Positions 1-64,000 of a stretch of 64,000 nucleotides of DNA are shown here, piece by piece. Source of the stretch: Ensifer sp. IC4062 (lineage in GTDB: Bacteria > Pseudomonadota > Alphaproteobacteria > Rhizobiales > Rhizobiaceae); contig NZ_JADYVD010000023.1 of the NCBI RefSeq assembly GCF_020193575.1, positions 1 to 64,000 of the forward strand, in the 5' to 3' direction. Position 1 is the stretch's first letter. Every line of letters begins with the position of its first letter. The notes beneath the pieces were generated by a model. That model did no database searches and was not told the origin of the DNA. It was given only the letters and a program-made list of their open reading frames with translations. Both the position numbers and the translations under genes were made by a program.

Positions 1-93
1 GCCTCGGTCGGGGTGGCCCATCCTCCCCGAACGCGCCGCTGGCTCGGCGCTGCTGCTTTCGCCCTCGAAACTGCTGTCGTCCTTCTTACCGTA

Positions 94-645
94 CTATGCC
101 GAGTCGTTCACCAAGGCTCGGCGGGTGCGGCGGTCGGCTTCCTTCAGCATCGCCAGGATCATTTCCTTCGTCAGGCCGCGGACCTCGTAGCCTTGCGTCC
201 GGGCGGCCTCGATGAGGGATTCCAAAGTCGGGTAATCCTCAAGAAATGCGCCTAGGCGACGATTTGCCCGATCAAATCCGCGTCGGCCGCGCCCGCCCTT
301 TTCGCCCGGTCGGCGAAGTCCTCGGCGACCTCCCCGTCCTCCTCGCCGACATGCTTGTTGCCAACAATCCACGAAATCTGCGCGGTTGGCACCTCGAGCC
401 GGGGTTTGATGGGAAGGGGCGGAAATCAGTCCCTTACGGGTGCTCGCTGCGGTTCCGGCCTTCTCTGCCTCGGCGGCAGTCGGGAAGTAGGCCATAACCA
501 ACTTGCATCGCTGCGCCTCGGCGGCTCCCATGAAAGCGAACGCACTATCTTCGGTCTTGTAGAGCGCCCAATCGGCGGCAGTGCCTCCAAAAAATGGGTC
601 GCCCTTGCCGCAAAATTCCACCACGGAATAGATCGTCCCGGTCAT
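94..645 (-). pseudogene. frameshifted small plasmid protein
   Basis: The N-terminal part (starting MTGTIYSVVEFCGKGD at 645) reads well for about 70 codons, then the frame turns into Arg/Gly-rich nonsense. A sensible continuation (PIKPRLEVPTAQISWIVG, then an acidic helix ending DLIGQIVA) lies in another frame between about 250 and 410. The original frame becomes plausible again from about 240 (EDYPTLESLIEAARTQG) to the stop at 94. Two compensating indels explain this, near 412 and 251. I recognise the protein only as a conserved small ORF of rhizobial plasmids, with no known function. The same strand and tight spacing suggest it was the third gene of the operon starting at 2121. Confidence 0.45.
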
Positions 646-678
646 CGGAGTTGTCCTTTCTCGAATTGGGGCGAGTGA

Positions 679-1669
679 TCAGGCGGCGCTGATCGTCCTC
701 AACACGCGCTGCGCGTCGTAGCGTCCGGCCTCGTTCAGGTGCCGTTGCCATGCGCCCTGCGACGGTGACCAGCGGAAGCCGTTCGCCTTCAACACGCGCC
801 GCCTCGGGTCGTCGGGCTGTCAGGAAAGATCAATTGGATACGCGCGATGTCGGCGTTCTCCTTGATCTCGACGGCTCCGGCGCTCGTCTCGACCTCTTCG
901 GTTTGGGTGCCGCGCTCCTTCATCCTTGCAAGCGCCGCAACGCGCTGCTGCAGGCGGCGGAGCTCGGCGCGGCTGTTGGCCGTGCTGAAGCCGCGCCCGG
1001 ACTGCCACGGCGCTAACTTGATGCCTCTGGCTGCGGCGTCAGTGGAAAGGCCGGTATGGGCCACAACGGCGGCAATCATGTCCTCTTCGCTGGAAAGGTC
1101 TTTCTCCATGCGCCGGATGATCGCGTTGGCGGCTTTCATCCGGTCGATGGAAAGCGCCAGCTCCTCGATGCGGGTAACGAGCGCTGCATCGCCACCGGAT
1201 CGCCGGACCGGATCGGCTCATCGTCCGTGCCATGCGGGAATACCTTCCGCTTGGCAGACTTGCGGGCCATTGCCTCGTGCGCCTTCAGATCGGCGCGGCG
1301 GGCGTCCGAAATCCGCATGCGCTTTTCGTTGCGAGCCACGGGAAAACGGGCAGGGCCGGTAATAAACCAGTTCATGCAACGGCCTTCCGCCGCCCAATAG
1401 CGGCGCGTCAAATCGACATGCCGCCGCGCGAAGGCCTCGATTTCAGCCTCCGGAATCGGCTCGCAAGCCTTGTTCCAAAGCTCCACAACATAGGCGCCGA
1501 ACTGATTCAGCCGCTCGGCCAGGTCGGCAAGCTCTGACCTTGCGCGCCGGTCGGGAAAGTGGGTGAGCGCATGAAACTGTGGCTCGATGTCCTCCGCCGC
1601 AATGGTTGCGGCGAAGGTTCCTGCGACAATGGCGAGGATGTTGTTTTCGAGGGCCGCGATTTTCATCAT
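679..1669 (-). pseudogene. conserved rhizobial plasmid protein, broken by two frameshifts
   Basis: The first block, from ATG at 1669 to about 1190, encodes an N-terminal domain containing NWFITGPARFPVARNEKR, a motif I associate with large conserved ORFs of rhizobial plasmids. One base appears to be missing near 1190, after which another frame continues with VTRIEELALSIDRMKAANAI and a long helical segment. A second missing base near 816, in a C run, switches to the C-terminal domain (LKANGFRWSPSQGAWQRHLN) ending at the TGA at 679-681. This tail resembles the end of DUF3560-type plasmid proteins. The ATG overlaps the stop of the upstream gene, so they were one operon. Function unknown. Sequencing error is a real alternative because the indels lie in short homopolymers. 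Confidence 0.55.
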
Positions 1670-2121
1670 GCCTCTCCCTCCACAAGGGTAGGGGCGCGGC
1701 GCTCGATGCGGCATTGCAAACCTGCGAGCGCACCGGCGATGATGATACCGCCCGGCGAAATTTCGTCTGCCTTTGCGAATACCGGGTCCAGGACCGGGCG
1801 GCAGCATTTGAAATGCTTCGCTGCATCCTCAAGGCTGATGAGGGGGGACGTGTAGGGTGTGCTGCCATCGCCTCCGACAAGCACGATCTTGCCTGCGATC
1901 GGTTGCGGGAAGCCTTCGAAGATCGTGAAGGCGGTCAACCCGTCCTGCAGACCTTCCTCGTCGACGAAAAGCGTGTGCCGCTCGTCGAACCGCACGACCT
2001 CCAGCAGGCGGCAGCCGATGATCGCGTAAAGCGGCCGGATGCCTAGATCGACCTGAAGCTCTATCGGCTTAAAAATCGTGGTTTCCGGGTCCAGCACATA
2101 AGCGGTGTTTGCTCTTACCAT
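1666..2121 (-). CDS. DUF3846-like hypothetical plasmid protein (151 aa)
   Basis: This intact ORF has the layout of small DUF3846-type proteins of alphaproteobacterial plasmids: a short N-terminal strand (LDPETTIFKPIEL), then YAIIGCRLLEVVRFDE, then TLFVDEEGL and a glycine-rich stretch (GKIVLVGGDG). It has no signal peptide or membrane segment. The start is preceded by AAGGG 8 bases upstream within the sequence AAGGGCTAGAAAATG, which recurs in front of the secreted-protein gene starting at 63803. The stop overlaps the next start (ATGATGA), indicating translational coupling. Biochemical role unknown. Confidence 0.6.
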   Translation of the reverse strand: MVRANTAYVLDPETTIFKPIELQVDLGIRPLYAIIGCRLLEVVRFDERHTLFVDEEGLQDGLTAFTIFEGFPQPIAGKIVLVGGDGSTPYTSPLISLEDAAKHFKCCRPVLDPVFAKADEISPGGIIIAGALAGLQCRIERRAPTLVEGEA

Positions 2122-2770
2122 TTTCTAGCCCTTTCCTTTCCGCGAAGCGGTCTAGCTCTTGCCCGAGGGGCAGGAGCCCCGCTCCTGCTCCCCGAGCTCG
2201 CGCGGAGCAGCGGGAGAGAGGGAGGCAAGGGAACAAAACGGAGGGGGTCCGCCCGCCCGAGGCCAAAGCCGAAGGGGCGACGCAAAATCCGCGCATGCGG
2301 ATTCGTCGATCCTGCACGTAGCGAGCCGGAGGCGAGGGGAGGAAGGACGGGGAGACCGTTTTTTCCCTTGTGAGGGAGAGAGGGCAGCGCCCTCTTTCCC
2401 TCCTTCAGGAAGGCAAAGCCGGCCCCCTGGCGGCCGCCATTTCAGATACGAGAAGGGCCGCCCTGGCTCGTAGATCAGGACGGCCCCGTGGTGCATGACA
2501 AGAAGGGCTAGCGACTTGCCACGACCAACTCTCGATTGTCGTTGCCGGTTGGCAATATGCTGATTTCACCGCAAGCTGTAAACGGCTTTCATAAGCAATT
2601 TGATGCAGTCATGACGTGAAGGCCGCGAGGCGGCTCTTGCGCAACCGATCGTTACCCTATTGGGCGAAGAACGCTTTTTTGCGGTCTTCGTGCCGAAGGC
2701 ATAGAGCGGGGTCGCGTCAGCGATGCGCCAAACTGATACCACCCAAGACGTTTTGAGGGTTCGAAGAACA
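2122..2770. other. gene-free GC-rich region upstream of the plasmid operon
   Basis: About 650 bases with no ORF I believe. The stretch 2150-2470 is strongly purine-biased on the + strand (GGGAGAGAGGGAGG, GGAGGAAGGACGGGGAG) and contains short self-complementary GC pieces. A second copy of AAGGGCTAG lies at 2503-2511, in opposite orientation to the one at 2125-2133 that serves the DUF3846-like gene. Plausibly it is the 5' leader and promoter region of that operon, but no promoter boxes could be assigned. Confidence 0.4.
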
Positions 2771-2772
2771 CA

Positions 2773-2792
2773 ACCACTTCCATTAAAGTGGT
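2773..2792. promoter_or_regulatory. inverted repeat upstream of XRE regulator
   Basis: Perfect 7-base arms ACCACTT/AAGTGGT separated by 6 bases, ending 30 bases before the ATG of the XRE gene at 2823. The position fits an autoregulatory operator for that repressor. This is inference from position and symmetry only. Confidence 0.35.
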
Positions 2793-2822
2793 CTGCACCA
2801 TGAACAACCACCGGTAGGATGA

Positions 2823-3185
2823 ATGGCAGGACCGTCGCTGGAGCAATGGATCTCTGATCTCGGGTTGCAGCAAGTCAATGATCCGGACGTTGACAAACCA
2901 GTGTATCGGCTGCCACGCCCCGACGGTCGAATTACACTCAGCGCCGCGCTGGAAGAAAGAATCTCCGCCAGTATCCGGGAAGCCCGCGAGAGGCGAAATC
3001 TCTCCCGGTCGAAACTGGCGCCCCTGCTTGGTTTCAGCGAAGCGGTTTACGCCCGCTACGAAACAAGCGTTTCCCAATTCACGGTAGGCCGCCTGATTCA
3101 TCTCTGCGAGGTGCTCGGGGCAAGTCCGAAGAGATTCTTGCACTGGCAGCTCTCCATCTGTGGGGTGAAAACCAAGGCAAAGTGA
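2823..3185 (+). CDS. XRE-family helix-turn-helix regulator, C-terminally frameshifted
   Basis: Residues 55-105 form an XRE/Cro-type helix-turn-helix (SIREARERRNLSRSKLAPLL, then SEAVYARYE and a third helix), which would bind DNA as a repressor. The reading frame is probably broken at about 3127. After GASP the current frame ends 19 codons later, but the next frame continues with EEILALAALHLWG and a helical tail to a TGA at 3305-3307, which would give a protein of about 161 residues. The HTH domain itself is intact, so the short form may still bind DNA. The inverted repeat at 2773-2792 is a candidate operator. The neighbours are plasmid-backbone ORFs. Confidence 0.6.
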   Translation: MAGPSLEQWISDLGLQQVNDPDVDKPVYRLPRPDGRITLSAALEERISASIREARERRNLSRSKLAPLLGFSEAVYARYETSVSQFTVGRLIHLCEVLGASPKRFLHWQLSICGVKTKAK

Positions 3186-3421
3186 ATCTGCTGCGGGCCA
3201 GTTTCGACAAGCTGCGAGGCTTCGACGAAGAAACCTTGCAGGACGTTTCCAGCTTGCTCAATCGGCTAGGGAAGACCGGCCGCGCCACCGCTCCCGCGGG
3301 CCGCTGATCCTTGGGCAACCATTCGCATCGACGTTCCCGCTTTGTTTCCTGTAGAATCCTACAGTTTCCATGCGCGTCTAAGCATGCATGTTTGTCCCGT
3401 CCAAAAGATAAGGAGTGACAA

Positions 3422-3712
3422 ATGACGGAGCAAAGCTTTGTGTTCTACACGTCCTCGAGCGAAGGTTCCCCCGGTTCGCGTTGGGAATATACGGGAATTC
3501 CGGACATCTTCTATCAGTCGTACGAGGAAGCACGGGACGAAGTCATGGCTATGCGAAAGGAAATGGCGGCTGAACACGATGAAAAGCCGGGCGTTCACCT
3601 GATCGAAAGGATCGAGACGCTCCCTGTGTCGCAGGAAACACTCCTCGCACTGCTCAATGAGGGCATGGGCGCCTTCATCAAGAGCTACGAAATCGTGGAG
3701 AGGGTGGGCTAG
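3422..3712 (+). CDS. hypothetical protein (96 aa)
   Basis: An intact ORF with a good ribosome-binding site (AAGGAG six bases before the ATG). The product is soluble and acidic, begins MTEQSFVFYTSSSEG and carries a helical middle (EEARDEVMAMRKEMAAEHDE). There is no signal peptide, membrane segment or motif I recognise. It stands alone between the XRE gene and a region of remnants. Codon use is consistent with a real gene. Function unknown. Confidence 0.55.
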   Translation: MTEQSFVFYTSSSEGSPGSRWEYTGIPDIFYQSYEEARDEVMAMRKEMAAEHDEKPGVHLIERIETLPVSQETLLALLNEGMGAFIKSYEIVERVG

Positions 3713-3789
3713 CCCGATGCTTCCGACAGACAAGCTACGACGAACTGTAGCGTTCAGTTTGGCGGAATAGCCGCAGGCGCCGAGCCGCG

Positions 3790-3996
3790 ATGTTGTCCGG
3801 AATTGGCGGGGTAATTGGATTGGCTATAGGCGGAGCAAATGAACTTGTGGCCGCGACCGTTGTCGACACCGCGGTAGTTTTTTCTGCGACGGTATTGGCC
3901 GGCGCCTTTCTGTGCTCCGTCCTTTTTGGGCATTGCGTTCGGTTACGGGCCCGCACTCCGTGCCGCTCGCCTCAACCCGGTGGCCGCCTTGGCTGA
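3790..3996 (+). CDS. possible small membrane protein (68 aa)
   Basis: This ORF encodes two hydrophobic stretches (roughly residues 2-16 and 21-45) ending in a basic, low-complexity tail. No ribosome-binding site precedes the ATG, and the tail is rich in Arg/Pro as in shadow frames. It could be a permease fragment or chance. The surrounding 3720-4150 holds nothing else I can support. Confidence 0.2.
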   Translation: MLSGIGGVIGLAIGGANELVAATVVDTAVVFSATVLAGAFLCSVLFGHCVRLRARTPCRSPQPGGRLG

Positions 3997-4168
3997 TAAG
4001 TGAATTGCACGGTTTGCTTAACAACTCCGGGCAGACGTTACCTGGGTATGCGTAGTAAAAGGTCGGGAAATGAGACGCATATCGATCGTTAGATGTCTCG
4101 GCATGGCTCAAGCGGAGTGTTCTTTTGTGGTTGGCACATAGCTCTGGAGCAACATGGCCCGTTTTGGT

Positions 4169-5370
4169 CTAGACAGCTTCGCTCGGCGCGACGGTTTCGT
4201 CGCGCCGAGCCGCCCTGAATTCCGTGGAAACGCAGAACGGATACGCCTCGTTGGAAGGCCGCTTGTCGCTGTCGATAAATCTCATTTGGGCCAGACAGGT
4301 CATCAAACGCGATGCATTCCCCGCCCAGGCTTCGTGTACGGCGCCAACGATCTCTTTCTGTTGGGCCGGAGGGGCGACCAGGCGGGTCGCTGTCTTGAAT
4401 TTCGATTCAAGCTGTTCCCAGGTGACATCCGGCCCCTCGGAGCAGTATCTGCGGAGGTGTACTTTCCCTTCTCGCATGTGATGATGACGTGCGACAGGGT
4501 TTTCGTCGGATACACCGCTTCAAGGTCCGCGCTTACGGACAACGAAATCTTCCGGGCGAGAGCAGACACGTCCTCGCGGCCGAGGTTCTCCTTCGAGAGT
4601 GGCAGCAATGTCCGCGGCCCGGAAAGTGCGCCGAGCGCCAGGCAATAGGGGATGCTGTATTGAATGTCGGGCAGGCTTTCGGGCTCGCACCTGTTCTCAA
4701 GGCGGGTCGCGTCCTCGTAGGTTTCGACTTCGATGCTTGAATATCCGATGCTTGAATCCGGTGTTTCGTCATCAACTCCTGCAGCGCATCCAAGGGGCCG
4801 TGAATGTGCCGGCAGCAGCAATAGAATTTGTAATAGCTCTCGTCGATGCGCCAGCCTGAATGAAGAACCTGTTCGAAATCAGCGGGAAGTCTGTAGTGCC
4901 GAACGCTGTCGAGGATGTTCCGCGGGCCGGTCATGCCCTTTTCAGCTGCGCCCAAGGCATAAAGGCCGGCCACTACGGACCAGGGAATACCCTCCTTGAC
5001 GTCGCTGCCCTCTGGGAGCGGATCGTGCAGTGCCGGCGCACTCATCATTGTGCAGTTCGGCGCCGCTTCCCCGGCAATCGCCAGCGCGTGCGCCAATATA
5101 TCTTTCCTGGTTCCGCGAAGCGCGGCTGCGGTGGCAACAACAGCATAGGCAACCCAGGTTCCCGTGGTGCCGTAGGCAGTGCGAGCCGCCCCGATGGCCG
5201 CGCGCCCTTGCGTCGCCGTCATCAAGATCCAGCGCCGAAGCAGCAGCGCTATTCGCCCATGCAGCACCGATGACGGAACTGGTGGAGCCCGTAAACCAGA
5301 TTGGCACTTGCGATGAGGGAAAGAAATCGAGAGCCAGTCTCAGACTGCATATTTTGCCGATTGCCGGCAA
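4169..5370 (-). pseudogene. MmgE/PrpD-family dehydratase, truncated and frameshifted
   Basis: Pieces of a MmgE/PrpD (2-methylcitrate dehydratase/iminodisuccinate epimerase fold) protein are spread over three frames. They are WANSAAASALDLDDGDARARGH near 5250, GTWVAYAVVATAAALRG to HRIQASDI (5190-4750), SIEVETYEDATRLEN to KTLSHVIITCEKGKY (4740-4450), and DVTWEQLESKFKTATRLV to the stop at 4169. The N-terminus is missing: the frame opens just inside a palindrome at 5360-5371. One frameshift is explained by an 8-base duplication around 4735-4762. The intact family is about 450 residues long. The gene is dead. Confidence 0.8.
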
Positions 5371-5371
5371 T
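5360..5371. promoter_or_regulatory. palindrome ATTGCCGGCAAT, upstream copy
   Basis: A perfect 12-base palindrome, repeated identically at 5480-5491, 120 bases further on. Both lie just before the GntR gene that opens locus A. Two copies at a spacing of about 11-12 helical turns suggest a two-site operator for the FCD-type GntR regulator, possibly with looping. This copy now also overlaps the broken end of the PrpD pseudogene. Confidence 0.5.
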
Positions 5372-5453
5372 ACCCAATCCGCATGACGACGATGTCAACA
5401 TAGACTAGCCCGGTGTGAGGCCAGGTTGGAGCCGCTTGCCCGAAGGATCATGC

Positions 5454-5492
5454 TTGACAAAAACCTCAATAATGTGCAGATTGCCGGCAATC
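5454..5492 (+). promoter_or_regulatory. candidate promoter with overlapping operator ATTGCCGGCAAT
   Basis: A consensus -35 box TTGACA at 5454-5459 is followed 17 bases later by the weak -10 candidate CAGATT (5477-5482). The second palindrome copy (14 bases GATTGCCGGCAATC, 5479-5492) sits on the -10/start region, the classical place for a repressor site. The promoter would drive the GntR-transporter-oxidase operon starting at 5535. The -10 is poor, so confidence in the exact start is low, while the palindrome itself is unambiguous. Confidence 0.45.
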
Positions 5493-5534
5493 GGCACCGG
5501 GCTTTCCCGTCGCCGACGTAGAGGGAGAGGATCG

Positions 5535-6275
5535 ATGGCGGAAAGCGATAGTGGAACTGAACGCGTCAGCAGCAGCCTCCACGTGCTGCGAAACGTGTCC
5601 ATCTCGGAGCTCGTTTATCAGCAGGTGCATCAGAAGATCCTGTCGGGAGACCTGCAGCCCGGCGAACACATGAATGAGAACCGGTTGGCCGCTTCTCTGG
5701 AGGTAAGCAGGGCATCCGTTCGTGAGGCGCTCCGCCAACTCGAAAAGGACGGCCTGATCGAGATCACCAAAAACAAGGGGCCTTTTGTTCGCGATATGCC
5801 CTCGGAAGAAGCGTGGGAGTTGTACGACATCCGCGCATCTCTGGAGGGGCTCGCCGCCGAATTGGCCGCCAAGAACCGGACGGAGTACGACCTTGGCCGC
5901 CTGACCCAGTGTCTCGAGAACATGGATCGTGCGATCGCTCGCGGCGATGAGGCGGGCATATTCGACTACGCCGTCGACTTTCATCGGATCGTGGCGGCGA
6001 TGTCCGGCAGTCAGAACCTGGTCAATATGCTGACGGGCGTGTGGGGTCGGCTTGTGCTCTTCCGCAGCAAGTTTTCGCGTCTCCATCTCGGTGAGCCAGG
6101 CAATAGCGAGGAAAAGCGGATCCTGGCAGCCATCCGAGACCGTGATGGTGAAGCCGCATCAGCGCTTATGAAGGCCCACATCACTGGCGGAAAAGAGGGC
6201 TTGATGAAGCACGCGCAGGAGCACGAGGCAACGGCCGGGAGCCGGGCGGCTGTGAGCGGAAGGAAAAAGCCATGA
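5535..6275 (+). CDS. GntR-family (FadR/FCD subfamily) transcriptional regulator
   Basis: 246 residues. An N-terminal winged helix (ISELVYQQVHQKILSG, then ASVREALRQLEKDGLIE) is followed by an FCD effector domain with the usual metal/ligand histidine region (DFHRIVAAMSGSQNL). The chosen ATG has GAGGGAGAGG upstream; a longer ORF from 5415 lacks support. The stop overlaps the ATG of the transporter ATPase (ATGA), so the regulator is the first gene of the operon it probably controls, with the ATTGCCGGCAAT palindromes as likely sites. The gene at 24717 is a close paralogue, nearly identical over the HTH. The effector is probably the imported amino-acid derivative or a breakdown product (inference). 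Confidence 0.9.
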   Translation: MAESDSGTERVSSSLHVLRNVSISELVYQQVHQKILSGDLQPGEHMNENRLAASLEVSRASVREALRQLEKDGLIEITKNKGPFVRDMPSEEAWELYDIRASLEGLAAELAAKNRTEYDLGRLTQCLENMDRAIARGDEAGIFDYAVDFHRIVAAMSGSQNLVNMLTGVWGRLVLFRSKFSRLHLGEPGNSEEKRILAAIRDRDGEAASALMKAHITGGKEGLMKHAQEHEATAGSRAAVSGRKKP

Positions 6276-7129
6276 AGTCGTCAGGCCAGGTAATCACGGT
6301 GGTCCCAAAGGGTGCAGACGTTACAACAAGCGCCGCAATTCCCGATCCTGCCGCCAACAGCAACAATCGCCCGACTTTGGTTGCGGAAGACATCCATAAG
6401 AGTTTTGGCTCTCTCGAGGTGCTGAAGGGTACCTCGCTCGAGGCGAGCCGAGGAGACGTGATCTCGATCATTGGCAGTTCCGGTTCGGGTAAGAGCACGT
6501 TCCTGCGCTGCATGAATTTCCTCGAGACGCCAAGCAAAGGCCGGATTGCGGTTGGTCAGGACGAAATCAGAGTCGAAACTGGCCCTAGGGGGCGCTTGAT
6601 CGGGCTCGACCGGAAGAAGATCGACCGGATGCGTATGCAGCTCGGCATGGTGTTCCAGAGCTTCAATCTCTGGTCCCACATGACGGTGCTCGAAAACGTC
6701 ATGGAGGGGCCGGTCCATGTCCTCAAGCAACCCAAGAACGAGGTGCGCGAGCGGGCCATGGATTATCTCAGCAAAGTCGGGATCGCCGGAAAGCATGCCA
6801 GTTATCCCTCCGAACTGTCAGGAGGGCAGCAGCAGAGGGTGAGCATTGCGCGTGCACTTGCGATGCAGCCGGCGGCTCTCCTGTTCGACGAACCTACCTC
6901 TGCGCTCGATCCGGAGTTGGTGGGCGAGGTTCTCAAGGTCATTCGACAGCTTGCGGAAGAAGGGCGCACCATGGTCGTGGTTACCCATGAAATGGGTTTT
7001 GCGCGCGACGTCTCAAGCAAGGTCATTTTTCTCGAAAGGGGGAGGGTCGAGGAACAGGGTACGCCAGACCAGGTATTTCGCAATCCAACTTCTTCGCGCT
7101 GCCGCGAATTTCTCGCGAGCGTTCGTTAA
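6272..7129 (+). CDS. polar amino-acid ABC transporter ATP-binding protein (HisP/OccP type)
   Basis: 285 residues. Walker A GSSGSGKST is near residue 68, followed by the Q-loop FQSFNLW, signature LSGGQQQR, Walker B ALLFDEPTSALD and the switch histidine VVVTHEMGF. This is the cytoplasmic ATPase of a PAAT-family importer (histidine, octopine or nopaline type). The N-terminus carries about 35 extra residues compared with usual family members. Translation is coupled to the GntR gene by ATGA. The substrate-binding protein and two permeases follow directly, completing the importer. Confidence 0.93.
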   Translation: MKSSGQVITVVPKGADVTTSAAIPDPAANSNNRPTLVAEDIHKSFGSLEVLKGTSLEASRGDVISIIGSSGSGKSTFLRCMNFLETPSKGRIAVGQDEIRVETGPRGRLIGLDRKKIDRMRMQLGMVFQSFNLWSHMTVLENVMEGPVHVLKQPKNEVRERAMDYLSKVGIAGKHASYPSELSGGQQQRVSIARALAMQPAALLFDEPTSALDPELVGEVLKVIRQLAEEGRTMVVVTHEMGFARDVSSKVIFLERGRVEEQGTPDQVFRNPTSSRCREFLASVR

Positions 7130-7193
7130 CGCCGCCTCACCGTAGCGCAGATCAAAACGACCAACCAAAACAAAGAACGACAGAGGTGAACTC

Positions 7194-8045
7194 ATGAAGA
7201 TCTCCAAATTGAATACGCTTCTCGCAATGCTTGCTGGCGCAATGGTTGTTGCCGGACCGTCGGCGGCCAAGGATTACAAAAGCATCACGTTTGCTACAGA
7301 CGCGACATTCGCGCCGTTCGAATCCAAGGACGCCAGCGGCAAGCTTATGGGTTTCGACATCGATCTGGGCAAGGACCTCTGCAGCCGGATGAAGATTGAG
7401 TGCACGGTCATCGAGCAGGCCTGGGATGGCATCATTCCGTCTCTCGTCGCCGGCCGTTACGATGCCATCCTTGCCGCCATGGACATCAATGCCGAGCGGG
7501 AAAAGGTCATATCCTTCACCGAGCCATATATTAAGACCCCCGTCCGTTTCATCGCGCCGAACGGGAGCTCTCTGCTCGAGTTTAACGGCACTCTCGAAGA
7601 CCTTACACTCGACGAAGTCGGTCCGGAGGAGCAGGCCGAGCTGGACAAACTGACGGCCGCCTTTGAAGGGAAGAAGGTGGGTGTCCAGGTTAGCACGACG
7701 ACCGAAGCGTTCATGAAGAACTTCATGCCAAACGTCGAACTCGCGAGCTACGACACGCCAGACAATATGATTCTTGATCTTACCTCCGGCCGGATCGACG
7801 CGAGTTTGTCCACGCTCGCTCGCCTCAAGCCGCTGCTCGAGAAACCTGAGGGCAAGGACCTTACGATTTTCGGGCCGAATATGACTGGGGGACCCTTTGG
7901 CAAGGGAACCGGGATCGGCCTGCGCAAGGAAGACGGGCAGCTGCGCGAAATGCTGAACAAGGCTATTGCCGAGGCCATCGCCGACGGCACGATGAAAAAT
8001 CTGTCGATGAAGTGGCTTGGTTTCGACGCCACGCCAAAGAAGTAA
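7194..8045 (+). CDS. periplasmic amino-acid/opine-binding protein (SBP_bac_3)
   Basis: 283 residues with a Sec signal peptide (KISKLNTLLAMLAGAMVVAG, cleaved near AAKDY). The mature part has the family hallmarks ITFATDATFAPFESKDASG, MGFDIDLGKDLC, WDGIIPSLVAGRYDAI and REKVISFTEPY. It delivers substrate to the permeases encoded next. The ribosome-binding site is AGAGG. The closest remembered relatives are the OccT/NocT and LAO-type proteins for basic amino acids and arginine opines, which fits the arginine-degrading genes downstream. The exact ligand cannot be read from sequence. Confidence 0.92.
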   Translation: MKISKLNTLLAMLAGAMVVAGPSAAKDYKSITFATDATFAPFESKDASGKLMGFDIDLGKDLCSRMKIECTVIEQAWDGIIPSLVAGRYDAILAAMDINAEREKVISFTEPYIKTPVRFIAPNGSSLLEFNGTLEDLTLDEVGPEEQAELDKLTAAFEGKKVGVQVSTTTEAFMKNFMPNVELASYDTPDNMILDLTSGRIDASLSTLARLKPLLEKPEGKDLTIFGPNMTGGPFGKGTGIGLRKEDGQLREMLNKAIAEAIADGTMKNLSMKWLGFDATPKK

Positions 8046-8125
8046 CCATTGCGCTGATGCCGGAGAGCGGACCTCGCTCGTCGCTCTTCCGGCATTGCCG
8101 CTGCTTCAGAAACAGAGTGGATATC

Positions 8126-8836
8126 ATGGACCTCACGCTACTTGGTTGGGGCGACGCCGGCTGGGCCGATGAACTGACCCGCGGAGCGATCATGACGATC
8201 GTGGTCGCAACCTGCGCATTCGCCCTGGGCATCCTTATTGGTTCGGTCTTTGCCGCTGCGAAGCTCTCCAGGTTCTGGTCGTTGAAGCTGCTTGGCGACG
8301 TCTACACGACAGTTGTGCGCGGCGTTCCGGAGCTGTTGATCATCTTTCTCGTCTTTTTCGGGGGCGGTGCGCTTCTCCGCTCCATAGCCAACTCGCTCTT
8401 CGGCTTCGAGGGCTACATTGAGCCGCCGGTGTTCGCAATCGGGGTTTTGTGCATTGGCGTGAGCGCTGGCGCCTATTCCACTGAGGTAATCCGGGCCGCG
8501 GTTCTCGCGATCCCCAAAGGACAGATCGAGGCGGCGAAAGCAGTTGGAATGGCTCCAGCCCTTCGGTTGCGCCGGATCCTCATCCCGCAGGCAGCCCGGT
8601 ATGCCCTGCCCGGCATGGGTAACGTCTGGCAGTACACGTTGAAGGATACGTCGCTGATTTCCGTTGTCGGCCTCGTCGAGATTATGCGCGCCGCCGCCGT
8701 CGGCGCTGGTTCAACCAAAGAACCGTTTACGTTCTATCTCGCGGCATTCGTTCTGTTCCTCGTGCTGACCTCCCTGTCCAATCGTGGATTTATCCGGGCT
8801 GAACAATGGGCAAACCGAGGCGTAAGGAGCCAGTAA
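8126..8836 (+). CDS. amino-acid ABC transporter permease 1 (HisQ/OccQ type)
   Basis: 236 residues with about five membrane helices. The EAA loop that contacts the ATPase is recognisable (QIEAAKAVGMAPALRLRRIL, then PQAARYALPGMGN). The start at 8126 is preferred over an upstream in-frame ATG because the protein then begins at the usual family position, close to the first membrane segment. The stop overlaps the start of the second permease (TAATG), so the two are translationally coupled and probably form a heterodimer in the inner membrane. Confidence 0.92.
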   Translation: MDLTLLGWGDAGWADELTRGAIMTIVVATCAFALGILIGSVFAAAKLSRFWSLKLLGDVYTTVVRGVPELLIIFLVFFGGGALLRSIANSLFGFEGYIEPPVFAIGVLCIGVSAGAYSTEVIRAAVLAIPKGQIEAAKAVGMAPALRLRRILIPQAARYALPGMGNVWQYTLKDTSLISVVGLVEIMRAAAVGAGSTKEPFTFYLAAFVLFLVLTSLSNRGFIRAEQWANRGVRSQ

Positions 8837-9561
8837 TGGATTTCGACCTCATGCGGGAGGCCTTCCCGAAAATTATCGCCGCCGTTCCCACGACCCTAGC
8901 ATTGGCTGCAATTTCGCTGTGTCTTGGCTTCGCGCTCGCCGTGCCCCTGGCCCTGATGCGCGTGTCAAAGAACCGGTCTATTTCTGCCATTGCCTACGGC
9001 TACGTCTATATCATCCGCTCGACTCCCCTCCTGGTTCAGATGTTCCTCATCTACTACGGATCGGGGCAGTTTAGGGCGTTCTTTGAAGCGGCCGGCCTAT
9101 GGACTTTCTTCCGGGATGCCTGGTTCTGCGCGATCCTTGCCCTGACACTGAGCACTGCAGCCTATAGCACCGAAATCATCCGGGGCGCGATCCAAGCTGT
9201 ACCTCTGGGTCAAATCGAAGCGGCACGCGCGGTTGGCATGTCTGGTTTCCTGCAATTCCGCCGCATCGTCTTCCCGATCGCGATGCGTCTTGCTCTGCCT
9301 GCTTACGGCAACGAGATCATCCTCATGGTCAAGTCGACCTCGCTTGCTTCGACCATCACCATTCTGGAAGTGACAGGTGTCGCCAAGCAGATCATATCCA
9401 ACACCTATCGTCCGGTCGAAATCTTCGTGATCGCCGGAGCAATCTACCTGTCAATCAACTTCATCGTCAGTCGATCGGTCACGCTGATCGAACTGTGGCT
9501 CAATCCTCACCGTCGAGCAGAGCGCGGTGTCCGTACCGTGTCTGCTGCGGCGGGTCACTGA
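8836..9561 (+). CDS. amino-acid ABC transporter permease 2 (HisM/OccM type)
   Basis: 241 residues, hydrophobic throughout, with the EAA motif QIEAARAVGMSGFLQFRRI and the family segment YIIRSTPLLVQMFLIYYG. TAAGGAG lies about 8 bases before the ATG, which shares its A with the preceding stop. It pairs with permease 1 to form the channel of the importer. The order ATPase, binding protein, Q, M matches opine transporters of Agrobacterium Ti plasmids in content though not strictly in order. Confidence 0.92.
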   Translation: MDFDLMREAFPKIIAAVPTTLALAAISLCLGFALAVPLALMRVSKNRSISAIAYGYVYIIRSTPLLVQMFLIYYGSGQFRAFFEAAGLWTFFRDAWFCAILALTLSTAAYSTEIIRGAIQAVPLGQIEAARAVGMSGFLQFRRIVFPIAMRLALPAYGNEIILMVKSTSLASTITILEVTGVAKQIISNTYRPVEIFVIAGAIYLSINFIVSRSVTLIELWLNPHRRAERGVRTVSAAAGH

Positions 9562-9627
9562 ACCGTCGGCGGAGCTTTGCATCGGCTCTCGGAATGATGA
9601 CAAACGGCTATTTTTAGGAACCAAGCA

Positions 9628-10788
9628 ATGAACGAGAATATGTCCTGCGCTGCCATGGCACCGATTGTAAGTGCCGAAGTCTTTGAAATCGAGGCCAAGC
9701 TCTCAACGCCGTACAGGCTGACCGAGGGTGTCCTGGTCGCAACCCAGGCGGTCCTCGTGAAGCTGAAAGATGCTGATGGTGTCGTCGGGTGGGGGGAAGC
9801 CAATCCTGCCGAAACGGTTGATGGCGAAACGCCGGCCGGCGTAATGCGCGTCCTGAAGGAAACGCTTTTGCCTGTTGTTCTCGGCGCCAGGCAGCCAAAC
9901 CCAGGGACGATCGATGCCCAGGTCGATACGCTGATCGCGAGCCATCTTTGCGCCAAGGGCGCCGTCACGATGGCGTTGCTGGACATTCTTGGGAAACGGT
10001 TGAAGGTTTCGGGTGCCACACTGCTTGGCGGACCGATCCGTCGCTCGCTTCCGGTCTTGTGGCCATTGAGCAACGGCACTGCCGAAGACGACATCCCCAT
10101 TATCGAAGAGCGCGCCGCCCAAGGCTTCGCCAGCTTCATGCTGAAAATGGGGACTTCGCCCATCGCGAGCGAAATCAAGCGTGTCGCCGCTCTGGAGGCA
10201 CGCTACGGCGAGCGCATCAAGCTCATCGCAGACGCCAATCAAGGATGGAGCCTCGACCAGGCGCGCGAGTTCCTAGCCGGGATCGCCAGCTCGAGGATTG
10301 CCTTTGTCGAGGAACCTTTGGCAACGGACGTCATCAAAGGCATGGCCGACCTTTCGAAGCAAAGCCGGTTCCCACTTTCTGCAGATGAATCGATCATCGA
10401 ACTGGCTGATGCCGCTGAGCTTGCGGCAGCCGGGGCCAGCAAGATCTTCAGCATCAAGAGCAGCAAGAACGGCGGACCCTTGCGCGCCCAGCGCATCGCC
10501 GCGACGGCGGAGGCCTTCGGCATCAACTGTTATATGAACTCGATGATCGAGTTCGGCATCACCCAGGCGGCGTCACTTCAGCATGCCGTAACCGTCAGAA
10601 ACCTCGTCGACGTCGGCCACGCGTACATGTCGACTATGCGCCTCGCCGAAGACCCCACGGATTTCGCATCATTCGTGCGCAACGGGTTTGTCCATCTGCC
10701 TGATCGTCCTGGATTGGGTATCGAAATGGACGAGGCCCATGTGCGCCGCCTGACGACCTCCACTTTCACGCTCGGTGCACAAAAATGA
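9628..10788 (+). CDS. enolase-superfamily enzyme, muconate-lactonising/dipeptide-epimerase subgroup (copy 1)
   Basis: 386 residues. It has a capping domain and a (beta/alpha)-barrel with metal ligands Asp (ADANQGW), Glu (FVEEPLA) and Asp (LSADESI), plus catalytic lysines in FMLKMG and SIKSSKNGG. The usual KxK at the end of strand two reads M-x-K, so the first Lys is lost while the acid/base Lys remains. NSMIEFGITQAAS resembles the NSAR/OSBS tail motif. Such enzymes epimerise or racemise alpha carbons of N-acyl amino acids or dipeptides, or dehydrate hydroxyprolines. In this operon it probably fixes substrate stereochemistry before the oxidase. Closely paralogous to the gene at 21583. Confidence 0.85.
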   Translation: MNENMSCAAMAPIVSAEVFEIEAKLSTPYRLTEGVLVATQAVLVKLKDADGVVGWGEANPAETVDGETPAGVMRVLKETLLPVVLGARQPNPGTIDAQVDTLIASHLCAKGAVTMALLDILGKRLKVSGATLLGGPIRRSLPVLWPLSNGTAEDDIPIIEERAAQGFASFMLKMGTSPIASEIKRVAALEARYGERIKLIADANQGWSLDQAREFLAGIASSRIAFVEEPLATDVIKGMADLSKQSRFPLSADESIIELADAAELAAAGASKIFSIKSSKNGGPLRAQRIAATAEAFGINCYMNSMIEFGITQAASLQHAVTVRNLVDVGHAYMSTMRLAEDPTDFASFVRNGFVHLPDRPGLGIEMDEAHVRRLTTSTFTLGAQK

Positions 10789-10824
10789 CAGCTGCTCCTT
10801 CGGACGAAGAGATGATGGGTACCG

Positions 10825-11934
10825 ATGCAAGAAGCTGACCTGACCATTGTTGGCGGCGGCCTTGTCGGTGCGTCCATTGCCTGGGGACTGGCGCGCTCAG
10901 GCGCAAAGCCACTCGTACTGGATGGTTCGGATCTGGACCTCAGGGCGTCGAGGGCAAACTTCGCACTGGTATGGGTACAGGGGAAAGGGCTGCATGCCCC
11001 CCATTATGCGCTGTGGTCGGAGAGATCTGCCAGAGAGTGGCCGATCATGGCCGAGGCGCTATTGGAAGATAGCGGTGTCGACGTCGGCCTCGTTCAACGG
11101 GGCGGCTTCACCTTCGCGCTTTCGAATGAAGAGCTTGAAGCTATGCGCACCGATATGGAGTGCATTGCTATGGAGACGGCGGGCCGCGCTCAGAGCTTCG
11201 AAGTGTTGAACCGTGCCGAGACGAGAGCGCGCGTTCCACATCTCGGGCGAGATGTCGTGGGGTCGGTCTATTCTGCGGCAGATGGCCACGTGAACGCATT
11301 GCGGCTGTTTCATGCGCTCCACATCGCCATGGACAGGAAAGGGGTGACCTATCGGCCCAATTACAAGGTGGATGCCATCGAGCCCGTCGACGATGGTTTT
11401 ATCTTGAAAGGCGAGGGCTTTTCCATCCTGTCTCGCAAGATTGTGCTGGCGGCCGGTCTGGACAATGAAAGGCTGGCGCCGATGGTGGGGCTTGCCTGTC
11501 CTCTCAAGCGCAGCAAGGGGCAGATCCTCGTCACCGAGAAGTGCAAGCCTTTTCTGCCTTGCCTGTCGCCGACGATCCGCCAGACCGATGAAGGCGGCAT
11601 CATGATCGGCGACAGCGAGGAGACCGATACTGCGAGTATTGCTACCTCTTCTGACATCAGCGCCGTTCTTGCCAGCCGCGCTATCCGAATTTTCCCGGCC
11701 CTGGCAGATTTGAACGTCGTGCGCAGCTGGTCCGGTTTCCGGGTCAAGACCGCCGACGGAGTGCCGATCTACGATCAGTCGGTAGGTGGTGCCTTCCTTG
11801 TGGCTTGCCACTCGGGCGTGACGCTGGCCGCGAACCATTCGCTTGTCGTCGCGCCGCAGATCGCTGCCTCCCGGCTTGCAGACGATCTTTCACCATTCTC
11901 CGCAAGGAGGTTCCATGCTCAAGCGGCTGCGTGA
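10825..11934 (+). CDS. FAD-dependent amine oxidase, opine oxidase/HcnC-type beta subunit
   Basis: 369 residues, DAO fold. The FAD-binding glycine motif is at the N-terminus (DLTIVGGGLVGASIAWGLARSG), with further family motifs RASRANFALVWVQGKG, LKRSKGQILVT and, near the end, GAFLVACHSGVTLAAN. In OoxB/NoxB and HcnC this subunit oxidises a secondary amine C-N bond, giving an imine or a keto acid plus free amino acid. It works with the [2Fe-2S] and FAD/Fe-S subunits encoded next (10825-13743). Ribosome binding is weak, and the start chosen is the first ATG before the FAD motif. Confidence 0.88.
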   Translation: MQEADLTIVGGGLVGASIAWGLARSGAKPLVLDGSDLDLRASRANFALVWVQGKGLHAPHYALWSERSAREWPIMAEALLEDSGVDVGLVQRGGFTFALSNEELEAMRTDMECIAMETAGRAQSFEVLNRAETRARVPHLGRDVVGSVYSAADGHVNALRLFHALHIAMDRKGVTYRPNYKVDAIEPVDDGFILKGEGFSILSRKIVLAAGLDNERLAPMVGLACPLKRSKGQILVTEKCKPFLPCLSPTIRQTDEGGIMIGDSEETDTASIATSSDISAVLASRAIRIFPALADLNVVRSWSGFRVKTADGVPIYDQSVGGAFLVACHSGVTLAANHSLVVAPQIAASRLADDLSPFSARRFHAQAAA

Positions 11935-12238
11935 GATCGAAGAGCCCGTGTCGTTCACCTTCGATGGCGTCCAGATGCAGGCGCAGCGTGGAGAGATGCT
12001 CGCCACCGCGCTGCTCGCGGCCGGCATTGGTCACGTTCGTCGGTCGGTCGTCAGTGGGGCGCCGCGTGCGCCCTACTGCCTGATGGGTGTATGCTTCGAG
12101 TGCCTCGTCACCGTTGACGGCTTGCAGAACCGCCAGGCTTGTCTCCTCGAAGTCGAGGAGGGGATGGTGGTGGAAAGTCAAAGAGGTGCACCGGACGTGC
12201 TGGCGCATTTCCGTGACGAGAAGAGGCAGCAGCCATGA
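11915..12238 (+). CDS. [2Fe-2S] subunit of opine oxidase/HcnA type
   Basis: 107 residues. A ferredoxin-like fold with cysteines in PYCLMGVCFECLVTVDG and a later Cys in NRQACLLEVEEG, the pattern of small HcnA or sarcosine-oxidase-like subunits. A strong AAGGAGG precedes the ATG, which lies inside the end of the previous gene (20-base overlap). The stop overlaps the next start (ATGA). It carries electrons between the two flavin subunits. Confidence 0.88.
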   Translation: MLKRLREIEEPVSFTFDGVQMQAQRGEMLATALLAAGIGHVRRSVVSGAPRAPYCLMGVCFECLVTVDGLQNRQACLLEVEEGMVVESQRGAPDVLAHFRDEKRQQP

Positions 12239-13743
12239 CTGTTCGGTTTGTAACAGCGGCTGACGATCTGCGCCCGGCCTACGATCTTGTCATCGTAGGG
12301 GCAGGCCCTGCCGGTATGGCGGCTGCAACAGAAGCATCACGGACCGGCGCCCGCGTCGCCGTCCTGGACGAGAACCCTCGTCCCGGTGGCCAGATATACC
12401 GTGAAATCACCCGCAACCAGCCGGGCGCGCGTCAGTACCTCGGCGCGGACTATTGGAAGGGTAAAGCGCTCGGGAATGCATTTGCGGAAAGCAACGCTGA
12501 TTACGCAGCGAGGGCGACCGTGTGGAGCATCGAGCCTGCGGACGAGCCGCGTGACGGCGAGCGTCATCGTGTGGGTGTAACCATCGCTGGTGCAGCGCGA
12601 ATGATCGAGGCGGCCGCCGTCATCCTGGCCACCGGCGCACAGGAAAGGCCGATGCCCGTGCCCGGCTGGACACTCCCGGGTGTGTTGACGGCCGGCGCCG
12701 CTCAGATCGCACTTAAGTCCTCCGGCGTCGTGCCGGCCGCGCCGATCGTGCTGGCAGGCTGCGGACCGCTTCTATACCTCCTGGCAAGCCAGCTCATCGA
12801 TGCCGGTGCGCGCGACATGACCTTGCTCGATACGTCGCGACCGGTCCTGCGGTGGGAGTCTTTGCGCCGCCTGCCGGGCTTTCTCTTTTCTCCGTACCTC
12901 AGGAAGGGACTTGGCCTGCTGCTCAGGACGAGGCGCCGCATTCGCGTGGTCACCGGCGTTCGATCGCTCGAAATCCTGGGCGAAGATCGTGCCGAGGGCG
13001 TGCGCTTCGCAACGGCTCGCGGCACATCAACCATCAATGCGTCAACAGTTCTTCTGCACCAGGGCGTCATCCCCGCCATCAATCTTGCAAGCGCCGCCGG
13101 CTGCCCCTTGGCCTGGAACGCAGCGCAACGGGCCTTCCAGCCGGTAACCGATGCGGAAGGACGCACGCCCAAGCGTGGGGTTCTCATTGCGGGAGATAGC
13201 GCGGGCATCGGAGGTGCCCAGGCAGCCGAGATTGCCGGGCGGATTGTCGCCGTCGCTGCTCTGTCGGATCGAGGCCTTGTGGCACGTGATGTTTCGGCCG
13301 CATTGATTAACCGCCTTCAACGGCAGCGCCAGCGCTATTTCCGGGGAAGGGGCTTCCTGGATGCGCTCTACGCTCCGCGACACATCTTTCTTGCCCCACC
13401 TGATGCTCAGACGATCGTTTGCCGATGCGAGGAAATCACCGCGGGCAAGCTTCGCGAGGCGATTTCGCTTGGCCCTCCTGGGCCGAACCAGCTGAAGACG
13501 TTCGTTCGCTGCGGGATGGGGCCATGCCAGGGGCGCCTCTGTGCCGCCACCGTGACCGAAATCATGGCTGCCGAACGAGGAACAAGCCCGGCTGACATCG
13601 GTACCTACCGCCTGCGGGCGCCGGTAAAGCCGGTGCGCCTCGCTGAACTTGCCGGTCTTCCACATGCGCCGCGAGCGCTGAAAGCCGTCACCGGAAGAGA
13701 TCCTGTCGATCACCACCTGAATGAAACGGAACTTCCTTCATGA
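12235..13743 (+). CDS. FAD/Fe-S alpha subunit of opine oxidase (HcnB/OoxA type)
   Basis: 502 residues. It has a Rossmann FAD motif (DLVIVGAGPAGMAAATEASR), a pyridine-nucleotide disulfide oxidoreductase core with ATGAQERPMPVPGWTLPGV, a second dinucleotide site (LAGCGPLLYLLASQL) and a C-terminal BFD-type [2Fe-2S] domain (VCRCEEITAGKL, then CGMGPCQGRLC). This is the same architecture as octopine/nopaline oxidase A and HcnB. With the two preceding genes it forms a membrane-associated dehydrogenase that probably passes electrons to the respiratory chain (family knowledge). Confidence 0.9.
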   Translation: MTVRFVTAADDLRPAYDLVIVGAGPAGMAAATEASRTGARVAVLDENPRPGGQIYREITRNQPGARQYLGADYWKGKALGNAFAESNADYAARATVWSIEPADEPRDGERHRVGVTIAGAARMIEAAAVILATGAQERPMPVPGWTLPGVLTAGAAQIALKSSGVVPAAPIVLAGCGPLLYLLASQLIDAGARDMTLLDTSRPVLRWESLRRLPGFLFSPYLRKGLGLLLRTRRRIRVVTGVRSLEILGEDRAEGVRFATARGTSTINASTVLLHQGVIPAINLASAAGCPLAWNAAQRAFQPVTDAEGRTPKRGVLIAGDSAGIGGAQAAEIAGRIVAVAALSDRGLVARDVSAALINRLQRQRQRYFRGRGFLDALYAPRHIFLAPPDAQTIVCRCEEITAGKLREAISLGPPGPNQLKTFVRCGMGPCQGRLCAATVTEIMAAERGTSPADIGTYRLRAPVKPVRLAELAGLPHAPRALKAVTGRDPVDHHLNETELPS

Positions 13744-14084
13744 CCGAACGACTTCTTCGCACACCCACCCTGCATCGCGTCGTCAAGCACAATGGCATCG
13801 CCTATATCGGCGGCATTGTTGCCGACGACGACAGCCTCGACATGGCCGGCCAGACCCGAGAGGTCCTGAAAAAGCTGGACGCCTACCTGCAGGAGGCGGA
13901 GTCCGAGCTATCGAAGCTGCTTTCCGCGACGATCTTCATCACCGACATGAATCTCAAGCCGGCCATGGACGCGGTCTGGAAAGAATGGCTGGCGCCCGAA
14001 GACATGCCGGCGCGGGCGACCATCGGCGTCGCTGACCTTGGGGAACGGACGCTGATCGAATTGATCGCCACTGCGCACTACTGA
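13740..14084 (+). CDS. RidA-family imine deaminase
   Basis: 114 residues of YjgF/YER057c/UK114 type: NGIAYIGGIVADD, QTREVLKKLDAYLQEA, ATIFITDMN and PARATIGVADLG, whose Arg is the usual carboxylate-binding residue. RidA proteins hydrolyse reactive imines and enamines to ketones and ammonia. Placed directly after an amine oxidase (ATGA overlap), it probably deals with the imine released by that enzyme. The length is slightly below the usual 125-130. Confidence 0.9.
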   Translation: MTERLLRTPTLHRVVKHNGIAYIGGIVADDDSLDMAGQTREVLKKLDAYLQEAESELSKLLSATIFITDMNLKPAMDAVWKEWLAPEDMPARATIGVADLGERTLIELIATAHY

Positions 14085-14189
14085 GTGCGGACTGCCGAAG
14101 AGACGAGGAGGTCGAGGTGAACCGACCAAGTTTATGGCCGCGCAGTCGCCCCACGGGTGTTCTCGGCGTGGCCCTCAGGGGCCGATCTA

Positions 14190-14205
14190 TGTTGGTCCAC
14201 CAACA
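14190..14205. promoter_or_regulatory. palindrome TGTTGGTCCACCAACA before ocd
   Basis: Seven-base arms TGTTGGT/ACCAACA around a CC centre, ending 15 bases before the ocd ATG. A GC hairpin (GGCCC-TCAG-GGGCC, 14170-14183) lies immediately upstream. Together they occupy the 136-base gap between ridA and ocd, suggesting separate control of the ocd-ctlX-DDAH part, either by a regulator at the palindrome or by leader structure. Confidence 0.4.
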
Positions 14206-14220
14206 CGGAGCAATAAACGC

Positions 14221-15294
14221 ATGCAAGAAAAACTGAACGTCGTTCCCTTCGTCAGCGTCGACCACATGATGAAGCTGGTGCTGGCGACCGGCGTCGAGCG
14301 CTTCCTCATCGAGCTTGCCGCCTATATCGAGGAAGACTTTCGCCGCTGGGAGTGCTTCGACAAGACGCCGCGTGTCGCCTCTCATAGCGCCGAAGGCGTC
14401 ATCGAACTGATGCCGACCAGCGATGGCGAGACCTACGGCTTCAAATACGTCAACGGCCATCCGAAGAACACGCGTTCCGGCCGCCAGACGGTGACGGCGT
14501 TTGGTGTGCTCGCCGACGTCGGCAACGGTTATCCGATGCTGTTGACCGAGATGACGATCCTGACGGCTCTCAGGACCGCGGCGATGTCGGCGGTCGCCGC
14601 GAAGTATCTGGCGCCGAAGGGCGCTCGCACCATGGCGATGATCGGCAACGGCGCCCAGTCGGAGTTCCAGGCGATCGCCTTCAAGGCGATCCTCGGCGTC
14701 GACAAGCTCCGCCTCTACGACATCGATCCGTCGGCGACGGCGCGTTGCCAGGAAAACCTGGCCGGCATGGGCTTCGAGATTGTGGCCTGCTCCACCTCGC
14801 AGGAGGCGGTGGAGGGTGCCGAGATCGTCACCACGGTCACCGCCGACAAACAGAATGCGACGATCCTGACCGACAACATGGTCGGCCCCGGCATTCACAT
14901 CAACGCCGTCGGCGGTGACTGCCCCGGCAAAACCGAGCTTCACCGCGACATCTTGCTGCGCTCAGATATCTTCGTAGAGTATCCGCCGCAGACCCGGATC
15001 GAGGGCGAGATCCAGCAACTTGATCCGGACCACCCGGTGATCGGGCTCTGGCAGGTCATTGCCGGGAAAGCGCCCGGGCGCTCGGGCGAACGCCAGATCA
15101 CGCTGTTCGACTCCGTCGGTTTCGCCATCGAGGATTTTTCCGCGCTTCGCTATGTCCGCGACCGTCTCAAGGACACCGGCCTCTACGAGGAACTCGATCT
15201 GCTCGCCGATCCCGACGAGCCGCGCGACCTGTTCGGCATGATCCTGCGCGCGGCAAAGTCTGCTCCCGTAGCACTCAAGGCTGGAGCGCTGTGA
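14221..15294 (+). CDS. ocd: ornithine cyclodeaminase
   Basis: 357 residues, mu-crystallin/Ocd family, converting L-ornithine to L-proline and ammonia with bound NAD. Visible hallmarks are KYVNGHPKN in the substrate site, MTILTALRTAAMSAVAAKYLA, MAMIGNGAQSEFQAIAFK (dinucleotide loop), RLYDIDPSAT and HINAVGGDCPGKTEL (catalytic Asp region). The length matches rhizobial and Ti-plasmid Ocd. I chose the ATG at 14221 with GGAG upstream rather than the earlier in-frame ATG at 14134, because the palindrome and hairpin lie between the two. Coupled to ctlX by stop/start overlap. Confidence 0.95.
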   Translation: MQEKLNVVPFVSVDHMMKLVLATGVERFLIELAAYIEEDFRRWECFDKTPRVASHSAEGVIELMPTSDGETYGFKYVNGHPKNTRSGRQTVTAFGVLADVGNGYPMLLTEMTILTALRTAAMSAVAAKYLAPKGARTMAMIGNGAQSEFQAIAFKAILGVDKLRLYDIDPSATARCQENLAGMGFEIVACSTSQEAVEGAEIVTTVTADKQNATILTDNMVGPGIHINAVGGDCPGKTELHRDILLRSDIFVEYPPQTRIEGEIQQLDPDHPVIGLWQVIAGKAPGRSGERQITLFDSVGFAIEDFSALRYVRDRLKDTGLYEELDLLADPDEPRDLFGMILRAAKSAPVALKAGAL

Positions 15295-16256
15295 TGACCA
15301 GACCGTCCGTACAAGCGCCGAAGTCCGTTGTGATGATCCGGCCGCATCACTTCACGCCAAACCCGATGACCGCGGCAGACAACGCCTTCCAGTCGCAAGA
15401 CGACAAGCGCTCGGCCGCGGCCGTTGCGGGCAAGGCCTTCGACGAGGTGACCCGCATGGCAGAGGGTCTCGCGGAAGCCGGCGTCACCGTTCATGTCTTC
15501 GAAGACGAATCCGTCTCGACACCGGACTCGGTCTTTCCCAACAACTGGTTCTCGACCCATTCCGGCGGCCACGTCGCGATCTATCCGATGTACTCGCCCA
15601 GCCGGCAAAAGGAACGTCGCGGCGACGTGATGGAGATGCTGAAGAACGAGTATCGGGTGCAGGACGTCATCGACTACTCGGGCCTTGAGAAGGATCATGT
15701 CTATCTCGAAGGCACCGGCGCCATGGTGCTCGATCATATCGGCCGGGTCGCCTATGCGGTGCGCTCCAACCGTACCAACGAAGTCGCGCTCGAGCGCTTC
15801 TGCACGCACTTCAACTTCGAGCCGATGGTCTTCGATGCCGTCGATCGCAGCGGCAAGCCGATCTACCACACCAACGTGCTGATGTGCATCGGCACGGAGT
15901 TCGCCCTCCTGGGAACACAGATGATCCCCGATGTTGAACGCCGGCAGGAGGTCGTGGCCCGGCTCGAGGAGACCGGCCGCGAGGTCGTCGCGCTTTCGAT
16001 CGAGCAGATCGAGAACTTTGCCGGCAATGCCATCGAGCTGGAGGCCAGCGACGGACGGGTGCTGGCGCTTTCGGCGCGGGCCTATGAGGCACTCGATCGA
16101 ACGCAAGTCGCAACGATCGAGCGATCCGCGAAGCTCTTGCCGTTCGACGTGCCGACGATCGAACTCGCCGGCGGCTCGGTGCGCTGCATGCTTGCCGGTG
16201 TCCACCTGTCGCGTCGCGCTGCGCTCACGCAACACCTTCTGTTCGCGGCCGCGTGA
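15294..16256 (+). CDS. ctlX: CtlX-type citrulline hydrolase (guanidino-modifying superfamily)
   Basis: 320 residues, amidinotransferase/pentein fold. Recognisable segments are MIRPHHFTPNPMTAADNAFQ, SVFPNNWFSTH (Asp/Asn site), YLEGTGAMVLDH, YHTNVLMCIG (catalytic His) and a terminal Cys in GSVRCMLAGVHL. Family members cleave citrulline to ornithine, carbon dioxide and ammonia. Between ocd and the DDAH gene that is exactly the missing step. A GTG at 15291 directly precedes the chosen ATG; either may be used. The C-terminal catalytic Cys is present, so activity is expected. Confidence 0.85.
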   Translation: MTRPSVQAPKSVVMIRPHHFTPNPMTAADNAFQSQDDKRSAAAVAGKAFDEVTRMAEGLAEAGVTVHVFEDESVSTPDSVFPNNWFSTHSGGHVAIYPMYSPSRQKERRGDVMEMLKNEYRVQDVIDYSGLEKDHVYLEGTGAMVLDHIGRVAYAVRSNRTNEVALERFCTHFNFEPMVFDAVDRSGKPIYHTNVLMCIGTEFALLGTQMIPDVERRQEVVARLEETGREVVALSIEQIENFAGNAIELEASDGRVLALSARAYEALDRTQVATIERSAKLLPFDVPTIELAGGSVRCMLAGVHLSRRAALTQHLLFAAA

Positions 16257-16295
16257 CGGCCGCGCAATTGATCTTCAACCGTAGGACAAAGACCC

Positions 16296-17117
16296 ATGTC
16301 ACAGACTCGATCTGTTTTTGAATTCAACTCCGCCATCGTGCGTGAGCCGTCCACCTCCGTCGTCAATGGCCTGCGCGCCGACGACCGCGGCGGCCCGACA
16401 TATGAAGGGGTGAAGGCAGAGCATGACGCCTATATCGCGGCGCTGCGCAATGCCGGTGTCGAGGTGACTGTGCTTCCCGCGCTCGAAGCGTTTCCCGACT
16501 CCATCTTCGTCGAGGATCCGGCGCTTGTGTTCACCAATGGTGCCATTCTGCTGCGCCCCGGCACGCCAACTCGTCTCAAGGAAACGGCGGAACTTGCACC
16601 GGTTCTGCGCGAGATGTTCGAGACTGTGCTGGAACTTCCCGAACCAGGCCAGGCGGACGGTGGCGACATCATGTACACGCCGAACGGCGTGCTGATCGGG
16701 CTTTCCGAACGCACGGACAAGCTGGGAGCAGAGACCCTGATCGCCTTTATCGAAAAGCTTGGTTGCAAGGCCAGGGTTGCCGAGACGCCGAAAGGCGTCC
16801 TGCACTTCAAGACGGCTTCCTCGCTACTCGACGACGAGACGATCATCTCGACGTCGGCCCTTGCCGACGCCGCCGTATTCGAGGGCTTCCGCAAGATCGT
16901 GGTTCCGCAGGGCGAGGAATCGGCGGCGAATGTGTTGCGGATAAACGATGTCGTCTTCGCCAGCGCCTACTACCCGCGCACGCTCGATTTGCTCGACAAG
17001 GCTGGATACGCCGTCGTGCCGTTAAACACGGGCGAGATCGAGAAAATCGACGCGGGGCTCTCCTGCATGTCACTCCGGTGGTACCGCAACGGCAAATCGG
17101 CTGTCCCATCTGTCTGA
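16296..17117 (+). CDS. dimethylarginine dimethylaminohydrolase/arginine deiminase-like enzyme
   Basis: 273 residues of DDAH type: FPDSIFVEDPALVFTNGAIL, QADGGDIMYTPNGVLIGLSERT, GVLHFKTASSLLDD (catalytic His) and DAGLSCMSLRWY (catalytic Cys near the end). The enzyme hydrolyses N-omega-methylated arginines, or arginine, to citrulline plus (di)methylamine or ammonia. With CtlX and Ocd it completes a route to proline. The tail runs about 10 residues beyond the usual end. A PRMT-type methyltransferase at 20141 makes methylarginine a credible substrate (inference). Confidence 0.88.
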   Translation: MSQTRSVFEFNSAIVREPSTSVVNGLRADDRGGPTYEGVKAEHDAYIAALRNAGVEVTVLPALEAFPDSIFVEDPALVFTNGAILLRPGTPTRLKETAELAPVLREMFETVLELPEPGQADGGDIMYTPNGVLIGLSERTDKLGAETLIAFIEKLGCKARVAETPKGVLHFKTASSLLDDETIISTSALADAAVFEGFRKIVVPQGEESAANVLRINDVVFASAYYPRTLDLLDKAGYAVVPLNTGEIEKIDAGLSCMSLRWYRNGKSAVPSV

Positions 17118-17173
17118 TTTGCCGCAATGCAGTGATTGGAGCCGACCCAGCGGATCAACCAGGGAACTGGAAC

Positions 17174-18934
17174 ATGACGATCTCTCGACGCGACCTGATA
17201 AAGGTGGGCATAGCCGCCGGAACCGCCTCAATCGTTCTGGCGACGGAAAAAACTGCCGCGAGCGGCGCCAGCGAGGTAACGGTTCGCTCGAATGGAGCTT
17301 CGGGGCATCGATATCAATCCACGTTCGAGAAGCTTGTCGCGTATGCGAAGGAAGAGATTGCCGAATTCGGGCTGCCCGGCATGACATTCTGTTTGGTCGA
17401 CGCGGATGGTTTTGCCGCAGTAGGGCTCTTGGGTTGGTCCGATCAGGATCGCCAGATTCCGGTCCATTCATCTCACCTCTTTCAAATCGGATCGATAAGC
17501 AAATCTTTTGCCGCGTTGTGCGTTCATCGGCTTGCCGACGAGGGAAAGGTTGACCTCGATGCGCCGATATCACGATATCTTCCTGACTTGCCGCTACCCA
17601 CCGAACCAATTCTTCTGCGGCAGCTCTTGAGCCATACATCGGGATTGCCGGGCTGGACACAGATGTTTCCGCGCGTGCCAGACGGGCGGCACTGGACCGG
17701 CTTTGCGCCCGGAACCGAGTGGTCGTACAGCGATGTAGCGTATGACCTCCTTGGGGTGCTCGTCGCGAAAATCAGCGGTAAGCCATATCCTATGGCGCTC
17801 CGGGACTTGGTGATCGCACCGCTCGGAATTTCCGGGCTGAAAGAGGCGATTGAGACGAATGACCGCGCAAAATACGCCATTGGCTACTCGCCGCTCGATT
17901 TTCGGGCCGATTTGCCCCTCGGTCAAGCAGCGTGGGTCAACTTCGATCTAGGCGAAGGAAATGTCGGTGCGACTGCGGACTCGATGACAGCCTATCTCCA
18001 ATTCCTGATTAGCGTCGGGCGCGGCCGGGGCGCTCCCGTCTTCTCCGACGCGGCCGCAAAACGCTTCAGCACGCCGTTGGAAGCGGCCGCAATGTTCGGG
18101 AAAGGCGAGGCATACGCGAGCGGCCTTAACGTAATTGACCTCGATGGCCGCACGGCCTTCCATCACACCGGGGCAATGCTGGGGTTCAGGTCAGCTATGA
18201 CGGTGGACCCCGGCTCGGGCGTTGGCTGCTATGTGAGCGTAAATGCGCGACTTGCGGGGTGGGGTCCCTCCAACATCAGCAAGTACGCATGTAGACTGCT
18301 GCGGCACGTTAGAGAAGCCGAAAATTTCCCCGAACCTACCAAGCCGACTGCGCTGGACCCTATTGAGGATGCGGAGGACTACGCCGGCACCTACGTGTCA
18401 GCCGGTGAAGATGGCTTTCAGGTCGTCCTCCGCTCGGATCGCATGTATATCGCAGCAGACGGTCACGAGGGGCGGGTACGGCGTATCGGAAGATACTTTC
18501 AGGCCGATCACCCGCGATTGGGTACCCACCTTTTCGACTTCGTGCGCAGCGGCAATGCCGTCAAGAGTGCCTGGCATGGGGGTACTCTCTTCGGGCGCGG
18601 TAGTGTAGTCCCACAGCTACCCGTCCCGCCGGGGTTGGCCGCCTTGCAAGGCGTTTACGTCAGTATGGATCCATTCATGACTCCCGTGTCGGTATTTGCA
18701 GAGGGCGAGCGCCTCGTGTTCGAGCAAATGGGGATTTACCGGCAGAAAGATACCTTGCACCCTCATGGCGAAAATTGGCGTCCGGAAAATTCGCCGTGTG
18801 AACGGTTTCATTTCGCAGACACGCTGAACGGGGTGCCGCAACGCCTGAACTTCTCCGGGTCTGATTTGTGGCGATTCAGTCGTGAGCGCGACGAACAGCC
18901 CACCTTTTCTTTGCCGATTGAGATCGCGAGATAA
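17174..18934 (+). CDS. Tat-exported serine beta-lactamase-fold hydrolase
   Basis: 586 residues. The N-terminus MTISRRDLIKVGIAAGTASIV is a twin-arginine signal. The class C/DD-peptidase fold shows SxxK as SISK, the tyrosine motif as WSYSDVAYDLLG, and the third motif as HHTGAMLGF in place of KTG. A C-terminal region of about 200 residues forms an additional beta domain. Such proteins act on D-amino-acid peptides, esters or amides in the periplasm. At the end of locus A it may release amino acids from a larger external conjugate. The start is chosen for the Tat signal, since a longer upstream ORF is a shadow of the DDAH gene. Confidence 0.85.
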   Translation: MTISRRDLIKVGIAAGTASIVLATEKTAASGASEVTVRSNGASGHRYQSTFEKLVAYAKEEIAEFGLPGMTFCLVDADGFAAVGLLGWSDQDRQIPVHSSHLFQIGSISKSFAALCVHRLADEGKVDLDAPISRYLPDLPLPTEPILLRQLLSHTSGLPGWTQMFPRVPDGRHWTGFAPGTEWSYSDVAYDLLGVLVAKISGKPYPMALRDLVIAPLGISGLKEAIETNDRAKYAIGYSPLDFRADLPLGQAAWVNFDLGEGNVGATADSMTAYLQFLISVGRGRGAPVFSDAAAKRFSTPLEAAAMFGKGEAYASGLNVIDLDGRTAFHHTGAMLGFRSAMTVDPGSGVGCYVSVNARLAGWGPSNISKYACRLLRHVREAENFPEPTKPTALDPIEDAEDYAGTYVSAGEDGFQVVLRSDRMYIAADGHEGRVRRIGRYFQADHPRLGTHLFDFVRSGNAVKSAWHGGTLFGRGSVVPQLPVPPGLAALQGVYVSMDPFMTPVSVFAEGERLVFEQMGIYRQKDTLHPHGENWRPENSPCERFHFADTLNGVPQRLNFSGSDLWRFSRERDEQPTFSLPIEIAR

Positions 18935-18959
18935 GCTCCTTCATCTGCAGGAGTGGAAT

Positions 18960-19440
18960 GGGATGGTTGGAGATCGCGCTGGTGCCATGCTTTGGAGTGC
19001 TGGGGCGTCAATCGTGGTTTGCTGAATGTCTGGCGCCGCGAAGCCGGGCTGACCGCTCGACGATCCGAGCAAGCCTGCGCGCAGCAGGCCATGTTCGTGC
19101 CGGTGACCGTCGTTGGAGAACGAACGCCTCCCCAGAGCGCGTCGTCAGATATCGCTTCCGTTGCTTCCGGTCGAATTGAGACCGAGATTGCCAGAGCATG
19201 ACCGTGATCGGCTCGGTGGCGCCCGAGTTGGGCGCAGGCCATCGTCGCGGCATTGCGAGGACGCCGGTGATCAGACTTTCGCCGAATGGCGTGAAGATCA
19301 TGGTAGCAACGCAGTCTGAAGGGCCAAGACAGGAGCGGCGATCGCCGCCGCGCAACATCGGCCGTTTGCCCAAGCACTGTGAGCGTCCGGCGAAGGCATT
19401 TTTGTTTGGTCGAGAGGCCGATATTATGGGCCGCGTTTCA
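18960..19440 (+). pseudogene. IS66-family tnpA/tnpB remnant
   Basis: Fragments in shifting frames resemble IS66 accessory proteins. LLNVWRREAGLTARR plus FVPVTVVGE and RIETEIARA is TnpA-like. RLSPNGVKIMVAT, then in another frame a stretch matching the KHPFSGDVFVFR region, is TnpB-like. No terminal inverted repeats or tnpC were found here. The remnant abuts the 3' end of the small gene at 19424, so the old insertion may have trimmed that region. Confidence 0.6.
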
Positions 19441-19729
19441 TCTCGTCTGCCATAACGCGTTCGACCACATCCGGATCGCATTGTTCATCGACGAGAAACT
19501 GGCGGATTCCACCATCCCATGTCCGTATGTCGGCGAGGAGATTTTGGAGCTCGTCCACGCCGTTCTCAGTCAGGCCCTTTGTGCCGTATTCGCTGCCGTC
19601 GCGGACATAAAGCAATTCGCCCTCGCTGATATTATCCGCGTTGGCGGTCACCTCTTCGATCAACTCGAGGTTCTCGCCGATCATCTCAGCGACCTCTTTG
19701 AGGGTATACATGATCCTTGAGCGTGCCAT
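19424..19729 (-). CDS. hypothetical plasmid protein (101 aa)
   Basis: An acidic soluble protein with a helical start (YTLKEVAEMIGENLELIEEV), a strand pair ELLYVRDGSEYGTKGLT and the segment ADIRTWDGGIRQFLVDE. It looks like a conserved hypothetical of rhizobial plasmids. The start overlaps the stop of the upstream gene (TGATG), so the two form a small operon. The last codons run into the IS66 remnant and may not be original. Function unknown. Confidence 0.55.
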   Translation of the reverse strand: MARSRIMYTLKEVAEMIGENLELIEEVTANADNISEGELLYVRDGSEYGTKGLTENGVDELQNLLADIRTWDGGIRQFLVDEQCDPDVVERVMADEMKRGP

Positions 19730-20106
19730 CACGCAGCCTCGTACCGGTTAGCAACCTCATGCAGATAGTTGCCGTACAGCTCCGCAGCTTTCCAGTCGGT
19801 GACGATGCCTTTGCGCCGCAAGGTGACAACCAGGTCGGCCACCGGATCGGGCGGAACCTCGGCGTCCGAAAGCCGCGCCATCTGATCGGCCCAATCATCG
19901 AGCGGAAGCCGCTCGGCAACAATGCTATGTTGCGCGGCCAGTGCGTAAATGCGCCGCTCGGCTGATCCTGCCCCGGTCTTTGCTCCTTCTCGGCGCCGGC
20001 ACGCTGACGTGCATTTCTGTGCAATACCGGCGGCGGGGAGATTTCGGATGCCTGGAGAAGGCGCGGCAATCTGGATCCTTGCAGAAATGCGAGCAGAGAT
20101 AAACAT
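19729..20106 (-). CDS. hypothetical plasmid protein (125 aa)
   Basis: Residues 48-125 form a compact helical domain (AERRIYALAAQHSIVAERLP, VPPDPVADLVVTLRRKGIVT, AAELYGNYLHEVANRY) resembling the C-terminal domain of a conserved rhizobial plasmid family. The first 45 residues are low-complexity and may not be translated. A start nearer residue 45 is possible, but no clear ribosome-binding site was seen. It is translationally coupled to the gene at 19424. Function unknown. Confidence 0.5.
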   Translation of the reverse strand: MFISARISARIQIAAPSPGIRNLPAAGIAQKCTSACRRREGAKTGAGSAERRIYALAAQHSIVAERLPLDDWADQMARLSDAEVPPDPVADLVVTLRRKGIVTDWKAAELYGNYLHEVANRYEAA

Positions 20107-20140
20107 GTGTGCACACGTACGAATTTGCTCCGGATACCCG

Positions 20141-21022
20141 TTATATCGAAAGCAAACGAATCAACCCAGTCTTATCCCCCCTCAAAGCGTAATGCCGCCC
20201 AGATTCAACCGGCATAGCTTCTTGCAAAGGGTGGAAAGCCGCTAACCAATGACTCCTCCGACCCCTAGAAGTTACAAGGAACTTCCCAAAATGAGCATTA
20301 AAGTATGACGTCATTCCGTGGCAGAGGCCCGAACTATGGGCTATGATATGATGCTTTACTGGCTTCAAAGAGCTTGGATTTAGGTAGTCATAATTCCTGA
20401 AAACAAAAGTTGGCGAGAGATATACCGGATCGTGCTGCGCCTGACTTACCGGAAAATATGACCGTTCGGCAAACAAATTGAAACCAGAAAGATCAAACCC
20501 ACATTGGTTAAACACGGAATTCTTCTCAAAAGCCTGTACGTCAGTGCAGAGAAAGCCGAATTGCTGAACCCGATCCGGCATAACAACCGTAGTTGGACCA
20601 GCGATTTGACGGATGTCCTCCGCAATCGTTTCATATCCCTCACCAACGACTCCAGCGTCCAACGTTTCAGTGAAAATGATGTCGGGTGTTGAAGGAAGGT
20701 CGCCATCCCGAATTGCCTCCCTGGAGGATTTTGAAATCACAGTGATGCGATCCTGCAATTCGTTGGCCCGGATAATGTCCCGCGCTGCGTCAGCAATTCG
20801 CTCGTCCATCTCGCATGAAAATACCCTTCGAGCCCCGTATCTGGCGAAGAGCATCGCCGCAAGGCCAGCCCCAGTTCCGATTTCAACAACGATCTTCCCT
20901 TTGACATTACAAGAAGCAATCGCCCCCTCTATTGCTGCATTTCGTGCGGAGTCGCGCATCATCGTGAAATGCCACCTGGGAACTTTAGAACCCGCATGAG
21001 CGGGCAAATGGATTTCGTTCAT
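20141..21022 (-). CDS. PRMT-type protein/amino-acid arginine N-methyltransferase
   Basis: 293 residues. The SAM-binding motif (VVEIGTGAGLAAMLFARYGA) and acidic post-I motif FSCEMDE are followed by the two signatures special to arginine methyltransferases. One is a double-E loop, TETLDAGVVGE, with the two Glu nine residues apart as in PRMT1. The other is a THW-like loop, SHWLAAFHPLQEAMPVESG. HFTMMRDSARNAAIEGAI matches the PRMT N-terminal helix. It should transfer methyl groups to guanidino nitrogen, on free arginine (as SznE does in streptozotocin synthesis) or a conjugate. GGGAG precedes the chosen ATG; a longer start at 21076 is less likely. It is divergent from the second enolase-type gene. 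Confidence 0.8.
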   Translation of the reverse strand: MNEIHLPAHAGSKVPRWHFTMMRDSARNAAIEGAIASCNVKGKIVVEIGTGAGLAAMLFARYGARRVFSCEMDERIADAARDIIRANELQDRITVISKSSREAIRDGDLPSTPDIIFTETLDAGVVGEGYETIAEDIRQIAGPTTVVMPDRVQQFGFLCTDVQAFEKNSVFNQCGFDLSGFNLFAERSYFPVSQAQHDPVYLSPTFVFRNYDYLNPSSLKPVKHHIIAHSSGLCHGMTSYFNAHFGKFLVTSRGRRSHWLAAFHPLQEAMPVESGRHYALRGDKTGLIRLLSI

Positions 21023-21386
21023 TTTGATACTCCCAAAACGTCGTGCGTCAACGATTTCAGCGATCGAAGGGCCCACAAGAAATTCAAGCTTCAGTGCGGC
21101 CGCGGTTGCTCAACCACTGCGAATGCTTTGTGCAGCTCCCTCCGCAGCAGCAAAAAGCGCGCCAACCGCTCCGACGCCCATATTCAAGCGCACATATGAG
21201 AGTGCACTGCATACAACATACTGCTGCCAAGTTTGGGAATGGCCGGAAGGTGGGAGGTGTCAAACACCGTCATCTCCGATCCGTCATGCTGCACCGCTCG
21301 CCTCTCTCCGCGAGCACGACGGACACATCCAATGCTCGTTCGATGTCCTTGCAGAGCGCCTCTGGACGAAGAATGAAGCCCCTGGA
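21023..21386. other. divergent intergenic region, no gene recognised
   Basis: The gap between the methyltransferase and the second enolase-type gene is about 560 bases. Open frames run through it on both strands, but their translations are Cys/Arg/Ser-rich with no motif. On the minus strand a stretch ending VGPSIAEIVDARRFGSIK is in frame with the methyltransferase and could be a longer N-terminus or leader. The right half carries the regulatory elements listed separately. Confidence 0.4.
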
Positions 21387-21410
21387 ATTTGCCCGAAGAG
21401 GCGGGCAAAT
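21387..21410. promoter_or_regulatory. 24-base inverted repeat upstream of locus B enolase gene
   Basis: Perfect 8-base arms ATTTGCCC/GGGCAAAT around an 8-base centre, ending 27 bases before a sigma-54-like -24 element. It could bind an activator or repressor. It is not the same as the ATTGCCGGCAAT palindrome of locus A, although both contain TTGCC. Confidence 0.4.
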
Positions 21411-21437
21411 CCCTGCCTTCACACTCCAGTATCACAC

Positions 21438-21454
21438 TGGCATTGCTTTTGCTG
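21438..21454 (+). promoter_or_regulatory. candidate sigma-54 promoter
   Basis: TGGCATT-GCTT-TTGCT matches the -24/-12 pattern: GG and GC exactly 10 bases apart, with a TTGCT -12 box. It would start transcription near 21464, about 120 bases before the second enolase-type gene. No NifA-type TGT-N10-ACA upstream site was found, so the activator, if any, is unknown. By-eye match only. Confidence 0.35.
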
Positions 21455-21582
21455 CTTCACCTCGCCGGCCGCGCTGGCGTCATTCATCGGAACGAGCGCG
21501 GGGAGATCGTACGGAAACCCGCGATCTTCAATGGCCTCACCTAGTCCTTTTGATGTTCGTTGAGCAAACTAAGGAAGACAAG

Positions 21583-22740
21583 ATGACCGAGAAGATAACC
21601 TCTACCACCATGGCACCGATTGTGAGCGCGGAAGTGCTCGAGATAGAGAGCAAGCTTTGCACGCCTTACAAGCTGACCGAGGGTATCTTGGTCGCCGCTC
21701 AGGCAGTTCTCGTGAAGCTCACCGATGCTGACGGTGTCATGGGGTGGGGCGAAGCCAATCCTGCCGAGACAGTGGATGGGGAGACGCCAGCCGGCGTCAT
21801 GCGTGTCCTGCAGGACAAGCTTCTACCAGCAGTACTCGCTGAACCGGAACCCGCGCCTGGGAAAATCGACGCGTTAGTCGACTCCTTGGTCGCCGCCAAG
21901 CTCTGCGCCAAGGGCGCGGTAACGATGGCGTTGCTGGACATTCTTGGCAAACGGTTGAATGTCTCGGTCGCAACACTGCTCGGCGGGGCAATCCGTCGCT
22001 CATTGCCGGTATTGTGGCCTTTGAGCAATGGCACCGCCGAAGACGATATCCCCATCATCGAAGAGCGAGCCGCGCAAGGCTTCACCAGTTTCATGCTAAA
22101 AATGGGCACTTCGCCCATCACGAGCGAGATCAAGCGCGTCGCTGCATTGGAAGCACGCTATGGCGAGCGCATCAGCCTCATCGGAGATGCAAATCAGGGG
22201 TGGAGCCTCGATCAGGCGCGTGAGTTCTTGGCTGGAATCGCCAGCTCGAAAGTCGCTTTCGTTGAAGAGCCTTTGGCAACTGACGTAATTGAAGGCATGG
22301 CGGAACTATCGGATGCGGGCCAGCTTCCACTGTCGGCAGATGAATCGATCATTGAACTCGCCGACGCTGCTCACCTCGCTGCCGCCGGTGCAGCAAAGGT
22401 TTTCAGCATCAAGAGCAGCAAGAATGGTGGCCCATTACGAGCTCAGCGCATTGCCGCAGCTGCGGAGGCGTTCGGCATCAGTTGCTACATGAATTCGATG
22501 ATCGAGTTTGGCATTACGCAGGCCGCCTCGCTCCAACATGCCGTCACCGTCAGAAACCTTCTCGACGTCGGCCACGCTTTCATGTCGACCATGAGGTTGG
22601 TCAAAGACCCGACGGATTTCTCGTCTCTCCTGCGCAACGGCATCGTGTATTTGCCGGAACGCGCAGGATTGGGCGTTGCGATCGATGAGGACCATGTCCG
22701 GCGACTGACTACCTCCAGCTTCGTGCTTGGGGCACAATGA
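21583..22740 (+). CDS. enolase-superfamily enzyme, dipeptide-epimerase/MLE subgroup (copy 2)
   Basis: 385 residues, closely similar to the gene at 9628 along the whole length. Metal ligands are in GDANQGW, FVEEPLA and LSADESI, and lysines in FMLKMG and SIKSSKNGG. Like copy 1 it has M in place of the first Lys of KxK. GGAAG precedes the ATG. A much longer ORF opening at 21043 is a read-through of noncoding sequence. In locus B it lies between a methyltransferase and an opine-dehydrogenase-type gene, so it may set the configuration of a product or precursor. Two copies in opposite-purpose loci suggest both act on the same class of compound. Confidence 0.85.
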   Translation: MTEKITSTTMAPIVSAEVLEIESKLCTPYKLTEGILVAAQAVLVKLTDADGVMGWGEANPAETVDGETPAGVMRVLQDKLLPAVLAEPEPAPGKIDALVDSLVAAKLCAKGAVTMALLDILGKRLNVSVATLLGGAIRRSLPVLWPLSNGTAEDDIPIIEERAAQGFTSFMLKMGTSPITSEIKRVAALEARYGERISLIGDANQGWSLDQAREFLAGIASSKVAFVEEPLATDVIEGMAELSDAGQLPLSADESIIELADAAHLAAAGAAKVFSIKSSKNGGPLRAQRIAAAAEAFGISCYMNSMIEFGITQAASLQHAVTVRNLLDVGHAFMSTMRLVKDPTDFSSLLRNGIVYLPERAGLGVAIDEDHVRRLTTSSFVLGAQ

Positions 22741-23302
22741 TGCCCCACGTACTTTTGAGACCAGGTTCGGCCGCGGAGCAAAAACCGGCTTTAGCCCCAG
22801 CCGCGTTGGTTGCAGTGTTCTCGTCACCGACTTATGACGCAGGCTCTTCATCCCAGCGGACACTATTCACCATCCAGCGCCCTGGGCATGTTCGGCACGT
22901 AAGCACGCCTTTTCGCGCTTCGGGGTTCGCAGACGCAGCAAGGCGCCGCGATAAGCCCCTCTCCATCAGTTCGTCTCAGGTTGAGCCGGAACCGGCGTGC
23001 AAGTTGATGCGCACTTATTGCCGATACCTGCGGCCTGCAGAGTATTGTGATCGGCTTCGTTGACTGGATGTCACAGCTCGCAAGAAAGCGACACTACTGT
23101 CGGTTTTGTCGAGTTCGCGACAGGATGATTTCATCGACCCCTCTGCTGTACGCTTTTATCTCCTTGGATATTCGTGCGGAAATTGATCACGACCCTTCTC
23201 TGCGCAGCTGGCACGATTTTTGAGTATCTCTTTGGGTTGTTTGTCACCGCACAGGAATATTTCCGCCACTCCGGCGCGATCACCACGGAAGAGAGAGTGA
23301 CA
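22741..23302. other. intergenic region before opine dehydrogenase gene
   Basis: 560 bases without a convincing gene. Short open frames here have no ribosome-binding site or motif. CTGTCG and CGACAG arms about 15 bases apart lie near 23098-23125. A GG-N10-GA sequence near 23210 resembles but fails the sigma-54 consensus at -12. Confidence 0.4.
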
Positions 23303-24424
23303 GTGTCTTCTGAAATGCGAGTTTCAATCATCGGTGCCGGAAACTGTGGATGCGCTTTTGCGGCTGACTTGGCCAACAGGGGGTTTAGCGTCCTTCTTTA
23401 CGGTCATCCGAATCACCGCCGTAACATTGATGCGATCCGGCGAGAGGGTCACCTGTCGGCTCGCATGGAGATTGAGGGTAAGTTCGATCCCATTTTGACC
23501 ATAAAGATGGCCACGGCCGTAGAATTCTCGCGTTTTCTTGTGGTCACTATTCCATCGTACGGGCACGACGGGATCATTAGCGAACTGGAACATTTCGACC
23601 TCAGTAATCACATCATCGTGGCCATCAACGCCAATTTCTTCGCCTTAGCCTGTTCAAAAAAGCTGAACGCATTTGCCATCTTGGAAACCAACGCGTCCCC
23701 GTATGCGTCTTGGATCCAGAACGGCGAAGTTTTGATCGCTGGCGTCAAGACCAGTCTACCGATCGCCGCCTTCCCAAACGCTCTAGACGAGAAGCGGCGA
23801 TCGCAAATCGCGGAAATATTTCCCAAGCCCCTCCAGTGGTGCGATAGCGTTTTCGAGATCGGGATGCAGTCCAACAATGGGGTGATCCATCCGGCTGCCA
23901 CGCTCCTCAACACCGGCCGGATCGAAAGCACAAAAGGAGACTTCTTCTTCTATCGCGACGGGGTTTCACCCGCAGTCGGGAACGTCATCGAAGCGGTAGA
24001 TAAAGAACGCCTGAAGATTGCCAGTGCTTTGGGTTTCCGGCTCCCGACGGTCTTGCAAGAGATGGTCGGCTTTTACGGTGGGGACTTCGACAAATTCTCA
24101 GATTTCGCTTTTCACACGAGCGTTCACAATACGACTAAGGCAACGCCCGCACACATGCGACATAGATATTTAGCCGAGGACGTACCCTACATTTTGGTCC
24201 CTTGGTACGAGCTCGGCGCGAAGCTCGGTATAGAGGCTCGAACGATGCAGGCTCTGGTGGAGATCGCATCAGCCGTGAATGGCGTTAAATACTTCGAGAG
24301 CGGCCGTAATCTGAGGCGCCTCGGATTGGACCACCTGTCGAGAGCCGAACTCTTGCAGTTTGTCCACGACGCGGCACGCAATAAACTAAGGTCTTCGTCC
24401 CCCAAAAATGCATCGAGTCGGTAG
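23303..24424 (+). CDS. octopine/opine dehydrogenase-family oxidoreductase
   Basis: 373 residues. An N-terminal NAD(P) Rossmann domain (VSIIGAGNCGCAFAADLANRG, LLYGHPNH) is followed by the octopine-dehydrogenase C-terminal domain, with the catalytic His region NNGVIHPAATLLNTGRIE and the helical PF02317-type end. Family members reductively condense an amino acid's amine with a 2-oxo acid, forming N-carboxyalkyl amino acids (opines). I chose GTG 23303, with GAGAGAG upstream; ATG 23315 is the alternative. The neighbouring ATP-grasp ligase and arginine methyltransferase suggest a small-molecule assembly pathway. Direction in vivo (synthesis or breakdown) is not decidable from sequence. Confidence 0.85.
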   Translation: MSSEMRVSIIGAGNCGCAFAADLANRGFSVLLYGHPNHRRNIDAIRREGHLSARMEIEGKFDPILTIKMATAVEFSRFLVVTIPSYGHDGIISELEHFDLSNHIIVAINANFFALACSKKLNAFAILETNASPYASWIQNGEVLIAGVKTSLPIAAFPNALDEKRRSQIAEIFPKPLQWCDSVFEIGMQSNNGVIHPAATLLNTGRIESTKGDFFFYRDGVSPAVGNVIEAVDKERLKIASALGFRLPTVLQEMVGFYGGDFDKFSDFAFHTSVHNTTKATPAHMRHRYLAEDVPYILVPWYELGAKLGIEARTMQALVEIASAVNGVKYFESGRNLRRLGLDHLSRAELLQFVHDAARNKLRSSSPKNASSR

Positions 24425-24500
24425 GATGCAAAGTACAACATCAAGACCTCATTGTAATACATCACTAGGAAATGATGCTGAAAACACGGTGTTTGTTTTA

Positions 24501-24655
24501 TCGAATCGGATTGTGTTCTCAATCGCCGTGCCGATGACGCTGGCCTAACTAACGACGCCGCTCCTTGGCTTTGTGGATACTGCAGTTGTCGGCCAACTCG
24601 GCGACGTGGTGCTTGTGGGCGGACTTGCCGCAGGATCAAATTGCCAGGGTTGAAG
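24501..24655 (+). pseudogene. MATE efflux (DinF-type) N-terminal remnant
   Basis: One frame reads RIVFSIAVPMTLA, a stop, then LTTPLLGFVDTAVVGQLGD and VGGLAAG. This is the conserved first helix of DinF-like MATE transporters with a nonsense change (apparently TAC to TAA). The rest of the gene is absent. It is a relic between the opine-dehydrogenase gene and the second GntR gene and may be the trace of a recombination junction. Confidence 0.7.
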
Positions 24656-24716
24656 AGGTCCACGTTTGCGAACGTCGGGAACAGTGGGAACTGAGATCAT
24701 GAGGGAAGAGGCGACC

Positions 24717-25436
24717 ATGGAGAACACGAAGCGTGGACAAGAGAATGTTAGCACTTGCCTCGAGCTACTTCGAGGAGTTTCGATCTCGGAACTCGTCTAC
24801 GAGCAAGTCCGTCAAAGGATCCTGTCAGGAGAACTGCAGGTCGGTCAACATATAAACGAGAAACGGTTGGCTGCCTCGCTCGGAGTTAGCAGAGCGTCGG
24901 TTCGCGAGGCACTCCGGCAGCTCGAAAAGGATGGACTGATCGAAATCACCAAGAACAAGGGGCCATTTGTCCGCGACATGCCGCCTGAAGAGGCGTGGGA
25001 GCTCTATGACGTACGGGCGTCTTTGGAGGCGCTCGCCGCAGAACTGGCCGCGAAAAACCGGAGCGATAGTGATCTAAGACTCTTGGCACAATGCCTACAG
25101 GGTTCAGAGCACTCGATAAGTGTCACCGACGAGGCATTGGTGTTCGAATCCCCGTTAAATTTTCACCGGCTTATTGCGGTTATGTCCGGTAGCCACAACG
25201 TTCTTGAGATGCTGAAAGGAGTCTGGGGGCAGATTGCCCTGTTCCGCAGAAAGTTCCCGCGACTTGGTCCGGGGGTGTCGGGCGACAGCGTAGAAGAACG
25301 GATCGTCTCAGCAATTCAGAATCGAAACGCGGAACAAGCGTCAGCTCTGATGAGGTCATTCGTCTTGGACGGCAAGGATGAGATGATCAAGATCGCCCAG
25401 AATTATCCAGAAAAACACCGCACCAAAAATCATTAA
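24717..25436 (+). CDS. GntR-family (FCD) transcriptional regulator, copy 2
   Basis: 239 residues. The winged helix (ISELVYEQVRQRILSG, ASVREALRQLEKDGLIE) is almost identical to that of the regulator at 5535. The FCD domain (NFHRLIAVMSGSHNV) diverges more. GGGAAGAGG precedes the ATG. The shared recognition helix suggests both regulators may bind the same operator sequence and so cross-control loci A and B, with different effectors. No ATTGCCGGCAAT copy was found in locus B. Confidence 0.88.
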   Translation: MENTKRGQENVSTCLELLRGVSISELVYEQVRQRILSGELQVGQHINEKRLAASLGVSRASVREALRQLEKDGLIEITKNKGPFVRDMPPEEAWELYDVRASLEALAAELAAKNRSDSDLRLLAQCLQGSEHSISVTDEALVFESPLNFHRLIAVMSGSHNVLEMLKGVWGQIALFRRKFPRLGPGVSGDSVEERIVSAIQNRNAEQASALMRSFVLDGKDEMIKIAQNYPEKHRTKNH

Positions 25437-25668
25437 TGTAGTAGTAGCAAGGAGCCTAAAGGCGTCAGCCCAGTTTCCGCGGCAGGCTGCAGGTTATGCG
25501 AGGCGCGTCGAGGGACGGAGTAATTGAGGATGAGGTGGAAATGAGTGGTCGTAGGCCGACTAATCTCATGTTCGTTATTGCACTACACAGGTCTTGGCCG
25601 CGACTAATCCCTGACAACGATACGCTCACGACAAATCTGAGATAAGCACGTACGGAGGTCCCACGCCA
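25437..25668. other. intergenic region with a 49-codon short ORF
   Basis: An open frame from ATG 25496 to TAA at 25645 encodes 49 residues ending LIPDNDTLTTNLR. An inner ATG follows GAGGATGAGGTGG, a fair ribosome-binding site. It directly precedes the ATP-grasp gene. It could be a leader or small peptide, but nothing in the sequence distinguishes it from chance. Confidence 0.2.
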
Positions 25669-26925
25669 ATGACAAGAAGAGCGCTCATCATGGTTGAAGG
25701 CCATAGGGATTATGGTCAGCTATGCGTCCAAGCGGCCCAGCGCCTTGGTCTACATCTAATTACCCTGTCGGCCGATCCAACTTGCTACGACTATCTTGCG
25801 GCGGAAGGGATTGAGGCAATCCGTGTCGATACAGGCAATTTCGATGCGCTGATTCACGAATGTTCTCGGCTGCGCGCGACCTATGACATTGCTGGCATTA
25901 CGGGTGTTAAGGATGCGGTCTATGGGACAGTTGGCAAGCTCTGCCGCTACTTCGATTTACCGGGGCCGAATCCCATAGCGATTGAACGATGCTGCGACAA
26001 ATTCACTCAACGTCAGCTCCTCTCGGACGCCGGCGCTCCAATACCTGCTTATCGCGTGGCAGCGGATGCGACGGAGGTAGAAAGCTGTGCGACGGAGATC
26101 TGCCTGCCGGTGATTCTGAAGCCCGCCCTAGGCAGCGGTAGCATTGGTGTCCGATTGTGCCGCAATCTCGACGAGGTAGCCGAACATACGACCTATCTGT
26201 TGGGCGAGAAGCACATATGGCGGTCTTCGCCGAGAATCCTGGTCGAAGAATTCGCGCAAGGCCCGCACTATATCGCTTATACAATGGGAACTGAGGTCGT
26301 TGGGATTGCCGCCTCTGAGTTCGGCCCACCACCACATTTCGTCTATCGTGAATCCACCTTTCCGGCCCCGCTGACTGATGACGAGCAAGAGCGTATCGCC
26401 GATATTTCGCTGAGCTGTTTGCGAGCTCTCGGGCTTGGCTGGGGGCCAGCGTGCATTGAATTCCGGTGGACGAAACGGGGCCCAATCGTCATTGAAGTCA
26501 ATCCGCGTCTTCCCGGCGGGTGTCAAATGGTTCAGCTTGCTTACGGTGTCGATCTCATCACCGAGCACATTAAGCTTGTCATCGGCGACAAATGCGATTT
26601 GCGCAGAAGCCATTCGGATTTTGTGATCTGGCGGTCTCTACTTCCTGATCGCGATGGCATTCTAAATTGGATCGATGGCGATAATCGCGCGGCTTCCGAA
26701 CCAGGTGTCGCCATGGTCAAATTGCACGTTAAGCCCAAGACGCGGATCGTCAGGAAAGGCGATTTTCGAGACTCTATGGGAGAGGTCATCGCGGTTTCAC
26801 CCAGCCGTGCTCGGACCGAGGCAATCCTTCAGCGTGCCGTCGACCTAATCGCTTGGTCGATCACGCCATTTTCGACACTTGGCGAACAGGAACAATCTAC
26901 GGACAGTTACCTCTCGGACCGATGA
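25669..26925 (+). CDS. ATP-grasp amino-acid (dipeptide) ligase
   Basis: 418 residues. A pre-ATP-grasp domain (ALIMVEGHRDYGQLCVQAA) is followed by the central ATP-grasp fold: LPVILKPALGSGSIGVRLC for the ATP lysine and loop, ILVEEFAQGPHYIAYTMG, and PACIEFRW with VIEVNPRLPGG as Mg ligands. The C-terminal domain resembles that of L-amino-acid ligases. These enzymes activate a carboxylate as acyl phosphate and join it to an amine. ACGGAGG precedes the ATG. As the last gene of locus B it could join an (epimerised, methylated or opine-type) amino acid to a partner (inference). Confidence 0.87.
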   Translation: MTRRALIMVEGHRDYGQLCVQAAQRLGLHLITLSADPTCYDYLAAEGIEAIRVDTGNFDALIHECSRLRATYDIAGITGVKDAVYGTVGKLCRYFDLPGPNPIAIERCCDKFTQRQLLSDAGAPIPAYRVAADATEVESCATEICLPVILKPALGSGSIGVRLCRNLDEVAEHTTYLLGEKHIWRSSPRILVEEFAQGPHYIAYTMGTEVVGIAASEFGPPPHFVYRESTFPAPLTDDEQERIADISLSCLRALGLGWGPACIEFRWTKRGPIVIEVNPRLPGGCQMVQLAYGVDLITEHIKLVIGDKCDLRRSHSDFVIWRSLLPDRDGILNWIDGDNRAASEPGVAMVKLHVKPKTRIVRKGDFRDSMGEVIAVSPSRARTEAILQRAVDLIAWSITPFSTLGEQEQSTDSYLSDR

Positions 26926-27644
26926 AGAAAAGCGGGTTACGGAAGAGCAGATCATCGGAATGCCTCCGGTGAGGGCCGCACTTAACGAAGTGCCTCTGAT
27001 TTACGAGCGCCGGCCACCTGACTGCTTCCGTCGTGCAGATCCGCGCCAAGGCTGCATTGCGACTATGAATGCAGCCGATCATTCCGGCCGCATCAAAATG
27101 GGAAAGCGCCTGTCGCCGCCGGCCAATGACCGTGGCATCGTTGATGAAATTCGTGCGCTTGCCCGCTTGCGGCCGCGCGGCGTGTAGCCATTCTTCTCGC
27201 GGTTGGTCCTGACTTTCGGCGACGGCAGGTTGATCCTGCCATACCCCGACGCGCATGCGCGCGATCAAGATTCTCTGTTACAGATAGCCCTCAGGGGTGC
27301 CGGCGAAAGCCGGGGATCTGTGCGAGCTCATTCGCTGACTGCTCGCGCCAAAACCGCCTGTGAGTTCCAAAAAGTGCAGTCTCGGCAGTGAGCAGTGAAG
27401 CTGGGTGAGTGAGTGAACGAATGGCTCTGGAAAACAGGTACTTGGTGGATGTCATCGCCAAACAGCCCGTTGCGCTTCCAAAAAAAGGCCGTTTGTTGCT
27501 TTCTGAACGATCAGAACTCATCGCAACAGTCTCATCCAGCAGAAAAATCGAGAGCGCTTCACCGACGAAAAAGCAACACTTCACAAATGACCGTCCAGTT
27601 CCATAAGCTATCTTATGCGACATGTTATAACATAACGGGTCAAG
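26926..27644. other. intergenic region, no supported gene
   Basis: About 720 bases between the ligase gene and the IS30 element. Open frames on both strands have ordinary-looking but unrecognisable translations and no good ribosome-binding sites. Likely degenerate sequence next to the insertion. Confidence 0.4.
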
Positions 27645-27699
27645 GATGAAGTGCGACTTGCGATAGATACCAATGGGTTATCACTGGCAAGGAATGCTC

Positions 27700-28238
27700 A
27701 TGAGACGCACCTACTCCCAGATCGATATGGATGAACGGCGCAGGATCGGGCGCTGGCGAGCGGCCGGCCTGAGCGCCACGGTTATCGCCGAGAAACTCGG
27801 CCGGCATCGTTCGACGATTTTCCGCGAGCTCAAGCGGAATGCTTTTGAGGATCCGCAGATACCGGATCTGAGCGGCTACTATTGCGTCACCGCCAATGAG
27901 ATGGCACGTGAGCGCCGAGCCAAGTTGCGCAAGCTCGCCCGGTTCTCCCATGTGCGCCAATCGGTCATCGAGCGGATCATGCATGGCTGGTCGCCACAGC
28001 AGATCGCCGGCCGCATGCGGCTGGAGCGCCATCCGATTTGCGTCAGTTACGAGACGATCTACAAGTTCGCCCATTCCGCAGACGGCCAGGCCATCAAGCT
28101 GTGGCGGCACCTGCCGGAGCGTCGTGCGAGGCGCAGACCGCGGCATGCCCGACGGCGCCACGGTCGCCGCTTCAGCCCCGGACTCAACATTCTTCATCGT
28201 CCTGACACTGTGGCCGAACGCAAGCAGTTCGGCCATTG
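27700..28238 (+). pseudogene. IS30 transposase, 5' half
   Basis: About 180 codons with the N-terminal HTH domain typical of IS30 (YSQIDMDERRRIGRWRAAGL, VIAEKLGRHRSTIFRELKRN) and GWSPQQIAGRM with YETIYKFAHS. Reading ends at RPDTVAERKQFGH, where the IS110-type element begins. The next codons (WECDLIQFRKK) resume at 29602, so the original gene was continuous before the insertion. Confidence 0.85.
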
Positions 28239-29601
28239 ATGGTGTGGATACCCCTCCTCGGCGGCAGCGCGATATATCATGCTGCCTAGGTTCACCGTTT
28301 ATATTGGAGGTATTCATGGAGAGCGCCGCTGTAATCGGGATAGACTTGGCTAAATCCGTGTTCCAACTGCATGGTGCAGACGCTACCGGCAGACCGCTGT
28401 TCCGGAAGAAGCTAACGCGAGGTCAGCTGCGCACCTTTCTTGCGAGCCATCCGCCAACGATCGTGGCGATGGAGGCCTGTGCTTCATCACATTATTGGGG
28501 GCGAGAGATCGGTGCTATGGGCCACGAGGTTCGACTTATCCCGCCGATCTACGTGAAGCCGTTTGTCAAAAGGCATAAGAACGACGCGGCCGATGCTGAG
28601 GCAATCAGCGAGGCTGCGGTCCGACCAACCATGCGCTTCGTGCAGGTGAAAACCGCTGAGCAGCAATCGCGGGCCATGGTGTTTAAGACCCGCGATCTCC
28701 TGGTCCGCCAGCGCAACCAAATCGTCAATGCATTGCGCGGCCACCTCATGGAATATGGGATCGCCATCCCGGCCGGTCTCACTTTTGTACGGAAACTGGA
28801 GCGTGAGATCGAAGACCCCGATACGGCGCTGCCTTTGCTGGTCGTTGAACTCGCACGTCTTCACCTTGACCAGCTTCGAGGTTGTAACGAAAAGATTGCT
28901 GCTGTCGAGCGGCAGATGAAAGAAGAGGCCAAGCGTGATCCCGAAGCGATCCGTCTGCAGACCGCGCCTGGAATTGCCCTGTCAGTGCGATGGCAATCAA
29001 GGCTTTCGGCCCGGACATGAACAGCTTCCAACGCGGGCGCGACTTCGCAGCGTGGCTCGGGCTGGTGCCGTTACAAAAGTCGACCGGCGGTCGTCAGAAA
29101 CTAGGACGCACATCGAAAATGGGACAGCGCGACATCAGACGGCTTCTGATCATTGGAGCCATGACGCGCATCCGCTGGGCGTTGAAAAACGGGGCGCCGA
29201 GTGGATCCTGGCTCAAACAGATGCTGGAACGCAAACCGCGCCTGTTGGTTGCGATCGCGCTTGCGAACAAAACGGCGCGCGCGATCTGGGCGATGATGAC
29301 AAGAGATGAGGAATATCGGGATGTGCCTGTTTCGGCGTAACGCCGAAACTAAGCATTACCGATGATGTGAGGAGGACTTCGGAAAGTAAGGACAACGGAT
29401 CGACAAGATCGAGGTCAGGAAAACCAGGCACTCCCAGAGGGCTTCGCGCCCGCGACATTGATATGGACCCGACCTTCGCATCGCCATACCGGCCCCGCGG
29501 CAAATTGAAGGCCGCTTCAATAGAGGCCTGACACATGACCGCACCCGATCTCACGTTCAAACTATCCGAAAAGCCCTTGCATCGCCCGGGGTATCCACAC
29601 A
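28239..29601 (+). mobile_element. IS110/IS1111-type element inserted in IS30
   Basis: The boundaries come from where the IS30 reading frame stops and resumes. Subterminal inverted repeats TGTGGATACCCC (left, near 28243) and GGGGTATCCACA (right, near 29588) are consistent with IS1111-like elements, which insert without long target duplications. It carries one transposase gene with a frameshift and about 260 bases of noncoding right end. Confidence 0.75.
28316..29340 (+). pseudogene. IS110-family transposase, frameshifted
   Basis: The N-terminal DEDD domain is clear (VIGIDLAKSVFQLHGAD, MEACASSHYWGREI, KRHKNDAADAEAI). The C-terminal Transposase_20 domain (AMAIKAFGPDMNSFQRGRDF, WLGLVPLQKSTGGRQKLG, GQRDIRRLLIIGAM) is in another frame. 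One G appears to be missing near 28975 (ATTGCCCT for ATTGGCCCT), splitting the gene into two ORFs. TTGGAGG precedes the ATG. Unless this is a sequencing error, the element cannot move by itself. Confidence 0.85.
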
Positions 29602-30075
29602 TGGGAGTGCGATCTCATTCAGTTTCGCAAGAAGTTCGGCAAGGCCAACGTGACCTCACTGGTCGAGCGGGTCAGCCGCTTTGCGGTCTTCCTGCGCAAC
29701 AACGACCGGCAATCGAAGCCGATCATGGACGGGCTGATTGAGGTGCTCCAACCCCTGCCCCACGCTGCTCGACGCTCCATCACCTTCGACCGCGGTACCG
29801 AGTTCAGCGAATGGCCCTATCTGCAGGCTGGCATCGGAACGCAGACGTGGTTCTGTGACCCGCAGTCGCCCTGGCAGAAAGGCACGGTCGAGAACACCAA
29901 TGGCCGGGTTCGAAAATGGCTTTCGAGAGAGGTGGATCCCCTGTCGATTACCGACGGCGAGCTGAAGGACATCTGCGATCGGCTCAACTCGACACCGCGG
30001 AAGTGCCTCGGCTACCGAACGCCCGCGGAAGTCTTCCGTAAGAAACTGCTCGCGCAAATGCGAGGTGTCGGCTAG
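29602..30075 (+). pseudogene. IS30 transposase, 3' half
   Basis: The catalytic rve core of IS30: CDLIQFRKKFGKANV, TFDRGTEFSEWPYLQ and SPWQKGTVENTNGRVRKWL carry the DDE Asp and Glu, followed by the tail STPRKCLGYRTPAEVF. It continues the frame interrupted at 28238. Confidence 0.85.
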
Positions 30076-30226
30076 CGTCGCACGCGCAAGTCGCAGTTCG
30101 GCATGAACTTACAAACTCAGACAGCTGGCGTGTTCGACGCAATATTCGACACGGGCCACCGCCGCCGACACAATCGACAGCAGTGTGGTCTCAGCACGTT
30201 ATTTTGTAATCGGGTTAAAGGGAGAC

Positions 30227-30700
30227 TCAGGAAACCGATGTGCTTGGCCGATCGCGAGGGGCTTCCAAGACGGAATTCATTTCGTTGGCGTTCAGGGTGC
30301 CACGTGTCGCGATCAGGTAAGCCGCCATATAGGCCAGCTTCAGCCTCGATTCCCGATCGCCCCGCGGCCTGTAATTGACGATCGCCAGCCGGCCGGCTTC
30401 TTCATCCCGCGCAACGCCTAGAAGTCCGTTTGCGTAGGCTACGTTCGTAACCTCGGTGGCTGCCCTGCGTTCATCCCACGCACGAACGGCATCCGCGGTC
30501 GCCCGTAGCGCAGCGATATGCTGATCCATCAAGTCGCAAAGGGAAACCGCAGTTTCCGCCCCACCCTCTCCTTTTTGTCCCGCCTTACGCTCCGGCGCTG
30601 ACGCACTCAAAGCCGTGCTCGGGCGTGGAGAAATGGACCCGGTACCACGGGACGAACGCGAACTGGATGACGACAACAATAGCATGGTGGAATGCCTCAC
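30227..30700 (-). CDS. hypothetical protein (up to 157 aa)
   Basis: The C-terminal 100 residues look protein-like and helical (LMDQHIAALRATADAVRAWD, ANGLLGVARDEEAGRLAIV, LAYMAAYLIATRGTLNA). The N-terminal Ser-rich part is low-complexity and may be untranslated, so a start at an internal Met near 30532 is possible. There are no recognised domains. It is divergent from the RcgA-like gene. Confidence 0.4.
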   Translation of the reverse strand: MRHSTMLLLSSSSSRSSRGTGSISPRPSTALSASAPERKAGQKGEGGAETAVSLCDLMDQHIAALRATADAVRAWDERRAATEVTNVAYANGLLGVARDEEAGRLAIVNYRPRGDRESRLKLAYMAAYLIATRGTLNANEMNSVLEAPRDRPSTSVS

Positions 30701-30792
30701 CGATCAAGTTGCATTGCGGGCGTTAAGACCATTGATTGAGGCTGAAGGCACGATAGGATACGAAACGAAACGAAACTTGGGCCTTTAAGCCA

Positions 30793-32403
30793 TTGGAAAA
30801 GAACGGAAAGATTTTTGTCGCTCCGCCCAAGGACGGGAGCGATTTCAAGGAACTGTTCAAGCAGTTGGCCGCTGCGGGAGCAGGCCGGCCATTAGGCAGT
30901 GACGGGTTTCCGCAAGGCCCATGGACGCCGGAGCTTTTGGCAGAGGCGATTTCACAGATCGACTCCAACCGGATCGGGGTCGATTTGCGGACGGTGCAGC
31001 TCTGGTTTCAAGAGAACGAGAAGGGGATTAGCCCGTCCAACATTCGTTGGCTGGCGCGGATCTTTGGGTGCGACGATCCGGAAGCGACCAGCGAATGGCA
31101 GATGGAGCTCAGCGCGGCGCAATCACGGCTAACCGCCAAGAGGCGAGATTCGAAGAAGGCGGGTAGCAGCACGGCGCTGCGGGTTCCAGATATGCCGCCG
31201 CCTGTGACGGTCGATGATCAGACGCAGCCTGCGGGCGATCTGCCACAAGGCATTGATGCCACTCGGCGAAGACAGGGTTTCAGCTTGGCGAGAATATCGG
31301 AGGCGCTTTTTAGCCATGGATCTCCCTTGAATCTACCGGCGTCGATATTCGCGGGTGCCTCCGCCCTTGGTTTTTTGTCGTATATCGTGGGGATCCACAG
31401 CGCCACCCACAGCCGGGCGGATGGTGTCGTTAAGCAGGTCGGTTTTCTATGGGCACCGAACTGGACGTTCCTCTTCATGGTGCTCTTGCCGCTATTTTTC
31501 GCGTTCGTGATAGAGCTGCTGGTCTTCTGGAAACATGACGCGCGCTTCAGGCTGGTAGCGCAAGGCGATCGGTTGGAAAGCGACGATGCCTGGACGCGCA
31601 ACGTTCAAGCTTATTCGTACACATACTGGGCGGTTTTCTTGATCTGCGTCTTGTTCGCGGGTCTTTTTCAGTGGATCGGCGTGTGCTTGATCCCGTTGAT
31701 CAACGGCGGTGGCAACTATGCGGTAGATTGGGGCAAGTTAGCCATTGTGCACCCCGAAGTCATATCAGTGCCGATGACCATTGTGTTCACAGGTCTCGCA
31801 TATCTCTACATGTGCCTCTGCTTTTATCTTTTTTTCGCGGGCCTCATTCTGCTTCATACGATCGTCCATGATCTTTGGAGAATTGAAGAGGCGTCAACGA
31901 TTCGACCGGTGGAACATCGGCGCCAGGGCGGTGAAATCGGCCTTAGGGTGATGCGGGGAATTTTCCGGTGTACCGTCCTGGGTGTTCTGGTCGCCATATG
32001 CATGAAGGTCCAAAGCTCTTACCTGAGCTCGAACGGAGGAGATATCGTGACCTGGATAGCCTACGATATGTCTTCGGTCCTGTATGAGCGCCACAACGGC
32101 GGCAATAGCTTCAGCTATAGAATGCCAACGCATTACAGCAGCCTCCTAGTCGCCATTTCGACCTGTATCGTTTTTCTGTACGGTTCCATCCGATTGGGTG
32201 CCGGAAGGCGGTTTCGCGTGCCTCTATGGAGGATGTCTGCAGTCGTAGGGTTGCTCTTTGCCAGCTACTTGTCGATCGATGCCTTTGAGGGCTTTTCGAT
32301 CCTCGTCGGCGTTGGAGTGCTGCTCGCGACATACGGCCTCTTTGATCCAGAGTTTGGGCGATGGCGAGCAAGCGAGTTAGGAAGCAACCAGAGTGTATCA
32401 TAA
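30793..32403 (+). CDS. RcgA-like membrane protein with HTH-like N-terminus
   Basis: 536 residues from a TTG start. Residues 1-110 are soluble and resemble a DNA-binding or Cro-like domain (ELLAEAISQIDSNRIGVDLR, SPSNIRWLARIFGCDDPE). Residues 175-525 contain about eight membrane helices. I recall an RcgA-type putative transporter of this size encoded next to RcgR on rhizobial symbiotic plasmids, and the next gene fits RcgR. The CGAAACGAAACGAAAC run just upstream is a simple repeat. Function unverified; possibly sensing or transport linked to conjugation control. Confidence 0.6.
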   Translation: MEKNGKIFVAPPKDGSDFKELFKQLAAAGAGRPLGSDGFPQGPWTPELLAEAISQIDSNRIGVDLRTVQLWFQENEKGISPSNIRWLARIFGCDDPEATSEWQMELSAAQSRLTAKRRDSKKAGSSTALRVPDMPPPVTVDDQTQPAGDLPQGIDATRRRQGFSLARISEALFSHGSPLNLPASIFAGASALGFLSYIVGIHSATHSRADGVVKQVGFLWAPNWTFLFMVLLPLFFAFVIELLVFWKHDARFRLVAQGDRLESDDAWTRNVQAYSYTYWAVFLICVLFAGLFQWIGVCLIPLINGGGNYAVDWGKLAIVHPEVISVPMTIVFTGLAYLYMCLCFYLFFAGLILLHTIVHDLWRIEEASTIRPVEHRRQGGEIGLRVMRGIFRCTVLGVLVAICMKVQSSYLSSNGGDIVTWIAYDMSSVLYERHNGGNSFSYRMPTHYSSLLVAISTCIVFLYGSIRLGAGRRFRVPLWRMSAVVGLLFASYLSIDAFEGFSILVGVGVLLATYGLFDPEFGRWRASELGSNQSVS

Positions 32404-33418
32404 TTGGCTTGATCGTTGGGACGAGCGGCGGGCGCGGCGCGGTGAGGAAGCGAAGAAAGTAACGGATTTCATCCTCGACGCCGGACGGGCCTTCCCGGGC
32501 GAGAAGAGGATAGAAACTATCGACGAGTTTTGTGTCCTTGCGGACCAGGCCCTGTCTGATTCAAGCTTTTACGATGAGCCGAGCGGGAGCGGTCAGGGCT
32601 TTGAAAGGCACGATGAGTGGCTCAGATTTCCATCGGACATTTCAACTGACGTCGAAAAGAACAACGTCGTTTGGGTAAAAATCACCGCGAGCGGCTCGCT
32701 CGAGCAGGCATTGGTGATTTTTCATCACTGGAATGCCAGCGCCCGAAATCGTCAGATTGCCAAGTTTTTCTCGCGGCGTGGGATCACGGTTGTCGAGATT
32801 GCTATGCCTTATCACTTCGAGCGCAGCCGTCCCGGATCGCTGTACGCCGATTATATGCTTAGTTCGAATCTCGGCCGAACGATCCAGTCTGTAAGGCAGG
32901 CCGTATGGGACGGGCGAAAGCTCATCCGCTGGCTGAAGAGCGAAGGCTATCGAGAGGTCTCGGTCCTCGGCATGAGCCTTGGCGCATGGGTTGCGGGATT
33001 GATCGCTGCGCATGATCCAGCTGTATCGAGGGCCTCGTTATTTTTGCCGGCGGGCAGTCTCGCAGACATGGTTTGGACGGGGCGCGCGACCCGATCGATA
33101 CGTGATAGCCTTGAGCCTGCAATTGAGCTCACCGATCTCCGAAGGGCATGGGGTCCGCTCAACTTGGAGAATTACGCGCATAATCTGGCACGGTCCGATC
33201 TCGAACTTCACGTCGTGTTGGCTACGAGGGACAAGGTGGTGTTGCCCGACCTATCGAGACGCCTCGTTCAGAAGCTGAAGGACGCCGGAGTCAGGCCGAA
33301 TGTTTTGAAACTGAACTGCGGTCACTATTCGCTCGCCATGCCGCCTTACATTTTACTGGCGGGTTTGAGCTTGAAGCGGTTTCTATCGGGTGCGGACAAA
33401 TCGGCCCGGCGAATATGA
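32393..33418 (+). CDS. RcgR-like alpha/beta hydrolase
   Basis: 341 residues from a GTG overlapping the end of the membrane-protein gene. An alpha/beta hydrolase core follows a 90-residue cap: oxyanion region VIFHHWNASARN, nucleophile elbow VLGMSLGAWVAGL, acid region VVLATRDKVVLP and catalytic His LNCGHYSLAM. RcgR-type proteins have been proposed to be quorum-lactone hydrolases. I cannot confirm the substrate. Coupled expression with the membrane protein suggests they act together. Confidence 0.65.
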   Translation: MYHNWLDRWDERRARRGEEAKKVTDFILDAGRAFPGEKRIETIDEFCVLADQALSDSSFYDEPSGSGQGFERHDEWLRFPSDISTDVEKNNVVWVKITASGSLEQALVIFHHWNASARNRQIAKFFSRRGITVVEIAMPYHFERSRPGSLYADYMLSSNLGRTIQSVRQAVWDGRKLIRWLKSEGYREVSVLGMSLGAWVAGLIAAHDPAVSRASLFLPAGSLADMVWTGRATRSIRDSLEPAIELTDLRRAWGPLNLENYAHNLARSDLELHVVLATRDKVVLPDLSRRLVQKLKDAGVRPNVLKLNCGHYSLAMPPYILLAGLSLKRFLSGADKSARRI

Positions 33419-33460
33419 AGTTGGCGCTGGACAAAGCTGCTTTGGACATGCCGGCCAAGG

Positions 33461-33560
33461 CAGTATCAGACCAGCACTCTTACCGCCATCGTCAACGGCC
33501 ACAAACAAAGCCGGATCGATCAGCTCCCGTGGAACTTCACCCAACTGGCTGACATAAATG
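33461..33560 (+). pseudogene. IS66 tnpC C-terminal remnant
   Basis: The frame reads LTAIVNGHKQSRIDQLPWNF, resembling the conserved last residues of IS66 transposases (usually ending in a LLPWNW-type motif), with one Leu missing. It is a short relic marking the left edge of the low-GC biosynthetic cluster. The remaining bases to 33954 hold no gene I can support. Confidence 0.45.
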
Positions 33561-33954
33561 AGCCATCTTGCTCGCACGTTGTCGAAGGAGTTCAAAGCCT
33601 TCTCTCGAAACCACCTCGAGACGGATCGACGGGGCAAAGACCTTCCGGCGGAATGAAAGACAATACGCTCCCGCCTGGGGTAGTGCGATCTGAGAGGCAG
33701 GCGGCAAGCCGGCCGGGTCGAAATTTAATGTGACCTCACCATTGAGACCAAAAAACCTGGAGGCGAGGCTCGCATTTCAGGATCGCCGTGACCGGGCCTA
33801 GCAGCCAAATAAAACGAGAAATCTACAGCTTCCGCCAAGGATCAATAGCCCGATTCCGGGACGGCACGCGAGGGGGGCCATAGACAATTCTGAGGCACCT
33901 GTTAGCATCCATGATATTCACAATCGCTGCCAAGCAAAAGGGGGAAGAACGCAC

Positions 33955-34164
33955 ATGACGCGTTATAGGATAGGTGGCATTTCCCGAGCTCATATCGAAA
34001 GCATGGAGACCGGGATCGTGATTGAGAAAGAAATCACGGCAGCTGAGGAACGGAAATTTTCGGGCGATGGACCAGAGCTGACCGCAGAATGCACTGACGA
34101 AGGAATCTTAAAGATAATAAAGGGGGCTGGTGCGACCGTGCGAGCTTGTATGAGGTCCATCTGA
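33955..34164 (+). CDS. small protein of 69 aa, possible precursor peptide
   Basis: Begins MTRYRIGGISRAHIES, has an acidic helical middle (GIVIEKEITAAEERKF) and ends GAGATVRACMRSI. GGGGAAG precedes the ATG. It lies 8 bases before an NTP_transf_5 gene, and an HPr-kinase-like gene follows in the cluster. These families accompany lasso-type and other RiPP precursors, and also capsule/EPS clusters. No leader motif of a known RiPP class is visible, and there is no dedicated cyclase or protease pair. It may instead be a small partner protein of the nucleotidyltransferase. Confidence 0.55.
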   Translation: MTRYRIGGISRAHIESMETGIVIEKEITAAEERKFSGDGPELTAECTDEGILKIIKGAGATVRACMRSI

Positions 34165-34171
34165 CGTCGGT

Positions 34172-35272
34172 ATGAGGCCTCGCTTCGAAAAGACCCTGAG
34201 CCAAGTTGATCTTGTTTTGCTAGGGCTACTTGGTCCTGATCAATCGTCGTTGGCCTGGGTCAGGTCTAGTCTGCAATCCTGTAGCGAGACACCAGCTCTA
34301 GATGACGCGCTGTTTCGAGAGGTTTGTGCACGACACCTGGAGGTAATACTACTCGACCTTCTTGACGAAGATTTTTCCGGGAACCCTCTGGTTGAGCGAC
34401 TTTCAGGAAGTCTGGAAGGCCGGCGCCTCAGTGCGGAAATATTCCGCTCGGCTGCGGAACGAGTTGCGATTGATGTTTTGGCTATCTCTGAGGATGCAGG
34501 GATATCGGTGGCTTTCTTAAAGGGCCTCGTCGCCGGGGACCTTTATAGAACACCGAGCCAGCGAATTGTCCGCGACGTGGACGTCTTGACGCGCCCTGAA
34601 TCAGCGAAGATTCTGTTTGTTGAACTTCAGCGGCGTGGCTATTCTGCCGGAAGGTATGACAGGGGCAGCAATGCACTCGTGCCCTGGAGTCACTACAACA
34701 CCGATGGCGCATCTTATGAGATGCCCCCATTATGGATTGAAGTGGACGTAGATCTCGACGCAGACGTACGACGGAAACTGCCTAGAACGCCCTCAATGAG
34801 ATTTCGGTGGACCGATGCTGAAGAACTTAAAGCGCGTGTAGCTGTAGAGATTCATCGTGAGTTGTTCCCCAATGTCGCTATCAACGTCGACTGGCAGCAA
34901 CTCAATTCATCGTTGGATGGTTTACCGAAATTGAGCGGAGAACTCGAGTTAGTTTATGCGATCTATAAGTCATACACGGACTTAGTCCTGTTGCAGAAAT
35001 CGAGCGGATGCAAATTGGCCGCCGATGTTTTTCGGATATTGCACCGACGCCAAGGCCTACTTGATCTGGATCTTGCCGAACAAGTTGCTCTCACTGTCGG
35101 CGTCCCAGGTGCACTCAGCCAGTTCCTTCATTACGCAAGCTCTCTATTTCGAATGCAACATTTCCGGAATATCCCTGCGATCTTGGAAAGCCACCCCTTG
35201 GATATCTCAGATGTTCTGATCGCGGCGCTGCCAAGCCGATATCTTCCGTTTAACTTCCACAGTGGATCGTAG
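34172..35272 (+). CDS. NTP_transf_5 family nucleotidyltransferase (copy 1)
   Basis: 366 residues. The nucleotidyltransferase core shows VAFLKGLVAGDLYRTPSQR and RDVDVLTRPESAKI (catalytic DxD-type aspartates), then EIHRELFPN and a helical C-terminus. Proteins of this family occur in RiPP and polysaccharide clusters and are thought to transfer a nucleotide or phosphosugar group. The gene is 8 bases after the 69-aa ORF, so the two are co-expressed. A second family member is at 45565. Confidence 0.75.
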   Translation: MRPRFEKTLSQVDLVLLGLLGPDQSSLAWVRSSLQSCSETPALDDALFREVCARHLEVILLDLLDEDFSGNPLVERLSGSLEGRRLSAEIFRSAAERVAIDVLAISEDAGISVAFLKGLVAGDLYRTPSQRIVRDVDVLTRPESAKILFVELQRRGYSAGRYDRGSNALVPWSHYNTDGASYEMPPLWIEVDVDLDADVRRKLPRTPSMRFRWTDAEELKARVAVEIHRELFPNVAINVDWQQLNSSLDGLPKLSGELELVYAIYKSYTDLVLLQKSSGCKLAADVFRILHRRQGLLDLDLAEQVALTVGVPGALSQFLHYASSLFRMQHFRNIPAILESHPLDISDVLIAALPSRYLPFNFHSGS

Positions 35273-35611
35273 CTGTGCGCCCCCCCAACTTGTCAATGCG
35301 GATTGCGGGATCAAGCTATCAACTGCGTCAGCATGCCGAGATCAAGCCGGAGCATGCGCTCGAAGGCGCTGATCACTCCGCCAGCCTTCACCCCGCCGCC
35401 GAAACCGAGGGGACGGCTGTCGAAAAAAATGGTCATCTCTCCATTACGACTCCGTCGGCATAATTGGGGAATTTTACTTCGGCGCTTTTGGGAAAATCAA
35501 AAGCGGCATTGATACGCCATCAACGCTTCCTAGGAGAGCACAACCAACAAGCCCTTCATTTAGACCGATCCGGACAAAACTATCGCTGCTGTCACATCCA
35601 GGCACCAAGTG
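35273..35611. other. convergent intergenic region
   Basis: 340 bases between convergent genes. A C run (GCGCCCCCCCAAC) follows the nucleotidyltransferase stop. The rest has short frames with no support, and I saw no clear terminator hairpin. Confidence 0.35.
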
Positions 35612-36799
35612 TTAGACTCCATCTACTAGCAATGGCGAGCCAGAAGTTGTGATACGAGAGCCGTTTGGTGCCCCGCCACGCTTGCTATGCATCGAATCCA
35701 GCTGCTTTTTGAGAGCGTTCACAATCCGGTTAGCGGCGAAGCCGTCTCCGAAAATCTTACTCTGCCGTGCCATAGACGCGTAGAAGTTAGCATTATCCAG
35801 CAAAGAGGTTAGCTCGCGCGTAATTAGCTGATGATCTGCACCGACGAGTTTTGAAGCACCGGCTTCGACCGCTTCCCACCGCTCTGTCTCTGTTCGGAGA
35901 ACGAGAACAGGCTTTCCTAAAAATGGGGCTTCTTCTTGTATGCCGCCACTATCGGTCAGGATGATTTTTGCGCTGTTCATCAACGCTATCATTGACAAAT
36001 AGCTCTGAGGCTGAAGAAGGGTGACCCCGGCTTGGTTCCCGAGGATAGCTTCGGCTATTTCTCTGACTTGCGGATTTGGGTGGACCGGAAAAACGAACTG
36101 AACGTCGGGGCGGCTGAGGGAGAAATTTCTAATTGCGACGAAGATATTCCTCGCTCTCTCGCCGAAGTTTTCTCTTCGGTGCAGTGTCATAAGTACGAGT
36201 GCTTTGTCGGATTTAGGGATCACCGGTGACGCGGCGGACTTTGCCAATCTGACCGCGTCAATCCCCGTGTTACCCGTTACGAAGACGGTTGATGAATCGA
36301 CCCCTTCTTGAAGCAACGCGGATTTTGCGCGTTGCGTTGGAGCGAAATGTATGGTCGCTGCTAACGTCGCAATTTTTCGGTTGAACTCTTCTGGAAACGG
36401 TGAGCTCAAGTCACCGCTTCGGAGGCCAGCTTCAATATGACCGAAGGGGATGCCTTTGAGGAAGGCGGCCAACGCCGCGGCAAGAGCAGTCGCTGTGTCG
36501 CCTTGCCCCAACACAATCTGGGGCGCATATTCATCGAATGCTCTTCCCAGCTTCGTGATCAACGCTCCTACTACGTCCGTCAATGTCTGACTCGGCATCA
36601 TAATATCGAAATCGATATCTGGTTTCATGTCGAAATCAGCTAACGCATCACGCACCAGTTCTCGATGTTGACCTGTGAGTACAAGCATGGGCTCCGCCCA
36701 TGGGCTATTTTTAAGCTCAAAGATGACTGGAGCCATTTTGATCGCCTCCGGTCTTGTTCCGACGACACAGAGAATCCGATACCGGCAGGCTGCGCCCAT
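35612..36799 (-). CDS. wecB: UDP-N-acetylglucosamine 2-epimerase (non-hydrolysing)
   Basis: 395 residues, GT-B fold. Diagnostic segments are CVVGTRPEAIKMAPVIFEL, GQGDTATALAAALAAF, GHIEAGLRSGDLSSPFPEE, HRRENFG and TDSGGIQEEAPFLGKPVLVL. It interconverts UDP-GlcNAc and UDP-ManNAc in the cytoplasm. GAAGGAGAC precedes the ATG. The last 20 residues run past the usual end. In this cluster it would supply a ManNAc-type sugar nucleotide for the product or an associated glycan. It is the last gene of a leftward set starting at 39882. Confidence 0.92.
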   Translation of the reverse strand: MGAACRYRILCVVGTRPEAIKMAPVIFELKNSPWAEPMLVLTGQHRELVRDALADFDMKPDIDFDIMMPSQTLTDVVGALITKLGRAFDEYAPQIVLGQGDTATALAAALAAFLKGIPFGHIEAGLRSGDLSSPFPEEFNRKIATLAATIHFAPTQRAKSALLQEGVDSSTVFVTGNTGIDAVRLAKSAASPVIPKSDKALVLMTLHRRENFGERARNIFVAIRNFSLSRPDVQFVFPVHPNPQVREIAEAILGNQAGVTLLQPQSYLSMIALMNSAKIILTDSGGIQEEAPFLGKPVLVLRTETERWEAVEAGASKLVGADHQLITRELTSLLDNANFYASMARQSKIFGDGFAANRIVNALKKQLDSMHSKRGGAPNGSRITTSGSPLLVDGV

Positions 36800-36858
36800 G
36801 GCGCTTGTCTCCTTCTATATGCGCTAAGGTGAAAGACGGGCAACGTGGTTGGTGATGG

Positions 36859-37233
36859 CTATGCTGTTTCTCCAAGCGAGCGATGCAAAGCTTGAACGAG
36901 ATCCAAAGCGAGTGCAGCATCACCGGCGCCACACCCGCTGGGTCTTTCGAACCCCGTCAGGAGCCCGACGTGACAGCGCACTTGATGCAGGTCTTCAAAT
37001 AGACATAGGCGGTCTAGCTGGAGGGTCGGGTCAGATGTTCGGAATTGATTAGACAGCAAGTATTCATCTACCTCAGCAAGAATCGTTCGCGCGGAAAAGT
37101 AGATTGAAGCTCGTTGGCTGAGCGTTATGAATTCCGCGTCATTCAACAGGCTAATTAATTGCCGAAGCTTTTGAAGTAGAGTCTTTCTATCCATCCGCGA
37201 AACTTTCGGCTCGACCCAAGCAACAGGTAACAC
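36859..37233 (-). CDS. hypothetical protein (124 aa)
   Basis: A helical protein (LLQKLRQLISLLNDAEFITL, SARTILAEVDEYLL) without signal peptide or recognised domain. The start is uncertain: GTG at 37233 has AGGGGCA upstream, and ATG at 37194 (MDRKTLLQK) is the alternative. It lies 5 bases after the MazG-like gene, so the two are in one operon and possibly partners. It resembles small helical partner proteins but no family could be named. Confidence 0.5.
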   Translation of the reverse strand: MLPVAWVEPKVSRMDRKTLLQKLRQLISLLNDAEFITLSQRASIYFSARTILAEVDEYLLSNQFRTSDPTLQLDRLCLFEDLHQVRCHVGLLTGFERPSGCGAGDAALALDLVQALHRSLGETA

Positions 37234-37238
37234 TGCCC

Positions 37239-37871
37239 CTACTGAGCCTTTGAAAGCCGTGACCGTAGGCGCTCTGCTAGTTCGGATTGGGGACTGAGAA
37301 GGAGCTTGTCCCGCTCCTGAGTATGCTTCTGAAGAAAGCGACCTGCGTCCTCGAACATGTTATCTAGAGCTGCATTCAGCTCGACTCCAAGGTCGGTTGA
37401 TATCCAGCATAGGAGTGCAATCGCGCGTCTTACGCGGTCCCGCAGAAAAATCTCTTCTGAATCATATCCAGGGCGCTCCAGAGGAAGCTTAACCCCGAGA
37501 ACTGACATTACGCACTCCAATATCTGGCCTGCGAGCGCTGCAAGTTGGAAATAACCGTGCGCTTTGCTTTCGGGGAATGAGGTGACTGAGAGCGAATTGA
37601 GGTCCCCAGCGTTCACTCCAGAATAAATTCCTAAGGCAAGCAGGTGAAATGCCACATCCGCAACTTCGTCCTGTATGGAATCGATCCCTCTGTTGGCCTC
37701 CAGAGGAGCATCTTTTCCCTCCGATACCAAGAGAGCCACTCCCAGATGGCCAATTTGCACCAACAGTTCCTCCGCGATCTCCCGGGCGGTCCAAGGGTGT
37801 AATTCAACCACTTGAAATGCTATACGAAGATCAATCACTTTTTCGGAATATTCCGAAAGAGACCCCTTCAT
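37239..37871 (-). CDS. MazG-like all-alpha protein
   Basis: 210 residues. WTAREIAEELLVQIGHLGVALL and SIQDEVADVAFHLLALGIY place acidic residues in helices as in all-alpha NTP pyrophosphohydrolases (MazG/dUTPase superfamily), where they bind Mg and the diphosphate. Other parts are unfamiliar. The ATG overlaps the stop of the radical SAM gene (ATGA). The substrate could be a nucleotide or sugar nucleotide made in the cluster, or the fold may be regulatory. Family assignment is tentative. Confidence 0.55.
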   Translation of the reverse strand: MKGSLSEYSEKVIDLRIAFQVVELHPWTAREIAEELLVQIGHLGVALLVSEGKDAPLEANRGIDSIQDEVADVAFHLLALGIYSGVNAGDLNSLSVTSFPESKAHGYFQLAALAGQILECVMSVLGVKLPLERPGYDSEEIFLRDRVRRAIALLCWISTDLGVELNAALDNMFEDAGRFLQKHTQERDKLLLSPQSELAERLRSRLSKAQ

Positions 37872-39010
37872 CGCGTGTGTGCCTCTCCGGATAAGACCAG
37901 AGGCGTTCCGCCGGTGCTGCCAGAGTTCCAATAGGTATCCCCTTCCGTCTTGGTCACTCGAACCACTGTCCGAAGAGTTTGGCGCAGAAAGGCCACGCTG
38001 GCGGTGGACATCCGATGGTCGTTGATCTCTATGTATCGCTGACCAGGCTCATCCTTGAATTGCGCGGCTCCCATCGGCACGCCGGCCGCAGCCAACGCGA
38101 TCTCAATTGTACTTTGGTCGAGCTCCGCAGATCTCACCGTCGCACAGGTAAACCGCTGGTTTTGAGGGCAGGAACAAAGTTGACACCGTCTGCTGCCATA
38201 TACCGCCCCAAGGTCGCCCTCCCCAAGAACTAATGACAGAGCGCAGCTATTGTCGGTGTAGATTGAGTACGAAGGGTGTGCAGTTCGTAAGCGTTGCAGT
38301 TCGTTAATTGCCTGATCTGGCCAAACGTCTTCCGCCCTGACCGCTTCTTCGAACTGTTTATCCAGTTCAGGCCAATCTTTGACCTGCTGATACATCTCAG
38401 GATATAGTTTAAGTCCCGTCGCAACGGAGCAGCGCGCTGTTTTAGATACCCATTCGAACACTCTCTCCATTACTGCGCGGGTTGAGTTCTGAGGTAGCAG
38501 GGGCCTCCAATAGTGTACCACTGGTATTCCCCGCGCTGAAAGCGCTGTAAAATTATCTTTAAGCTTTGCGTGATTGATGCCAGGCTCTTCTTCAGTTGTG
38601 AGCCCTGAATAGCTCAAATATGCGATTATCTCACTTCCGGGCGCATTAAACTCTCCGAGCTTGTCGACAATGTTCGGTGGTATAAAGCACTTCGTAACAA
38701 AGCAAATCGGGTTGGTGCTGGAGCGGGCGCGGATGGAAGAGATCAACTCCATTAAGAGAGCCCGATTTGCCGATGTCGCAAAAGGGTCTGTATGAGTTAG
38801 AAGGCAAATCGGTGTTCTCGGCCGAAGATAGGGGTAGGTAAAGAGCTGCTCTATGGTTTCAGGGACGGTCGCAATCATAGTTGGCGCAGTAACCGTTTGC
38901 CCCCAGGGCCTAAGAAAGCAGTATTGGCAATTTTTGGGACATCCCTGAGCTGGATTGACGACAATCCAACTTGCCTGATGCTCGATTACTGGGTGAAACA
39001 GGCGCGTCAC
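37868..39010 (-). CDS. radical SAM enzyme
   Basis: 380 residues. NPAQGCPKNCQYCFLRPWG has CxxxCxxC for the SAM-binding [4Fe-4S] cluster. A second cysteine group near residue 300 (RRCQLCSCPQNQRFTC) may bind an auxiliary cluster. GTG 39010 is the best start: it has GGGGAGGG directly upstream and overlaps the TGA of the methyltransferase (GTGA). A longer frame to 39082 would run inside that gene. The core is reminiscent of the SPL/SplB-like branch, but the reaction is unknown. It forms an operon with the methyltransferase and MazG-like genes. Confidence 0.8.
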   Translation of the reverse strand: MTRLFHPVIEHQASWIVVNPAQGCPKNCQYCFLRPWGQTVTAPTMIATVPETIEQLFTYPYLRPRTPICLLTHTDPFATSANRALLMELISSIRARSSTNPICFVTKCFIPPNIVDKLGEFNAPGSEIIAYLSYSGLTTEEEPGINHAKLKDNFTALSARGIPVVHYWRPLLPQNSTRAVMERVFEWVSKTARCSVATGLKLYPEMYQQVKDWPELDKQFEEAVRAEDVWPDQAINELQRLRTAHPSYSIYTDNSCALSLVLGEGDLGAVYGSRRCQLCSCPQNQRFTCATVRSAELDQSTIEIALAAAGVPMGAAQFKDEPGQRYIEINDHRMSTASVAFLRQTLRTVVRVTKTEGDTYWNSGSTGGTPLVLSGEAHTR

Positions 39011-39882
39011 GATGCCCTCCCCGATGAAGTGAGAGCGTAAGCGAGGCCGCGCGGCTTTTTTAGAAGTTCGAGCAAACTCCACGTAAGTTCTCTGCCGTGC
39101 AAGCTCAGCCCTCGTTCGTGTGCCACTTGTCTGATACCATCAGGAAGTTCTTTGTTTTTGAATTCAAGTACTTCGGTAACCTGAAAGCCGTTTGACTCGA
39201 ACAAAGATTGTGCTTGTTTGAGCGTGTAATGTCGGTAATACGGGTTGAAGTAGCGGTCGACCATTTTCCTCCGATTGGGGAGCAGGGTTGCCTCGTCTTG
39301 AGCGCCGGTGATTAAGCGCCCCGGCGCGGTGCTACCGAGTGCCTCAATGAGAATATTTATTGTCGAGAGCTGTGCATCTAGAGACTGGTTTGCTCCACCA
39401 AGCCTTCGATTCAGTTCAATCACATCTTCGATATCCCGCCGCCCGAATGGGTTGTAAAGCCAAGCAATTAGGAGCCCTTGAGGCACGAGGCTGCGCCGGA
39501 AATTTCGGATGACCGGCTCTGGATCACGAATGTGATGTAGTACGCCCTGACAGTAGATGAAATCGTAAGCATTCGGGTTGTCAGCAAGTGAGGTTAAATC
39601 GCCGACGTAATAGTTTATGTTCACGGACGCTGGCGTCGCCGCCTTGGCGGCTTCAATCGACGATTGAGAGAAGTCGATTGCGTCGATCTGGGCATTGGGA
39701 AGCTCCAATGCAATCATGCGCGTTAAATCGCCTGTTCCGCATCCAGCGTCGAGGACGCATTTGATTTCACGATTCCGTAGCTCAGGAGCGATAAACCGCT
39801 CAAAATAACCCCCATAATCGGTGCCAAACGGGTATGGCTCCGCTTCGTAGAAGTCTCTGACAGGCGTGTGGGAAGTTTCCAA
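39007..39882 (-). CDS. class I SAM-dependent methyltransferase
   Basis: 291 residues. Motif I VLDAGCGTGDLTRMIALE, then acidic IDAIDFSQSSIEAAK, YDFIYCQGVLHHIRDPEPVI and LVPQGLLIAWLYNP follow the Methyltransf_11/25 pattern. The N-terminus (YEAEPYPFGTDYGGYF) resembles methyltransferases that act on bulky substrates in biosynthetic or sugar pathways. The first gene of the leftward set 39882-35612, divergent from the Nudix gene. The substrate cannot be told. Confidence 0.85.
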   Translation of the reverse strand: METSHTPVRDFYEAEPYPFGTDYGGYFERFIAPELRNREIKCVLDAGCGTGDLTRMIALELPNAQIDAIDFSQSSIEAAKAATPASVNINYYVGDLTSLADNPNAYDFIYCQGVLHHIRDPEPVIRNFRRSLVPQGLLIAWLYNPFGRRDIEDVIELNRRLGGANQSLDAQLSTINILIEALGSTAPGRLITGAQDEATLLPNRRKMVDRYFNPYYRHYTLKQAQSLFESNGFQVTEVLEFKNKELPDGIRQVAHERGLSLHGRELTWSLLELLKKPRGLAYALTSSGRAS

Positions 39883-40026
39883 AAGCCACCACTCCTATGC
39901 CGATTGCGGTCACCAAACTAAGCAATTTTTCCGAGCACGCAACCCCTATTGACAAATCAGCACAATCTGCAGGAGTGTTAGCGTGGATTGTAGAGCGCGA
40001 CGACCTTCTCCCGGGAAAGTAGTAAG

Positions 40027-40677
40027 ATGAACATTGACATCTTCGACGACAAATATCGCTACGTTGGTGTGGCAGGAAAGAAAGAAGCCCACCAGCAGGG
40101 CTTGTGGCACCACGTTTTTTCCGCGGTAGTACTGCTAAAAGATAGCGAAACCATCGTTTTGCAGCGCAAGGCCCCTGGTCGTTATGCATTCGACCGGCCG
40201 GACTCAGTTGACATCTCAGTCGGCGGTCACCTCGACGCCGGTGAAATGATATCTGACGGCGTTCGCGAAATTGAAGAAGAGCTGGGACTAAAGGTTCAGT
40301 TCGACCAGTTAATCCCGTTGGGAATCCGCCAGACCGCTGCAACGATCTCGCCAGATTACATCGCGAACGAATTCCAGCACATTTTCCTCCTCCCCCTGGA
40401 CATGAAGTTTGAGGATTTCCGGCTCCCCGGGGGCGAGGTGACAGGCATTGTCGAAGTGCCGCTCAGGGAGGGCATCGATCTGCTTCTTGAACGGCGAAAG
40501 GAGGTGCGGGTGCGTGCTTTGTATGTGGGTGAAGAAGGCCAGCGTTTAGAGGATGGGACGCTTACAAAAGACGACTTCACGAAGGCATATCTTGAGCTCG
40601 ATCAATTGTTCTTGCGGCTGTTCATCGCCGCAAGACGGTGGATCGACAAGGAAGATCCGGCCCAGATCTTTTGGTAA
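40027..40677 (+). CDS. Nudix hydrolase (IPP-isomerase-like)
   Basis: 216 residues. VDISVGGHLDAGE followed by REIEEELGL is a Nudix box, but with six instead of seven residues between the Glu and the RE pair, so the loop-helix is one residue short. The N-terminal DKYRYVGVAGKKEAHQQGLWHHVF is typical of IPP-isomerase/YfcD-like Nudix proteins. It may hydrolyse a nucleoside diphosphate derivative in the pathway. Its start lies in a 145-base gap shared with the divergent methyltransferase, so a bidirectional promoter is likely there. Confidence 0.8.
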   Translation: MNIDIFDDKYRYVGVAGKKEAHQQGLWHHVFSAVVLLKDSETIVLQRKAPGRYAFDRPDSVDISVGGHLDAGEMISDGVREIEEELGLKVQFDQLIPLGIRQTAATISPDYIANEFQHIFLLPLDMKFEDFRLPGGEVTGIVEVPLREGIDLLLERRKEVRVRALYVGEEGQRLEDGTLTKDDFTKAYLELDQLFLRLFIAARRWIDKEDPAQIFW

Positions 40678-40714
40678 CGAAAACGCCGCCGGCGATATCC
40701 ACTGGGAGGCTTCA

Positions 40715-41563
40715 ATGGGGCGGTTTAGTTCAGGGGCTGCTGTCGCTGACTTTGATTTCCTCGGACGGATTGAAACTGGGTGCTTCGTAAAGGAACTTCG
40801 TCCCGCTAGTGAGCTCGCTCTCCGTCAAATGAAGAGCCAACTGGGGCCTCATCCGAAAAGTGCCATTGAAAGGTATATCGCAACGTTGGAGCGGGCGGGC
40901 GTACCAGTTGCCGAGCTCGTCGGTGTCGACTTTGACCGTGATCCGCCCCTTTTCGTCCAGCGTAGGGTGAACCACCCTACCCTTTCCGAAGTCCTTCTTG
41001 ATGAGTTTCGGTCGCCGCGTCCGGTTCCCGCACGCTCGCTTGGGTTCCTTAGCTTGATTTTGGAATATATCACCTCCGTTGCCTTCGAGGATCCGGACAT
41101 CCGGATTGACAGCAGTGCCAGTAATTTCGCTGTCATAGGCAAATCTCAACCACTGGTTCTGCTCGATGTGATTCCTCCATGGCGACTTTCGATGCGGAGT
41201 CGAGAGGAGACAGATGCGGAGGCTGTTCTCGGTCGTTTAACTTTTGAGTGGACTGAACAGATAAGTGACCTTTTATGTGAATGGCTTCGGCCCCTTGTTT
41301 CCCTCGAATACTCCACTGATCGGCTCCGGACTATTCTTGCAGACTTGATGCCGCGTTTGGAGGCGATGTTTCAACAGGCGGTGTCTCGGTTGAATCCATT
41401 CGGGGCGGTTGTTCCGTCAATTCCCATGGGAAGCTTCGATGTATGGTCGGAAAACAGAGCGTTTCGGCGGTTCAATTTATTCCGGGCCTTCATGTCGTAT
41501 GAAATTTCGCGGACCGAGCTTTTCGACATCTTTCGCAAAACATCGACCAAATACGTGATTTAA
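40715..41563 (+). CDS. uncharacterised protein, possibly kinase-like fold (282 aa)
   Basis: No certain family. A segment DSSASNFAVIGKSQPLVLLDVIPPW recalls the Asn and Asp/Pro motifs of aminoglycoside-phosphotransferase-like proteins, and the middle is helical. TGGGAGG precedes the ATG. The stop is immediately followed by the HPr-kinase-like ATG at 41564, implying tight coupling. It may phosphorylate a pathway intermediate, but this is speculative. Confidence 0.5.
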   Translation: MGRFSSGAAVADFDFLGRIETGCFVKELRPASELALRQMKSQLGPHPKSAIERYIATLERAGVPVAELVGVDFDRDPPLFVQRRVNHPTLSEVLLDEFRSPRPVPARSLGFLSLILEYITSVAFEDPDIRIDSSASNFAVIGKSQPLVLLDVIPPWRLSMRSREETDAEAVLGRLTFEWTEQISDLLCEWLRPLVSLEYSTDRLRTILADLMPRLEAMFQQAVSRLNPFGAVVPSIPMGSFDVWSENRAFRRFNLFRAFMSYEISRTELFDIFRKTSTKYVI

Positions 41564-42730
41564 ATGGAAAAAGTCTTCAATATTCTGCAGCGAACTTTGA
41601 CAGACATTCAGGCCGCTGTGGGCTTGGCGGATGCAACCCTTCCCATTGTTGAACTTGAGAGAAAGCTGCCTCAATTCACAGCCAGATGTTTCGTCTCTCC
41701 TGAGATGCGCGATGAGGTTGCGGAGCACCTCTTTAGCTTCTTTCCATTTGAGAATTTAATACAGCCTACGAGCGAGCGTATTTTTGCAGCGATATCGAAT
41801 GCTCACCTTTTTAATCGGCTCAAGCAGTTATGTCGCCGCAAGGCAGCAATTCGCTTCGAGAGTCATATTAACGAGAACTCCAATCTGTATGCCTTTGGGA
41901 AATCAGCTGTCGTGCTGGAAGCCGTTGATGATCCACAATTCGCATATTTTTTTGGGGAAGAGTGTTCCGGAGTGCTTGTCGCCTCAATCGCTACGGCGCC
42001 CAAACGTTATCTCCTGCGTCTTATTCGAGACGCGATGATTAGAATCGATGAAGATTCGGGCTGGATCTTAGTCCACGCCGCCAGTGCGATGCTGTCCCAG
42101 AGGGGGGTTCTCGTCGCAGGCGATTCAGGTGCAGGAAAGACGACCCTGCTCTGCCACCTCTTAGCACTGGGATCTGGCTACATCTCAAACGATCGAACTC
42201 TACTGGGCAAGGCGGCGGACTGGTCGCTTCGGGGGATACCCACGCCCGCCAGAATCGGAAAAGGAACTGCACTTGCCTCGCCGGCCCTTCGTCTACTGTT
42301 GAGCGAACATCGTGACCCGCCCAAACGGGACTGGATCAAGTCCATCGTTCAGAGCAAAGCCAAGGTTGAGTTATCTCCAAGGGAAATTCAGTCGGCATTC
42401 GGATGTGACGTGATCACACAAGCCACCCTCTCACTCGTTATGCTGCCAAGGATCATTTCGGGCGACCAGAGCCGCCGCGTTAACATTAGGACCTTGCGGC
42501 CGGAAGAAGCTCTTGCAGGATTAGCATCGTCAGTCTTCACGCCCCAGGATGAATCTTGGCGCCCTTGGATGAGCCATCGCAAGACGTGGAGCATCGAACT
42601 AGGCCTGCACGCATTACAGATGATGACGACCTTGGCGTCGGAGGTCCGCGTCGTCGAAGTCGAGTATGCGGCCGGTGCGCTCCCGACCGATCTAGAGGGC
42701 TGCCTCAAGGAGACGATGAACCTTGGATAG
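41564..42730 (+). CDS. HPr-kinase/phosphorylase-like protein
   Basis: 388 residues. The C-terminal half carries a P-loop within VLVAGDSGAGKTTLLCHLL and a following Asp (YISNDRTLLG), as in HprK C-terminal domains. The N-terminal 160 residues are unlike bacterial HprK. Relatives in lasso-peptide clusters phosphorylate a precursor's terminal Ser, and others accompany EPS clusters. Here it follows a possible kinase-like gene and precedes an alpha/alpha-toroid protein, with the next start embedded in its 3' end. Confidence 0.7.
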   Translation: MEKVFNILQRTLTDIQAAVGLADATLPIVELERKLPQFTARCFVSPEMRDEVAEHLFSFFPFENLIQPTSERIFAAISNAHLFNRLKQLCRRKAAIRFESHINENSNLYAFGKSAVVLEAVDDPQFAYFFGEECSGVLVASIATAPKRYLLRLIRDAMIRIDEDSGWILVHAASAMLSQRGVLVAGDSGAGKTTLLCHLLALGSGYISNDRTLLGKAADWSLRGIPTPARIGKGTALASPALRLLLSEHRDPPKRDWIKSIVQSKAKVELSPREIQSAFGCDVITQATLSLVMLPRIISGDQSRRVNIRTLRPEEALAGLASSVFTPQDESWRPWMSHRKTWSIELGLHALQMMTTLASEVRVVEVEYAAGALPTDLEGCLKETMNLG

Positions 42731-43784
42731 ATACATCGAAGCCCAGCAAAAAGCTAAGCGCTGGTTGTTGCAGATCGATCGATTTGAGGCTGGCGGCGGC
42801 ATCAAGGCCTGGCTGGCACCGGAGAAGCCCGAAATCGAGTTCGTCTCTGCGGAGATAACGGGTTATCTGGTCAGTCATTTGACGCGCTCGGGTAACCTGG
42901 CATCAGCCGCGCCGATTGTCGCCTGGCTTACAGATGTCGCTCAAGATGAGGCGGGTTTCTTTCGATGCCGCACATATAGCCGCGGAGCTGGCGGGGTGTT
43001 CGACTCTCGCGGGGACATCCGCTGGGTCTTCGATACGGGTATAATTTTGAAAGCGCTGCTCGATTTTGATCAGCTGTCCGCTCGTGACGAGCTCGTAGAG
43101 CCAATCAGCATGGCCTTTCGAGCGCTTCAGACGACTTCGCGAGGTGGAATCTATCCGGGCTGGTGGAATGTCGGATCCGCCGATTCCGAAGTTGATACTT
43201 CCAGATGGTCTTCTCAGCCGGGCTCCTTCCATGCAAAAGTTGATCGATCGGTGGTCCTTGCATCAAAAAGCAAGGGTTGGCAGGTATCTTCGTTATCCTC
43301 CCGATTGGACTTCTATCTTTCGCTCCAGCGCCCCGACGGTGGTTTCATTTCATACCCAAGCACGGGGGGAATTCACTCCCACCCACATCTATATTCCTGC
43401 GAGGGGCTCTGGGCGCTCGCAAAGCTGCTAGGCAGGACTGATCTTGAGGCCGCAGCTCGAAAAGGGATCATGTGGCTTATCTCGGCTGCCCGAGGAGGAG
43501 TGCCACCACGGACCGTCTTCGACAACATCCAAAACTTTTCGCAGCGTTGCGACGTTCAGGCACAGTATCTCCGATTACTAGTTGCTTTTGGCCACCATGT
43601 TCACGCGGAGAAAGCAGCGGAGGCTCTTCTGCAGCTGCAGTCTCCCGAGGGCTGCTTTTTCTTCGGACAATATTCCGATGGGCGGCCATGCTTGCATCCG
43701 GACGTATGGGGAACGGCCGCCGCCGTCCAAGCACTGGAGTGGTTCACCGCTCAAGACGTTCCCGATCCAATCAAACTGCTGTGA
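42723..43784 (+). CDS. alpha/alpha-toroid (cyclase/prenyltransferase-like) protein
   Basis: 353 residues from a TTG within the end of the preceding gene. Repeated helix pairs with QRPDGGFISYPS, CEGLWALAKLLGRTD, AQYLRLLVAFG and LQSPEGCFFFGQ match the six-hairpin toroid of squalene/hopene-cyclase and prenyltransferase families. The DxDD acid motif of terpene cyclases is not evident, so cyclase chemistry is doubtful; it may bind a glycan or peptide. It is followed by the carbamoyltransferase 7 bases later. Confidence 0.65.
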   Translation: MDRYIEAQQKAKRWLLQIDRFEAGGGIKAWLAPEKPEIEFVSAEITGYLVSHLTRSGNLASAAPIVAWLTDVAQDEAGFFRCRTYSRGAGGVFDSRGDIRWVFDTGIILKALLDFDQLSARDELVEPISMAFRALQTTSRGGIYPGWWNVGSADSEVDTSRWSSQPGSFHAKVDRSVVLASKSKGWQVSSLSSRLDFYLSLQRPDGGFISYPSTGGIHSHPHLYSCEGLWALAKLLGRTDLEAAARKGIMWLISAARGGVPPRTVFDNIQNFSQRCDVQAQYLRLLVAFGHHVHAEKAAEALLQLQSPEGCFFFGQYSDGRPCLHPDVWGTAAAVQALEWFTAQDVPDPIKLL

Positions 43785-43791
43785 GGTTCTT

Positions 43792-45510
43792 ATGAATATC
43801 CTAGGATTGATGGTGTTCGGTGCAAACCCCGCTGCGTGTCTTTTACAGGATGGTCAACTTGTCGCATTCGCTGAAGAGGAGCGCTTCATCAGGAAAAAGT
43901 ACGCCACAAATGAGTTTCCCACCAATAGTATCAAGTATTGCTTAGAACTAGCAAAACTAGATATATCGGACGTCGCCGAAATTAGCGTTGGCCGGGCCCC
44001 TAATGAATACCTTTGGTCGGTACCGAGGACCTACTTGGCCAGTTGGCTGAAATATCCCAAGAATATGAAGACAGCTAGATGGGAACTGCGTCAGCTTTCT
44101 CAGCTTAATCCCCTCGCCGCCGGCCGGTATATAAAGAACAATCTCGAGCTGGCATTCCCTTCCTCGAAGCTTCCTCCGGTCAGCTACGTAGGTCATCACG
44201 AAAGCCATGCCGCAAGCGCAGCATTGATGGCCGGCTTCAACTCGTGCGCTGTTCTGACAATTGATGGCCATGGTGAAGATGATTGTTCCGTAATCTGGCA
44301 CTATCAGAACGGAGAGCTTAAGCGCGTGGAATCACACAAGTTTCCACTATCGCTCGGATGGTTTTATAGCGCTTTTACTGAACTTTTTGGTTTCCACAAA
44401 AACTCCGACGAAGGTCGGCTGATGGGATTGGCGGCTTACGGGCGGCCGAACAACCATTGGGCTGAAAAGGTCGGGCGGATACTGTGGCCTACGTCCGACG
44501 GGTACGATTTAGATCCGACGTTCATTTGGTACGGGAAATTAGACGCTAAATTGGGGATCTCTTCTCGCTTGCTAAACACGTTCGGTGCGCCGCGAGCAGG
44601 ACCGAAGGAAAAGTTCACGCAGGACGATTGTGACCTAGCCTTTGCGGTCCAAGAGCGTTTCGAGGAATGCGTCCTATCTCTCGCCCAACGAGCCAGCCGG
44701 CTTACTGGGGAGCAGAATATCGCCTTGGCAGGTGGGTGCGCGCTCAACTGTAAGACAAATGGGGAGCTTGTAAAGCAACTCACCACACATCGAGTATGGC
44801 CCCAGCCGATCAGTTCGGACGCTGGTTGCGCACTTGGCGCCGCATTGGTAGCAGCACAGAAAAGGGGAGAGCGCTCTAGCCAACCGTTAAAACATCTGTA
44901 CTGGGGACCCCACTTCAGCCAGGCTGAAGTCCGTTCTGCTCTTGAGAAGGCGGGCGTCCATGCGAGCCAAGTACATGACCCCGCCAAGTCCGCTGCGGAT
45001 CTGATCGCCAAAGGAAAAATCGTTGGCTGGATGCAGGGGCGAATGGAAGCGGGTCCACGTGCGCTAGGAGGGCGTTCCATCTTGGCGAATCCGCAAGACC
45101 CCCAAATGAAAGATCGTGTAAATAGGGTGAAATCCCGGGAACTTTGGCGCCCGTTTTGCCCGAGTATGCTCTCAGGATCTTTCGGCCGATACCTAGAAGG
45201 GCCCGCTTTAGCGGACCCGTTTATGATCGTGGCGCAAGCCGCAAATCATACTATGGCGGAAGAGTTGCCTAGCGTTGTACATGTTGACGGTTCGGCCAGG
45301 GTCCAAGCTGTGGATGCCATTACAAATGAACCTTATGCCCGGCTTCTACGAGAAACAGAAGACAGGACGGGGCATCCAGTCGTTCTGAACACCTCGCTGA
45401 ATCGCCGAGGAGAGCCGCTAGTATGTTCCCCCACTGATGCCATCAACATGTTCGCCAACAGTTCCCTGGACGCTATGATAATTGAGGATCAGCTAATCAC
45501 TCGGCAGTGA
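43792..45510 (+). CDS. NodU/CmcH-family O-carbamoyltransferase
   Basis: 572 residues. The N-terminal Kae1-like domain has HHESHAASAALMAGF and VLTIDGHGEDD, with metal and adenylate sites further on (NSDEGRLMGLAAYGRP, LAGGCALNCKTNGEL). The C-terminal domain starts GWMQGRMEAGPRALGGRSILA and contains HPVVLNTSLNRRGEP. Such enzymes transfer a carbamoyl group from carbamoyl phosphate, through carbamoyl-AMP, to a hydroxyl of a sugar or antibiotic (nodulation factor, cephamycin, novobiocin). Its presence implies the locus C product carries a carbamoylated hydroxyl. A long upstream in-frame ORF is shadow. Confidence 0.92.
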   Translation: MNILGLMVFGANPAACLLQDGQLVAFAEEERFIRKKYATNEFPTNSIKYCLELAKLDISDVAEISVGRAPNEYLWSVPRTYLASWLKYPKNMKTARWELRQLSQLNPLAAGRYIKNNLELAFPSSKLPPVSYVGHHESHAASAALMAGFNSCAVLTIDGHGEDDCSVIWHYQNGELKRVESHKFPLSLGWFYSAFTELFGFHKNSDEGRLMGLAAYGRPNNHWAEKVGRILWPTSDGYDLDPTFIWYGKLDAKLGISSRLLNTFGAPRAGPKEKFTQDDCDLAFAVQERFEECVLSLAQRASRLTGEQNIALAGGCALNCKTNGELVKQLTTHRVWPQPISSDAGCALGAALVAAQKRGERSSQPLKHLYWGPHFSQAEVRSALEKAGVHASQVHDPAKSAADLIAKGKIVGWMQGRMEAGPRALGGRSILANPQDPQMKDRVNRVKSRELWRPFCPSMLSGSFGRYLEGPALADPFMIVAQAANHTMAEELPSVVHVDGSARVQAVDAITNEPYARLLRETEDRTGHPVVLNTSLNRRGEPLVCSPTDAINMFANSSLDAMIIEDQLITRQ

Positions 45511-45542
45511 GCCCGCCGAGGGCTCCATCATGGCTTTTTTTT
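45509..45542 (+). terminator. hairpin plus T run after carbamoyltransferase gene
   Basis: GAGCCC-gccga-GGGCTC begins inside the stop codon. Nine bases later come eight T. The gap makes it a weak intrinsic terminator, perhaps giving partial read-through into the nucleotidyltransferase gene at 45565. Confidence 0.4.
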
Positions 45543-45564
45543 CCAAAGTATAAGGGCGCAGAAC

Positions 45565-46653
45565 ATGAAAGAGGAAGATCTGGTCCTAGATATTTGCTCC
45601 GCATTTGCCGCGGATGTTGATATTGAAGCGTCGGCTGATGAGTTCAGCGATGTCGACTGGGGTCGAGTTGTCCAAATCGCGAGTCACCAGAAGATTTTGC
45701 CAATCATCTCTCATATGCTCCTTTCGAGTTCGGCTTACGAGTTGCTCACAGCGGCGGGTGTCGAAACAGTCATGTTCGACAGCATTGCAGCGGCTAAGGT
45801 TCGGCACGAGTTACTTTTCGCTGAGTCTGCCAGTATATCTAGGGATTTTTCAAATCTTGGGGTGCGGCATGTTCAACGAAAGGGCGGCAGTTACAACGAA
45901 ACATTCTACCGGTCCCTCGCCCTTCGAACTTACAACGACATGGACTTCTTCGTCTCACGCGAAGATTTGCAACTCGTCAGGCAATGCTTATCGGCGCGCG
46001 GCTACGACGTTGGTTTTTACAGCAGGAAGTCCAGCAGAGTGATGAGTTTGAGCCGCGAGCAGCGCCTGAACTACATTCTGTACCCAACCCACTCGGAGCC
46101 TTTCGTGCGGCTGAATCCGAACATGCTGCTTCCTGCATTAAAAGTGGACATTGCATTTGAAATGGGATGGCCGCTCGCGTCTATCGAAGCTTTTTCCACC
46201 GAAACCCTTTCATCAGTTCTTCGCTCGCGTACACACTCGAATGAAGTCGACCAGGTAGCTGAAATGTTCTTCCATTTCTTTGATTGTGTATTGCACCTAT
46301 ATCGAGAAGCGATGTTCGAGGAAAAAGCGGGACGACGCGCCTGGACTGGCGTCAACTTGAAGAAGTTTGTGGACGTTGCGAGAATTTGGCGGACGCTGGA
46401 AAACGAACATGTCAGCTCATTGAAACGTGCGTTGTCAGGCAACGGGCCGCTGGCAGGATACGTTTACTGGGTGGCCTTTCACACTGATGCTCTCTTGGGA
46501 ACCGACATTGTTGCCGACCTCGAGCTTGCTCCAGATGGGGCCACAGGATCGCGGATGTTCTCATGGGTGCGTCCTGGTGGCGAGTTGCGCCCTTGGAATG
46601 GGACCATGCGAGATCGGCTGTTCAGTACAGCGACCTTTCGCACTCTCCCTTGA
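45565..46653 (+). CDS. NTP_transf_5 family nucleotidyltransferase (copy 2)
   Basis: 362 residues. VRHVQRKGGSYNETFYRS and RTYNDMDFFVSRED give the lysine/glycine loop and metal-binding DxD pattern of the family. KVDIAFEMGWPL is the second strand, and the C-terminus is helical. AAGGGCG precedes the ATG. Two divergent members of this rare family in one cluster suggest two separate transfers or two acceptors. It converges with the ACP gene. Confidence 0.72.
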   Translation: MKEEDLVLDICSAFAADVDIEASADEFSDVDWGRVVQIASHQKILPIISHMLLSSSAYELLTAAGVETVMFDSIAAAKVRHELLFAESASISRDFSNLGVRHVQRKGGSYNETFYRSLALRTYNDMDFFVSREDLQLVRQCLSARGYDVGFYSRKSSRVMSLSREQRLNYILYPTHSEPFVRLNPNMLLPALKVDIAFEMGWPLASIEAFSTETLSSVLRSRTHSNEVDQVAEMFFHFFDCVLHLYREAMFEEKAGRRAWTGVNLKKFVDVARIWRTLENEHVSSLKRALSGNGPLAGYVYWVAFHTDALLGTDIVADLELAPDGATGSRMFSWVRPGGELRPWNGTMRDRLFSTATFRTLP

Positions 46654-46772
46654 ACCTGACCGAGAAAGCCAAATCGATTCGATGTGACCCGCCGAGGCTC
46701 CAATCGCCGCTGGATGAAGGTTCGCCGGCAGGTCACGCCGGCTACGCTTCCAACTTCCAACTGAATGGGCGA

Positions 46773-47024
46773 CTATTCGATGTAAAAACTCAACATTCGT
46801 AATAGTGCGTCATTATCTTGAAAATTCGATAGCACCACATGTTCGTCACGCAGCGAGATGTCGAAATGGTGCTCGATCTGCAGAATCAGATTTACGTAAT
46901 CGATCGATGTGAGCCCGAGTTGACGTAGATTCCAATCGTCATCCAGGTTGGCTTCAAAACCGCGCTCCTGAAGAAAGGACGATAATAGCGGCTTAAGGCG
47001 GAGTGTTAGATCGTTGCTTTGCAT
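46773..47024 (-). CDS. acyl/aminoacyl carrier protein 1
   Basis: 83 residues. RQLGLTSIDYVNLILQIE is the phosphopantetheine attachment motif, with Ser in TSIDY. Helical and acidic, as carrier proteins are. It directly follows the aminoacyl:carrier-protein ligase, the arrangement described for the Bradyrhizobium and Agrobacterium aa:CP ligase cassette, so its Ser-linked arm should be loaded with a small amino acid. The 120 bases between its stop and the convergent gene contain a possible GCCGGC hairpin but no T run. Confidence 0.88.
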   Translation of the reverse strand: MQSNDLTLRLKPLLSSFLQERGFEANLDDDWNLRQLGLTSIDYVNLILQIEHHFDISLRDEHVVLSNFQDNDALLRMLSFYIE

Positions 47025-47037
47025 GTGATCAGCTTAC

Positions 47038-47919
47038 CTACCAGCGGAGGAAGGTGCGGAGCTCGTCAGGCCACTCAGCAGCACTTAAGCCATGCCTAAG
47101 GAACACAGCTAAAGCCAGACGCTCTAGGCCAAACGCGACGCAACCTGAATGAATCTGGGATTCGGCATCTGTCGATTGCAGATCCCATTTTCGCGCCATC
47201 GCGTCGAGGTGATTGTTGAAGCTTATACAAGCAGCCTCCTGGTCAACGTCCACCGGAACCAGCATCTCGTATTTTAGTTCATCAACCCTTTGGTTGATTT
47301 TAAGAATTCGGCCTTCCTTACCGAAGAATGGATCATTTGCGACTTCGCGCGTACCTGTTAGCCCAAGTTCCGCCAAAAAATCAGCCGCTTTGGAATACCA
47401 AGTCCTCCGAAATTCTTCGACCTCAGCAGGAGAACCAATCCGCACAAACTCCCGCATTCGGAAAGATTGTTGCCGGTGTAGATCATTGGATGCCTCCGCT
47501 CTAAAACAGTACGACATGACCGTAAGAAGAGCACCTCCAGCTGGGACCTGGCCACGGGCTTTGACAAGAGGATAGACCGGGTAACAGGCCGCAGGAGTCA
47601 ACATGAACTCACTCGGGCTCGACTTCGTCTGCCAATCGCTAAGCGTTTTCGGCGCTTCATCGGCGCAGTCGCAAAAAGTATGCACGCCGGCAATCAGCTG
47701 AGGGAAGCTTTTGTAATATCCACTCGATGCCAATGTCTGCGACGTCATTTCGGGCGGGAAATGTACGGCCTCGGCTTCCATAGCTCGAGCCCAGTCCTTC
47801 AGCCGCGCGTCAATGCCCTCAACGACGCCTTCAAAGAGGTCGCTTCGTCCGTAAAGGCCCTGTACACCAAGCGGATACAGGACCCGCTTGTCGATCATCG
47901 AAGTTCGAAAAACCGTCAT
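47038..47919 (-). CDS. amino acid:[carrier protein] ligase (class II aaRS homologue)
   Basis: 293 residues, a shortened SerRS-like catalytic core without tRNA-binding domain. Motif 2 (SYCFRAEASNDLHRQQSFRMREF) and motif 3 (SGCVAFGLERLALAVF) are evident, with Cys and Glu in positions expected for the Zn site of this family. Characterised members in Bradyrhizobium adenylate glycine or alanine and load a carrier protein. AAAGGAGG precedes the ATG, which overlaps the flavoenzyme stop (ATGA). It should charge ACP 1 and possibly ACP 2, providing activated amino acid for the condensation-type proteins. Confidence 0.9.
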   Translation of the reverse strand: MTVFRTSMIDKRVLYPLGVQGLYGRSDLFEGVVEGIDARLKDWARAMEAEAVHFPPEMTSQTLASSGYYKSFPQLIAGVHTFCDCADEAPKTLSDWQTKSSPSEFMLTPAACYPVYPLVKARGQVPAGGALLTVMSYCFRAEASNDLHRQQSFRMREFVRIGSPAEVEEFRRTWYSKAADFLAELGLTGTREVANDPFFGKEGRILKINQRVDELKYEMLVPVDVDQEAACISFNNHLDAMARKWDLQSTDAESQIHSGCVAFGLERLALAVFLRHGLSAAEWPDELRTFLRW

Positions 47920-49079
47920 GGCAAGTTATACCTCCTTTTAAACGAGAACTCCGGCGAAATAGCCTGAAGCAGAACGCTGCTGTTGTCGTCGATCCGGTCG
48001 TTGGAAACCATTATGCGGCTCGACTGTATATCTCTCAGATGCCTTTCCAGGTTCGTAGGATTACCGGTGACATAGCCGGCCATCCCTGAGCAAGCGATGC
48101 ACTCATCTATAATCTCAACGCATTTAGTGGATACCGTAGTTTTCAAGTTGTTAACCAAGATGGTCATGCGGGTGAGTTCCTTGAAAGCCGGCGGGGTCGG
48201 CAATCGTTCGAGATAATCGGTTACCGCGATTATCTCGGCCCAAACACTCTGCATGCTGGCTATCAGGGAGCCGTAGCGTCGGTATGCAGATGCAGTTCCT
48301 TGGGCGTCCTTGCGAGCTTTCGCCTTCAGATGGTCGCGCGTCTTTTTTGCGGCGTCTAGCGCAATGCCAAACCAAACGGCGCTCCAATAAAGATGGGATC
48401 TGGGAACCATCACCTCACTTGAGATTGGGCCAAAAGAAGCTTTGATGGCGCTTTGATCGGGTAGATGTGCGCGAAGCATGAAGTTGTGTGAGCATGTCCC
48501 CCGTAATCCCATGCCGCTCCATGTGCCGCGTCTTTCCAAAGTACAACGATCGCTCGGAACGAATACCAACTCCTGCTCACTCGCCGCAGCATGTTCGTTT
48601 ACGCGCGCTGTAACCAGGATCGCGTCCGCTTGCTCACCATAGGAGATAACCGAAGCCCATTTCTCTAGAGAGAAAAGGCCATTTTCATGGACAATGGCAT
48701 TCTTTGAACTACGAAGATCACCGCTTCCCGAATCGGTCGTTGAAGAAGCCAGAAGGGGTTGCTTCCGCCACGCCGAAGTAGAGAGTGTCTTTTTCCACAC
48801 GGGCTCCGGGAGTAACCGCTCAGTACAGGCGAGCATCACCTGATGCATCGCATATATCGCTGCAGTAGATGCACATGCCTGGCCAAGCTCAGTGCAGATT
48901 TCGACTATGTCGGCAATGGAAAAATCTCGTTCCGCCGCTTGCGGAACTAAAAGGCCCTCAGCCCTCAGCGCCTCCACCGCCTCATCAGGAAAACGGGCGT
49001 CTCGGTCGACCTCCTCGGCATATAAGCCAGCCACTTCTCGCACCTTGGCTAGGGAATCCGCTAGGGATGAACTTCCCAT
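47916..49079 (-). CDS. acyl-CoA-dehydrogenase-fold flavoprotein
   Basis: 387 residues. N-terminal ACAD helices (FPDEAVEALRAEGLLVPQ, ACASTAAIYAMHQVMLA), a middle beta domain (GTWSGMGLRGTCSHNFML) and a C-terminal helical domain (ACSGMAGYVTGNPTNLERHLRDIQSS). The usual catalytic Glu position (EGT in dehydrogenases) reads SND, so it may act as an acyl-ACP monooxygenase-type enzyme (HsaC/DszC-like fold) or be non-oxidising. It probably works on aminoacyl-ACP, because it is coupled to the aa:CP ligase. TAGGAGG precedes the ATG. Confidence 0.82.
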   Translation of the reverse strand: MGSSSLADSLAKVREVAGLYAEEVDRDARFPDEAVEALRAEGLLVPQAAERDFSIADIVEICTELGQACASTAAIYAMHQVMLACTERLLPEPVWKKTLSTSAWRKQPLLASSTTDSGSGDLRSSKNAIVHENGLFSLEKWASVISYGEQADAILVTARVNEHAAASEQELVFVPSDRCTLERRGTWSGMGLRGTCSHNFMLRAHLPDQSAIKASFGPISSEVMVPRSHLYWSAVWFGIALDAAKKTRDHLKAKARKDAQGTASAYRRYGSLIASMQSVWAEIIAVTDYLERLPTPPAFKELTRMTILVNNLKTTVSTKCVEIIDECIACSGMAGYVTGNPTNLERHLRDIQSSRIMVSNDRIDDNSSVLLQAISPEFSFKRRYNLP

Positions 49080-49091
49080 GGTCGCCCCCTC

Positions 49092-51002
49092 CTAAGCAGC
49101 GTCGGCTAGATTTTGTGCGGCCCATAGATCGGCGTAGTGTCGCGAACTGGAGAGCAGTTCCTCATGTGTGCCAACGGCTTCAACCCGACCTTCCTTGAGC
49201 ACAATAATCATGTCCATGTTGCGGAGGGCGGAAAACCGATGTGCCACAACAATCGTTGTCCTCGCTTGAGTTCTCGCTACATTGCTCATAACCTCAAGCT
49301 CGGTCGAGGCGTCCAGAGCGGAAGTCGCCTCATCGAGGATAAGGATAGGTGCTGGCTTTAATAGCGCTCGGGCAAGACATATGCGCTGGCGCTGACCACC
49401 CGATAGACTTGCACCACGCTCTCCCACATTCACATGTAGACCTTGGTTCCCAGCCGCATCGGATAAGCCTCGAACGAAGTCTGACGCCTTCGCCAGGCTC
49501 AAGGCTTTCCAGAGGTCGTCTTCTGATGCGGAGCGATCTGCGATCAAGAGATTCTCGGCGATAGAGCAGTTCAACAGGGCAGTTTCTTGGGTAACGGCGC
49601 TTACGCTTGAGAGCACCTCTTTTGTTGAATAACTCGTAATGTCGGTCTCATCGAATGTTATGGTACCGGCGCCGGGCTGGTAGATCCCTAGCAGGAGGTT
49701 CAACAATGTCGACTTTCCAGTGCCCGATGCGCCAACCAACCCGACCTTGGCGCCCGCTGGGATCGTGAAGGAAACATCACGAAGGACTGCGTTCTTTTCG
49801 GCGTATGCAAACGATATATCACTTACCTGGACAGCGCCGCGCATAACGTTCAGAGGCACAGGGTTCTGGAACTTCGTCGGCTCTTCGCGATCGGGCGCCA
49901 GTCCTTGCAGTGCACCGGCGATCGTTCCGTAGCTATCAAGCAACGCGTTCGTCTTCCACATCACATTGTATGAGATGTTGTAAAGTGACACCGTCAATGT
50001 AGAGATCAGTGCGAACTCCGAGAGGTCAATAATGCCTGACCTCCACCAGAGGAGAGCGACGCTGATATTAGTTCCAACAAGGAGGCAGTTCGTGGTTGCA
50101 ATGAGGAACGATATCAGAGTTACTGTTCGCATCTGACTTGAGGTTGCCTGAGTGTTCTGCCCGATCGCCTCGGACACCAACCCATCATTTCTGCCACTGG
50201 CATCAAAAACCTTCAGAGCGAGAATGTTAGAGTAGGTGTCCACCAGCCTCGCGCTCATCTCGGAACGCGCCTGGGAGATCGAGGATGCACCTCGGTTTAG
50301 GCTGGGCACCCATTTCCAGATGATCACGCCGCACGCGACAGCCCAGACGGCTATTGGCAGAACAAATACGGGAGTAACTGCGGCTAACAGAACGCAAACC
50401 GAAATGATTGAAACGAGCGTCGTCCAAAAGGTTCGTACGAAATCAAGCAAAGAATTCCTTAGAACAAGACCAACCTGCACCACATTGGCAGCGAGAGCTC
50501 CAGAATGACGAGACCGAAAAAAACCGATTGATCGTTCCGAAAGGACTGTGTGCAACGCAGACCTAACAAAATCAGTTAGGCTTGCCGATATACTTTGGTA
50601 CATAAAAAGATCGTTAGTCGTCCCCGCGAGCAATCTCACGAAAAGAATCGCTATGAGAATTGTGAGATACCGAAGGTATTCGAAGGCCGCTCTGTCGCCG
50701 GCCCCTAGTTCACCGATTGCCTTAGAAATATAGTAAAAAATCAGTATTTCTGCGACTGCGGTTACACCTGAAGCAATCGCGAAGCCGATAATGATCTTCC
50801 GGAATGGCTTAAAGAAAGTTCGGTAAAGCCGAGGCACGCTCTTGGAAATCTCAATCTCGCTCACGGTTGCCCGCGCTCCGGCACCCTCGAACTTCTCAAA
50901 AAGCATTCCGTTCTCCTTCGATGCCTCGCTGCGCTTATCAGAGGCCGTTCCCCTGCGTCTAAGCGCTTCGAGTTCTAATCCCATATTTGTCGTATTTGTC
51001 AT
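49092..51002 (-). CDS. ABC exporter, fused membrane/ATPase (MsbA/peptide type)
   Basis: About 636 residues. The N-terminal part has six membrane helices, including a degenerate repeat of hydrophobic segments. The C-terminal ATPase has GLVGASGTGKSTLLNLL (Walker A), the LSGGQRQR signature, ILILDEATSALD (Walker B) and VVAHRFSAL. It probably exports the cluster product or a peptide. The start is unclear: Met codons at 51053, 51023, 51002 and 50984 lie in frame, and none has a strong ribosome-binding site. All but the last overlap the deacetylase gene end. Confidence 0.9.
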   Translation of the reverse strand: MTNTTNMGLELEALRRRGTASDKRSEASKENGMLFEKFEGAGARATVSEIEISKSVPRLYRTFFKPFRKIIIGFAIASGVTAVAEILIFYYISKAIGELGAGDRAAFEYLRYLTILIAILFVRLLAGTTNDLFMYQSISASLTDFVRSALHTVLSERSIGFFRSRHSGALAANVVQVGLVLRNSLLDFVRTFWTTLVSIISVCVLLAAVTPVFVLPIAVWAVACGVIIWKWVPSLNRGASSISQARSEMSARLVDTYSNILALKVFDASGRNDGLVSEAIGQNTQATSSQMRTVTLISFLIATTNCLLVGTNISVALLWWRSGIIDLSEFALISTLTVSLYNISYNVMWKTNALLDSYGTIAGALQGLAPDREEPTKFQNPVPLNVMRGAVQVSDISFAYAEKNAVLRDVSFTIPAGAKVGLVGASGTGKSTLLNLLLGIYQPGAGTITFDETDITSYSTKEVLSSVSAVTQETALLNCSIAENLLIADRSASEDDLWKALSLAKASDFVRGLSDAAGNQGLHVNVGERGASLSGGQRQRICLARALLKPAPILILDEATSALDASTELEVMSNVARTQARTTIVVAHRFSALRNMDMIIVLKEGRVEAVGTHEELLSSSRHYADLWAAQNLADAA

Positions 51003-51849
51003 TATCGCCGGGGACCCGTTCATAGGGGATTTCTGAGACCTGCGCGTCGCCAATCTTGAGCAGCGAGCTGACCTTGACCAGACTGAAGTTCTGGGCCTGG
51101 AGGCCGTCCAAAATACGCGGCAAAGCGGCGGCTGTGTTCCAGCCTCTACCGTTCGCGTGGCAAATGATTATTGAGCCGCTTCTTGTATTCGATAATATTT
51201 CTTCCGCGATCGCTTCGGCAGAATTTTCTGGGTCCGGATCACCCGAAAACACATCCCATTGGATGCTTTGCATGCCGCGACTAGCGACCGCAGCTAAAGA
51301 AGAAGAATGATAACGCCCGTAGGGGAACCGAAAAAGGCGCATTGAGCTGGGCAGCATCTCTCCATAGCTTCGAGGAAGTTCTTTTTTTAGCTCTTCCGTT
51401 AGTTCACAATATGCGCAGTGAGTTGCATCCAATTGCGCTGCAATGACCTCTTCCGCCGCCATCTTGAGGTTAGCGTGATCCCATGTATGGCTTCCAAGCT
51501 CAAAAAGAGGATCGGTAATAAGCTGCTTAGCACGTACTCGGTGTGTGAACAGCCACTTGCCGCAAATGAAAAATGTTGCCTCGACGTTCCGCTCGCGCAA
51601 GATGTCGACGATCCGGCCGTCGTAGCCCGCGCTTTCTCCGGGTGTTTCACAGATATCAAAGGTTAAGGCCGCCACCTTTTGGCCGAAATCAGGTCGAACA
51701 TTGACGCGGCGGATCGCTCCACTCGGCCTTTCATAAAATTTCTCGATGAAGCTATCGTGCTCAAAGACGCCTTTCTGAACGTTCTCCTCCCCTGATTTGT
51801 GAACCAACTCTCGCTCAGACCAGATTGTTGAATAGGGAGAAGATATCAA
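50959..51849 (-). CDS. NodB-like polysaccharide deacetylase
   Basis: 296 residues of carbohydrate esterase 4 fold: VAALTFDICETPGESAGYDGRI (metal Asp; canonical FDDG reads FDIC), FFICGKWLFTH, LGSHTWDHANLKMA (His ligands), MRLFRFPYGRYHSS and IIICHANGRGWNTAAALPRIL. The metal-binding His pair is present, while the second Asp of TFDD is changed to Ile, which may reduce activity. It would remove N-acetyl groups from a glycan, fitting an amino-sugar product that is then acylated or carbamoylated. First gene of the leftward set with the exporter. Confidence 0.82.
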   Translation of the reverse strand: MISSPYSTIWSERELVHKSGEENVQKGVFEHDSFIEKFYERPSGAIRRVNVRPDFGQKVAALTFDICETPGESAGYDGRIVDILRERNVEATFFICGKWLFTHRVRAKQLITDPLFELGSHTWDHANLKMAAEEVIAAQLDATHCAYCELTEELKKELPRSYGEMLPSSMRLFRFPYGRYHSSSLAAVASRGMQSIQWDVFSGDPDPENSAEAIAEEILSNTRSGSIIICHANGRGWNTAAALPRILDGLQAQNFSLVKVSSLLKIGDAQVSEIPYERVPGDNDKYDKYGIRTRSA

Positions 51850-51964
51850 TTGCGACTCCTCGACATGGATATCCGATTGCGATTATACAGGTTCGACTCG
51901 ACAATCCTCAGTGGTAGAAAACCATAACTCAATCGCGGTCGCAAACTGTTTTGGAAGGCGGGTG

Positions 51965-53251
51965 ATGGCTTCAGGTCGGGAGGTCCAACGCAACATGAAC
52001 TCTGCTCCCTTGCGGCATAGCCAATACCAGATGCTGAAACGCTTCGGATCGCAAGGCGCGGCATCGGGTGTTTCCAATCTCTTCAGGTTGCTCAAATTCC
52101 CCTCCGCTGTTCCCACACCTGTCCTCCATCAGGCGCTGAAGAATCTCATTGGCGCCCAGGATATTTTTCAGGTGGAGATCGCAAAGGAGGGAAACGAGTA
52201 CCTGCAGAGAGTAGCTGCGAGGGCCGTCCCGATAGCCGTCCTATCCGCCAGGTCCGAGTCCGATGCCGAAGCGATTGCTCGTGAAAGAGTTATATCGGAG
52301 CCGAGGCCGGAAGCCGCCTACCTTAACGTCCCTCTGTGTGATTTCTTCATCGTGACTTTTCCCTCAGGGGCTATTGTCGGATTGTCCGTCTCCCATCTCC
52401 TCACGGATGGAGAAGGGATCGCGATGTTGGCCGACGCTTTTTGTGGGGTCGTGGACTCCACTAAGGAACCGGATCATTTTCGTAACGGTTCATATATTGC
52501 CTATGTAGCATCAGAGGTCGCATGGCTGAACGGGCCTGAAGCCAAGGACGCGAGCGAGTATTGGTTTCGGCTTTTTAACGGCTACCGTCCGCCAGACATA
52601 CCGCGCCGCACTTCCGTCCAGCCATATCAACAGAAGAAACTTTCTGTTGATATTGATGTATCCGTCCTTGGCCGACGGTTGTTAAAGAGCCGGCATGGAC
52701 CTTTTACCGGATTACTCAGCGTTTTTTGCTGCGCGTTGAGCAATTTTTTTGATTGTCCGCGCATTGCAGTGCGGGCTGCGGCCTCAGGCCGGTCCTGCAG
52801 CTTCAGTAGACGCAGCTTTGGAGCACACGTTAATGCCTTCGCAGTATGTTTGCCAAGCAAACGGTCGGAAACGGGAAACGAGTTTTTACGTCACTCGTTT
52901 CCTTTGATTTCGGAGGCGATTGCCAATCAAAAATCGTTTCGTCTTTTCGATATGGAACCAACTCAACCCACAACGACCGATTTTCAATTTGTGTATAACG
53001 AGATCGACCGAGGCGCGAGCCAGGCAAATTCACTAGTTTTCCCTCCGCCGGTAAGCACTACCAGCCCGTTAGCCGGCACGAACTGTAAGCTTCGGTTAAA
53101 CGTATATCTCCAGCCCGGTGGCCTTGATCTGGTCATGCATTACAATCCGGAATTCATAGAACAAACAAGCGCGTCCACTGTGCTGCTCCACTGCAGGACC
53201 CTTTTGCTCCAAATTAGCGCACCCGCAGGAGAAGACGGAGCATTCAATTAA
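51965..53251 (+). CDS. stand-alone condensation-domain (acyltransferase) protein
   Basis: 428 residues of the NRPS C-domain/CoA-dependent acyltransferase fold. VSHLLTDGEGIAML is the HHxxxDG-type active site in the form SHLLTDG, which keeps the catalytic His. GGAAGG lies 7 bases before the chosen ATG; a longer frame from 51911 is less likely. It would join an aminoacyl or acyl group from a carrier protein to an amine or hydroxyl acceptor. It is divergent from the deacetylase gene and its 3' end overlaps that of the convergent phosphatase gene by 4 bases. Confidence 0.78.
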   Translation: MASGREVQRNMNSAPLRHSQYQMLKRFGSQGAASGVSNLFRLLKFPSAVPTPVLHQALKNLIGAQDIFQVEIAKEGNEYLQRVAARAVPIAVLSARSESDAEAIARERVISEPRPEAAYLNVPLCDFFIVTFPSGAIVGLSVSHLLTDGEGIAMLADAFCGVVDSTKEPDHFRNGSYIAYVASEVAWLNGPEAKDASEYWFRLFNGYRPPDIPRRTSVQPYQQKKLSVDIDVSVLGRRLLKSRHGPFTGLLSVFCCALSNFFDCPRIAVRAAASGRSCSFSRRSFGAHVNAFAVCLPSKRSETGNEFLRHSFPLISEAIANQKSFRLFDMEPTQPTTTDFQFVYNEIDRGASQANSLVFPPPVSTTSPLAGTNCKLRLNVYLQPGGLDLVMHYNPEFIEQTSASTVLLHCRTLLLQISAPAGEDGAFN

Positions 53252-53796
53252 GTTGATCCTCTGCCCATCAAGCGACGTAGGTGTTTTCTCCTTCTCGCGT
53301 GCGCAACATCGGGCTGCCTCTGCTCAACTGTCCGCCACGCATCAACGAGTTTCCCGTCACGGCCCAGCAACATGTCAGCATATTGCAGAACGAGTAAGTT
53401 CGGCATTGCCCCTTTAACCTGATCTACGATCGCTCCAACGGCAGCGCCCTCCTCTCCGGGACCCAGCCGGTCGGCTGCGATTGCGATCGCGACCGCAGTT
53501 GATCGAGAAATTCCTGCTTCACAATGAACTAGCAGGCTGCCGGTTACATTCCGCGCGAACTCCAGAGCGGTTTGAACATCTAAGATCTTTGGTTTGTTCT
53601 GGTCTGCTAAGTCAAAGTCTACATCTTCAAAGCGGAGGACTAACCTGTCCCGTGGATGCACGTCCGTTACTTCCAAGCTCTCCGGATTAGCCAGGCTCTC
53701 GATTGAGATGATCGCATCAAATTCGCGCCAGCGGCTTTGGGCCGTTAAACGGCTTAGAACAACGAGCACCTCCGTTTGATCTCGAGCCGAACTCAT
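53248..53796 (-). CDS. dual-specificity protein phosphatase-like protein
   Basis: 182 residues. The P-loop VHCEAGISRSTAVAIAIA contains the HCxxGxxR signature with catalytic Cys and Arg. The upstream general acid is probably in the DFDLADQN/HPRD region. It may dephosphorylate a phosphorylated intermediate, protein or small molecule. It is translationally coupled to ACP 2 (TGATG). Function within the cluster unclear. Confidence 0.78.
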   Translation of the reverse strand: MSSARDQTEVLVVLSRLTAQSRWREFDAIISIESLANPESLEVTDVHPRDRLVLRFEDVDFDLADQNKPKILDVQTALEFARNVTGSLLVHCEAGISRSTAVAIAIAADRLGPGEEGAAVGAIVDQVKGAMPNLLVLQYADMLLGRDGKLVDAWRTVEQRQPDVAHARRRKHLRRLMGRGST

Positions 53797-54074
53797 CAGC
53801 CGTCGCCGATTGAAGACAAATTCCCCTCAGGCAACTTGTTCCTAAGGGTTGTGAATATGGTTTCGACTGAAACCCAATTCTCAAAAAGGAGCTCTGCGTC
53901 AGAGAACTCTACACCCAAGTCTTTCTCCAGTTGCAATGCAATTGCTGCCATGTCGATAGACGAGACGCTCTCATCAGCAAAATTTGTAGACAAGGTTAGC
54001 GGGAGGACATCCAGATCATCAACTGCCTTCCTAATTGCATTCTCCAGTAATTTCAATAGCTGTAGCTCTGGCAT
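53796..54074 (-). CDS. acyl/aminoacyl carrier protein 2
   Basis: 92 residues. FADESVSSIDMAAIALQLEKD carries the attachment Ser in the SSIDM motif. GGAGG precedes the ATG. Located between a degenerate condensation-type protein and a phosphatase. Two carrier proteins imply two thioester-bound building blocks, or one donor and one acceptor, as in stand-alone NRPS-like assembly. Confidence 0.82.
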   Translation of the reverse strand: MPELQLLKLLENAIRKAVDDLDVLPLTLSTNFADESVSSIDMAAIALQLEKDLGVEFSDAELLFENWVSVETIFTTLRNKLPEGNLSSIGDG

Positions 54075-54092
54075 CTCGCCGCCCTCCGTTCT

Positions 54093-55331
54093 CTAAGCTG
54101 CACTTGAAGCCCAGCCAATGGATAAGTCATGTAGCTCTTGGCAGAAATCCTCCACCTCCATTCCCTCAATACATTCAGGATCGAAGTATGAATCGAAGAG
54201 CATTTCGGTCCCAGTGTCTAGACAGCCAATGCTCACGGTTTTACCTGCTTCGCGAGGGAAGGGATCTGCTGAAAAGTAGACGCGCCGCGGGACCCCTCGT
54301 GCGGCCGATTGCGGATACTCCGTCGTTGCCGTTAGCTGGATAGGCGTTGAGGGACATGTGCTCAGATCAGCGTCCCAAACTCGAAATGAGCTTCTCAAAG
54401 TATAGGCTGTTCTGAAGGATTGTCGTACAGTTTCGAAGTGGGACGTCAGCGGTTCTTCGCCACGGCCGTCAATCTTCACAGCGAGTGAATCTACGAACAT
54501 CCCTACAGTGGCTTGGTGGCGGACCGGGTGTCGCCAAGTGAACGGGACCCGAACACAGAAATTCGTCCGCCTTGTGCGACGCGCGAGTGCCTTGCTGGTC
54601 AAGCTCAGAGAAAGGTGGAAAAAAGTGATGCCTTTGCTTCGCATCGCATTGCGCAAAACCCGCAGCGCGGTACCTGAGAGCTTTGCCGAGCTGCAGACGT
54701 ACTCCTTGCCCTTCGTTTTGCCCGGATCAAAGAGGAGCGTCACGTCCTTCATATAGTCATCCCAGAGCAGGCGTTCTTGCTGCGTCACTGGATCGGCTAG
54801 GCGAGAATTTTCTGCCTCGACAAAATCCAGAAACCGATCTGTCCGAGGAGAGCCGGTAAAGGTTTTTTTAAGCTTCTCAGTCAGGACGCGCCCGAACTCT
54901 TCCTCGAAAATATTTCGCGAACGATCGTCAGCGATGACATAACTCCACACCGCCAGCAGAACTATTTTTCTTGGGCTGCTTTGGACAATCCCGAATCGCG
55001 TTAGCTCCCCGAAAGGATCAAATGGCTGAAAAATGAACTCCCTCACGCGATCCGCGCCTATTATAGGCAGCGAGCCAAGCGACCATGCAGCGGATTTGTC
55101 CTCCGCAAACTGAAACCATTGTTCATTGATTTTCATTAGGCGTAGGCGTAGGGCAGCTTGACTGGCAACGATTGCCTCGAGGGTCTCTGTTGCAAGAACG
55201 CTCAAGTCAGAATCGATTTCCAGCGCGATGTACTGATTGATGGCCCGGGAGTCAGAGCGACCGTCACGCATGCTCCTAGCGATTGAGGCTTGGGCCGGGC
55301 GAAGTCTTATTCCTCGCATCGGGAGCGTCAT
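54093..55331 (-). CDS. condensation-domain-like protein with lost catalytic histidine
   Basis: 412 residues. The ends RLRPAQASIARSMRD, IFQPFDPFGELTRF and RVPFTWRHPVRHQATVGMFVDSLAVKI match the C-domain fold, including the late VGMFVN-type motif. The active-site region reads VWSYVIADDRS, so HHxxxDG has become SYVIADD without the second His. It is therefore likely to be structural, to bind carrier protein, or to use another residue. ATGA overlap with murE shows coupling. A partner role for the C-domain at 51965 is plausible. Confidence 0.72.
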   Translation of the reverse strand: MTLPMRGIRLRPAQASIARSMRDGRSDSRAINQYIALEIDSDLSVLATETLEAIVASQAALRLRLMKINEQWFQFAEDKSAAWSLGSLPIIGADRVREFIFQPFDPFGELTRFGIVQSSPRKIVLLAVWSYVIADDRSRNIFEEEFGRVLTEKLKKTFTGSPRTDRFLDFVEAENSRLADPVTQQERLLWDDYMKDVTLLFDPGKTKGKEYVCSSAKLSGTALRVLRNAMRSKGITFFHLSLSLTSKALARRTRRTNFCVRVPFTWRHPVRHQATVGMFVDSLAVKIDGRGEEPLTSHFETVRQSFRTAYTLRSSFRVWDADLSTCPSTPIQLTATTEYPQSAARGVPRRVYFSADPFPREAGKTVSIGCLDTGTEMLFDSYFDPECIEGMEVEDFCQELHDLSIGWASSAA

Positions 55332-56935
55332 GAGCCTCTGCTGCCCTCGCAGCCTGTTTCATTGAAAGCCGCCCCGAAATGGCCCCGGTCCCTTAGAAGC
55401 TCGCGGATGACGGCTCTGTCACTGAAAAACCTCTTCCTCGTTCGACGAGCAGAGGAGCTGTGTTCCTCTGCAACGATCTGGTAATCTTCGTGACCTTTGC
55501 CCGCGATCACGAGTACATCTCCCTCCCCCAGATCAGCAATGGCAGCCTCGATAGCGCGCTTTCTGTCAGGTATTTCCCAAACACTCGTGCTGCCGGGGAT
55601 GCCTTCAATGATCTGACGGCGTATCGCCTGAGGGTCTTCAGTGCGAGGATTGTCGTCTGTAACGTACAAGCGATCGGCTAACCGTGCCGCGACCGCGCCC
55701 ATCTCCGCTCTTTTCAGAGTATCTCTGTCGCCACCGCATCCGAAAACAACCGCCAACGATCTGTCTCTGACGAAAGGCCGGACTGAAACAAGGACATTTT
55801 TCAGGGCGTCTGGTGTGTGCGCAAAGTCCACATAGATGGCCGCCTGGTTGCCGAGCACTGCGGTTAACTCTAGACGTCCAGGAACGGGGTTGAAATATGA
55901 TGCCGCTTCAATGGCTCTTGAGGGCTCTGCGCCAGATGCTATGGCGAGGCCGATAGCGCACAAAGTATTCTCTGCTTGAAAGTCCCCCAGAAAGGGTAGC
56001 TCCATTCTATAACTGGATCCGAACACTCCAATTTCAAGTGACTGCCCCTTGGCGCTGCGCACCCGCCTAAGGAGTTTGAGGTCGGCGGCGGCGGCGCCAC
56101 ATGAATAGCTGATTACAGATCTCGACGGTTTTAGCTTGTCGTAAAACGCCCTTCCGGTCACATCATTAACATTGAGAACTGCTGTTCCTGATTGTCTCAT
56201 CCTTTCCGTAAACAGCCGCAGTTTCGACTCAGCATACTCCGCCATAGAGTTGTGATAGTCCAAGTGTTCGTGGCTTAGGTTCGTAAATCCTGCGATGTCG
56301 AAGTCAAGCGCAGCTAGGCGTTGTTGATGAAGGGCATGACTTGAAGCTTCCATCACTAAATGGGAGACGCTGTGATGTGTAACAAGCTGATTTAATAGGC
56401 TACTCGTGGTCTTCGCATCATACGTCGTTGCCGTGGCTGTAAGATTCGTATGAGTCACTCCGGCGCCCCGTAAACCTAATGTGCCGAGTGAAAGAGCGTT
56501 CTCGCCCAGGTGGCTCCACAACTCCGATAGAAAGGACGCGGTTGACGTTTTGCCGTTAGTGCCGGTGACAGCGGCGAGCATCTTCGGCCGCTTCGGGTAG
56601 AGGATCCGCAGCAGCGATGAAAAAAACACGTTAACGTCGTCAACAGCAATCACGACAACCTTACTAAGGTCATATTCACTGATTGCGAGATCTTCGGCGC
56701 GGGCAGTCGACGGAACAACTATGGCCTGCGCGCCACCCGCGATTGCTGCAGAACAATAATTCACGCCATCTCGATGCGCCCCTTGGTATGAGGGCTTCGC
56801 GCAAAAGATGTCTCCAGGGCGAACCTCCCGAGAATCCTCGGTCGCGCCGAAAACCCACAGATCGCCCGGAGCTCCATGGACCTTCACAACTCCGGGAAAT
56901 TTGCACAGTTCGGCGAGCCTCATTAAATCCCTCAT
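55328..56935 (-). CDS. murE: MurE-type UDP-MurNAc-peptide ligase
   Basis: 535 residues, Mur ligase fold: N-terminal UDP domain (SYQGAHRDGVNYCSAAI), ATP domain AAVTGTNGKTSTASFLSEL, VMEASSHALHQQR, HEHLDYHNSMAEYAESKLRLF, and C-terminal DDNPRTEDP and AGKGHEDYQIV. DNPR is the motif associated with meso-diaminopimelate. The enzyme adds an amino acid to a UDP-MurNAc-dipeptide. A chromosomal copy must exist for the cell wall, so this one may act on a pathway intermediate or be a resistant variant. ATG at 56923, with GAGGGAT upstream, is an alternative start. Confidence 0.92.
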   Translation of the reverse strand: MRDLMRLAELCKFPGVVKVHGAPGDLWVFGATEDSREVRPGDIFCAKPSYQGAHRDGVNYCSAAIAGGAQAIVVPSTARAEDLAISEYDLSKVVVIAVDDVNVFFSSLLRILYPKRPKMLAAVTGTNGKTSTASFLSELWSHLGENALSLGTLGLRGAGVTHTNLTATATTYDAKTTSSLLNQLVTHHSVSHLVMEASSHALHQQRLAALDFDIAGFTNLSHEHLDYHNSMAEYAESKLRLFTERMRQSGTAVLNVNDVTGRAFYDKLKPSRSVISYSCGAAAADLKLLRRVRSAKGQSLEIGVFGSSYRMELPFLGDFQAENTLCAIGLAIASGAEPSRAIEAASYFNPVPGRLELTAVLGNQAAIYVDFAHTPDALKNVLVSVRPFVRDRSLAVVFGCGGDRDTLKRAEMGAVAARLADRLYVTDDNPRTEDPQAIRRQIIEGIPGSTSVWEIPDRKRAIEAAIADLGEGDVLVIAGKGHEDYQIVAEEHSSSARRTRKRFFSDRAVIRELLRDRGHFGAAFNETGCEGSRGS

Positions 56936-56969
56936 AGAAAAGTTACTGAGCGGGAGCGGTGATCCTGCC

Positions 56970-57965
56970 CTAACAGGGCCGCATTATCTTAACCCCGGTG
57001 AAGCCGCAGTTGCGGCAGTAATCGGTCAAGCTCCGAATTCTGGTATCATCGTACCCGTAGAGGTTCTGACCCTCGGCCATTGCGACGACATCAGGTTCGG
57101 TAGGCCAATAAGAGAGGGATACGCCAAGTTGCTCAATCCGAGCGTCTCCTTGGTAAAATAAGCCCGTATGCCGTCCGGCAAAGTTGACTGGGACGTCCCG
57201 CCTGCAACTCGCATTCCGGCTTGCATGAATGAAGGTTAAAATGTCGTCCATAACCACCGCGATTGCGCAATGGCTTACGAGATTTCCGCATTGATCGTCT
57301 TTTGAACGTGTGAAGAGGAGTATATCTCCGCTTTTGACATTATCAGATTCCACTTGGTCGAGGTGCTCGGTTGGAATGAATGTGGAAGCGATCATTTCTG
57401 AGCCAATCTTCCTTCGCACAACTCGCTTCTCAGGGTCGAATTGCTCCGGCCGTTGAATCGGGCGCTCGAATGCTGAATAGGATCGTACCAGACTCCAATG
57501 GACGCACTCACACGTAACATCCCTCAGATAGCCCAGGTGAACCCCCTGTACGATTAGAGATTCTGAGCAAAAATCTAGGATAGTGCCCTGATCGGGGTTG
57601 CTGTCTAACGAGTTCTCATCTCTATACCGTAAGCAGGCTAGGTTCTGTGCGAAATCAATCAGAGACTTCGATCTCGCCAACGCGATCACAGTGTAAACGA
57701 GCGTAACACAATCAAGCGTCTCCAATCTCAGTCGGAGTACGCCCCTTCGCGGAATAGGCAGCGCCGACTCCGGATAAAAAGGAGTTCCTAGTAGAAATTT
57801 TGCTGCTTGGTCGGTCTTGGCGTGTGGAGCTAGATCTCGCTCCGAGAGCCTGATGATGAATTCCTCGACTGCCTGTGTTGAGTGCGGACCGAACTCAATT
57901 AGACACGGGATGTGACCGAGCTCCCTTTCCACGCTTATATATTGCTCGCGCTCAAAGAAAGCCAT
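56970..57965 (-). CDS. DUF1460/amidase-like cysteine peptidase fold protein
   Basis: 331 residues. LETLDCVTLVYTVIALARS has the catalytic Cys context of DUF1460 N-acetylmuramoyl-L-alanine amidase-like proteins, and GNLVSHCAIAVV plus ILTFIHAS supply the His pair. Members cleave gamma-D-glutamyl bonds of cell-wall peptides or act on small peptide substrates. No signal peptide, so it acts in the cytoplasm. Next to MurE and PgeF it supports chemistry on muropeptide-type intermediates. Confidence 0.72.
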   Translation of the reverse strand: MAFFEREQYISVERELGHIPCLIEFGPHSTQAVEEFIIRLSERDLAPHAKTDQAAKFLLGTPFYPESALPIPRRGVLRLRLETLDCVTLVYTVIALARSKSLIDFAQNLACLRYRDENSLDSNPDQGTILDFCSESLIVQGVHLGYLRDVTCECVHWSLVRSYSAFERPIQRPEQFDPEKRVVRRKIGSEMIASTFIPTEHLDQVESDNVKSGDILLFTRSKDDQCGNLVSHCAIAVVMDDILTFIHASRNASCRRDVPVNFAGRHTGLFYQGDARIEQLGVSLSYWPTEPDVVAMAEGQNLYGYDDTRIRSLTDYCRNCGFTGVKIMRPC

Positions 57966-57975
57966 GCTTCATCTT

Positions 57976-58581
57976 TCACGATTTTTTCGCTACGAAAATG
58001 GTTCTGCCCGAGTGAACCTTCGAATGGCGGTGGGTGACGTCCAGCCTATTGACCACCGTGCCGAGCCTACCAACGTACTCCTCAATCCAGCTATACTCAG
58101 AGATACATTCAAAGATCATCGTCCCGGATTCATTCAGAAACTCGGCGATCTTCTGAAAGATGTCTTCGAAACTGCCGCTCGATTTGTGAGAGTAGCCGAA
58201 CCCTATGCCGGCCCAGACAACGCAATCAAAGTTTGTTGCCTCAATCCCCGAGATATCTCGAATATCGCCGCATATAAAGGTAGCGTTTGGGTCCTCTTGG
58301 AACCTCTGCTTCGCCGCGGCAATGACTGTGGGAGATATATCGACACCCACGTATCGCCTAAACGCGCTGAAACAGCTGCGGAGCTCGCCCGTCGTGCATC
58401 CAATGTCTAGGATTCTGGAGCAATCTCGTTGTTCAATCAAGCCGCCGATGATCGCGTAGCGCGCGGAGAGGGTATCTTCAAGTAGATAGTCGTAGGCTCC
58501 TCGTACGTGAGCCTCCTCTTGTCGTTGAGGATCAGACGTAAGCTCCTCGCGCTCCGCGGCGGTAAGGCTCGACTTGACCAT
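57976..58581 (-). CDS. class I SAM-dependent methyltransferase 2
   Basis: 201 residues: ILDIGCTTGELRSCFSAF (motif I, with CTTG in place of CGTG), YVGVDISPTVIAAAKQRF, FICGDIRDI and FDCVVWAGIGFGY. The preferred ATG at 58581 has GGATG about 9 bases upstream; a start at 58620 would overlap the PgeF-like gene. Substrate unknown. It lies 10 bases upstream of the DUF1460 gene in the same operon. Confidence 0.82.
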   Translation of the reverse strand: MVKSSLTAAEREELTSDPQRQEEAHVRGAYDYLLEDTLSARYAIIGGLIEQRDCSRILDIGCTTGELRSCFSAFRRYVGVDISPTVIAAAKQRFQEDPNATFICGDIRDISGIEATNFDCVVWAGIGFGYSHKSSGSFEDIFQKIAEFLNESGTMIFECISEYSWIEEYVGRLGTVVNRLDVTHRHSKVHSGRTIFVAKKS

Positions 58582-58585
58582 TGGT

Positions 58586-59431
58586 TCATCCAAGATTATC
58601 TGCCCCCCTGCTGCCTTCAACTCGACTGCCCGCAGAAAGACCCGCGACTGTCAGAAGGTTGCCTCGTGGTCCGTGCCCAAGCTTACTGCTTTGATGAGAG
58701 AAAAATTTGCGGCCGTCGGTGTAATAAGAGGGGCGGGCAATATTCTGCCGCCGCACACCTCCATTGGTCGCCTGATCACAAAAAGCTGCGACCAAATCAA
58801 AACATAATTCGTCATCCCCATTGTTACGGATAAAGTTCTCCGCTCTGGGGTGCTTCACCAAGAGTTGACTAGATATAGCATTCCACAAGCCCGACTGGCT
58901 GACGATGTAATCATCACCCGAGATCGATGGCCCAAGAAGCACACGAAGATCACGGGAACGGGCGCCGTGTTCTTCCATACTGCGGAGAACGTTGAAGACG
59001 ATGCCATTAGCCAGCCCTAAAAGCCCAACATGAGCCAAGCAAGCGAGACCCGTCGAAACAGATACGAAGAATGCTGGAATGCAGTCGGCTGAAATAACAC
59101 CAGCAGACCTTTCCCCTAGATCAAACAGAACCGCGTCGTAAAAACTGGCAGATTCCTTTCCTTCCACCCATACAGGATGAGGGAAGTTCCGTATTCTGAA
59201 ATCTGCGCCCAGGGCAACCGCAACGTTCGAGGTATGCCGCGGATCAACGATTATGGTTTCGTATAGAAGTTCGAGGCGCTGCAAAAAAGTGGCTCGATTA
59301 CGGTGAACCTTTTCAGCTGCCTCAAGGTGAGTGGACATGTTGCCATCGGCTATACACGACGCACAGAACAGGAGCTGCGGAGGCAGCAATTTCCCCTCTT
59401 CCGAGTAGAACGAACCGGATGCAAAAACCAT
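58586..59431 (-). CDS. PgeF/YlmD-like (laccase-domain) protein
   Basis: 281 residues. Metal-ligand regions DPRHTSNVAVAL (His), VISADCIPAFFVS (Cys) and LAHVGLLGLANGI (His; canonical AHAGWRG) follow the YfiH/PgeF pattern, with the third motif altered. PgeF cleaves wrongly incorporated residues from UDP-MurNAc-amino acid. Associated here with MurE, it could edit or hydrolyse a nucleotide-linked amino-acid intermediate. The changed third motif may mean a different substrate. Confidence 0.75.
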   Translation of the reverse strand: MVFASGSFYSEEGKLLPPQLLFCASCIADGNMSTHLEAAEKVHRNRATFLQRLELLYETIIVDPRHTSNVAVALGADFRIRNFPHPVWVEGKESASFYDAVLFDLGERSAGVISADCIPAFFVSVSTGLACLAHVGLLGLANGIVFNVLRSMEEHGARSRDLRVLLGPSISGDDYIVSQSGLWNAISSQLLVKHPRAENFIRNNGDDELCFDLVAAFCDQATNGGVRRQNIARPSYYTDGRKFFSHQSSKLGHGPRGNLLTVAGLSAGSRVEGSRGADNLG

Positions 59432-59644
59432 GATGGTCTTCCTGAATACTTCATGCGTCGGTGTTTCGCTTACAACTGCGATTTGGGCGTGGAGCTTTTC
59501 ATATGCACGGAATGCGTGTCAACCCACTTCGATTTAGGGTTGTCAAAAGACGAGGTTCGGATAAGTTTGAGCAGTTGCATATTGGATTTTGGTATATTGC
59601 TGGTTGCTCAACACCTTCGATCGGCAAAAGACCTGGGAGCTTGT

Positions 59645-60583
59645 ATGTCGGGAGCGATAACCGGTATCGTCCTAGCGGGTGGCTACGGCGGTAGATTTTA
59701 CCCATTTACGAAAACCGTTCCAAAGGAGCTGCTACCGGTTAGCGGGGTACCCACAATACATTGGGTCTTGCGGGAGTGTGTCGCTGCAGGAGTGGCCAGA
59801 ATAAAGGTTGTGCGGCGCGCAGACACCGATCTGACAGAGGCGCATTTTGCCGCGAGCACACAGGTCGATGATTATCTTCGATCTATTCACAACATCGAGG
59901 CTGGTACGTCCACGTTTAGCGACATTGTGTCGAGGGTGGAATTCCTTCCAGAGAGGCCTTGCAAGTACGGGACGCTAGGCCCCTTTCTCCAGGCTGCGCA
60001 AGCAGAAGATGCCGCTGATCGTTATCTGGTTTGTTTCGGTGACGAAGTTTTTATCCCAGCCCCTGCTGAACGCACTACATGCCAGCGTCTTCTGGATGGT
60101 AGCTCTCAAGCGGTAATAGCCGTCTTGGACGAGCTAGTTGCTCCTGGCGGAATATTCGGCATCGCCGAACTGGAAGCAGATCAGGATGAGTTCAGTTCTG
60201 TTCTAGAGCTTTGGCAGAAGCCTCATACTCCAGCTACCCCCCACGGCTTTCCTATTGTAAGTCGGCTCGTTATTGATGCAGATTTACTCACACCACTGCG
60301 TCGTCTTTTTGATGAAGGCGAGTCTGATCTACTTACTGCTCTCACTAAAATCCCCGGAGTAAGTATTACTGCAGTGAAAACTCGTGAGGTCTGGGGCACT
60401 GTTGGTGATCCAGCATCTTACCTCGCGCTCCTTAGCAAAGCCCATGCGGCACATCGGCCAGTCGACATAGTTGATTTCTATCGCGATTTGCTGCGTGTCC
60501 CGGTCATGCCCGACGGTGATTCCGATCTGAAGCTGAACACCCACTCCAAAGTGAGCCGTCTGGTTCGAATGGGGCAGACATAA
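59645..60583 (+). CDS. sugar-1-phosphate nucleotidyltransferase (GalU-like)
   Basis: 312 residues: GIVLAGGYGGRFYPFTKTVPKELLP (nucleotide and metal loop), YLVCFGDEVFIP (metal Asp), KPHTPATPHGFPIVSRLVI and WGTVGDPASYLALL follow UTP:glucose-1-phosphate uridylyltransferases, but the substrate residues are divergent. GGGAGC precedes ATG 59645; the longer frame from 59303 is a shadow of the PgeF-like gene. It is the last + gene of locus C, making a UDP- or other NDP-sugar. A bidirectional terminator candidate follows at 60744. Confidence 0.85.
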   Translation: MSGAITGIVLAGGYGGRFYPFTKTVPKELLPVSGVPTIHWVLRECVAAGVARIKVVRRADTDLTEAHFAASTQVDDYLRSIHNIEAGTSTFSDIVSRVEFLPERPCKYGTLGPFLQAAQAEDAADRYLVCFGDEVFIPAPAERTTCQRLLDGSSQAVIAVLDELVAPGGIFGIAELEADQDEFSSVLELWQKPHTPATPHGFPIVSRLVIDADLLTPLRRLFDEGESDLLTALTKIPGVSITAVKTREVWGTVGDPASYLALLSKAHAAHRPVDIVDFYRDLLRVPVMPDGDSDLKLNTHSKVSRLVRMGQT

Positions 60584-60743
60584 CGGCCTTTTCCGTTGCG
60601 CCAGGTGGCACGCTGAAGCAGGATTTGATCACCTCTTTGATCTTGGCGCCCCGCCCTCGACTGCCCATCACCGTTGCGAGTATTCCCGCTGCGCCAGAAC
60701 CGTCTCGTCATCATATCTCGCTTACTCGCCTGGGGATCGAGAG

Positions 60744-60773
60744 AAAAAGCCGACCTAAGACGGCTCCTTTTTT
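60744..60773. terminator. bidirectional intrinsic terminator candidate
   Basis: AGCCG-acctaaga-CGGCT is flanked by AAAAA on the left and TTTTTT on the right. It can stop both the rightward sugar-nucleotidyltransferase transcript and the leftward transcript of the gene ending at 60772. The stem is short (5 bases, all but one GC). Confidence 0.55.
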
Positions 60774-61188
60774 AGTCGATTGTGGCGATCCACTCGCCTG
60801 ATGCTGACTTAGCGAAGCCGACGATTCGATCAATAGGTCGCGCTTCGGGTCCCATCTTGACTGAGGTCATGCAAGCAACGCCTGGCCCTGCCCCGGCCTT
60901 GTCACATTGGCCGAGTGCCAGAGAGATTTCCGGCAGGTTCTTCCGATCCCAAACGAGAGGAGACGCCGCATGTGCTTTGCGGTAGGCGGCCAATGCGTCG
61001 GCTTCTGTCGGCGCTTCAACAGTCGGAACAGGGCAAAGAGATGGATCAGCGGAGATAGCCGCAACCAGTTCGGCTTTCGAGATGGCCTGAGCTTCGACTT
61101 TCGGCTCGGACGCGGCAATGTAGGTGCCGCCGGCGCCAGCCGCTAAACCGAGGGTAGCTGCGATCGCGATTATGGCATTCTGGTGCAT
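60772..61188 (-). CDS. hypothetical secreted or membrane-anchored protein (138 aa)
   Basis: The N-terminus NAIIAIAATLGLAAGAGGTYI is a signal peptide or anchor. The mature part contains CPVPTVEAPTEADALAAYRK, a Cys pair around LGQCDKAG and VACMTSV, and the end RIVGFAKSASGEWIATID. It resembles small plasmid-encoded exported proteins of rhizobia; no function is known. ATG 61188 is chosen because the longer frame has no start signal. Last of five leftward secreted-protein genes. Confidence 0.6.
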   Translation of the reverse strand: MHQNAIIAIAATLGLAAGAGGTYIAASEPKVEAQAISKAELVAAISADPSLCPVPTVEAPTEADALAAYRKAHAASPLVWDRKNLPEISLALGQCDKAGAGPGVACMTSVKMGPEARPIDRIVGFAKSASGEWIATID

Positions 61189-61207
61189 TGAATGTTTCCT
61201 CTGATGC

Positions 61208-61804
61208 TTAGGTCCTGAGATTGAACCAGAAGCGCTCCTTGACGCCCTTGTCATTCGGGATGTCGAAATACCAGCCGTTAGCACGGCGCGGCCGGGGGGA
61301 CGTTACCTGCACCTTGCAACCGTTGTAGCGGTTGTTGCGATTCAAGAAATTGTCGTTGTGGCTGCCGCTGGTGAGAACGTTGACTGTAATTCTATTCCGC
61401 TTGTTGGCTTCTTCGTCGCCATAAAGGCGGCTGAATTCGTTTCGGTTCTCGCATCTGTCGACGATCTGGACGCATTGGTCCTGCTCGTTGCGTCGTAAGC
61501 CGTTATCGTCTCCATCATTGCTCGAGGTGGGGTGCGACCCTGCAGGGCAGTCCTCGAACTCTTCCCGGCCTGGCTCGCCGGCCTTCGCTTCGTGACAAAT
61601 GGGCCAATCAAATCCCGGCTTCGACATTGCGGCGATCAGCCTCTTCATCGGGGGCACGCAATAGGGAACGCGCTGCCAGGACGGGTTTTGCGAGGCAGCG
61701 CAAAGGAGAACCTGGCAGCCCCAGGAAGCATCTTCTGCCTTTGCTCCTGTGGGGGCGAAGGTAAGCGCAGCAAGACCGGCTGCGGCATAAATCAGGTGTT
61801 TCAT
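61208..61804 (-). CDS. hypothetical secreted Cys-rich protein (198 aa)
   Basis: A Sec signal (KHLIYAAAGLAALTFAPTGAKA) precedes a Cys-rich mature region with WGCQVLLCAASQNPSWQRVPYC, PICHEAKAG and DQCVQIVDRCENRNEF, ending in WYFDIPNDKGVKERFW. This combination occurs next to conjugation genes of rhizobial plasmids (memory, not searched). Disulfides suggest a periplasmic role. The function is not known. Confidence 0.62.
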   Translation of the reverse strand: MKHLIYAAAGLAALTFAPTGAKAEDASWGCQVLLCAASQNPSWQRVPYCVPPMKRLIAAMSKPGFDWPICHEAKAGEPGREEFEDCPAGSHPTSSNDGDDNGLRRNEQDQCVQIVDRCENRNEFSRLYGDEEANKRNRITVNVLTSGSHNDNFLNRNNRYNGCKVQVTSPRPRRANGWYFDIPNDKGVKERFWFNLRT

Positions 61805-61963
61805 TCAGTTGGCCCTCATGATGTTGCGGCTGGGGACGCCCGATCGACGAATAGCTTGTCGAGCGGTGTGACGTGCTGCACTCGGTCGCCCGCTGATGAC
61901 GGCGGCAATGAGCCGCCAGCGGGTCGTTGCGAATGAGCTCGCAATATGTGCGAAGTCTGGCAA

Positions 61964-62665
61964 CTATCGGTCTGTCCTCTTCGGCTTTTTCCGCGCGTCG
62001 ATGAAGGGAGGCGATATTTCGCTTTCCCGTTCGACAAGCAGGTTGAAATCAGCGATCGGCTGGCGGCCTAGCGTCTTGTCGACGGCCTTCCGACGCCACT
62101 CGTTCATGTCGAGAACGTAAGTGGCCCATATGCCATAGCGGGCCGCCATCGCGTGCTGCTGATAGGCCAGGTATTGGCTGTTGTATGAATAGGGCGACGC
62201 GACACGCGCCCATCCGACACGAAGCATCTCCACCGCAATATCGCGGCCGGCTGACGTGCAGCGGGCCTGGGGGATACCGTCACCGCCATAGCCGAAGACG
62301 GTACATTCTACCGGTTTGCTGCCTATGGTCCTCTTGAGCCAAGCCTTTGCAAGTGGGCCGCACGGAACGGGTGAAGGCGCCTTTTGCCGCTCGCGATCCA
62401 CCCACTTGGGATCAATCGCCCACTGTGGCAGCTCGCACGCGTCGATCTCGACGAGGCGAACGTGCTGCGCATATTGCGGATACCACAGGGTGCGGCCGTC
62501 CATGACGGCGACTCGGCCTTTGTAGACCGAATTTTGGTAGATCGGAGCTACGCTCATTCTCTGCGGTGGCCGAGCCGCCGCGGCCGGAGTCTTGATGAGA
62601 TCCGCGGCTGTCGCTGCGTGGGGGATCGTAGCGAGCGCGGCGGCTGCAAGTAGGTATCGCTTCAT
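61964..62665 (-). CDS. secreted staphylococcal-nuclease-fold protein 1 (233 aa)
   Basis: After a signal peptide (KRYLLAAAALATIPHAATA) comes an SNase-like core: VRLVEIDACELPQ keeps the Asp and Glu of the usual LxGIDAPE, followed by CTVFGYGGDGIPQARC, a central helix, and YGIWATYVLDMNEWRRK. Cysteines probably form disulfides. It may be a weak nuclease or a structural relative. Coupled to the next upstream gene (ATGA). Confidence 0.65.
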   Translation of the reverse strand: MKRYLLAAAALATIPHAATAADLIKTPAAAARPPQRMSVAPIYQNSVYKGRVAVMDGRTLWYPQYAQHVRLVEIDACELPQWAIDPKWVDRERQKAPSPVPCGPLAKAWLKRTIGSKPVECTVFGYGGDGIPQARCTSAGRDIAVEMLRVGWARVASPYSYNSQYLAYQQHAMAARYGIWATYVLDMNEWRRKAVDKTLGRQPIADFNLLVERESEISPPFIDARKKPKRTDR

Positions 62666-63198
62666 TGCTCTGCCTTCTTGGTTCGCGCATTCACCTCGCG
62701 GCTCAAGAGAATGGCCGGATGCTGGACGTCTTCGAACTGCCAGAGGCCGGCATGCTTATCGCGCGCAAGTTTCTCAGCCACGGCATAGGGGACGTGATAG
62801 GGCATGCCCTCACCGTTGAGGGCCGCGAAGGCGTATCCGCTCGTGATCAGGACGTTTGCCAGATCGAGCCGCTCCTTCCCAACTGTGGCGTAGCAGACGA
62901 CGTAAGCGATGCCGTCTTTCTTCACCACCGGGGCGCAAACGGGTTTGGTGTCTTTGATATAGGCCGCCAGCACGGCAAGGGACGCGTCGCCGCAGTCGCG
63001 TTTCTGCCCGTGCTTGTCCGTATAGGCCGTGCCGCGCAAACAGGACTGGACGCCGTAGAGGCGGAATCTTTCACCATTGGAAACCCACGTGTCGCCAGTT
63101 TCCAGGGTGACGCCAGGAAGAAGATCGAAATAGCCTGCCGGCGCTGCGGATACGGATGTCGGCAAGAGAGCCACCAAAAGCGAAAGAGCCTTTCTCAT
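62662..63198 (-). CDS. secreted SNase-fold protein 2 (178 aa)
   Basis: Signal peptide RKALSLLVALLPTSVSA, then GERFRLYGVQSCLRG in the place of the catalytic LxGIDAPE, so the Asp and Glu are missing. KRDCGDASLAVLAAYI and ARDKHAGLWQFEDV complete the fold. It is probably non-catalytic. It overlaps both neighbours by ATGA, forming a translational chain. ATG 63198 gives the proper signal peptide. Confidence 0.65.
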   Translation of the reverse strand: MRKALSLLVALLPTSVSAAPAGYFDLLPGVTLETGDTWVSNGERFRLYGVQSCLRGTAYTDKHGQKRDCGDASLAVLAAYIKDTKPVCAPVVKKDGIAYVVCYATVGKERLDLANVLITSGYAFAALNGEGMPYHVPYAVAEKLARDKHAGLWQFEDVQHPAILLSREVNARTKKAEQ

Positions 63199-63803
63199 TG
63201 ACCCTTCACCCTCGGATCGGCCCACATCCCGAATGACCCCTTCTGGCCGATCTCCTCAGCATTGGAGAGATCCGGGCGAACGGGAGTTCCGTCTGGCTTT
63301 TTTGCGAGGCGGAGCGCGCCGAGCGACAAAAGCTGCTCCTCGAACATGTCGACGGAGTCGAGGCTACCGGGGAAATGATAGTAACCGTAGCAGGTGGCGT
63401 TCTGGACGGGCGAACCTTGCTCGCTCACGAAGGCACGGCAAAACACGACCTTCGGGTTTTGTAACAGGATCTGAAGTTGCTGCTGCGCATAATCGGTGCA
63501 GCTCCCGGCGAAGTCTTCACTGCGATTGACCATTTCGCCCTTGCATGGCTCCAGGCCAAAAAGGTGCAGTGTTGTCTTGTCATCCACGCGAAAGTCGGTC
63601 GGTGAAACGGCCTTAAATCCGGCCGTTGTTGCATAGCCCTTCCGATCGGCGACCTTCCCGCTTCCGTCGTAATATTCGAGCACGAGAACCGTCTTACCCG
63701 GAGCTGCGAGCGATTTGATGTAATCCTTGTTGATGTCCGAGAGGGACAAAGCAGGTGTTGCGATAGCGCCACTTGCGAGTGCGGCGATGATGGTCCGTTT
63801 CAT
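63195..63803 (-). CDS. secreted SNase-like protein 3 (202 aa)
   Basis: Signal peptide (KRTIIAALASGAIATPALS), then a region DKTTLHLFGLEPCKGE, CTDYAQQQLQILLQNP and GSFGMWADPRV that parallels the nuclease-fold layout of its two neighbours. The active-site Asp and Glu of LxGIDAPE appear as GLEPCKGE, so activity is uncertain. The start codon is preceded by AAGGGCTAGAAA, identical to that of the gene at 2121. First gene of the leftward secreted-protein set. Confidence 0.62.
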   Translation of the reverse strand: MKRTIIAALASGAIATPALSLSDINKDYIKSLAAPGKTVLVLEYYDGSGKVADRKGYATTAGFKAVSPTDFRVDDKTTLHLFGLEPCKGEMVNRSEDFAGSCTDYAQQQLQILLQNPKVVFCRAFVSEQGSPVQNATCYGYYHFPGSLDSVDMFEEQLLSLGALRLAKKPDGTPVRPDLSNAEEIGQKGSFGMWADPRVKGQ

Positions 63804-64000
63804 TTTCTAGCCCTTACCCAAATTGCTTCAGCTCGTTCCCCTGCAATAGGGGGTTTAAGTCTGCCTCGAAAAGTTGTATCGCTGAACCAAATCGATGCGA
63901 CACCTTCACCAGCTTAATCGGTTTTCATTTCGATCACAACACCGCAAGTGAGGCGCGGGGCGATGGAAAAAAGGGCTAGATTTTCAGGCGTTTTGGGCTG
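63804..64000. promoter_or_regulatory. upstream region of secreted-protein operon with AAGGGCTAG copies
   Basis: CTAGCCCTT (complement of AAGGGCTAG) at 63807-63815 is the ribosome-binding region of the gene starting at 63803. A second copy on the + strand at 63971-63979 suggests another gene begins rightward beyond the window with the same leader. Confidence 0.4.

Follow-up and report, generated by a model that had tools for sequence, protein, structure and literature searches.

The 64,000-nucleotide stretch analyzed here (the window), from Ensifer sp. IC4062, a soil-dwelling relative of legume symbionts, carries a 27.3-kb island of about 26 genes, one horizontally acquired, plasmid-borne segment of uniform composition that is best read as a new dissociated-NRPS/aminosugar cluster. 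We tentatively propose, with less than even confidence, that the island makes an exported metabolite directed at wall-precursor synthesis, to which the island MurE would be tolerant. The product is probably a small aminosugar or sugar-nucleotide bearing aminoacyl and carbamoyl groups. The gene families listed by a first-pass annotation of this DNA are borne out by Pfam (run on 26 island proteins) and NCBIfam (run on 20 of those); for its radical SAM and HprK-like proteins the scores fall below threshold, with the motifs present.

The host replicon is a Sinorhizobium-type conjugative plasmid. By blastn against locus L042 of pSMED03, the left flank (29780 to 33426) matches at 92.6% and the right flank at 94.9% (60761 to 61913) and 95.9% (61914 to 64000). 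Both junction points lie only 1,107 bases apart in pSMED03, indicating a single insertion. The foreign DNA is slightly wider than the span of its genes (34172 to 60583) and has a GC content of 51 to 55%. In the seven related plasmids checked, the site holds about 1 to 4 kb, and in plasmid A of S. americanum it holds an IS66 element, cargo unrelated to the island. The probable IS66 remnant at the left junction is residues 13 to 36 of a frame starting at 33419.

Codon usage differs between 23 island genes and 20 flanking ORFs (0 of 300 permutations gave as large a difference) and is indistinguishable between the 11 genes of the left half of the island and the 12 of the right (permutation p of 0.516). 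The genes are grouped into four runs, each on one strand, within which neighbors overlap or lie no more than 59 bases apart. Two independent clusters could nevertheless lie side by side, one for sugar or phospho-glycan tailoring (34.1 to 46.7 kb) and one for a peptide (46.8 to 60.6 kb), having arrived together or successively. The operons of the two halves are separate, none of the loci we saw links the halves, and the unrelated cargo at this site in related plasmids is consistent with such a history. Moreover, 12 Streptomyces plasmid records contain relatives of the radical SAM protein (31 to 39% over 92 to 97% of its length), and the four such loci examined matched no peptide-half genes; however, two of them have a weak GalU-like match. 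The uniform codon usage, the single insertion relative to pSMED03, the lack of any Pfam transposase match in the island proteins scanned, and the position of sugar enzymes (deacetylase, GalU-like) inside the peptide half all argue against two clusters, a reading that is rather unlikely.

A megablast search of 72,556 plasmid records found nothing matching the 24.8-kb island core, and samples of 198 to 384 other genomes yielded no close relative of C1, C2, the radical SAM protein, or the DUF1460 protein. No second locus with this gene combination emerged from the plasmid-record, genome-sample, and aaCPL-locus searches, in keeping with the first-pass view that the combination was unrecognized. 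We therefore infer from one locus that the island is a functional unit and that its sugar and peptide halves serve one pathway.

Table 1. Features of the island, with positions in the window and the basis of each assignment
Feature	Position	Strand	Basis or remark
Inserted island	33427..60760	.	27.3 kb; flanks collinear with pSMED03-type plasmids
Probable remnant of IS66 transposase C-terminal element	33455..33526	+	Left junction; PF13817 E 0.0055, below curated cut-off
NTP_transf_5 nucleotidyltransferase-like protein a	34172..35272	+	Pfam 54.7 bits, cut-off 31.2
UDP-GlcNAc 2-epimerase (WecB type)	35612..36799	-	TIGR00236 417.6 bits, cut-off 210
124-aa protein, no family	36859..37233	-	Pfam/NCBIfam; DUF7632 E 0.06, sub-threshold
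230-aa protein, no family	37239..37931	-	MazG-like by eye only
Radical SAM protein	37868..39082	-	Pfam 20 bits, cut-off 29.5; rSAM_PA0069 sub-threshold; CxxxCxxC at residue 48
SAM methyltransferase 1	39007..39882	-	Methyltransf_25 71.7 bits
NUDIX hydrolase-like protein	40027..40677	+	PF00293 30.4 bits, cut-off 21.1
DUF6206-like protein	40553..41563	+	PF19709 20.2 bits, sub-threshold; true start probably near 40715
HprK-like kinase	41564..42730	+	TIGR04355 60 bits, cut-off 200; P-loop GDSGAGKT present
353-aa protein, no family	42723..43784	+	Pfam, NCBIfam
O-carbamoyltransferase (NodU/TobZ-type)	43792..45510	+	PF16861/PF02543; closest solved relative TobZ, E 2e-94
NTP_transf_5 nucleotidyltransferase-like protein b	45565..46653	+	Pfam 84.8 bits
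Carrier protein ACP1	46773..47024	-	PP-binding 26.9 bits, cut-off 20.8
Amino acid:carrier protein ligase (aaCPL)	47038..47919	-	PRK07080 352 bits, cut-off 357, E 2e-105
ACAD-fold flavoprotein	47916..49079	-	Pfam, NCBIfam; relatives adjoin aaCPLs
ABC exporter, fused TMD-NBD	49092..51053	-	PF00005/PF00664; true start probably near 50906
NodB/PdaB-type polysaccharide deacetylase	50959..51849	-	PF01522 74.6 bits; every NCBIfam match sub-threshold
Stand-alone condensation protein C1	51911..53251	+	PF00668 53.6 bits; SHLLTDG motif, active-site His present
DSP-type phosphatase	53248..53796	-	PF00782 30.1 bits, cut-off 33.5; HCX5R present (HCEAGISRS)
Carrier protein ACP2	53796..54074	-	PP-binding 28.5 bits
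Stand-alone condensation protein C2	54093..55331	-	PF00668 69 bits; degenerate motif SYVIADD
MurE, second of genome	55328..56935	-	NF001124 501.8 bits, equivalog cut-off 476
AmiA-like/DUF1460 cysteine amidase	56970..57965	-	PF07313 64.1 bits; annotated N-acetylmuramoyl-L-alanine amidase-like
SAM methyltransferase 2	57976..58620	-	Methyltransf_25 52.8 bits
PgeF/YfiH-like amidase (Cu-oxidase_4)	58586..59431	-	PF02578 98 bits, above cut-off; NCBIfam PgeF 73.7, cut-off 141
GalU-like nucleotidyltransferase	59645..60583	+	PF00483 51.2 bits; ORF 59303-60583, start probably 59645

The ligase, ACAD-fold flavoprotein, and carrier form a known module, common in rhizobia and Burkholderia, and the novelty lies in their partners. 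According to a review, aaCPLs load Gly, Ala, or Ser on carriers, in a role described there as unknown (PMC9437257). The island homologue is full-length, falls 5 bits under the curated PRK07080 cut-off, and is 39 to 46% identical to eight other aaCPLs and 42 to 47% identical to those of the best 80 loci. Its ACAD gene lies directly upstream on the same strand (with a 4-base overlap in the window), as in all 80 best loci of the canonical module (ACP-ACAD-aaCPL-DUF1839-GH2), and both arrangements include a dedicated carrier. In contrast to the canonical order, the island carrier is placed after the ligase. The island also lacks DUF1839, which is present in 79 of the 80 best loci (directly downstream in 78) and has no match anywhere in the window at an E value of 1e-8, and GH2, found in 77 of the 80, is absent from the window. 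The partners are instead condensation proteins, MurE, a deacetylase, and an exporter, none of which accompanies the ligase in the 80 loci save for generic ABC matches in 26; no other remaining island genes occur there. Thus, of the novelty claimed at first pass, the partners stand as new, whereas the aminoacyl-ACP genes, being a common module, do not. With condensation, sugar, and export enzymes in place of DUF1839 and GH2, the island makes it possible to examine the ligase-ACAD pair within a concrete pathway.

The island contains no modular NRPS or PKS, since none of its 26 proteins matches an AMP-binding/adenylation or ketosynthase family (Pfam, E of 0.01) and the sole NRPS/PKS-named match, of C2 to NF004282 over its condensation part, scores 29.9 bits against a cut-off of 4090. 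It does contain a free-standing carrier, an activating enzyme, and a condensation enzyme, as expected of a dissociated (stand-alone) NRPS; the C1 motif is intact, and that of C2 lacks the catalytic His. Both the absence of modular genes and the stand-alone aminoacyl-carrier chemistry had been proposed at first pass, and both are supported. The azaserine (AzsF) and triacsin (Tri22) systems likewise pair a stand-alone carrier and a dedicated activating enzyme with an ACAD-fold oxidase and a condensation-type enzyme. AzsF and Tri22 are ACAD homologues dehydrogenating a carrier-bound glycine-like thioester (PMC10445470); the island ACAD is likened to them by fold and putative role. Activation in the island falls to a class II synthetase homologue rather than an AMP-dependent synthetase, a sugar arm is added, and no hydrazine-forming family is among the matches.

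In the proposed pathway, the aaCPL would charge ACP1 with a small amino acid, the ACAD-fold enzyme would oxidize the bound aminoacyl thioester, and C1 would transfer an acyl group held on a carrier to an amine that the deacetylase has exposed. The epimerase and the GalU-like enzyme, a family-level assignment that matches the UTP-glucose-1-phosphate uridylyltransferase 2pa4 (E of 1e-16), may provide a HexNAc-type sugar in activated form. Decoration by the carbamoyl- and methyltransferases could follow, the HprK-like and NTP_transf_5 enzymes might add phosphate and possibly hexose, and a phosphate would be removed by the DSP-type phosphatase. If the PgeF-like and DUF1460 proteins are cytoplasmic amidases, as assumed here, they may trim or make amide bonds, and the ABC protein, whose PDB relatives are B-family exporters, would export the product. 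The assignments of the GalU-like, radical SAM, HprK-like, and DSP proteins either stop at family level or fall below the cut-off.

The extra MurE, aligned to E. coli MurE (1e8c), keeps the catalytic and substrate motifs that were compared, with the carbamylated-lysine site, DNPR, and GKGHEDYQ present. A housekeeping-type copy lies on contig C131 of the same genome (40% to the island MurE), and the nearest relatives looked at are also housekeeping-type (Tistrella, 43%; genus, 40 to 42%), a point against a protective role. None of 32 other genomes of the genus contained a close copy, and one of them (70% complete) showed no MurE. An island that appears biosynthetic therefore holds an additional, intact copy of an essential target, and this duplication and the conserved motifs are our basis for considering it probable self-protection of the producer. 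With its normal-substrate motifs kept, it would most simply be a tolerant copy.

MurE might instead be a biosynthetic step, in which the DUF1460 and PgeF-like proteins cleave cytoplasmic UDP-MurNAc-tripeptide and an Ala-Glu-Dap peptide or muramyl nucleotide serves as the scaffold for the carrier-bound amino acid. The gene shares one run with pgeF, a methyltransferase, DUF1460, C2, and ACP2, and it overlaps C2 by 4 bases. The amidase-like DUF1460 protein has relatives 4h4j (E of 3e-5) and 2p1g (E of 4e-5), with Cys and His aligned to 4h4j, and no signal peptide by eye. YfiH cleaves UDP-MurNAc-mono- and, weakly, dipeptides (PMC8844914). The island PgeF keeps the Asp-Cys-His triad, as C117, H134, and one Asp are matched in an alignment to the PgeF that the genome itself encodes. 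However, when YfiH residue numbers are transferred by motif, without direct alignment to YfiH, the UDP-MurNAc contacts W127, R128, Y227, and R228 become L, L, H, and Q. Only three changes are counted (W127, R128, R228) because His also occupies the Tyr place in 7fbg. In place of the conserved Arg equated with R235, the residue that binds the carboxylate of the amino acid, the island protein has Asn, making even an amidase role uncertain. The island PgeF has thus probably been retasked, its triad kept and its UDP-binding residues gone. Furthermore, the host has its own MurE, so that an extra one with the same motifs would be redundant as a biosynthetic enzyme, and we judge a biosynthetic MurE rather unlikely.

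If the protective MurE that we favor marks the target, the product would strike a cytoplasmic wall step for which we know of no natural-product antibiotic in use. The fullest form of this proposal is a new wall-directed metabolite class. MurE would be its target, the island copy would protect the producer, and the widespread aaCPL with its ACAD partner would for the first time feed a pathway to a defined product, linked to an aminosugar carrying carbamoyl and phosphate groups; this form is quite improbable. Even if MurE is not the target, the island gathers tailoring enzymes, among them a PgeF homologue that has lost UDP-binding residues, into a compact, mobile set for which our searches turned up no description.

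A surface-glycan or Nod-factor-like modification set for symbiosis is very improbable, and the symbiotic surface factor raised at first pass is disfavored. The rhizobial plasmid host and the NodB-, NodU-, and NodS-like domains would suit such a role, and methyltransferase 1 passes the Pfam NodS cut-off (26.5 versus 24), with general methyltransferase families scoring much higher. However, neither NodA nor NodC types turned up when 26 island proteins were scanned with Pfam and 20 of them with NCBIfam, glycan polymerase and flippase families are absent from the Pfam/NCBIfam matches, and NCBIfam scores for NodB (65.9 bits versus a cut-off of 240) and NodU (154.7 versus 1000) fall far short. The MurE survey of the 32 genomes also speaks against it.

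Carbamoylated aminosugar antibiotics with TobZ/NodU-type transferases share an O-carbamoyltransferase and a deacetylase with the island, and TobZ acts on an aminoglycoside; unlike in those systems, no aminocyclitol or polyketide scaffold family is among the matches. Radical SAM, phosphatase-like, and NUDIX proteins recall the enzymes PolH/PolJ and TunB of nucleoside antibiotic pathways (radical SAM plus phosphatase), a tentative likeness of enzyme type. The island had no enolpyruvyl transferase/MurA-like or TunA-like match, a search for a solved relative of the radical SAM protein found none, and the NUDIX protein did not match the strict NUDIX-box pattern. The lasso-peptide tailoring pair PsmK/PsmN is mirrored by an HprK-like P-loop protein and an NTP_transf_5 protein in one run, a tentative likeness of family type in which the island kinase match is sub-threshold. 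No lasso cyclase (Asn-synthase-like) or protease had a Pfam match among the 26 proteins. That pair is a precedent for tailoring by a kinase and a nucleotidyltransferase-family protein (PMC9266682). Single-sequence AF2 models of the 230-aa (pLDDT 41) and 353-aa (pLDDT 36) proteins were too poor for use. The NUDIX protein, the DSP-type phosphatase, and the DUF6206-like, 353-aa, 124-aa, and 230-aa proteins are additions to the first-pass gene list.

Our analysis bears out the first-pass annotation, which had proposed a large unrecognised biosynthetic cluster at 33955-60583 that joins carrier proteins, Mur-type enzymes and sugar-nucleotide enzymes without modular NRPS or PKS genes: the island is real, foreign and without a match in the collections searched. 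A megablast search of 72,556 plasmid records with its 24.8-kb core gave nothing; that set may omit records from the host genome and its closest relatives. The stand-alone condensation protein C2 matches 11 of 297 family genomes at an E value of 1e-3, and besides the window's own, all are 20-36% segments in frames of 816-2,805 amino acids; these NRPS-like segments within large frames were rejected as relatives, which leaves no close relative in the 296 other family genomes. Plasmids yielded only four partial C2 matches (22-25%), and scans of genome and viral contigs, sensitive to close relatives only, gave no relative. The second condensation protein, C1, has no plasmid match; its hits in 385 class genomes are the window's own copy and a segment with 22% identity inside a frame of 1,623 amino acids, with no close relative in the 384 other genomes. 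Nor was there a close relative of the radical SAM protein in 198 other order genomes (E value of 1e-30) or 348 other phylum genomes (1e-25), or of the DUF1460 protein in 328 other phylum genomes (1e-4), where the genome samples for C1, C2, radical SAM and DUF1460 overlap. Neither of the latter two appeared in viral contigs in scans sensitive to close relatives only. In plasmids, DUF1460 has one partial match (30%, Parabacteroides) and PgeF has eight at 25-29%, half of them (4/8) annotated pgeF, while the ACAD-fold flavoprotein (ACAD) matches 29 of 398 phylum genomes at 1e-15. The 353-aa protein, which has no assigned family, has no plasmid match, and its single-sequence AF2 model, like that of the 230-aa protein, was too poor for structure search. 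A literature search with few subscription papers within reach named no cluster of such make-up.

The window is a stretch of one contig in a host genome totaling 7.12 Mb, and its backbone is 92-97% identical to Sinorhizobium plasmids, which suggests Sinorhizobium (Ensifer) as the host genus. The left flank is 92.6% identical to plasmid pSMED03 of S. medicae WSM419 and the right flank 95-96%, in two pieces, and the pSMED03 junction points equivalent to the island ends lie 1,107 bases apart. Flank spacing is 1.05 to 2.1 kb in the six plasmid records common to both best-15 lists (best 15 of 331 and best 15 of 86 matching records) and 4.2 kb in a seventh record. Right-flank matches are typed conjugative in 71 of 86 plasmid records, and T4SS genes are reached from the right flank on S. 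americanum plasmid A. Given the collinearity of the flanks with pSMED03-type plasmids, the conjugative typing and the T4SS genes, the 27.3 kb of foreign DNA occupies a cargo site of a probably conjugative plasmid. A weak, probable IS66 transposase remnant (E value of 0.0055, under the cut-off) lies at the left end of the island. Outside the island, a small separate cassette possibly serves opine- or dipeptide-type metabolism. Among Sinorhizobium plasmid records, the 15 with the best matches carry a left-flank gene pair at 90-97% identity, and several of them have two or three matching places.

Features of the window and same-strand gene runs of the island
Position	Feature	Content
20141-26925	Small separate cassette	Methyltransferase, MR/MLE racemase-type enzyme, octopine/nopaline dehydrogenase-like protein, FCD-GntR regulator, ATP-grasp with L-amino-acid-ligase C-terminal domain
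27896-29020	IS110-type transposase	Between cassette and island
29780-33426	Left flank	
30125-33426	3.3-kb gene pair	536-aa protein (annotated elsewhere as membrane protein), alpha/beta hydrolase
33427-60760	Island	
39882 to 35612	Gene run	MT1, radical SAM, 230-aa, 124-aa, epimerase
40027 to 46653	Gene run	NUDIX, DUF6206-like, HprK-like, 353-aa, carbamoyltransferase, NTP_transf_5
51849 to 46773	Gene run	Deacetylase, ABC, ACAD, aaCPL, ACP1
59431 to 53248	Gene run	PgeF, MT2, DUF1460, MurE, C2, ACP2, phosphatase
60761-64000	Right flank	

The GC content of the island is 51-55%, compared with 53-64% in the rest of the window, where 20-28 kb is also low (53-58%). Codon usage was compared between 23 island genes (longest ORFs, minus both carrier proteins and the 124-aa protein) and 20 hand-picked flank ORFs, some overlapping and perhaps not all real genes, and the difference exceeds all 300 permutations. 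Codon usage does not differ between the left and right halves of the island (p 0.516; 1,000 permutations). This likeness takes away one sign of a mosaic, although similarity does not prove joint function. We consider it rather unlikely that the island consists of two adjacent clusters. Most genes are tightly packed: they form four runs, each on one strand, within which neighbours overlap or are separated by no more than 59 bases; C1, one NTP_transf_5 gene and the GalU-like gene stand single.

The aminoacyl-carrier genes are already known, but their partners here are not. A scan with an alignment of the amino acid:carrier protein ligase (aaCPL) across genome contigs of 84,980 species returned at least 594 stretches and at least 553 relatives, of which we analysed the best 80 loci (67 of them at least 20 kb long, with flanks of at most 10 kb). 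The ligases of these loci are 42-47% identical to the window aaCPL; all 80 have ACAD directly upstream, 79 contain a DUF1839 gene (directly downstream in 78) and 77 contain GH2. The window contains neither DUF1839 nor GH2. At an E value of 1e-8, none of the 80 loci matches C1, C2, MurE, DUF1460, PgeF, the deacetylase, phosphatase, radical SAM protein, carbamoyltransferase, HprK-like, GalU-like or NTP_transf_5 proteins, or the epimerase, and 26 loci match the island ABC exporter, a result that an ABC ATPase of any kind could give. A wider test of 26 island proteins against 94 loci (14 more) at 1e-5 gave the same picture: aaCPL in 89, ACAD in 93, ABC in 30 and MurE in one, within a housekeeping cluster. 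The host genome has no other aaCPL match. On a Priestia megaterium plasmid (6052-19875), ACP, ACAD and aaCPL genes sit in a non-canonical setting with alanine racemase, D-Ala-D-Ala ligase, alanine permease, ATP-grasp and ComX-type genes; an Acinetobacter plasmid (4532-13101) has an ACAD relative only, with a glycosyltransferase and two D-Ala-D-Ala ligases close by. Streptomyces plasmids likewise carry just the ACAD, accompanied by flavin reductase and adenylating enzymes. These varied settings indicate that the pair serves several pathways, and some adjoin wall-precursor genes, a link to the wall that is suggestive only.

The island MurE scores 501.8 against an NCBIfam equivalog cut-off of 476 and aligns with E. 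coli MurE over residues 32-494, keeping the ATP loop, the lysine carbamylated in the E. coli enzyme, the SSH and Q/R region, DNPR and GKGHEDYQ. MurE matches occur in 32 of 33 genus genomes at an E value of 1e-20, and besides the window's own, every match is 38-42% identical. Self-protection is our first choice for the island MurE, since a copy doing the host enzyme's job would be redundant unless tolerance or dosage differs. What the island makes we infer as follows: tentatively, a single pathway yields a metabolite that is exported and probably directed at the cell wall, and MurE would protect the producer. That MurE is a biosynthetic step seems rather unlikely, and a surface factor as the product appears highly improbable. 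The weakest point of this interpretation is that there is only a single example. Second MurE genes exist in two other genus genomes (G701, contig C3, 289735-291087; G704, contig C30, 48908-50290); we rejected them as island relatives because no other island gene matches nearby, generic ABC matches apart. An R. leguminosarum plasmid copy, which sits in a housekeeping division cluster, and a Tistrella copy, followed by further Mur-ligase matches and taken as housekeeping too, were likewise set aside.

For YfiH, PMC8844914 describes an Asp89-Cys107-His124 triad, contacts to UDP and MurNAc by W127, R128, Y227 and R228, and R235 holding the substrate carboxylate. Compared with the host genome's own PgeF, the island PgeF keeps Asp, Cys (117) and His (134), whereas AHAGW(K/R)G becomes AHVGLLG and FFSYRR becomes FFSHQS. 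With YfiH numbers placed by motif, the telling changes are W127 to L, R128 to L and R228 to Q, since His at the Tyr position is also present in 7fbg; a conserved Gly-Arg, taken for YfiH R235, is Gly-Asn. The island PgeF should lack YfiH-type UDP-MurNAc binding. We considered all three wall-related genes as resistance genes and gave this up for PgeF after the residue comparison. DUF1460 keeps its Cys and His and has no signal peptide by eye. We read PgeF and DUF1460 as enzymes retasked for the island pathway, where DUF1460 and PgeF would act as amidases.

Among the sugar and tailoring genes, the WecB-type epimerase assignment is solid and TobZ is the nearest solved structure to the carbamoyltransferase. 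A review describes how a lasso peptide is tailored with phosphate and hexose by PsmK/PsmN, a kinase plus a protein of the nucleotidyltransferase family, without settling whether it is PsmN that attaches the sugar (PMC9266682). The island proteins have no lasso core family match. Polyoxin formation involves the joint action of a radical SAM enzyme and a phosphatase on a nucleotide (PMC5365060); the island radical SAM and phosphatase offer an analogy to this pair, not membership. Radical SAM relatives in plasmids occur in 12 of 40 matched records, all Streptomyces, at 31-39% over 92-97% of the length. Two of the four loci viewed have a MurA paralogue and a class II aldolase alongside, and the other two have a GalU-like transferase, methyltransferase, glycosyltransferase and dCTP-deaminase-like gene; these neighbours point to sugar-nucleotide chemistry. 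We rejected the four as sister clusters, as only the radical SAM gene is common, plus a weak GalU-like match in two. The recurring neighbourhoods themselves (L158-L161) resemble a nucleotide-sugar cassette of linear plasmids.
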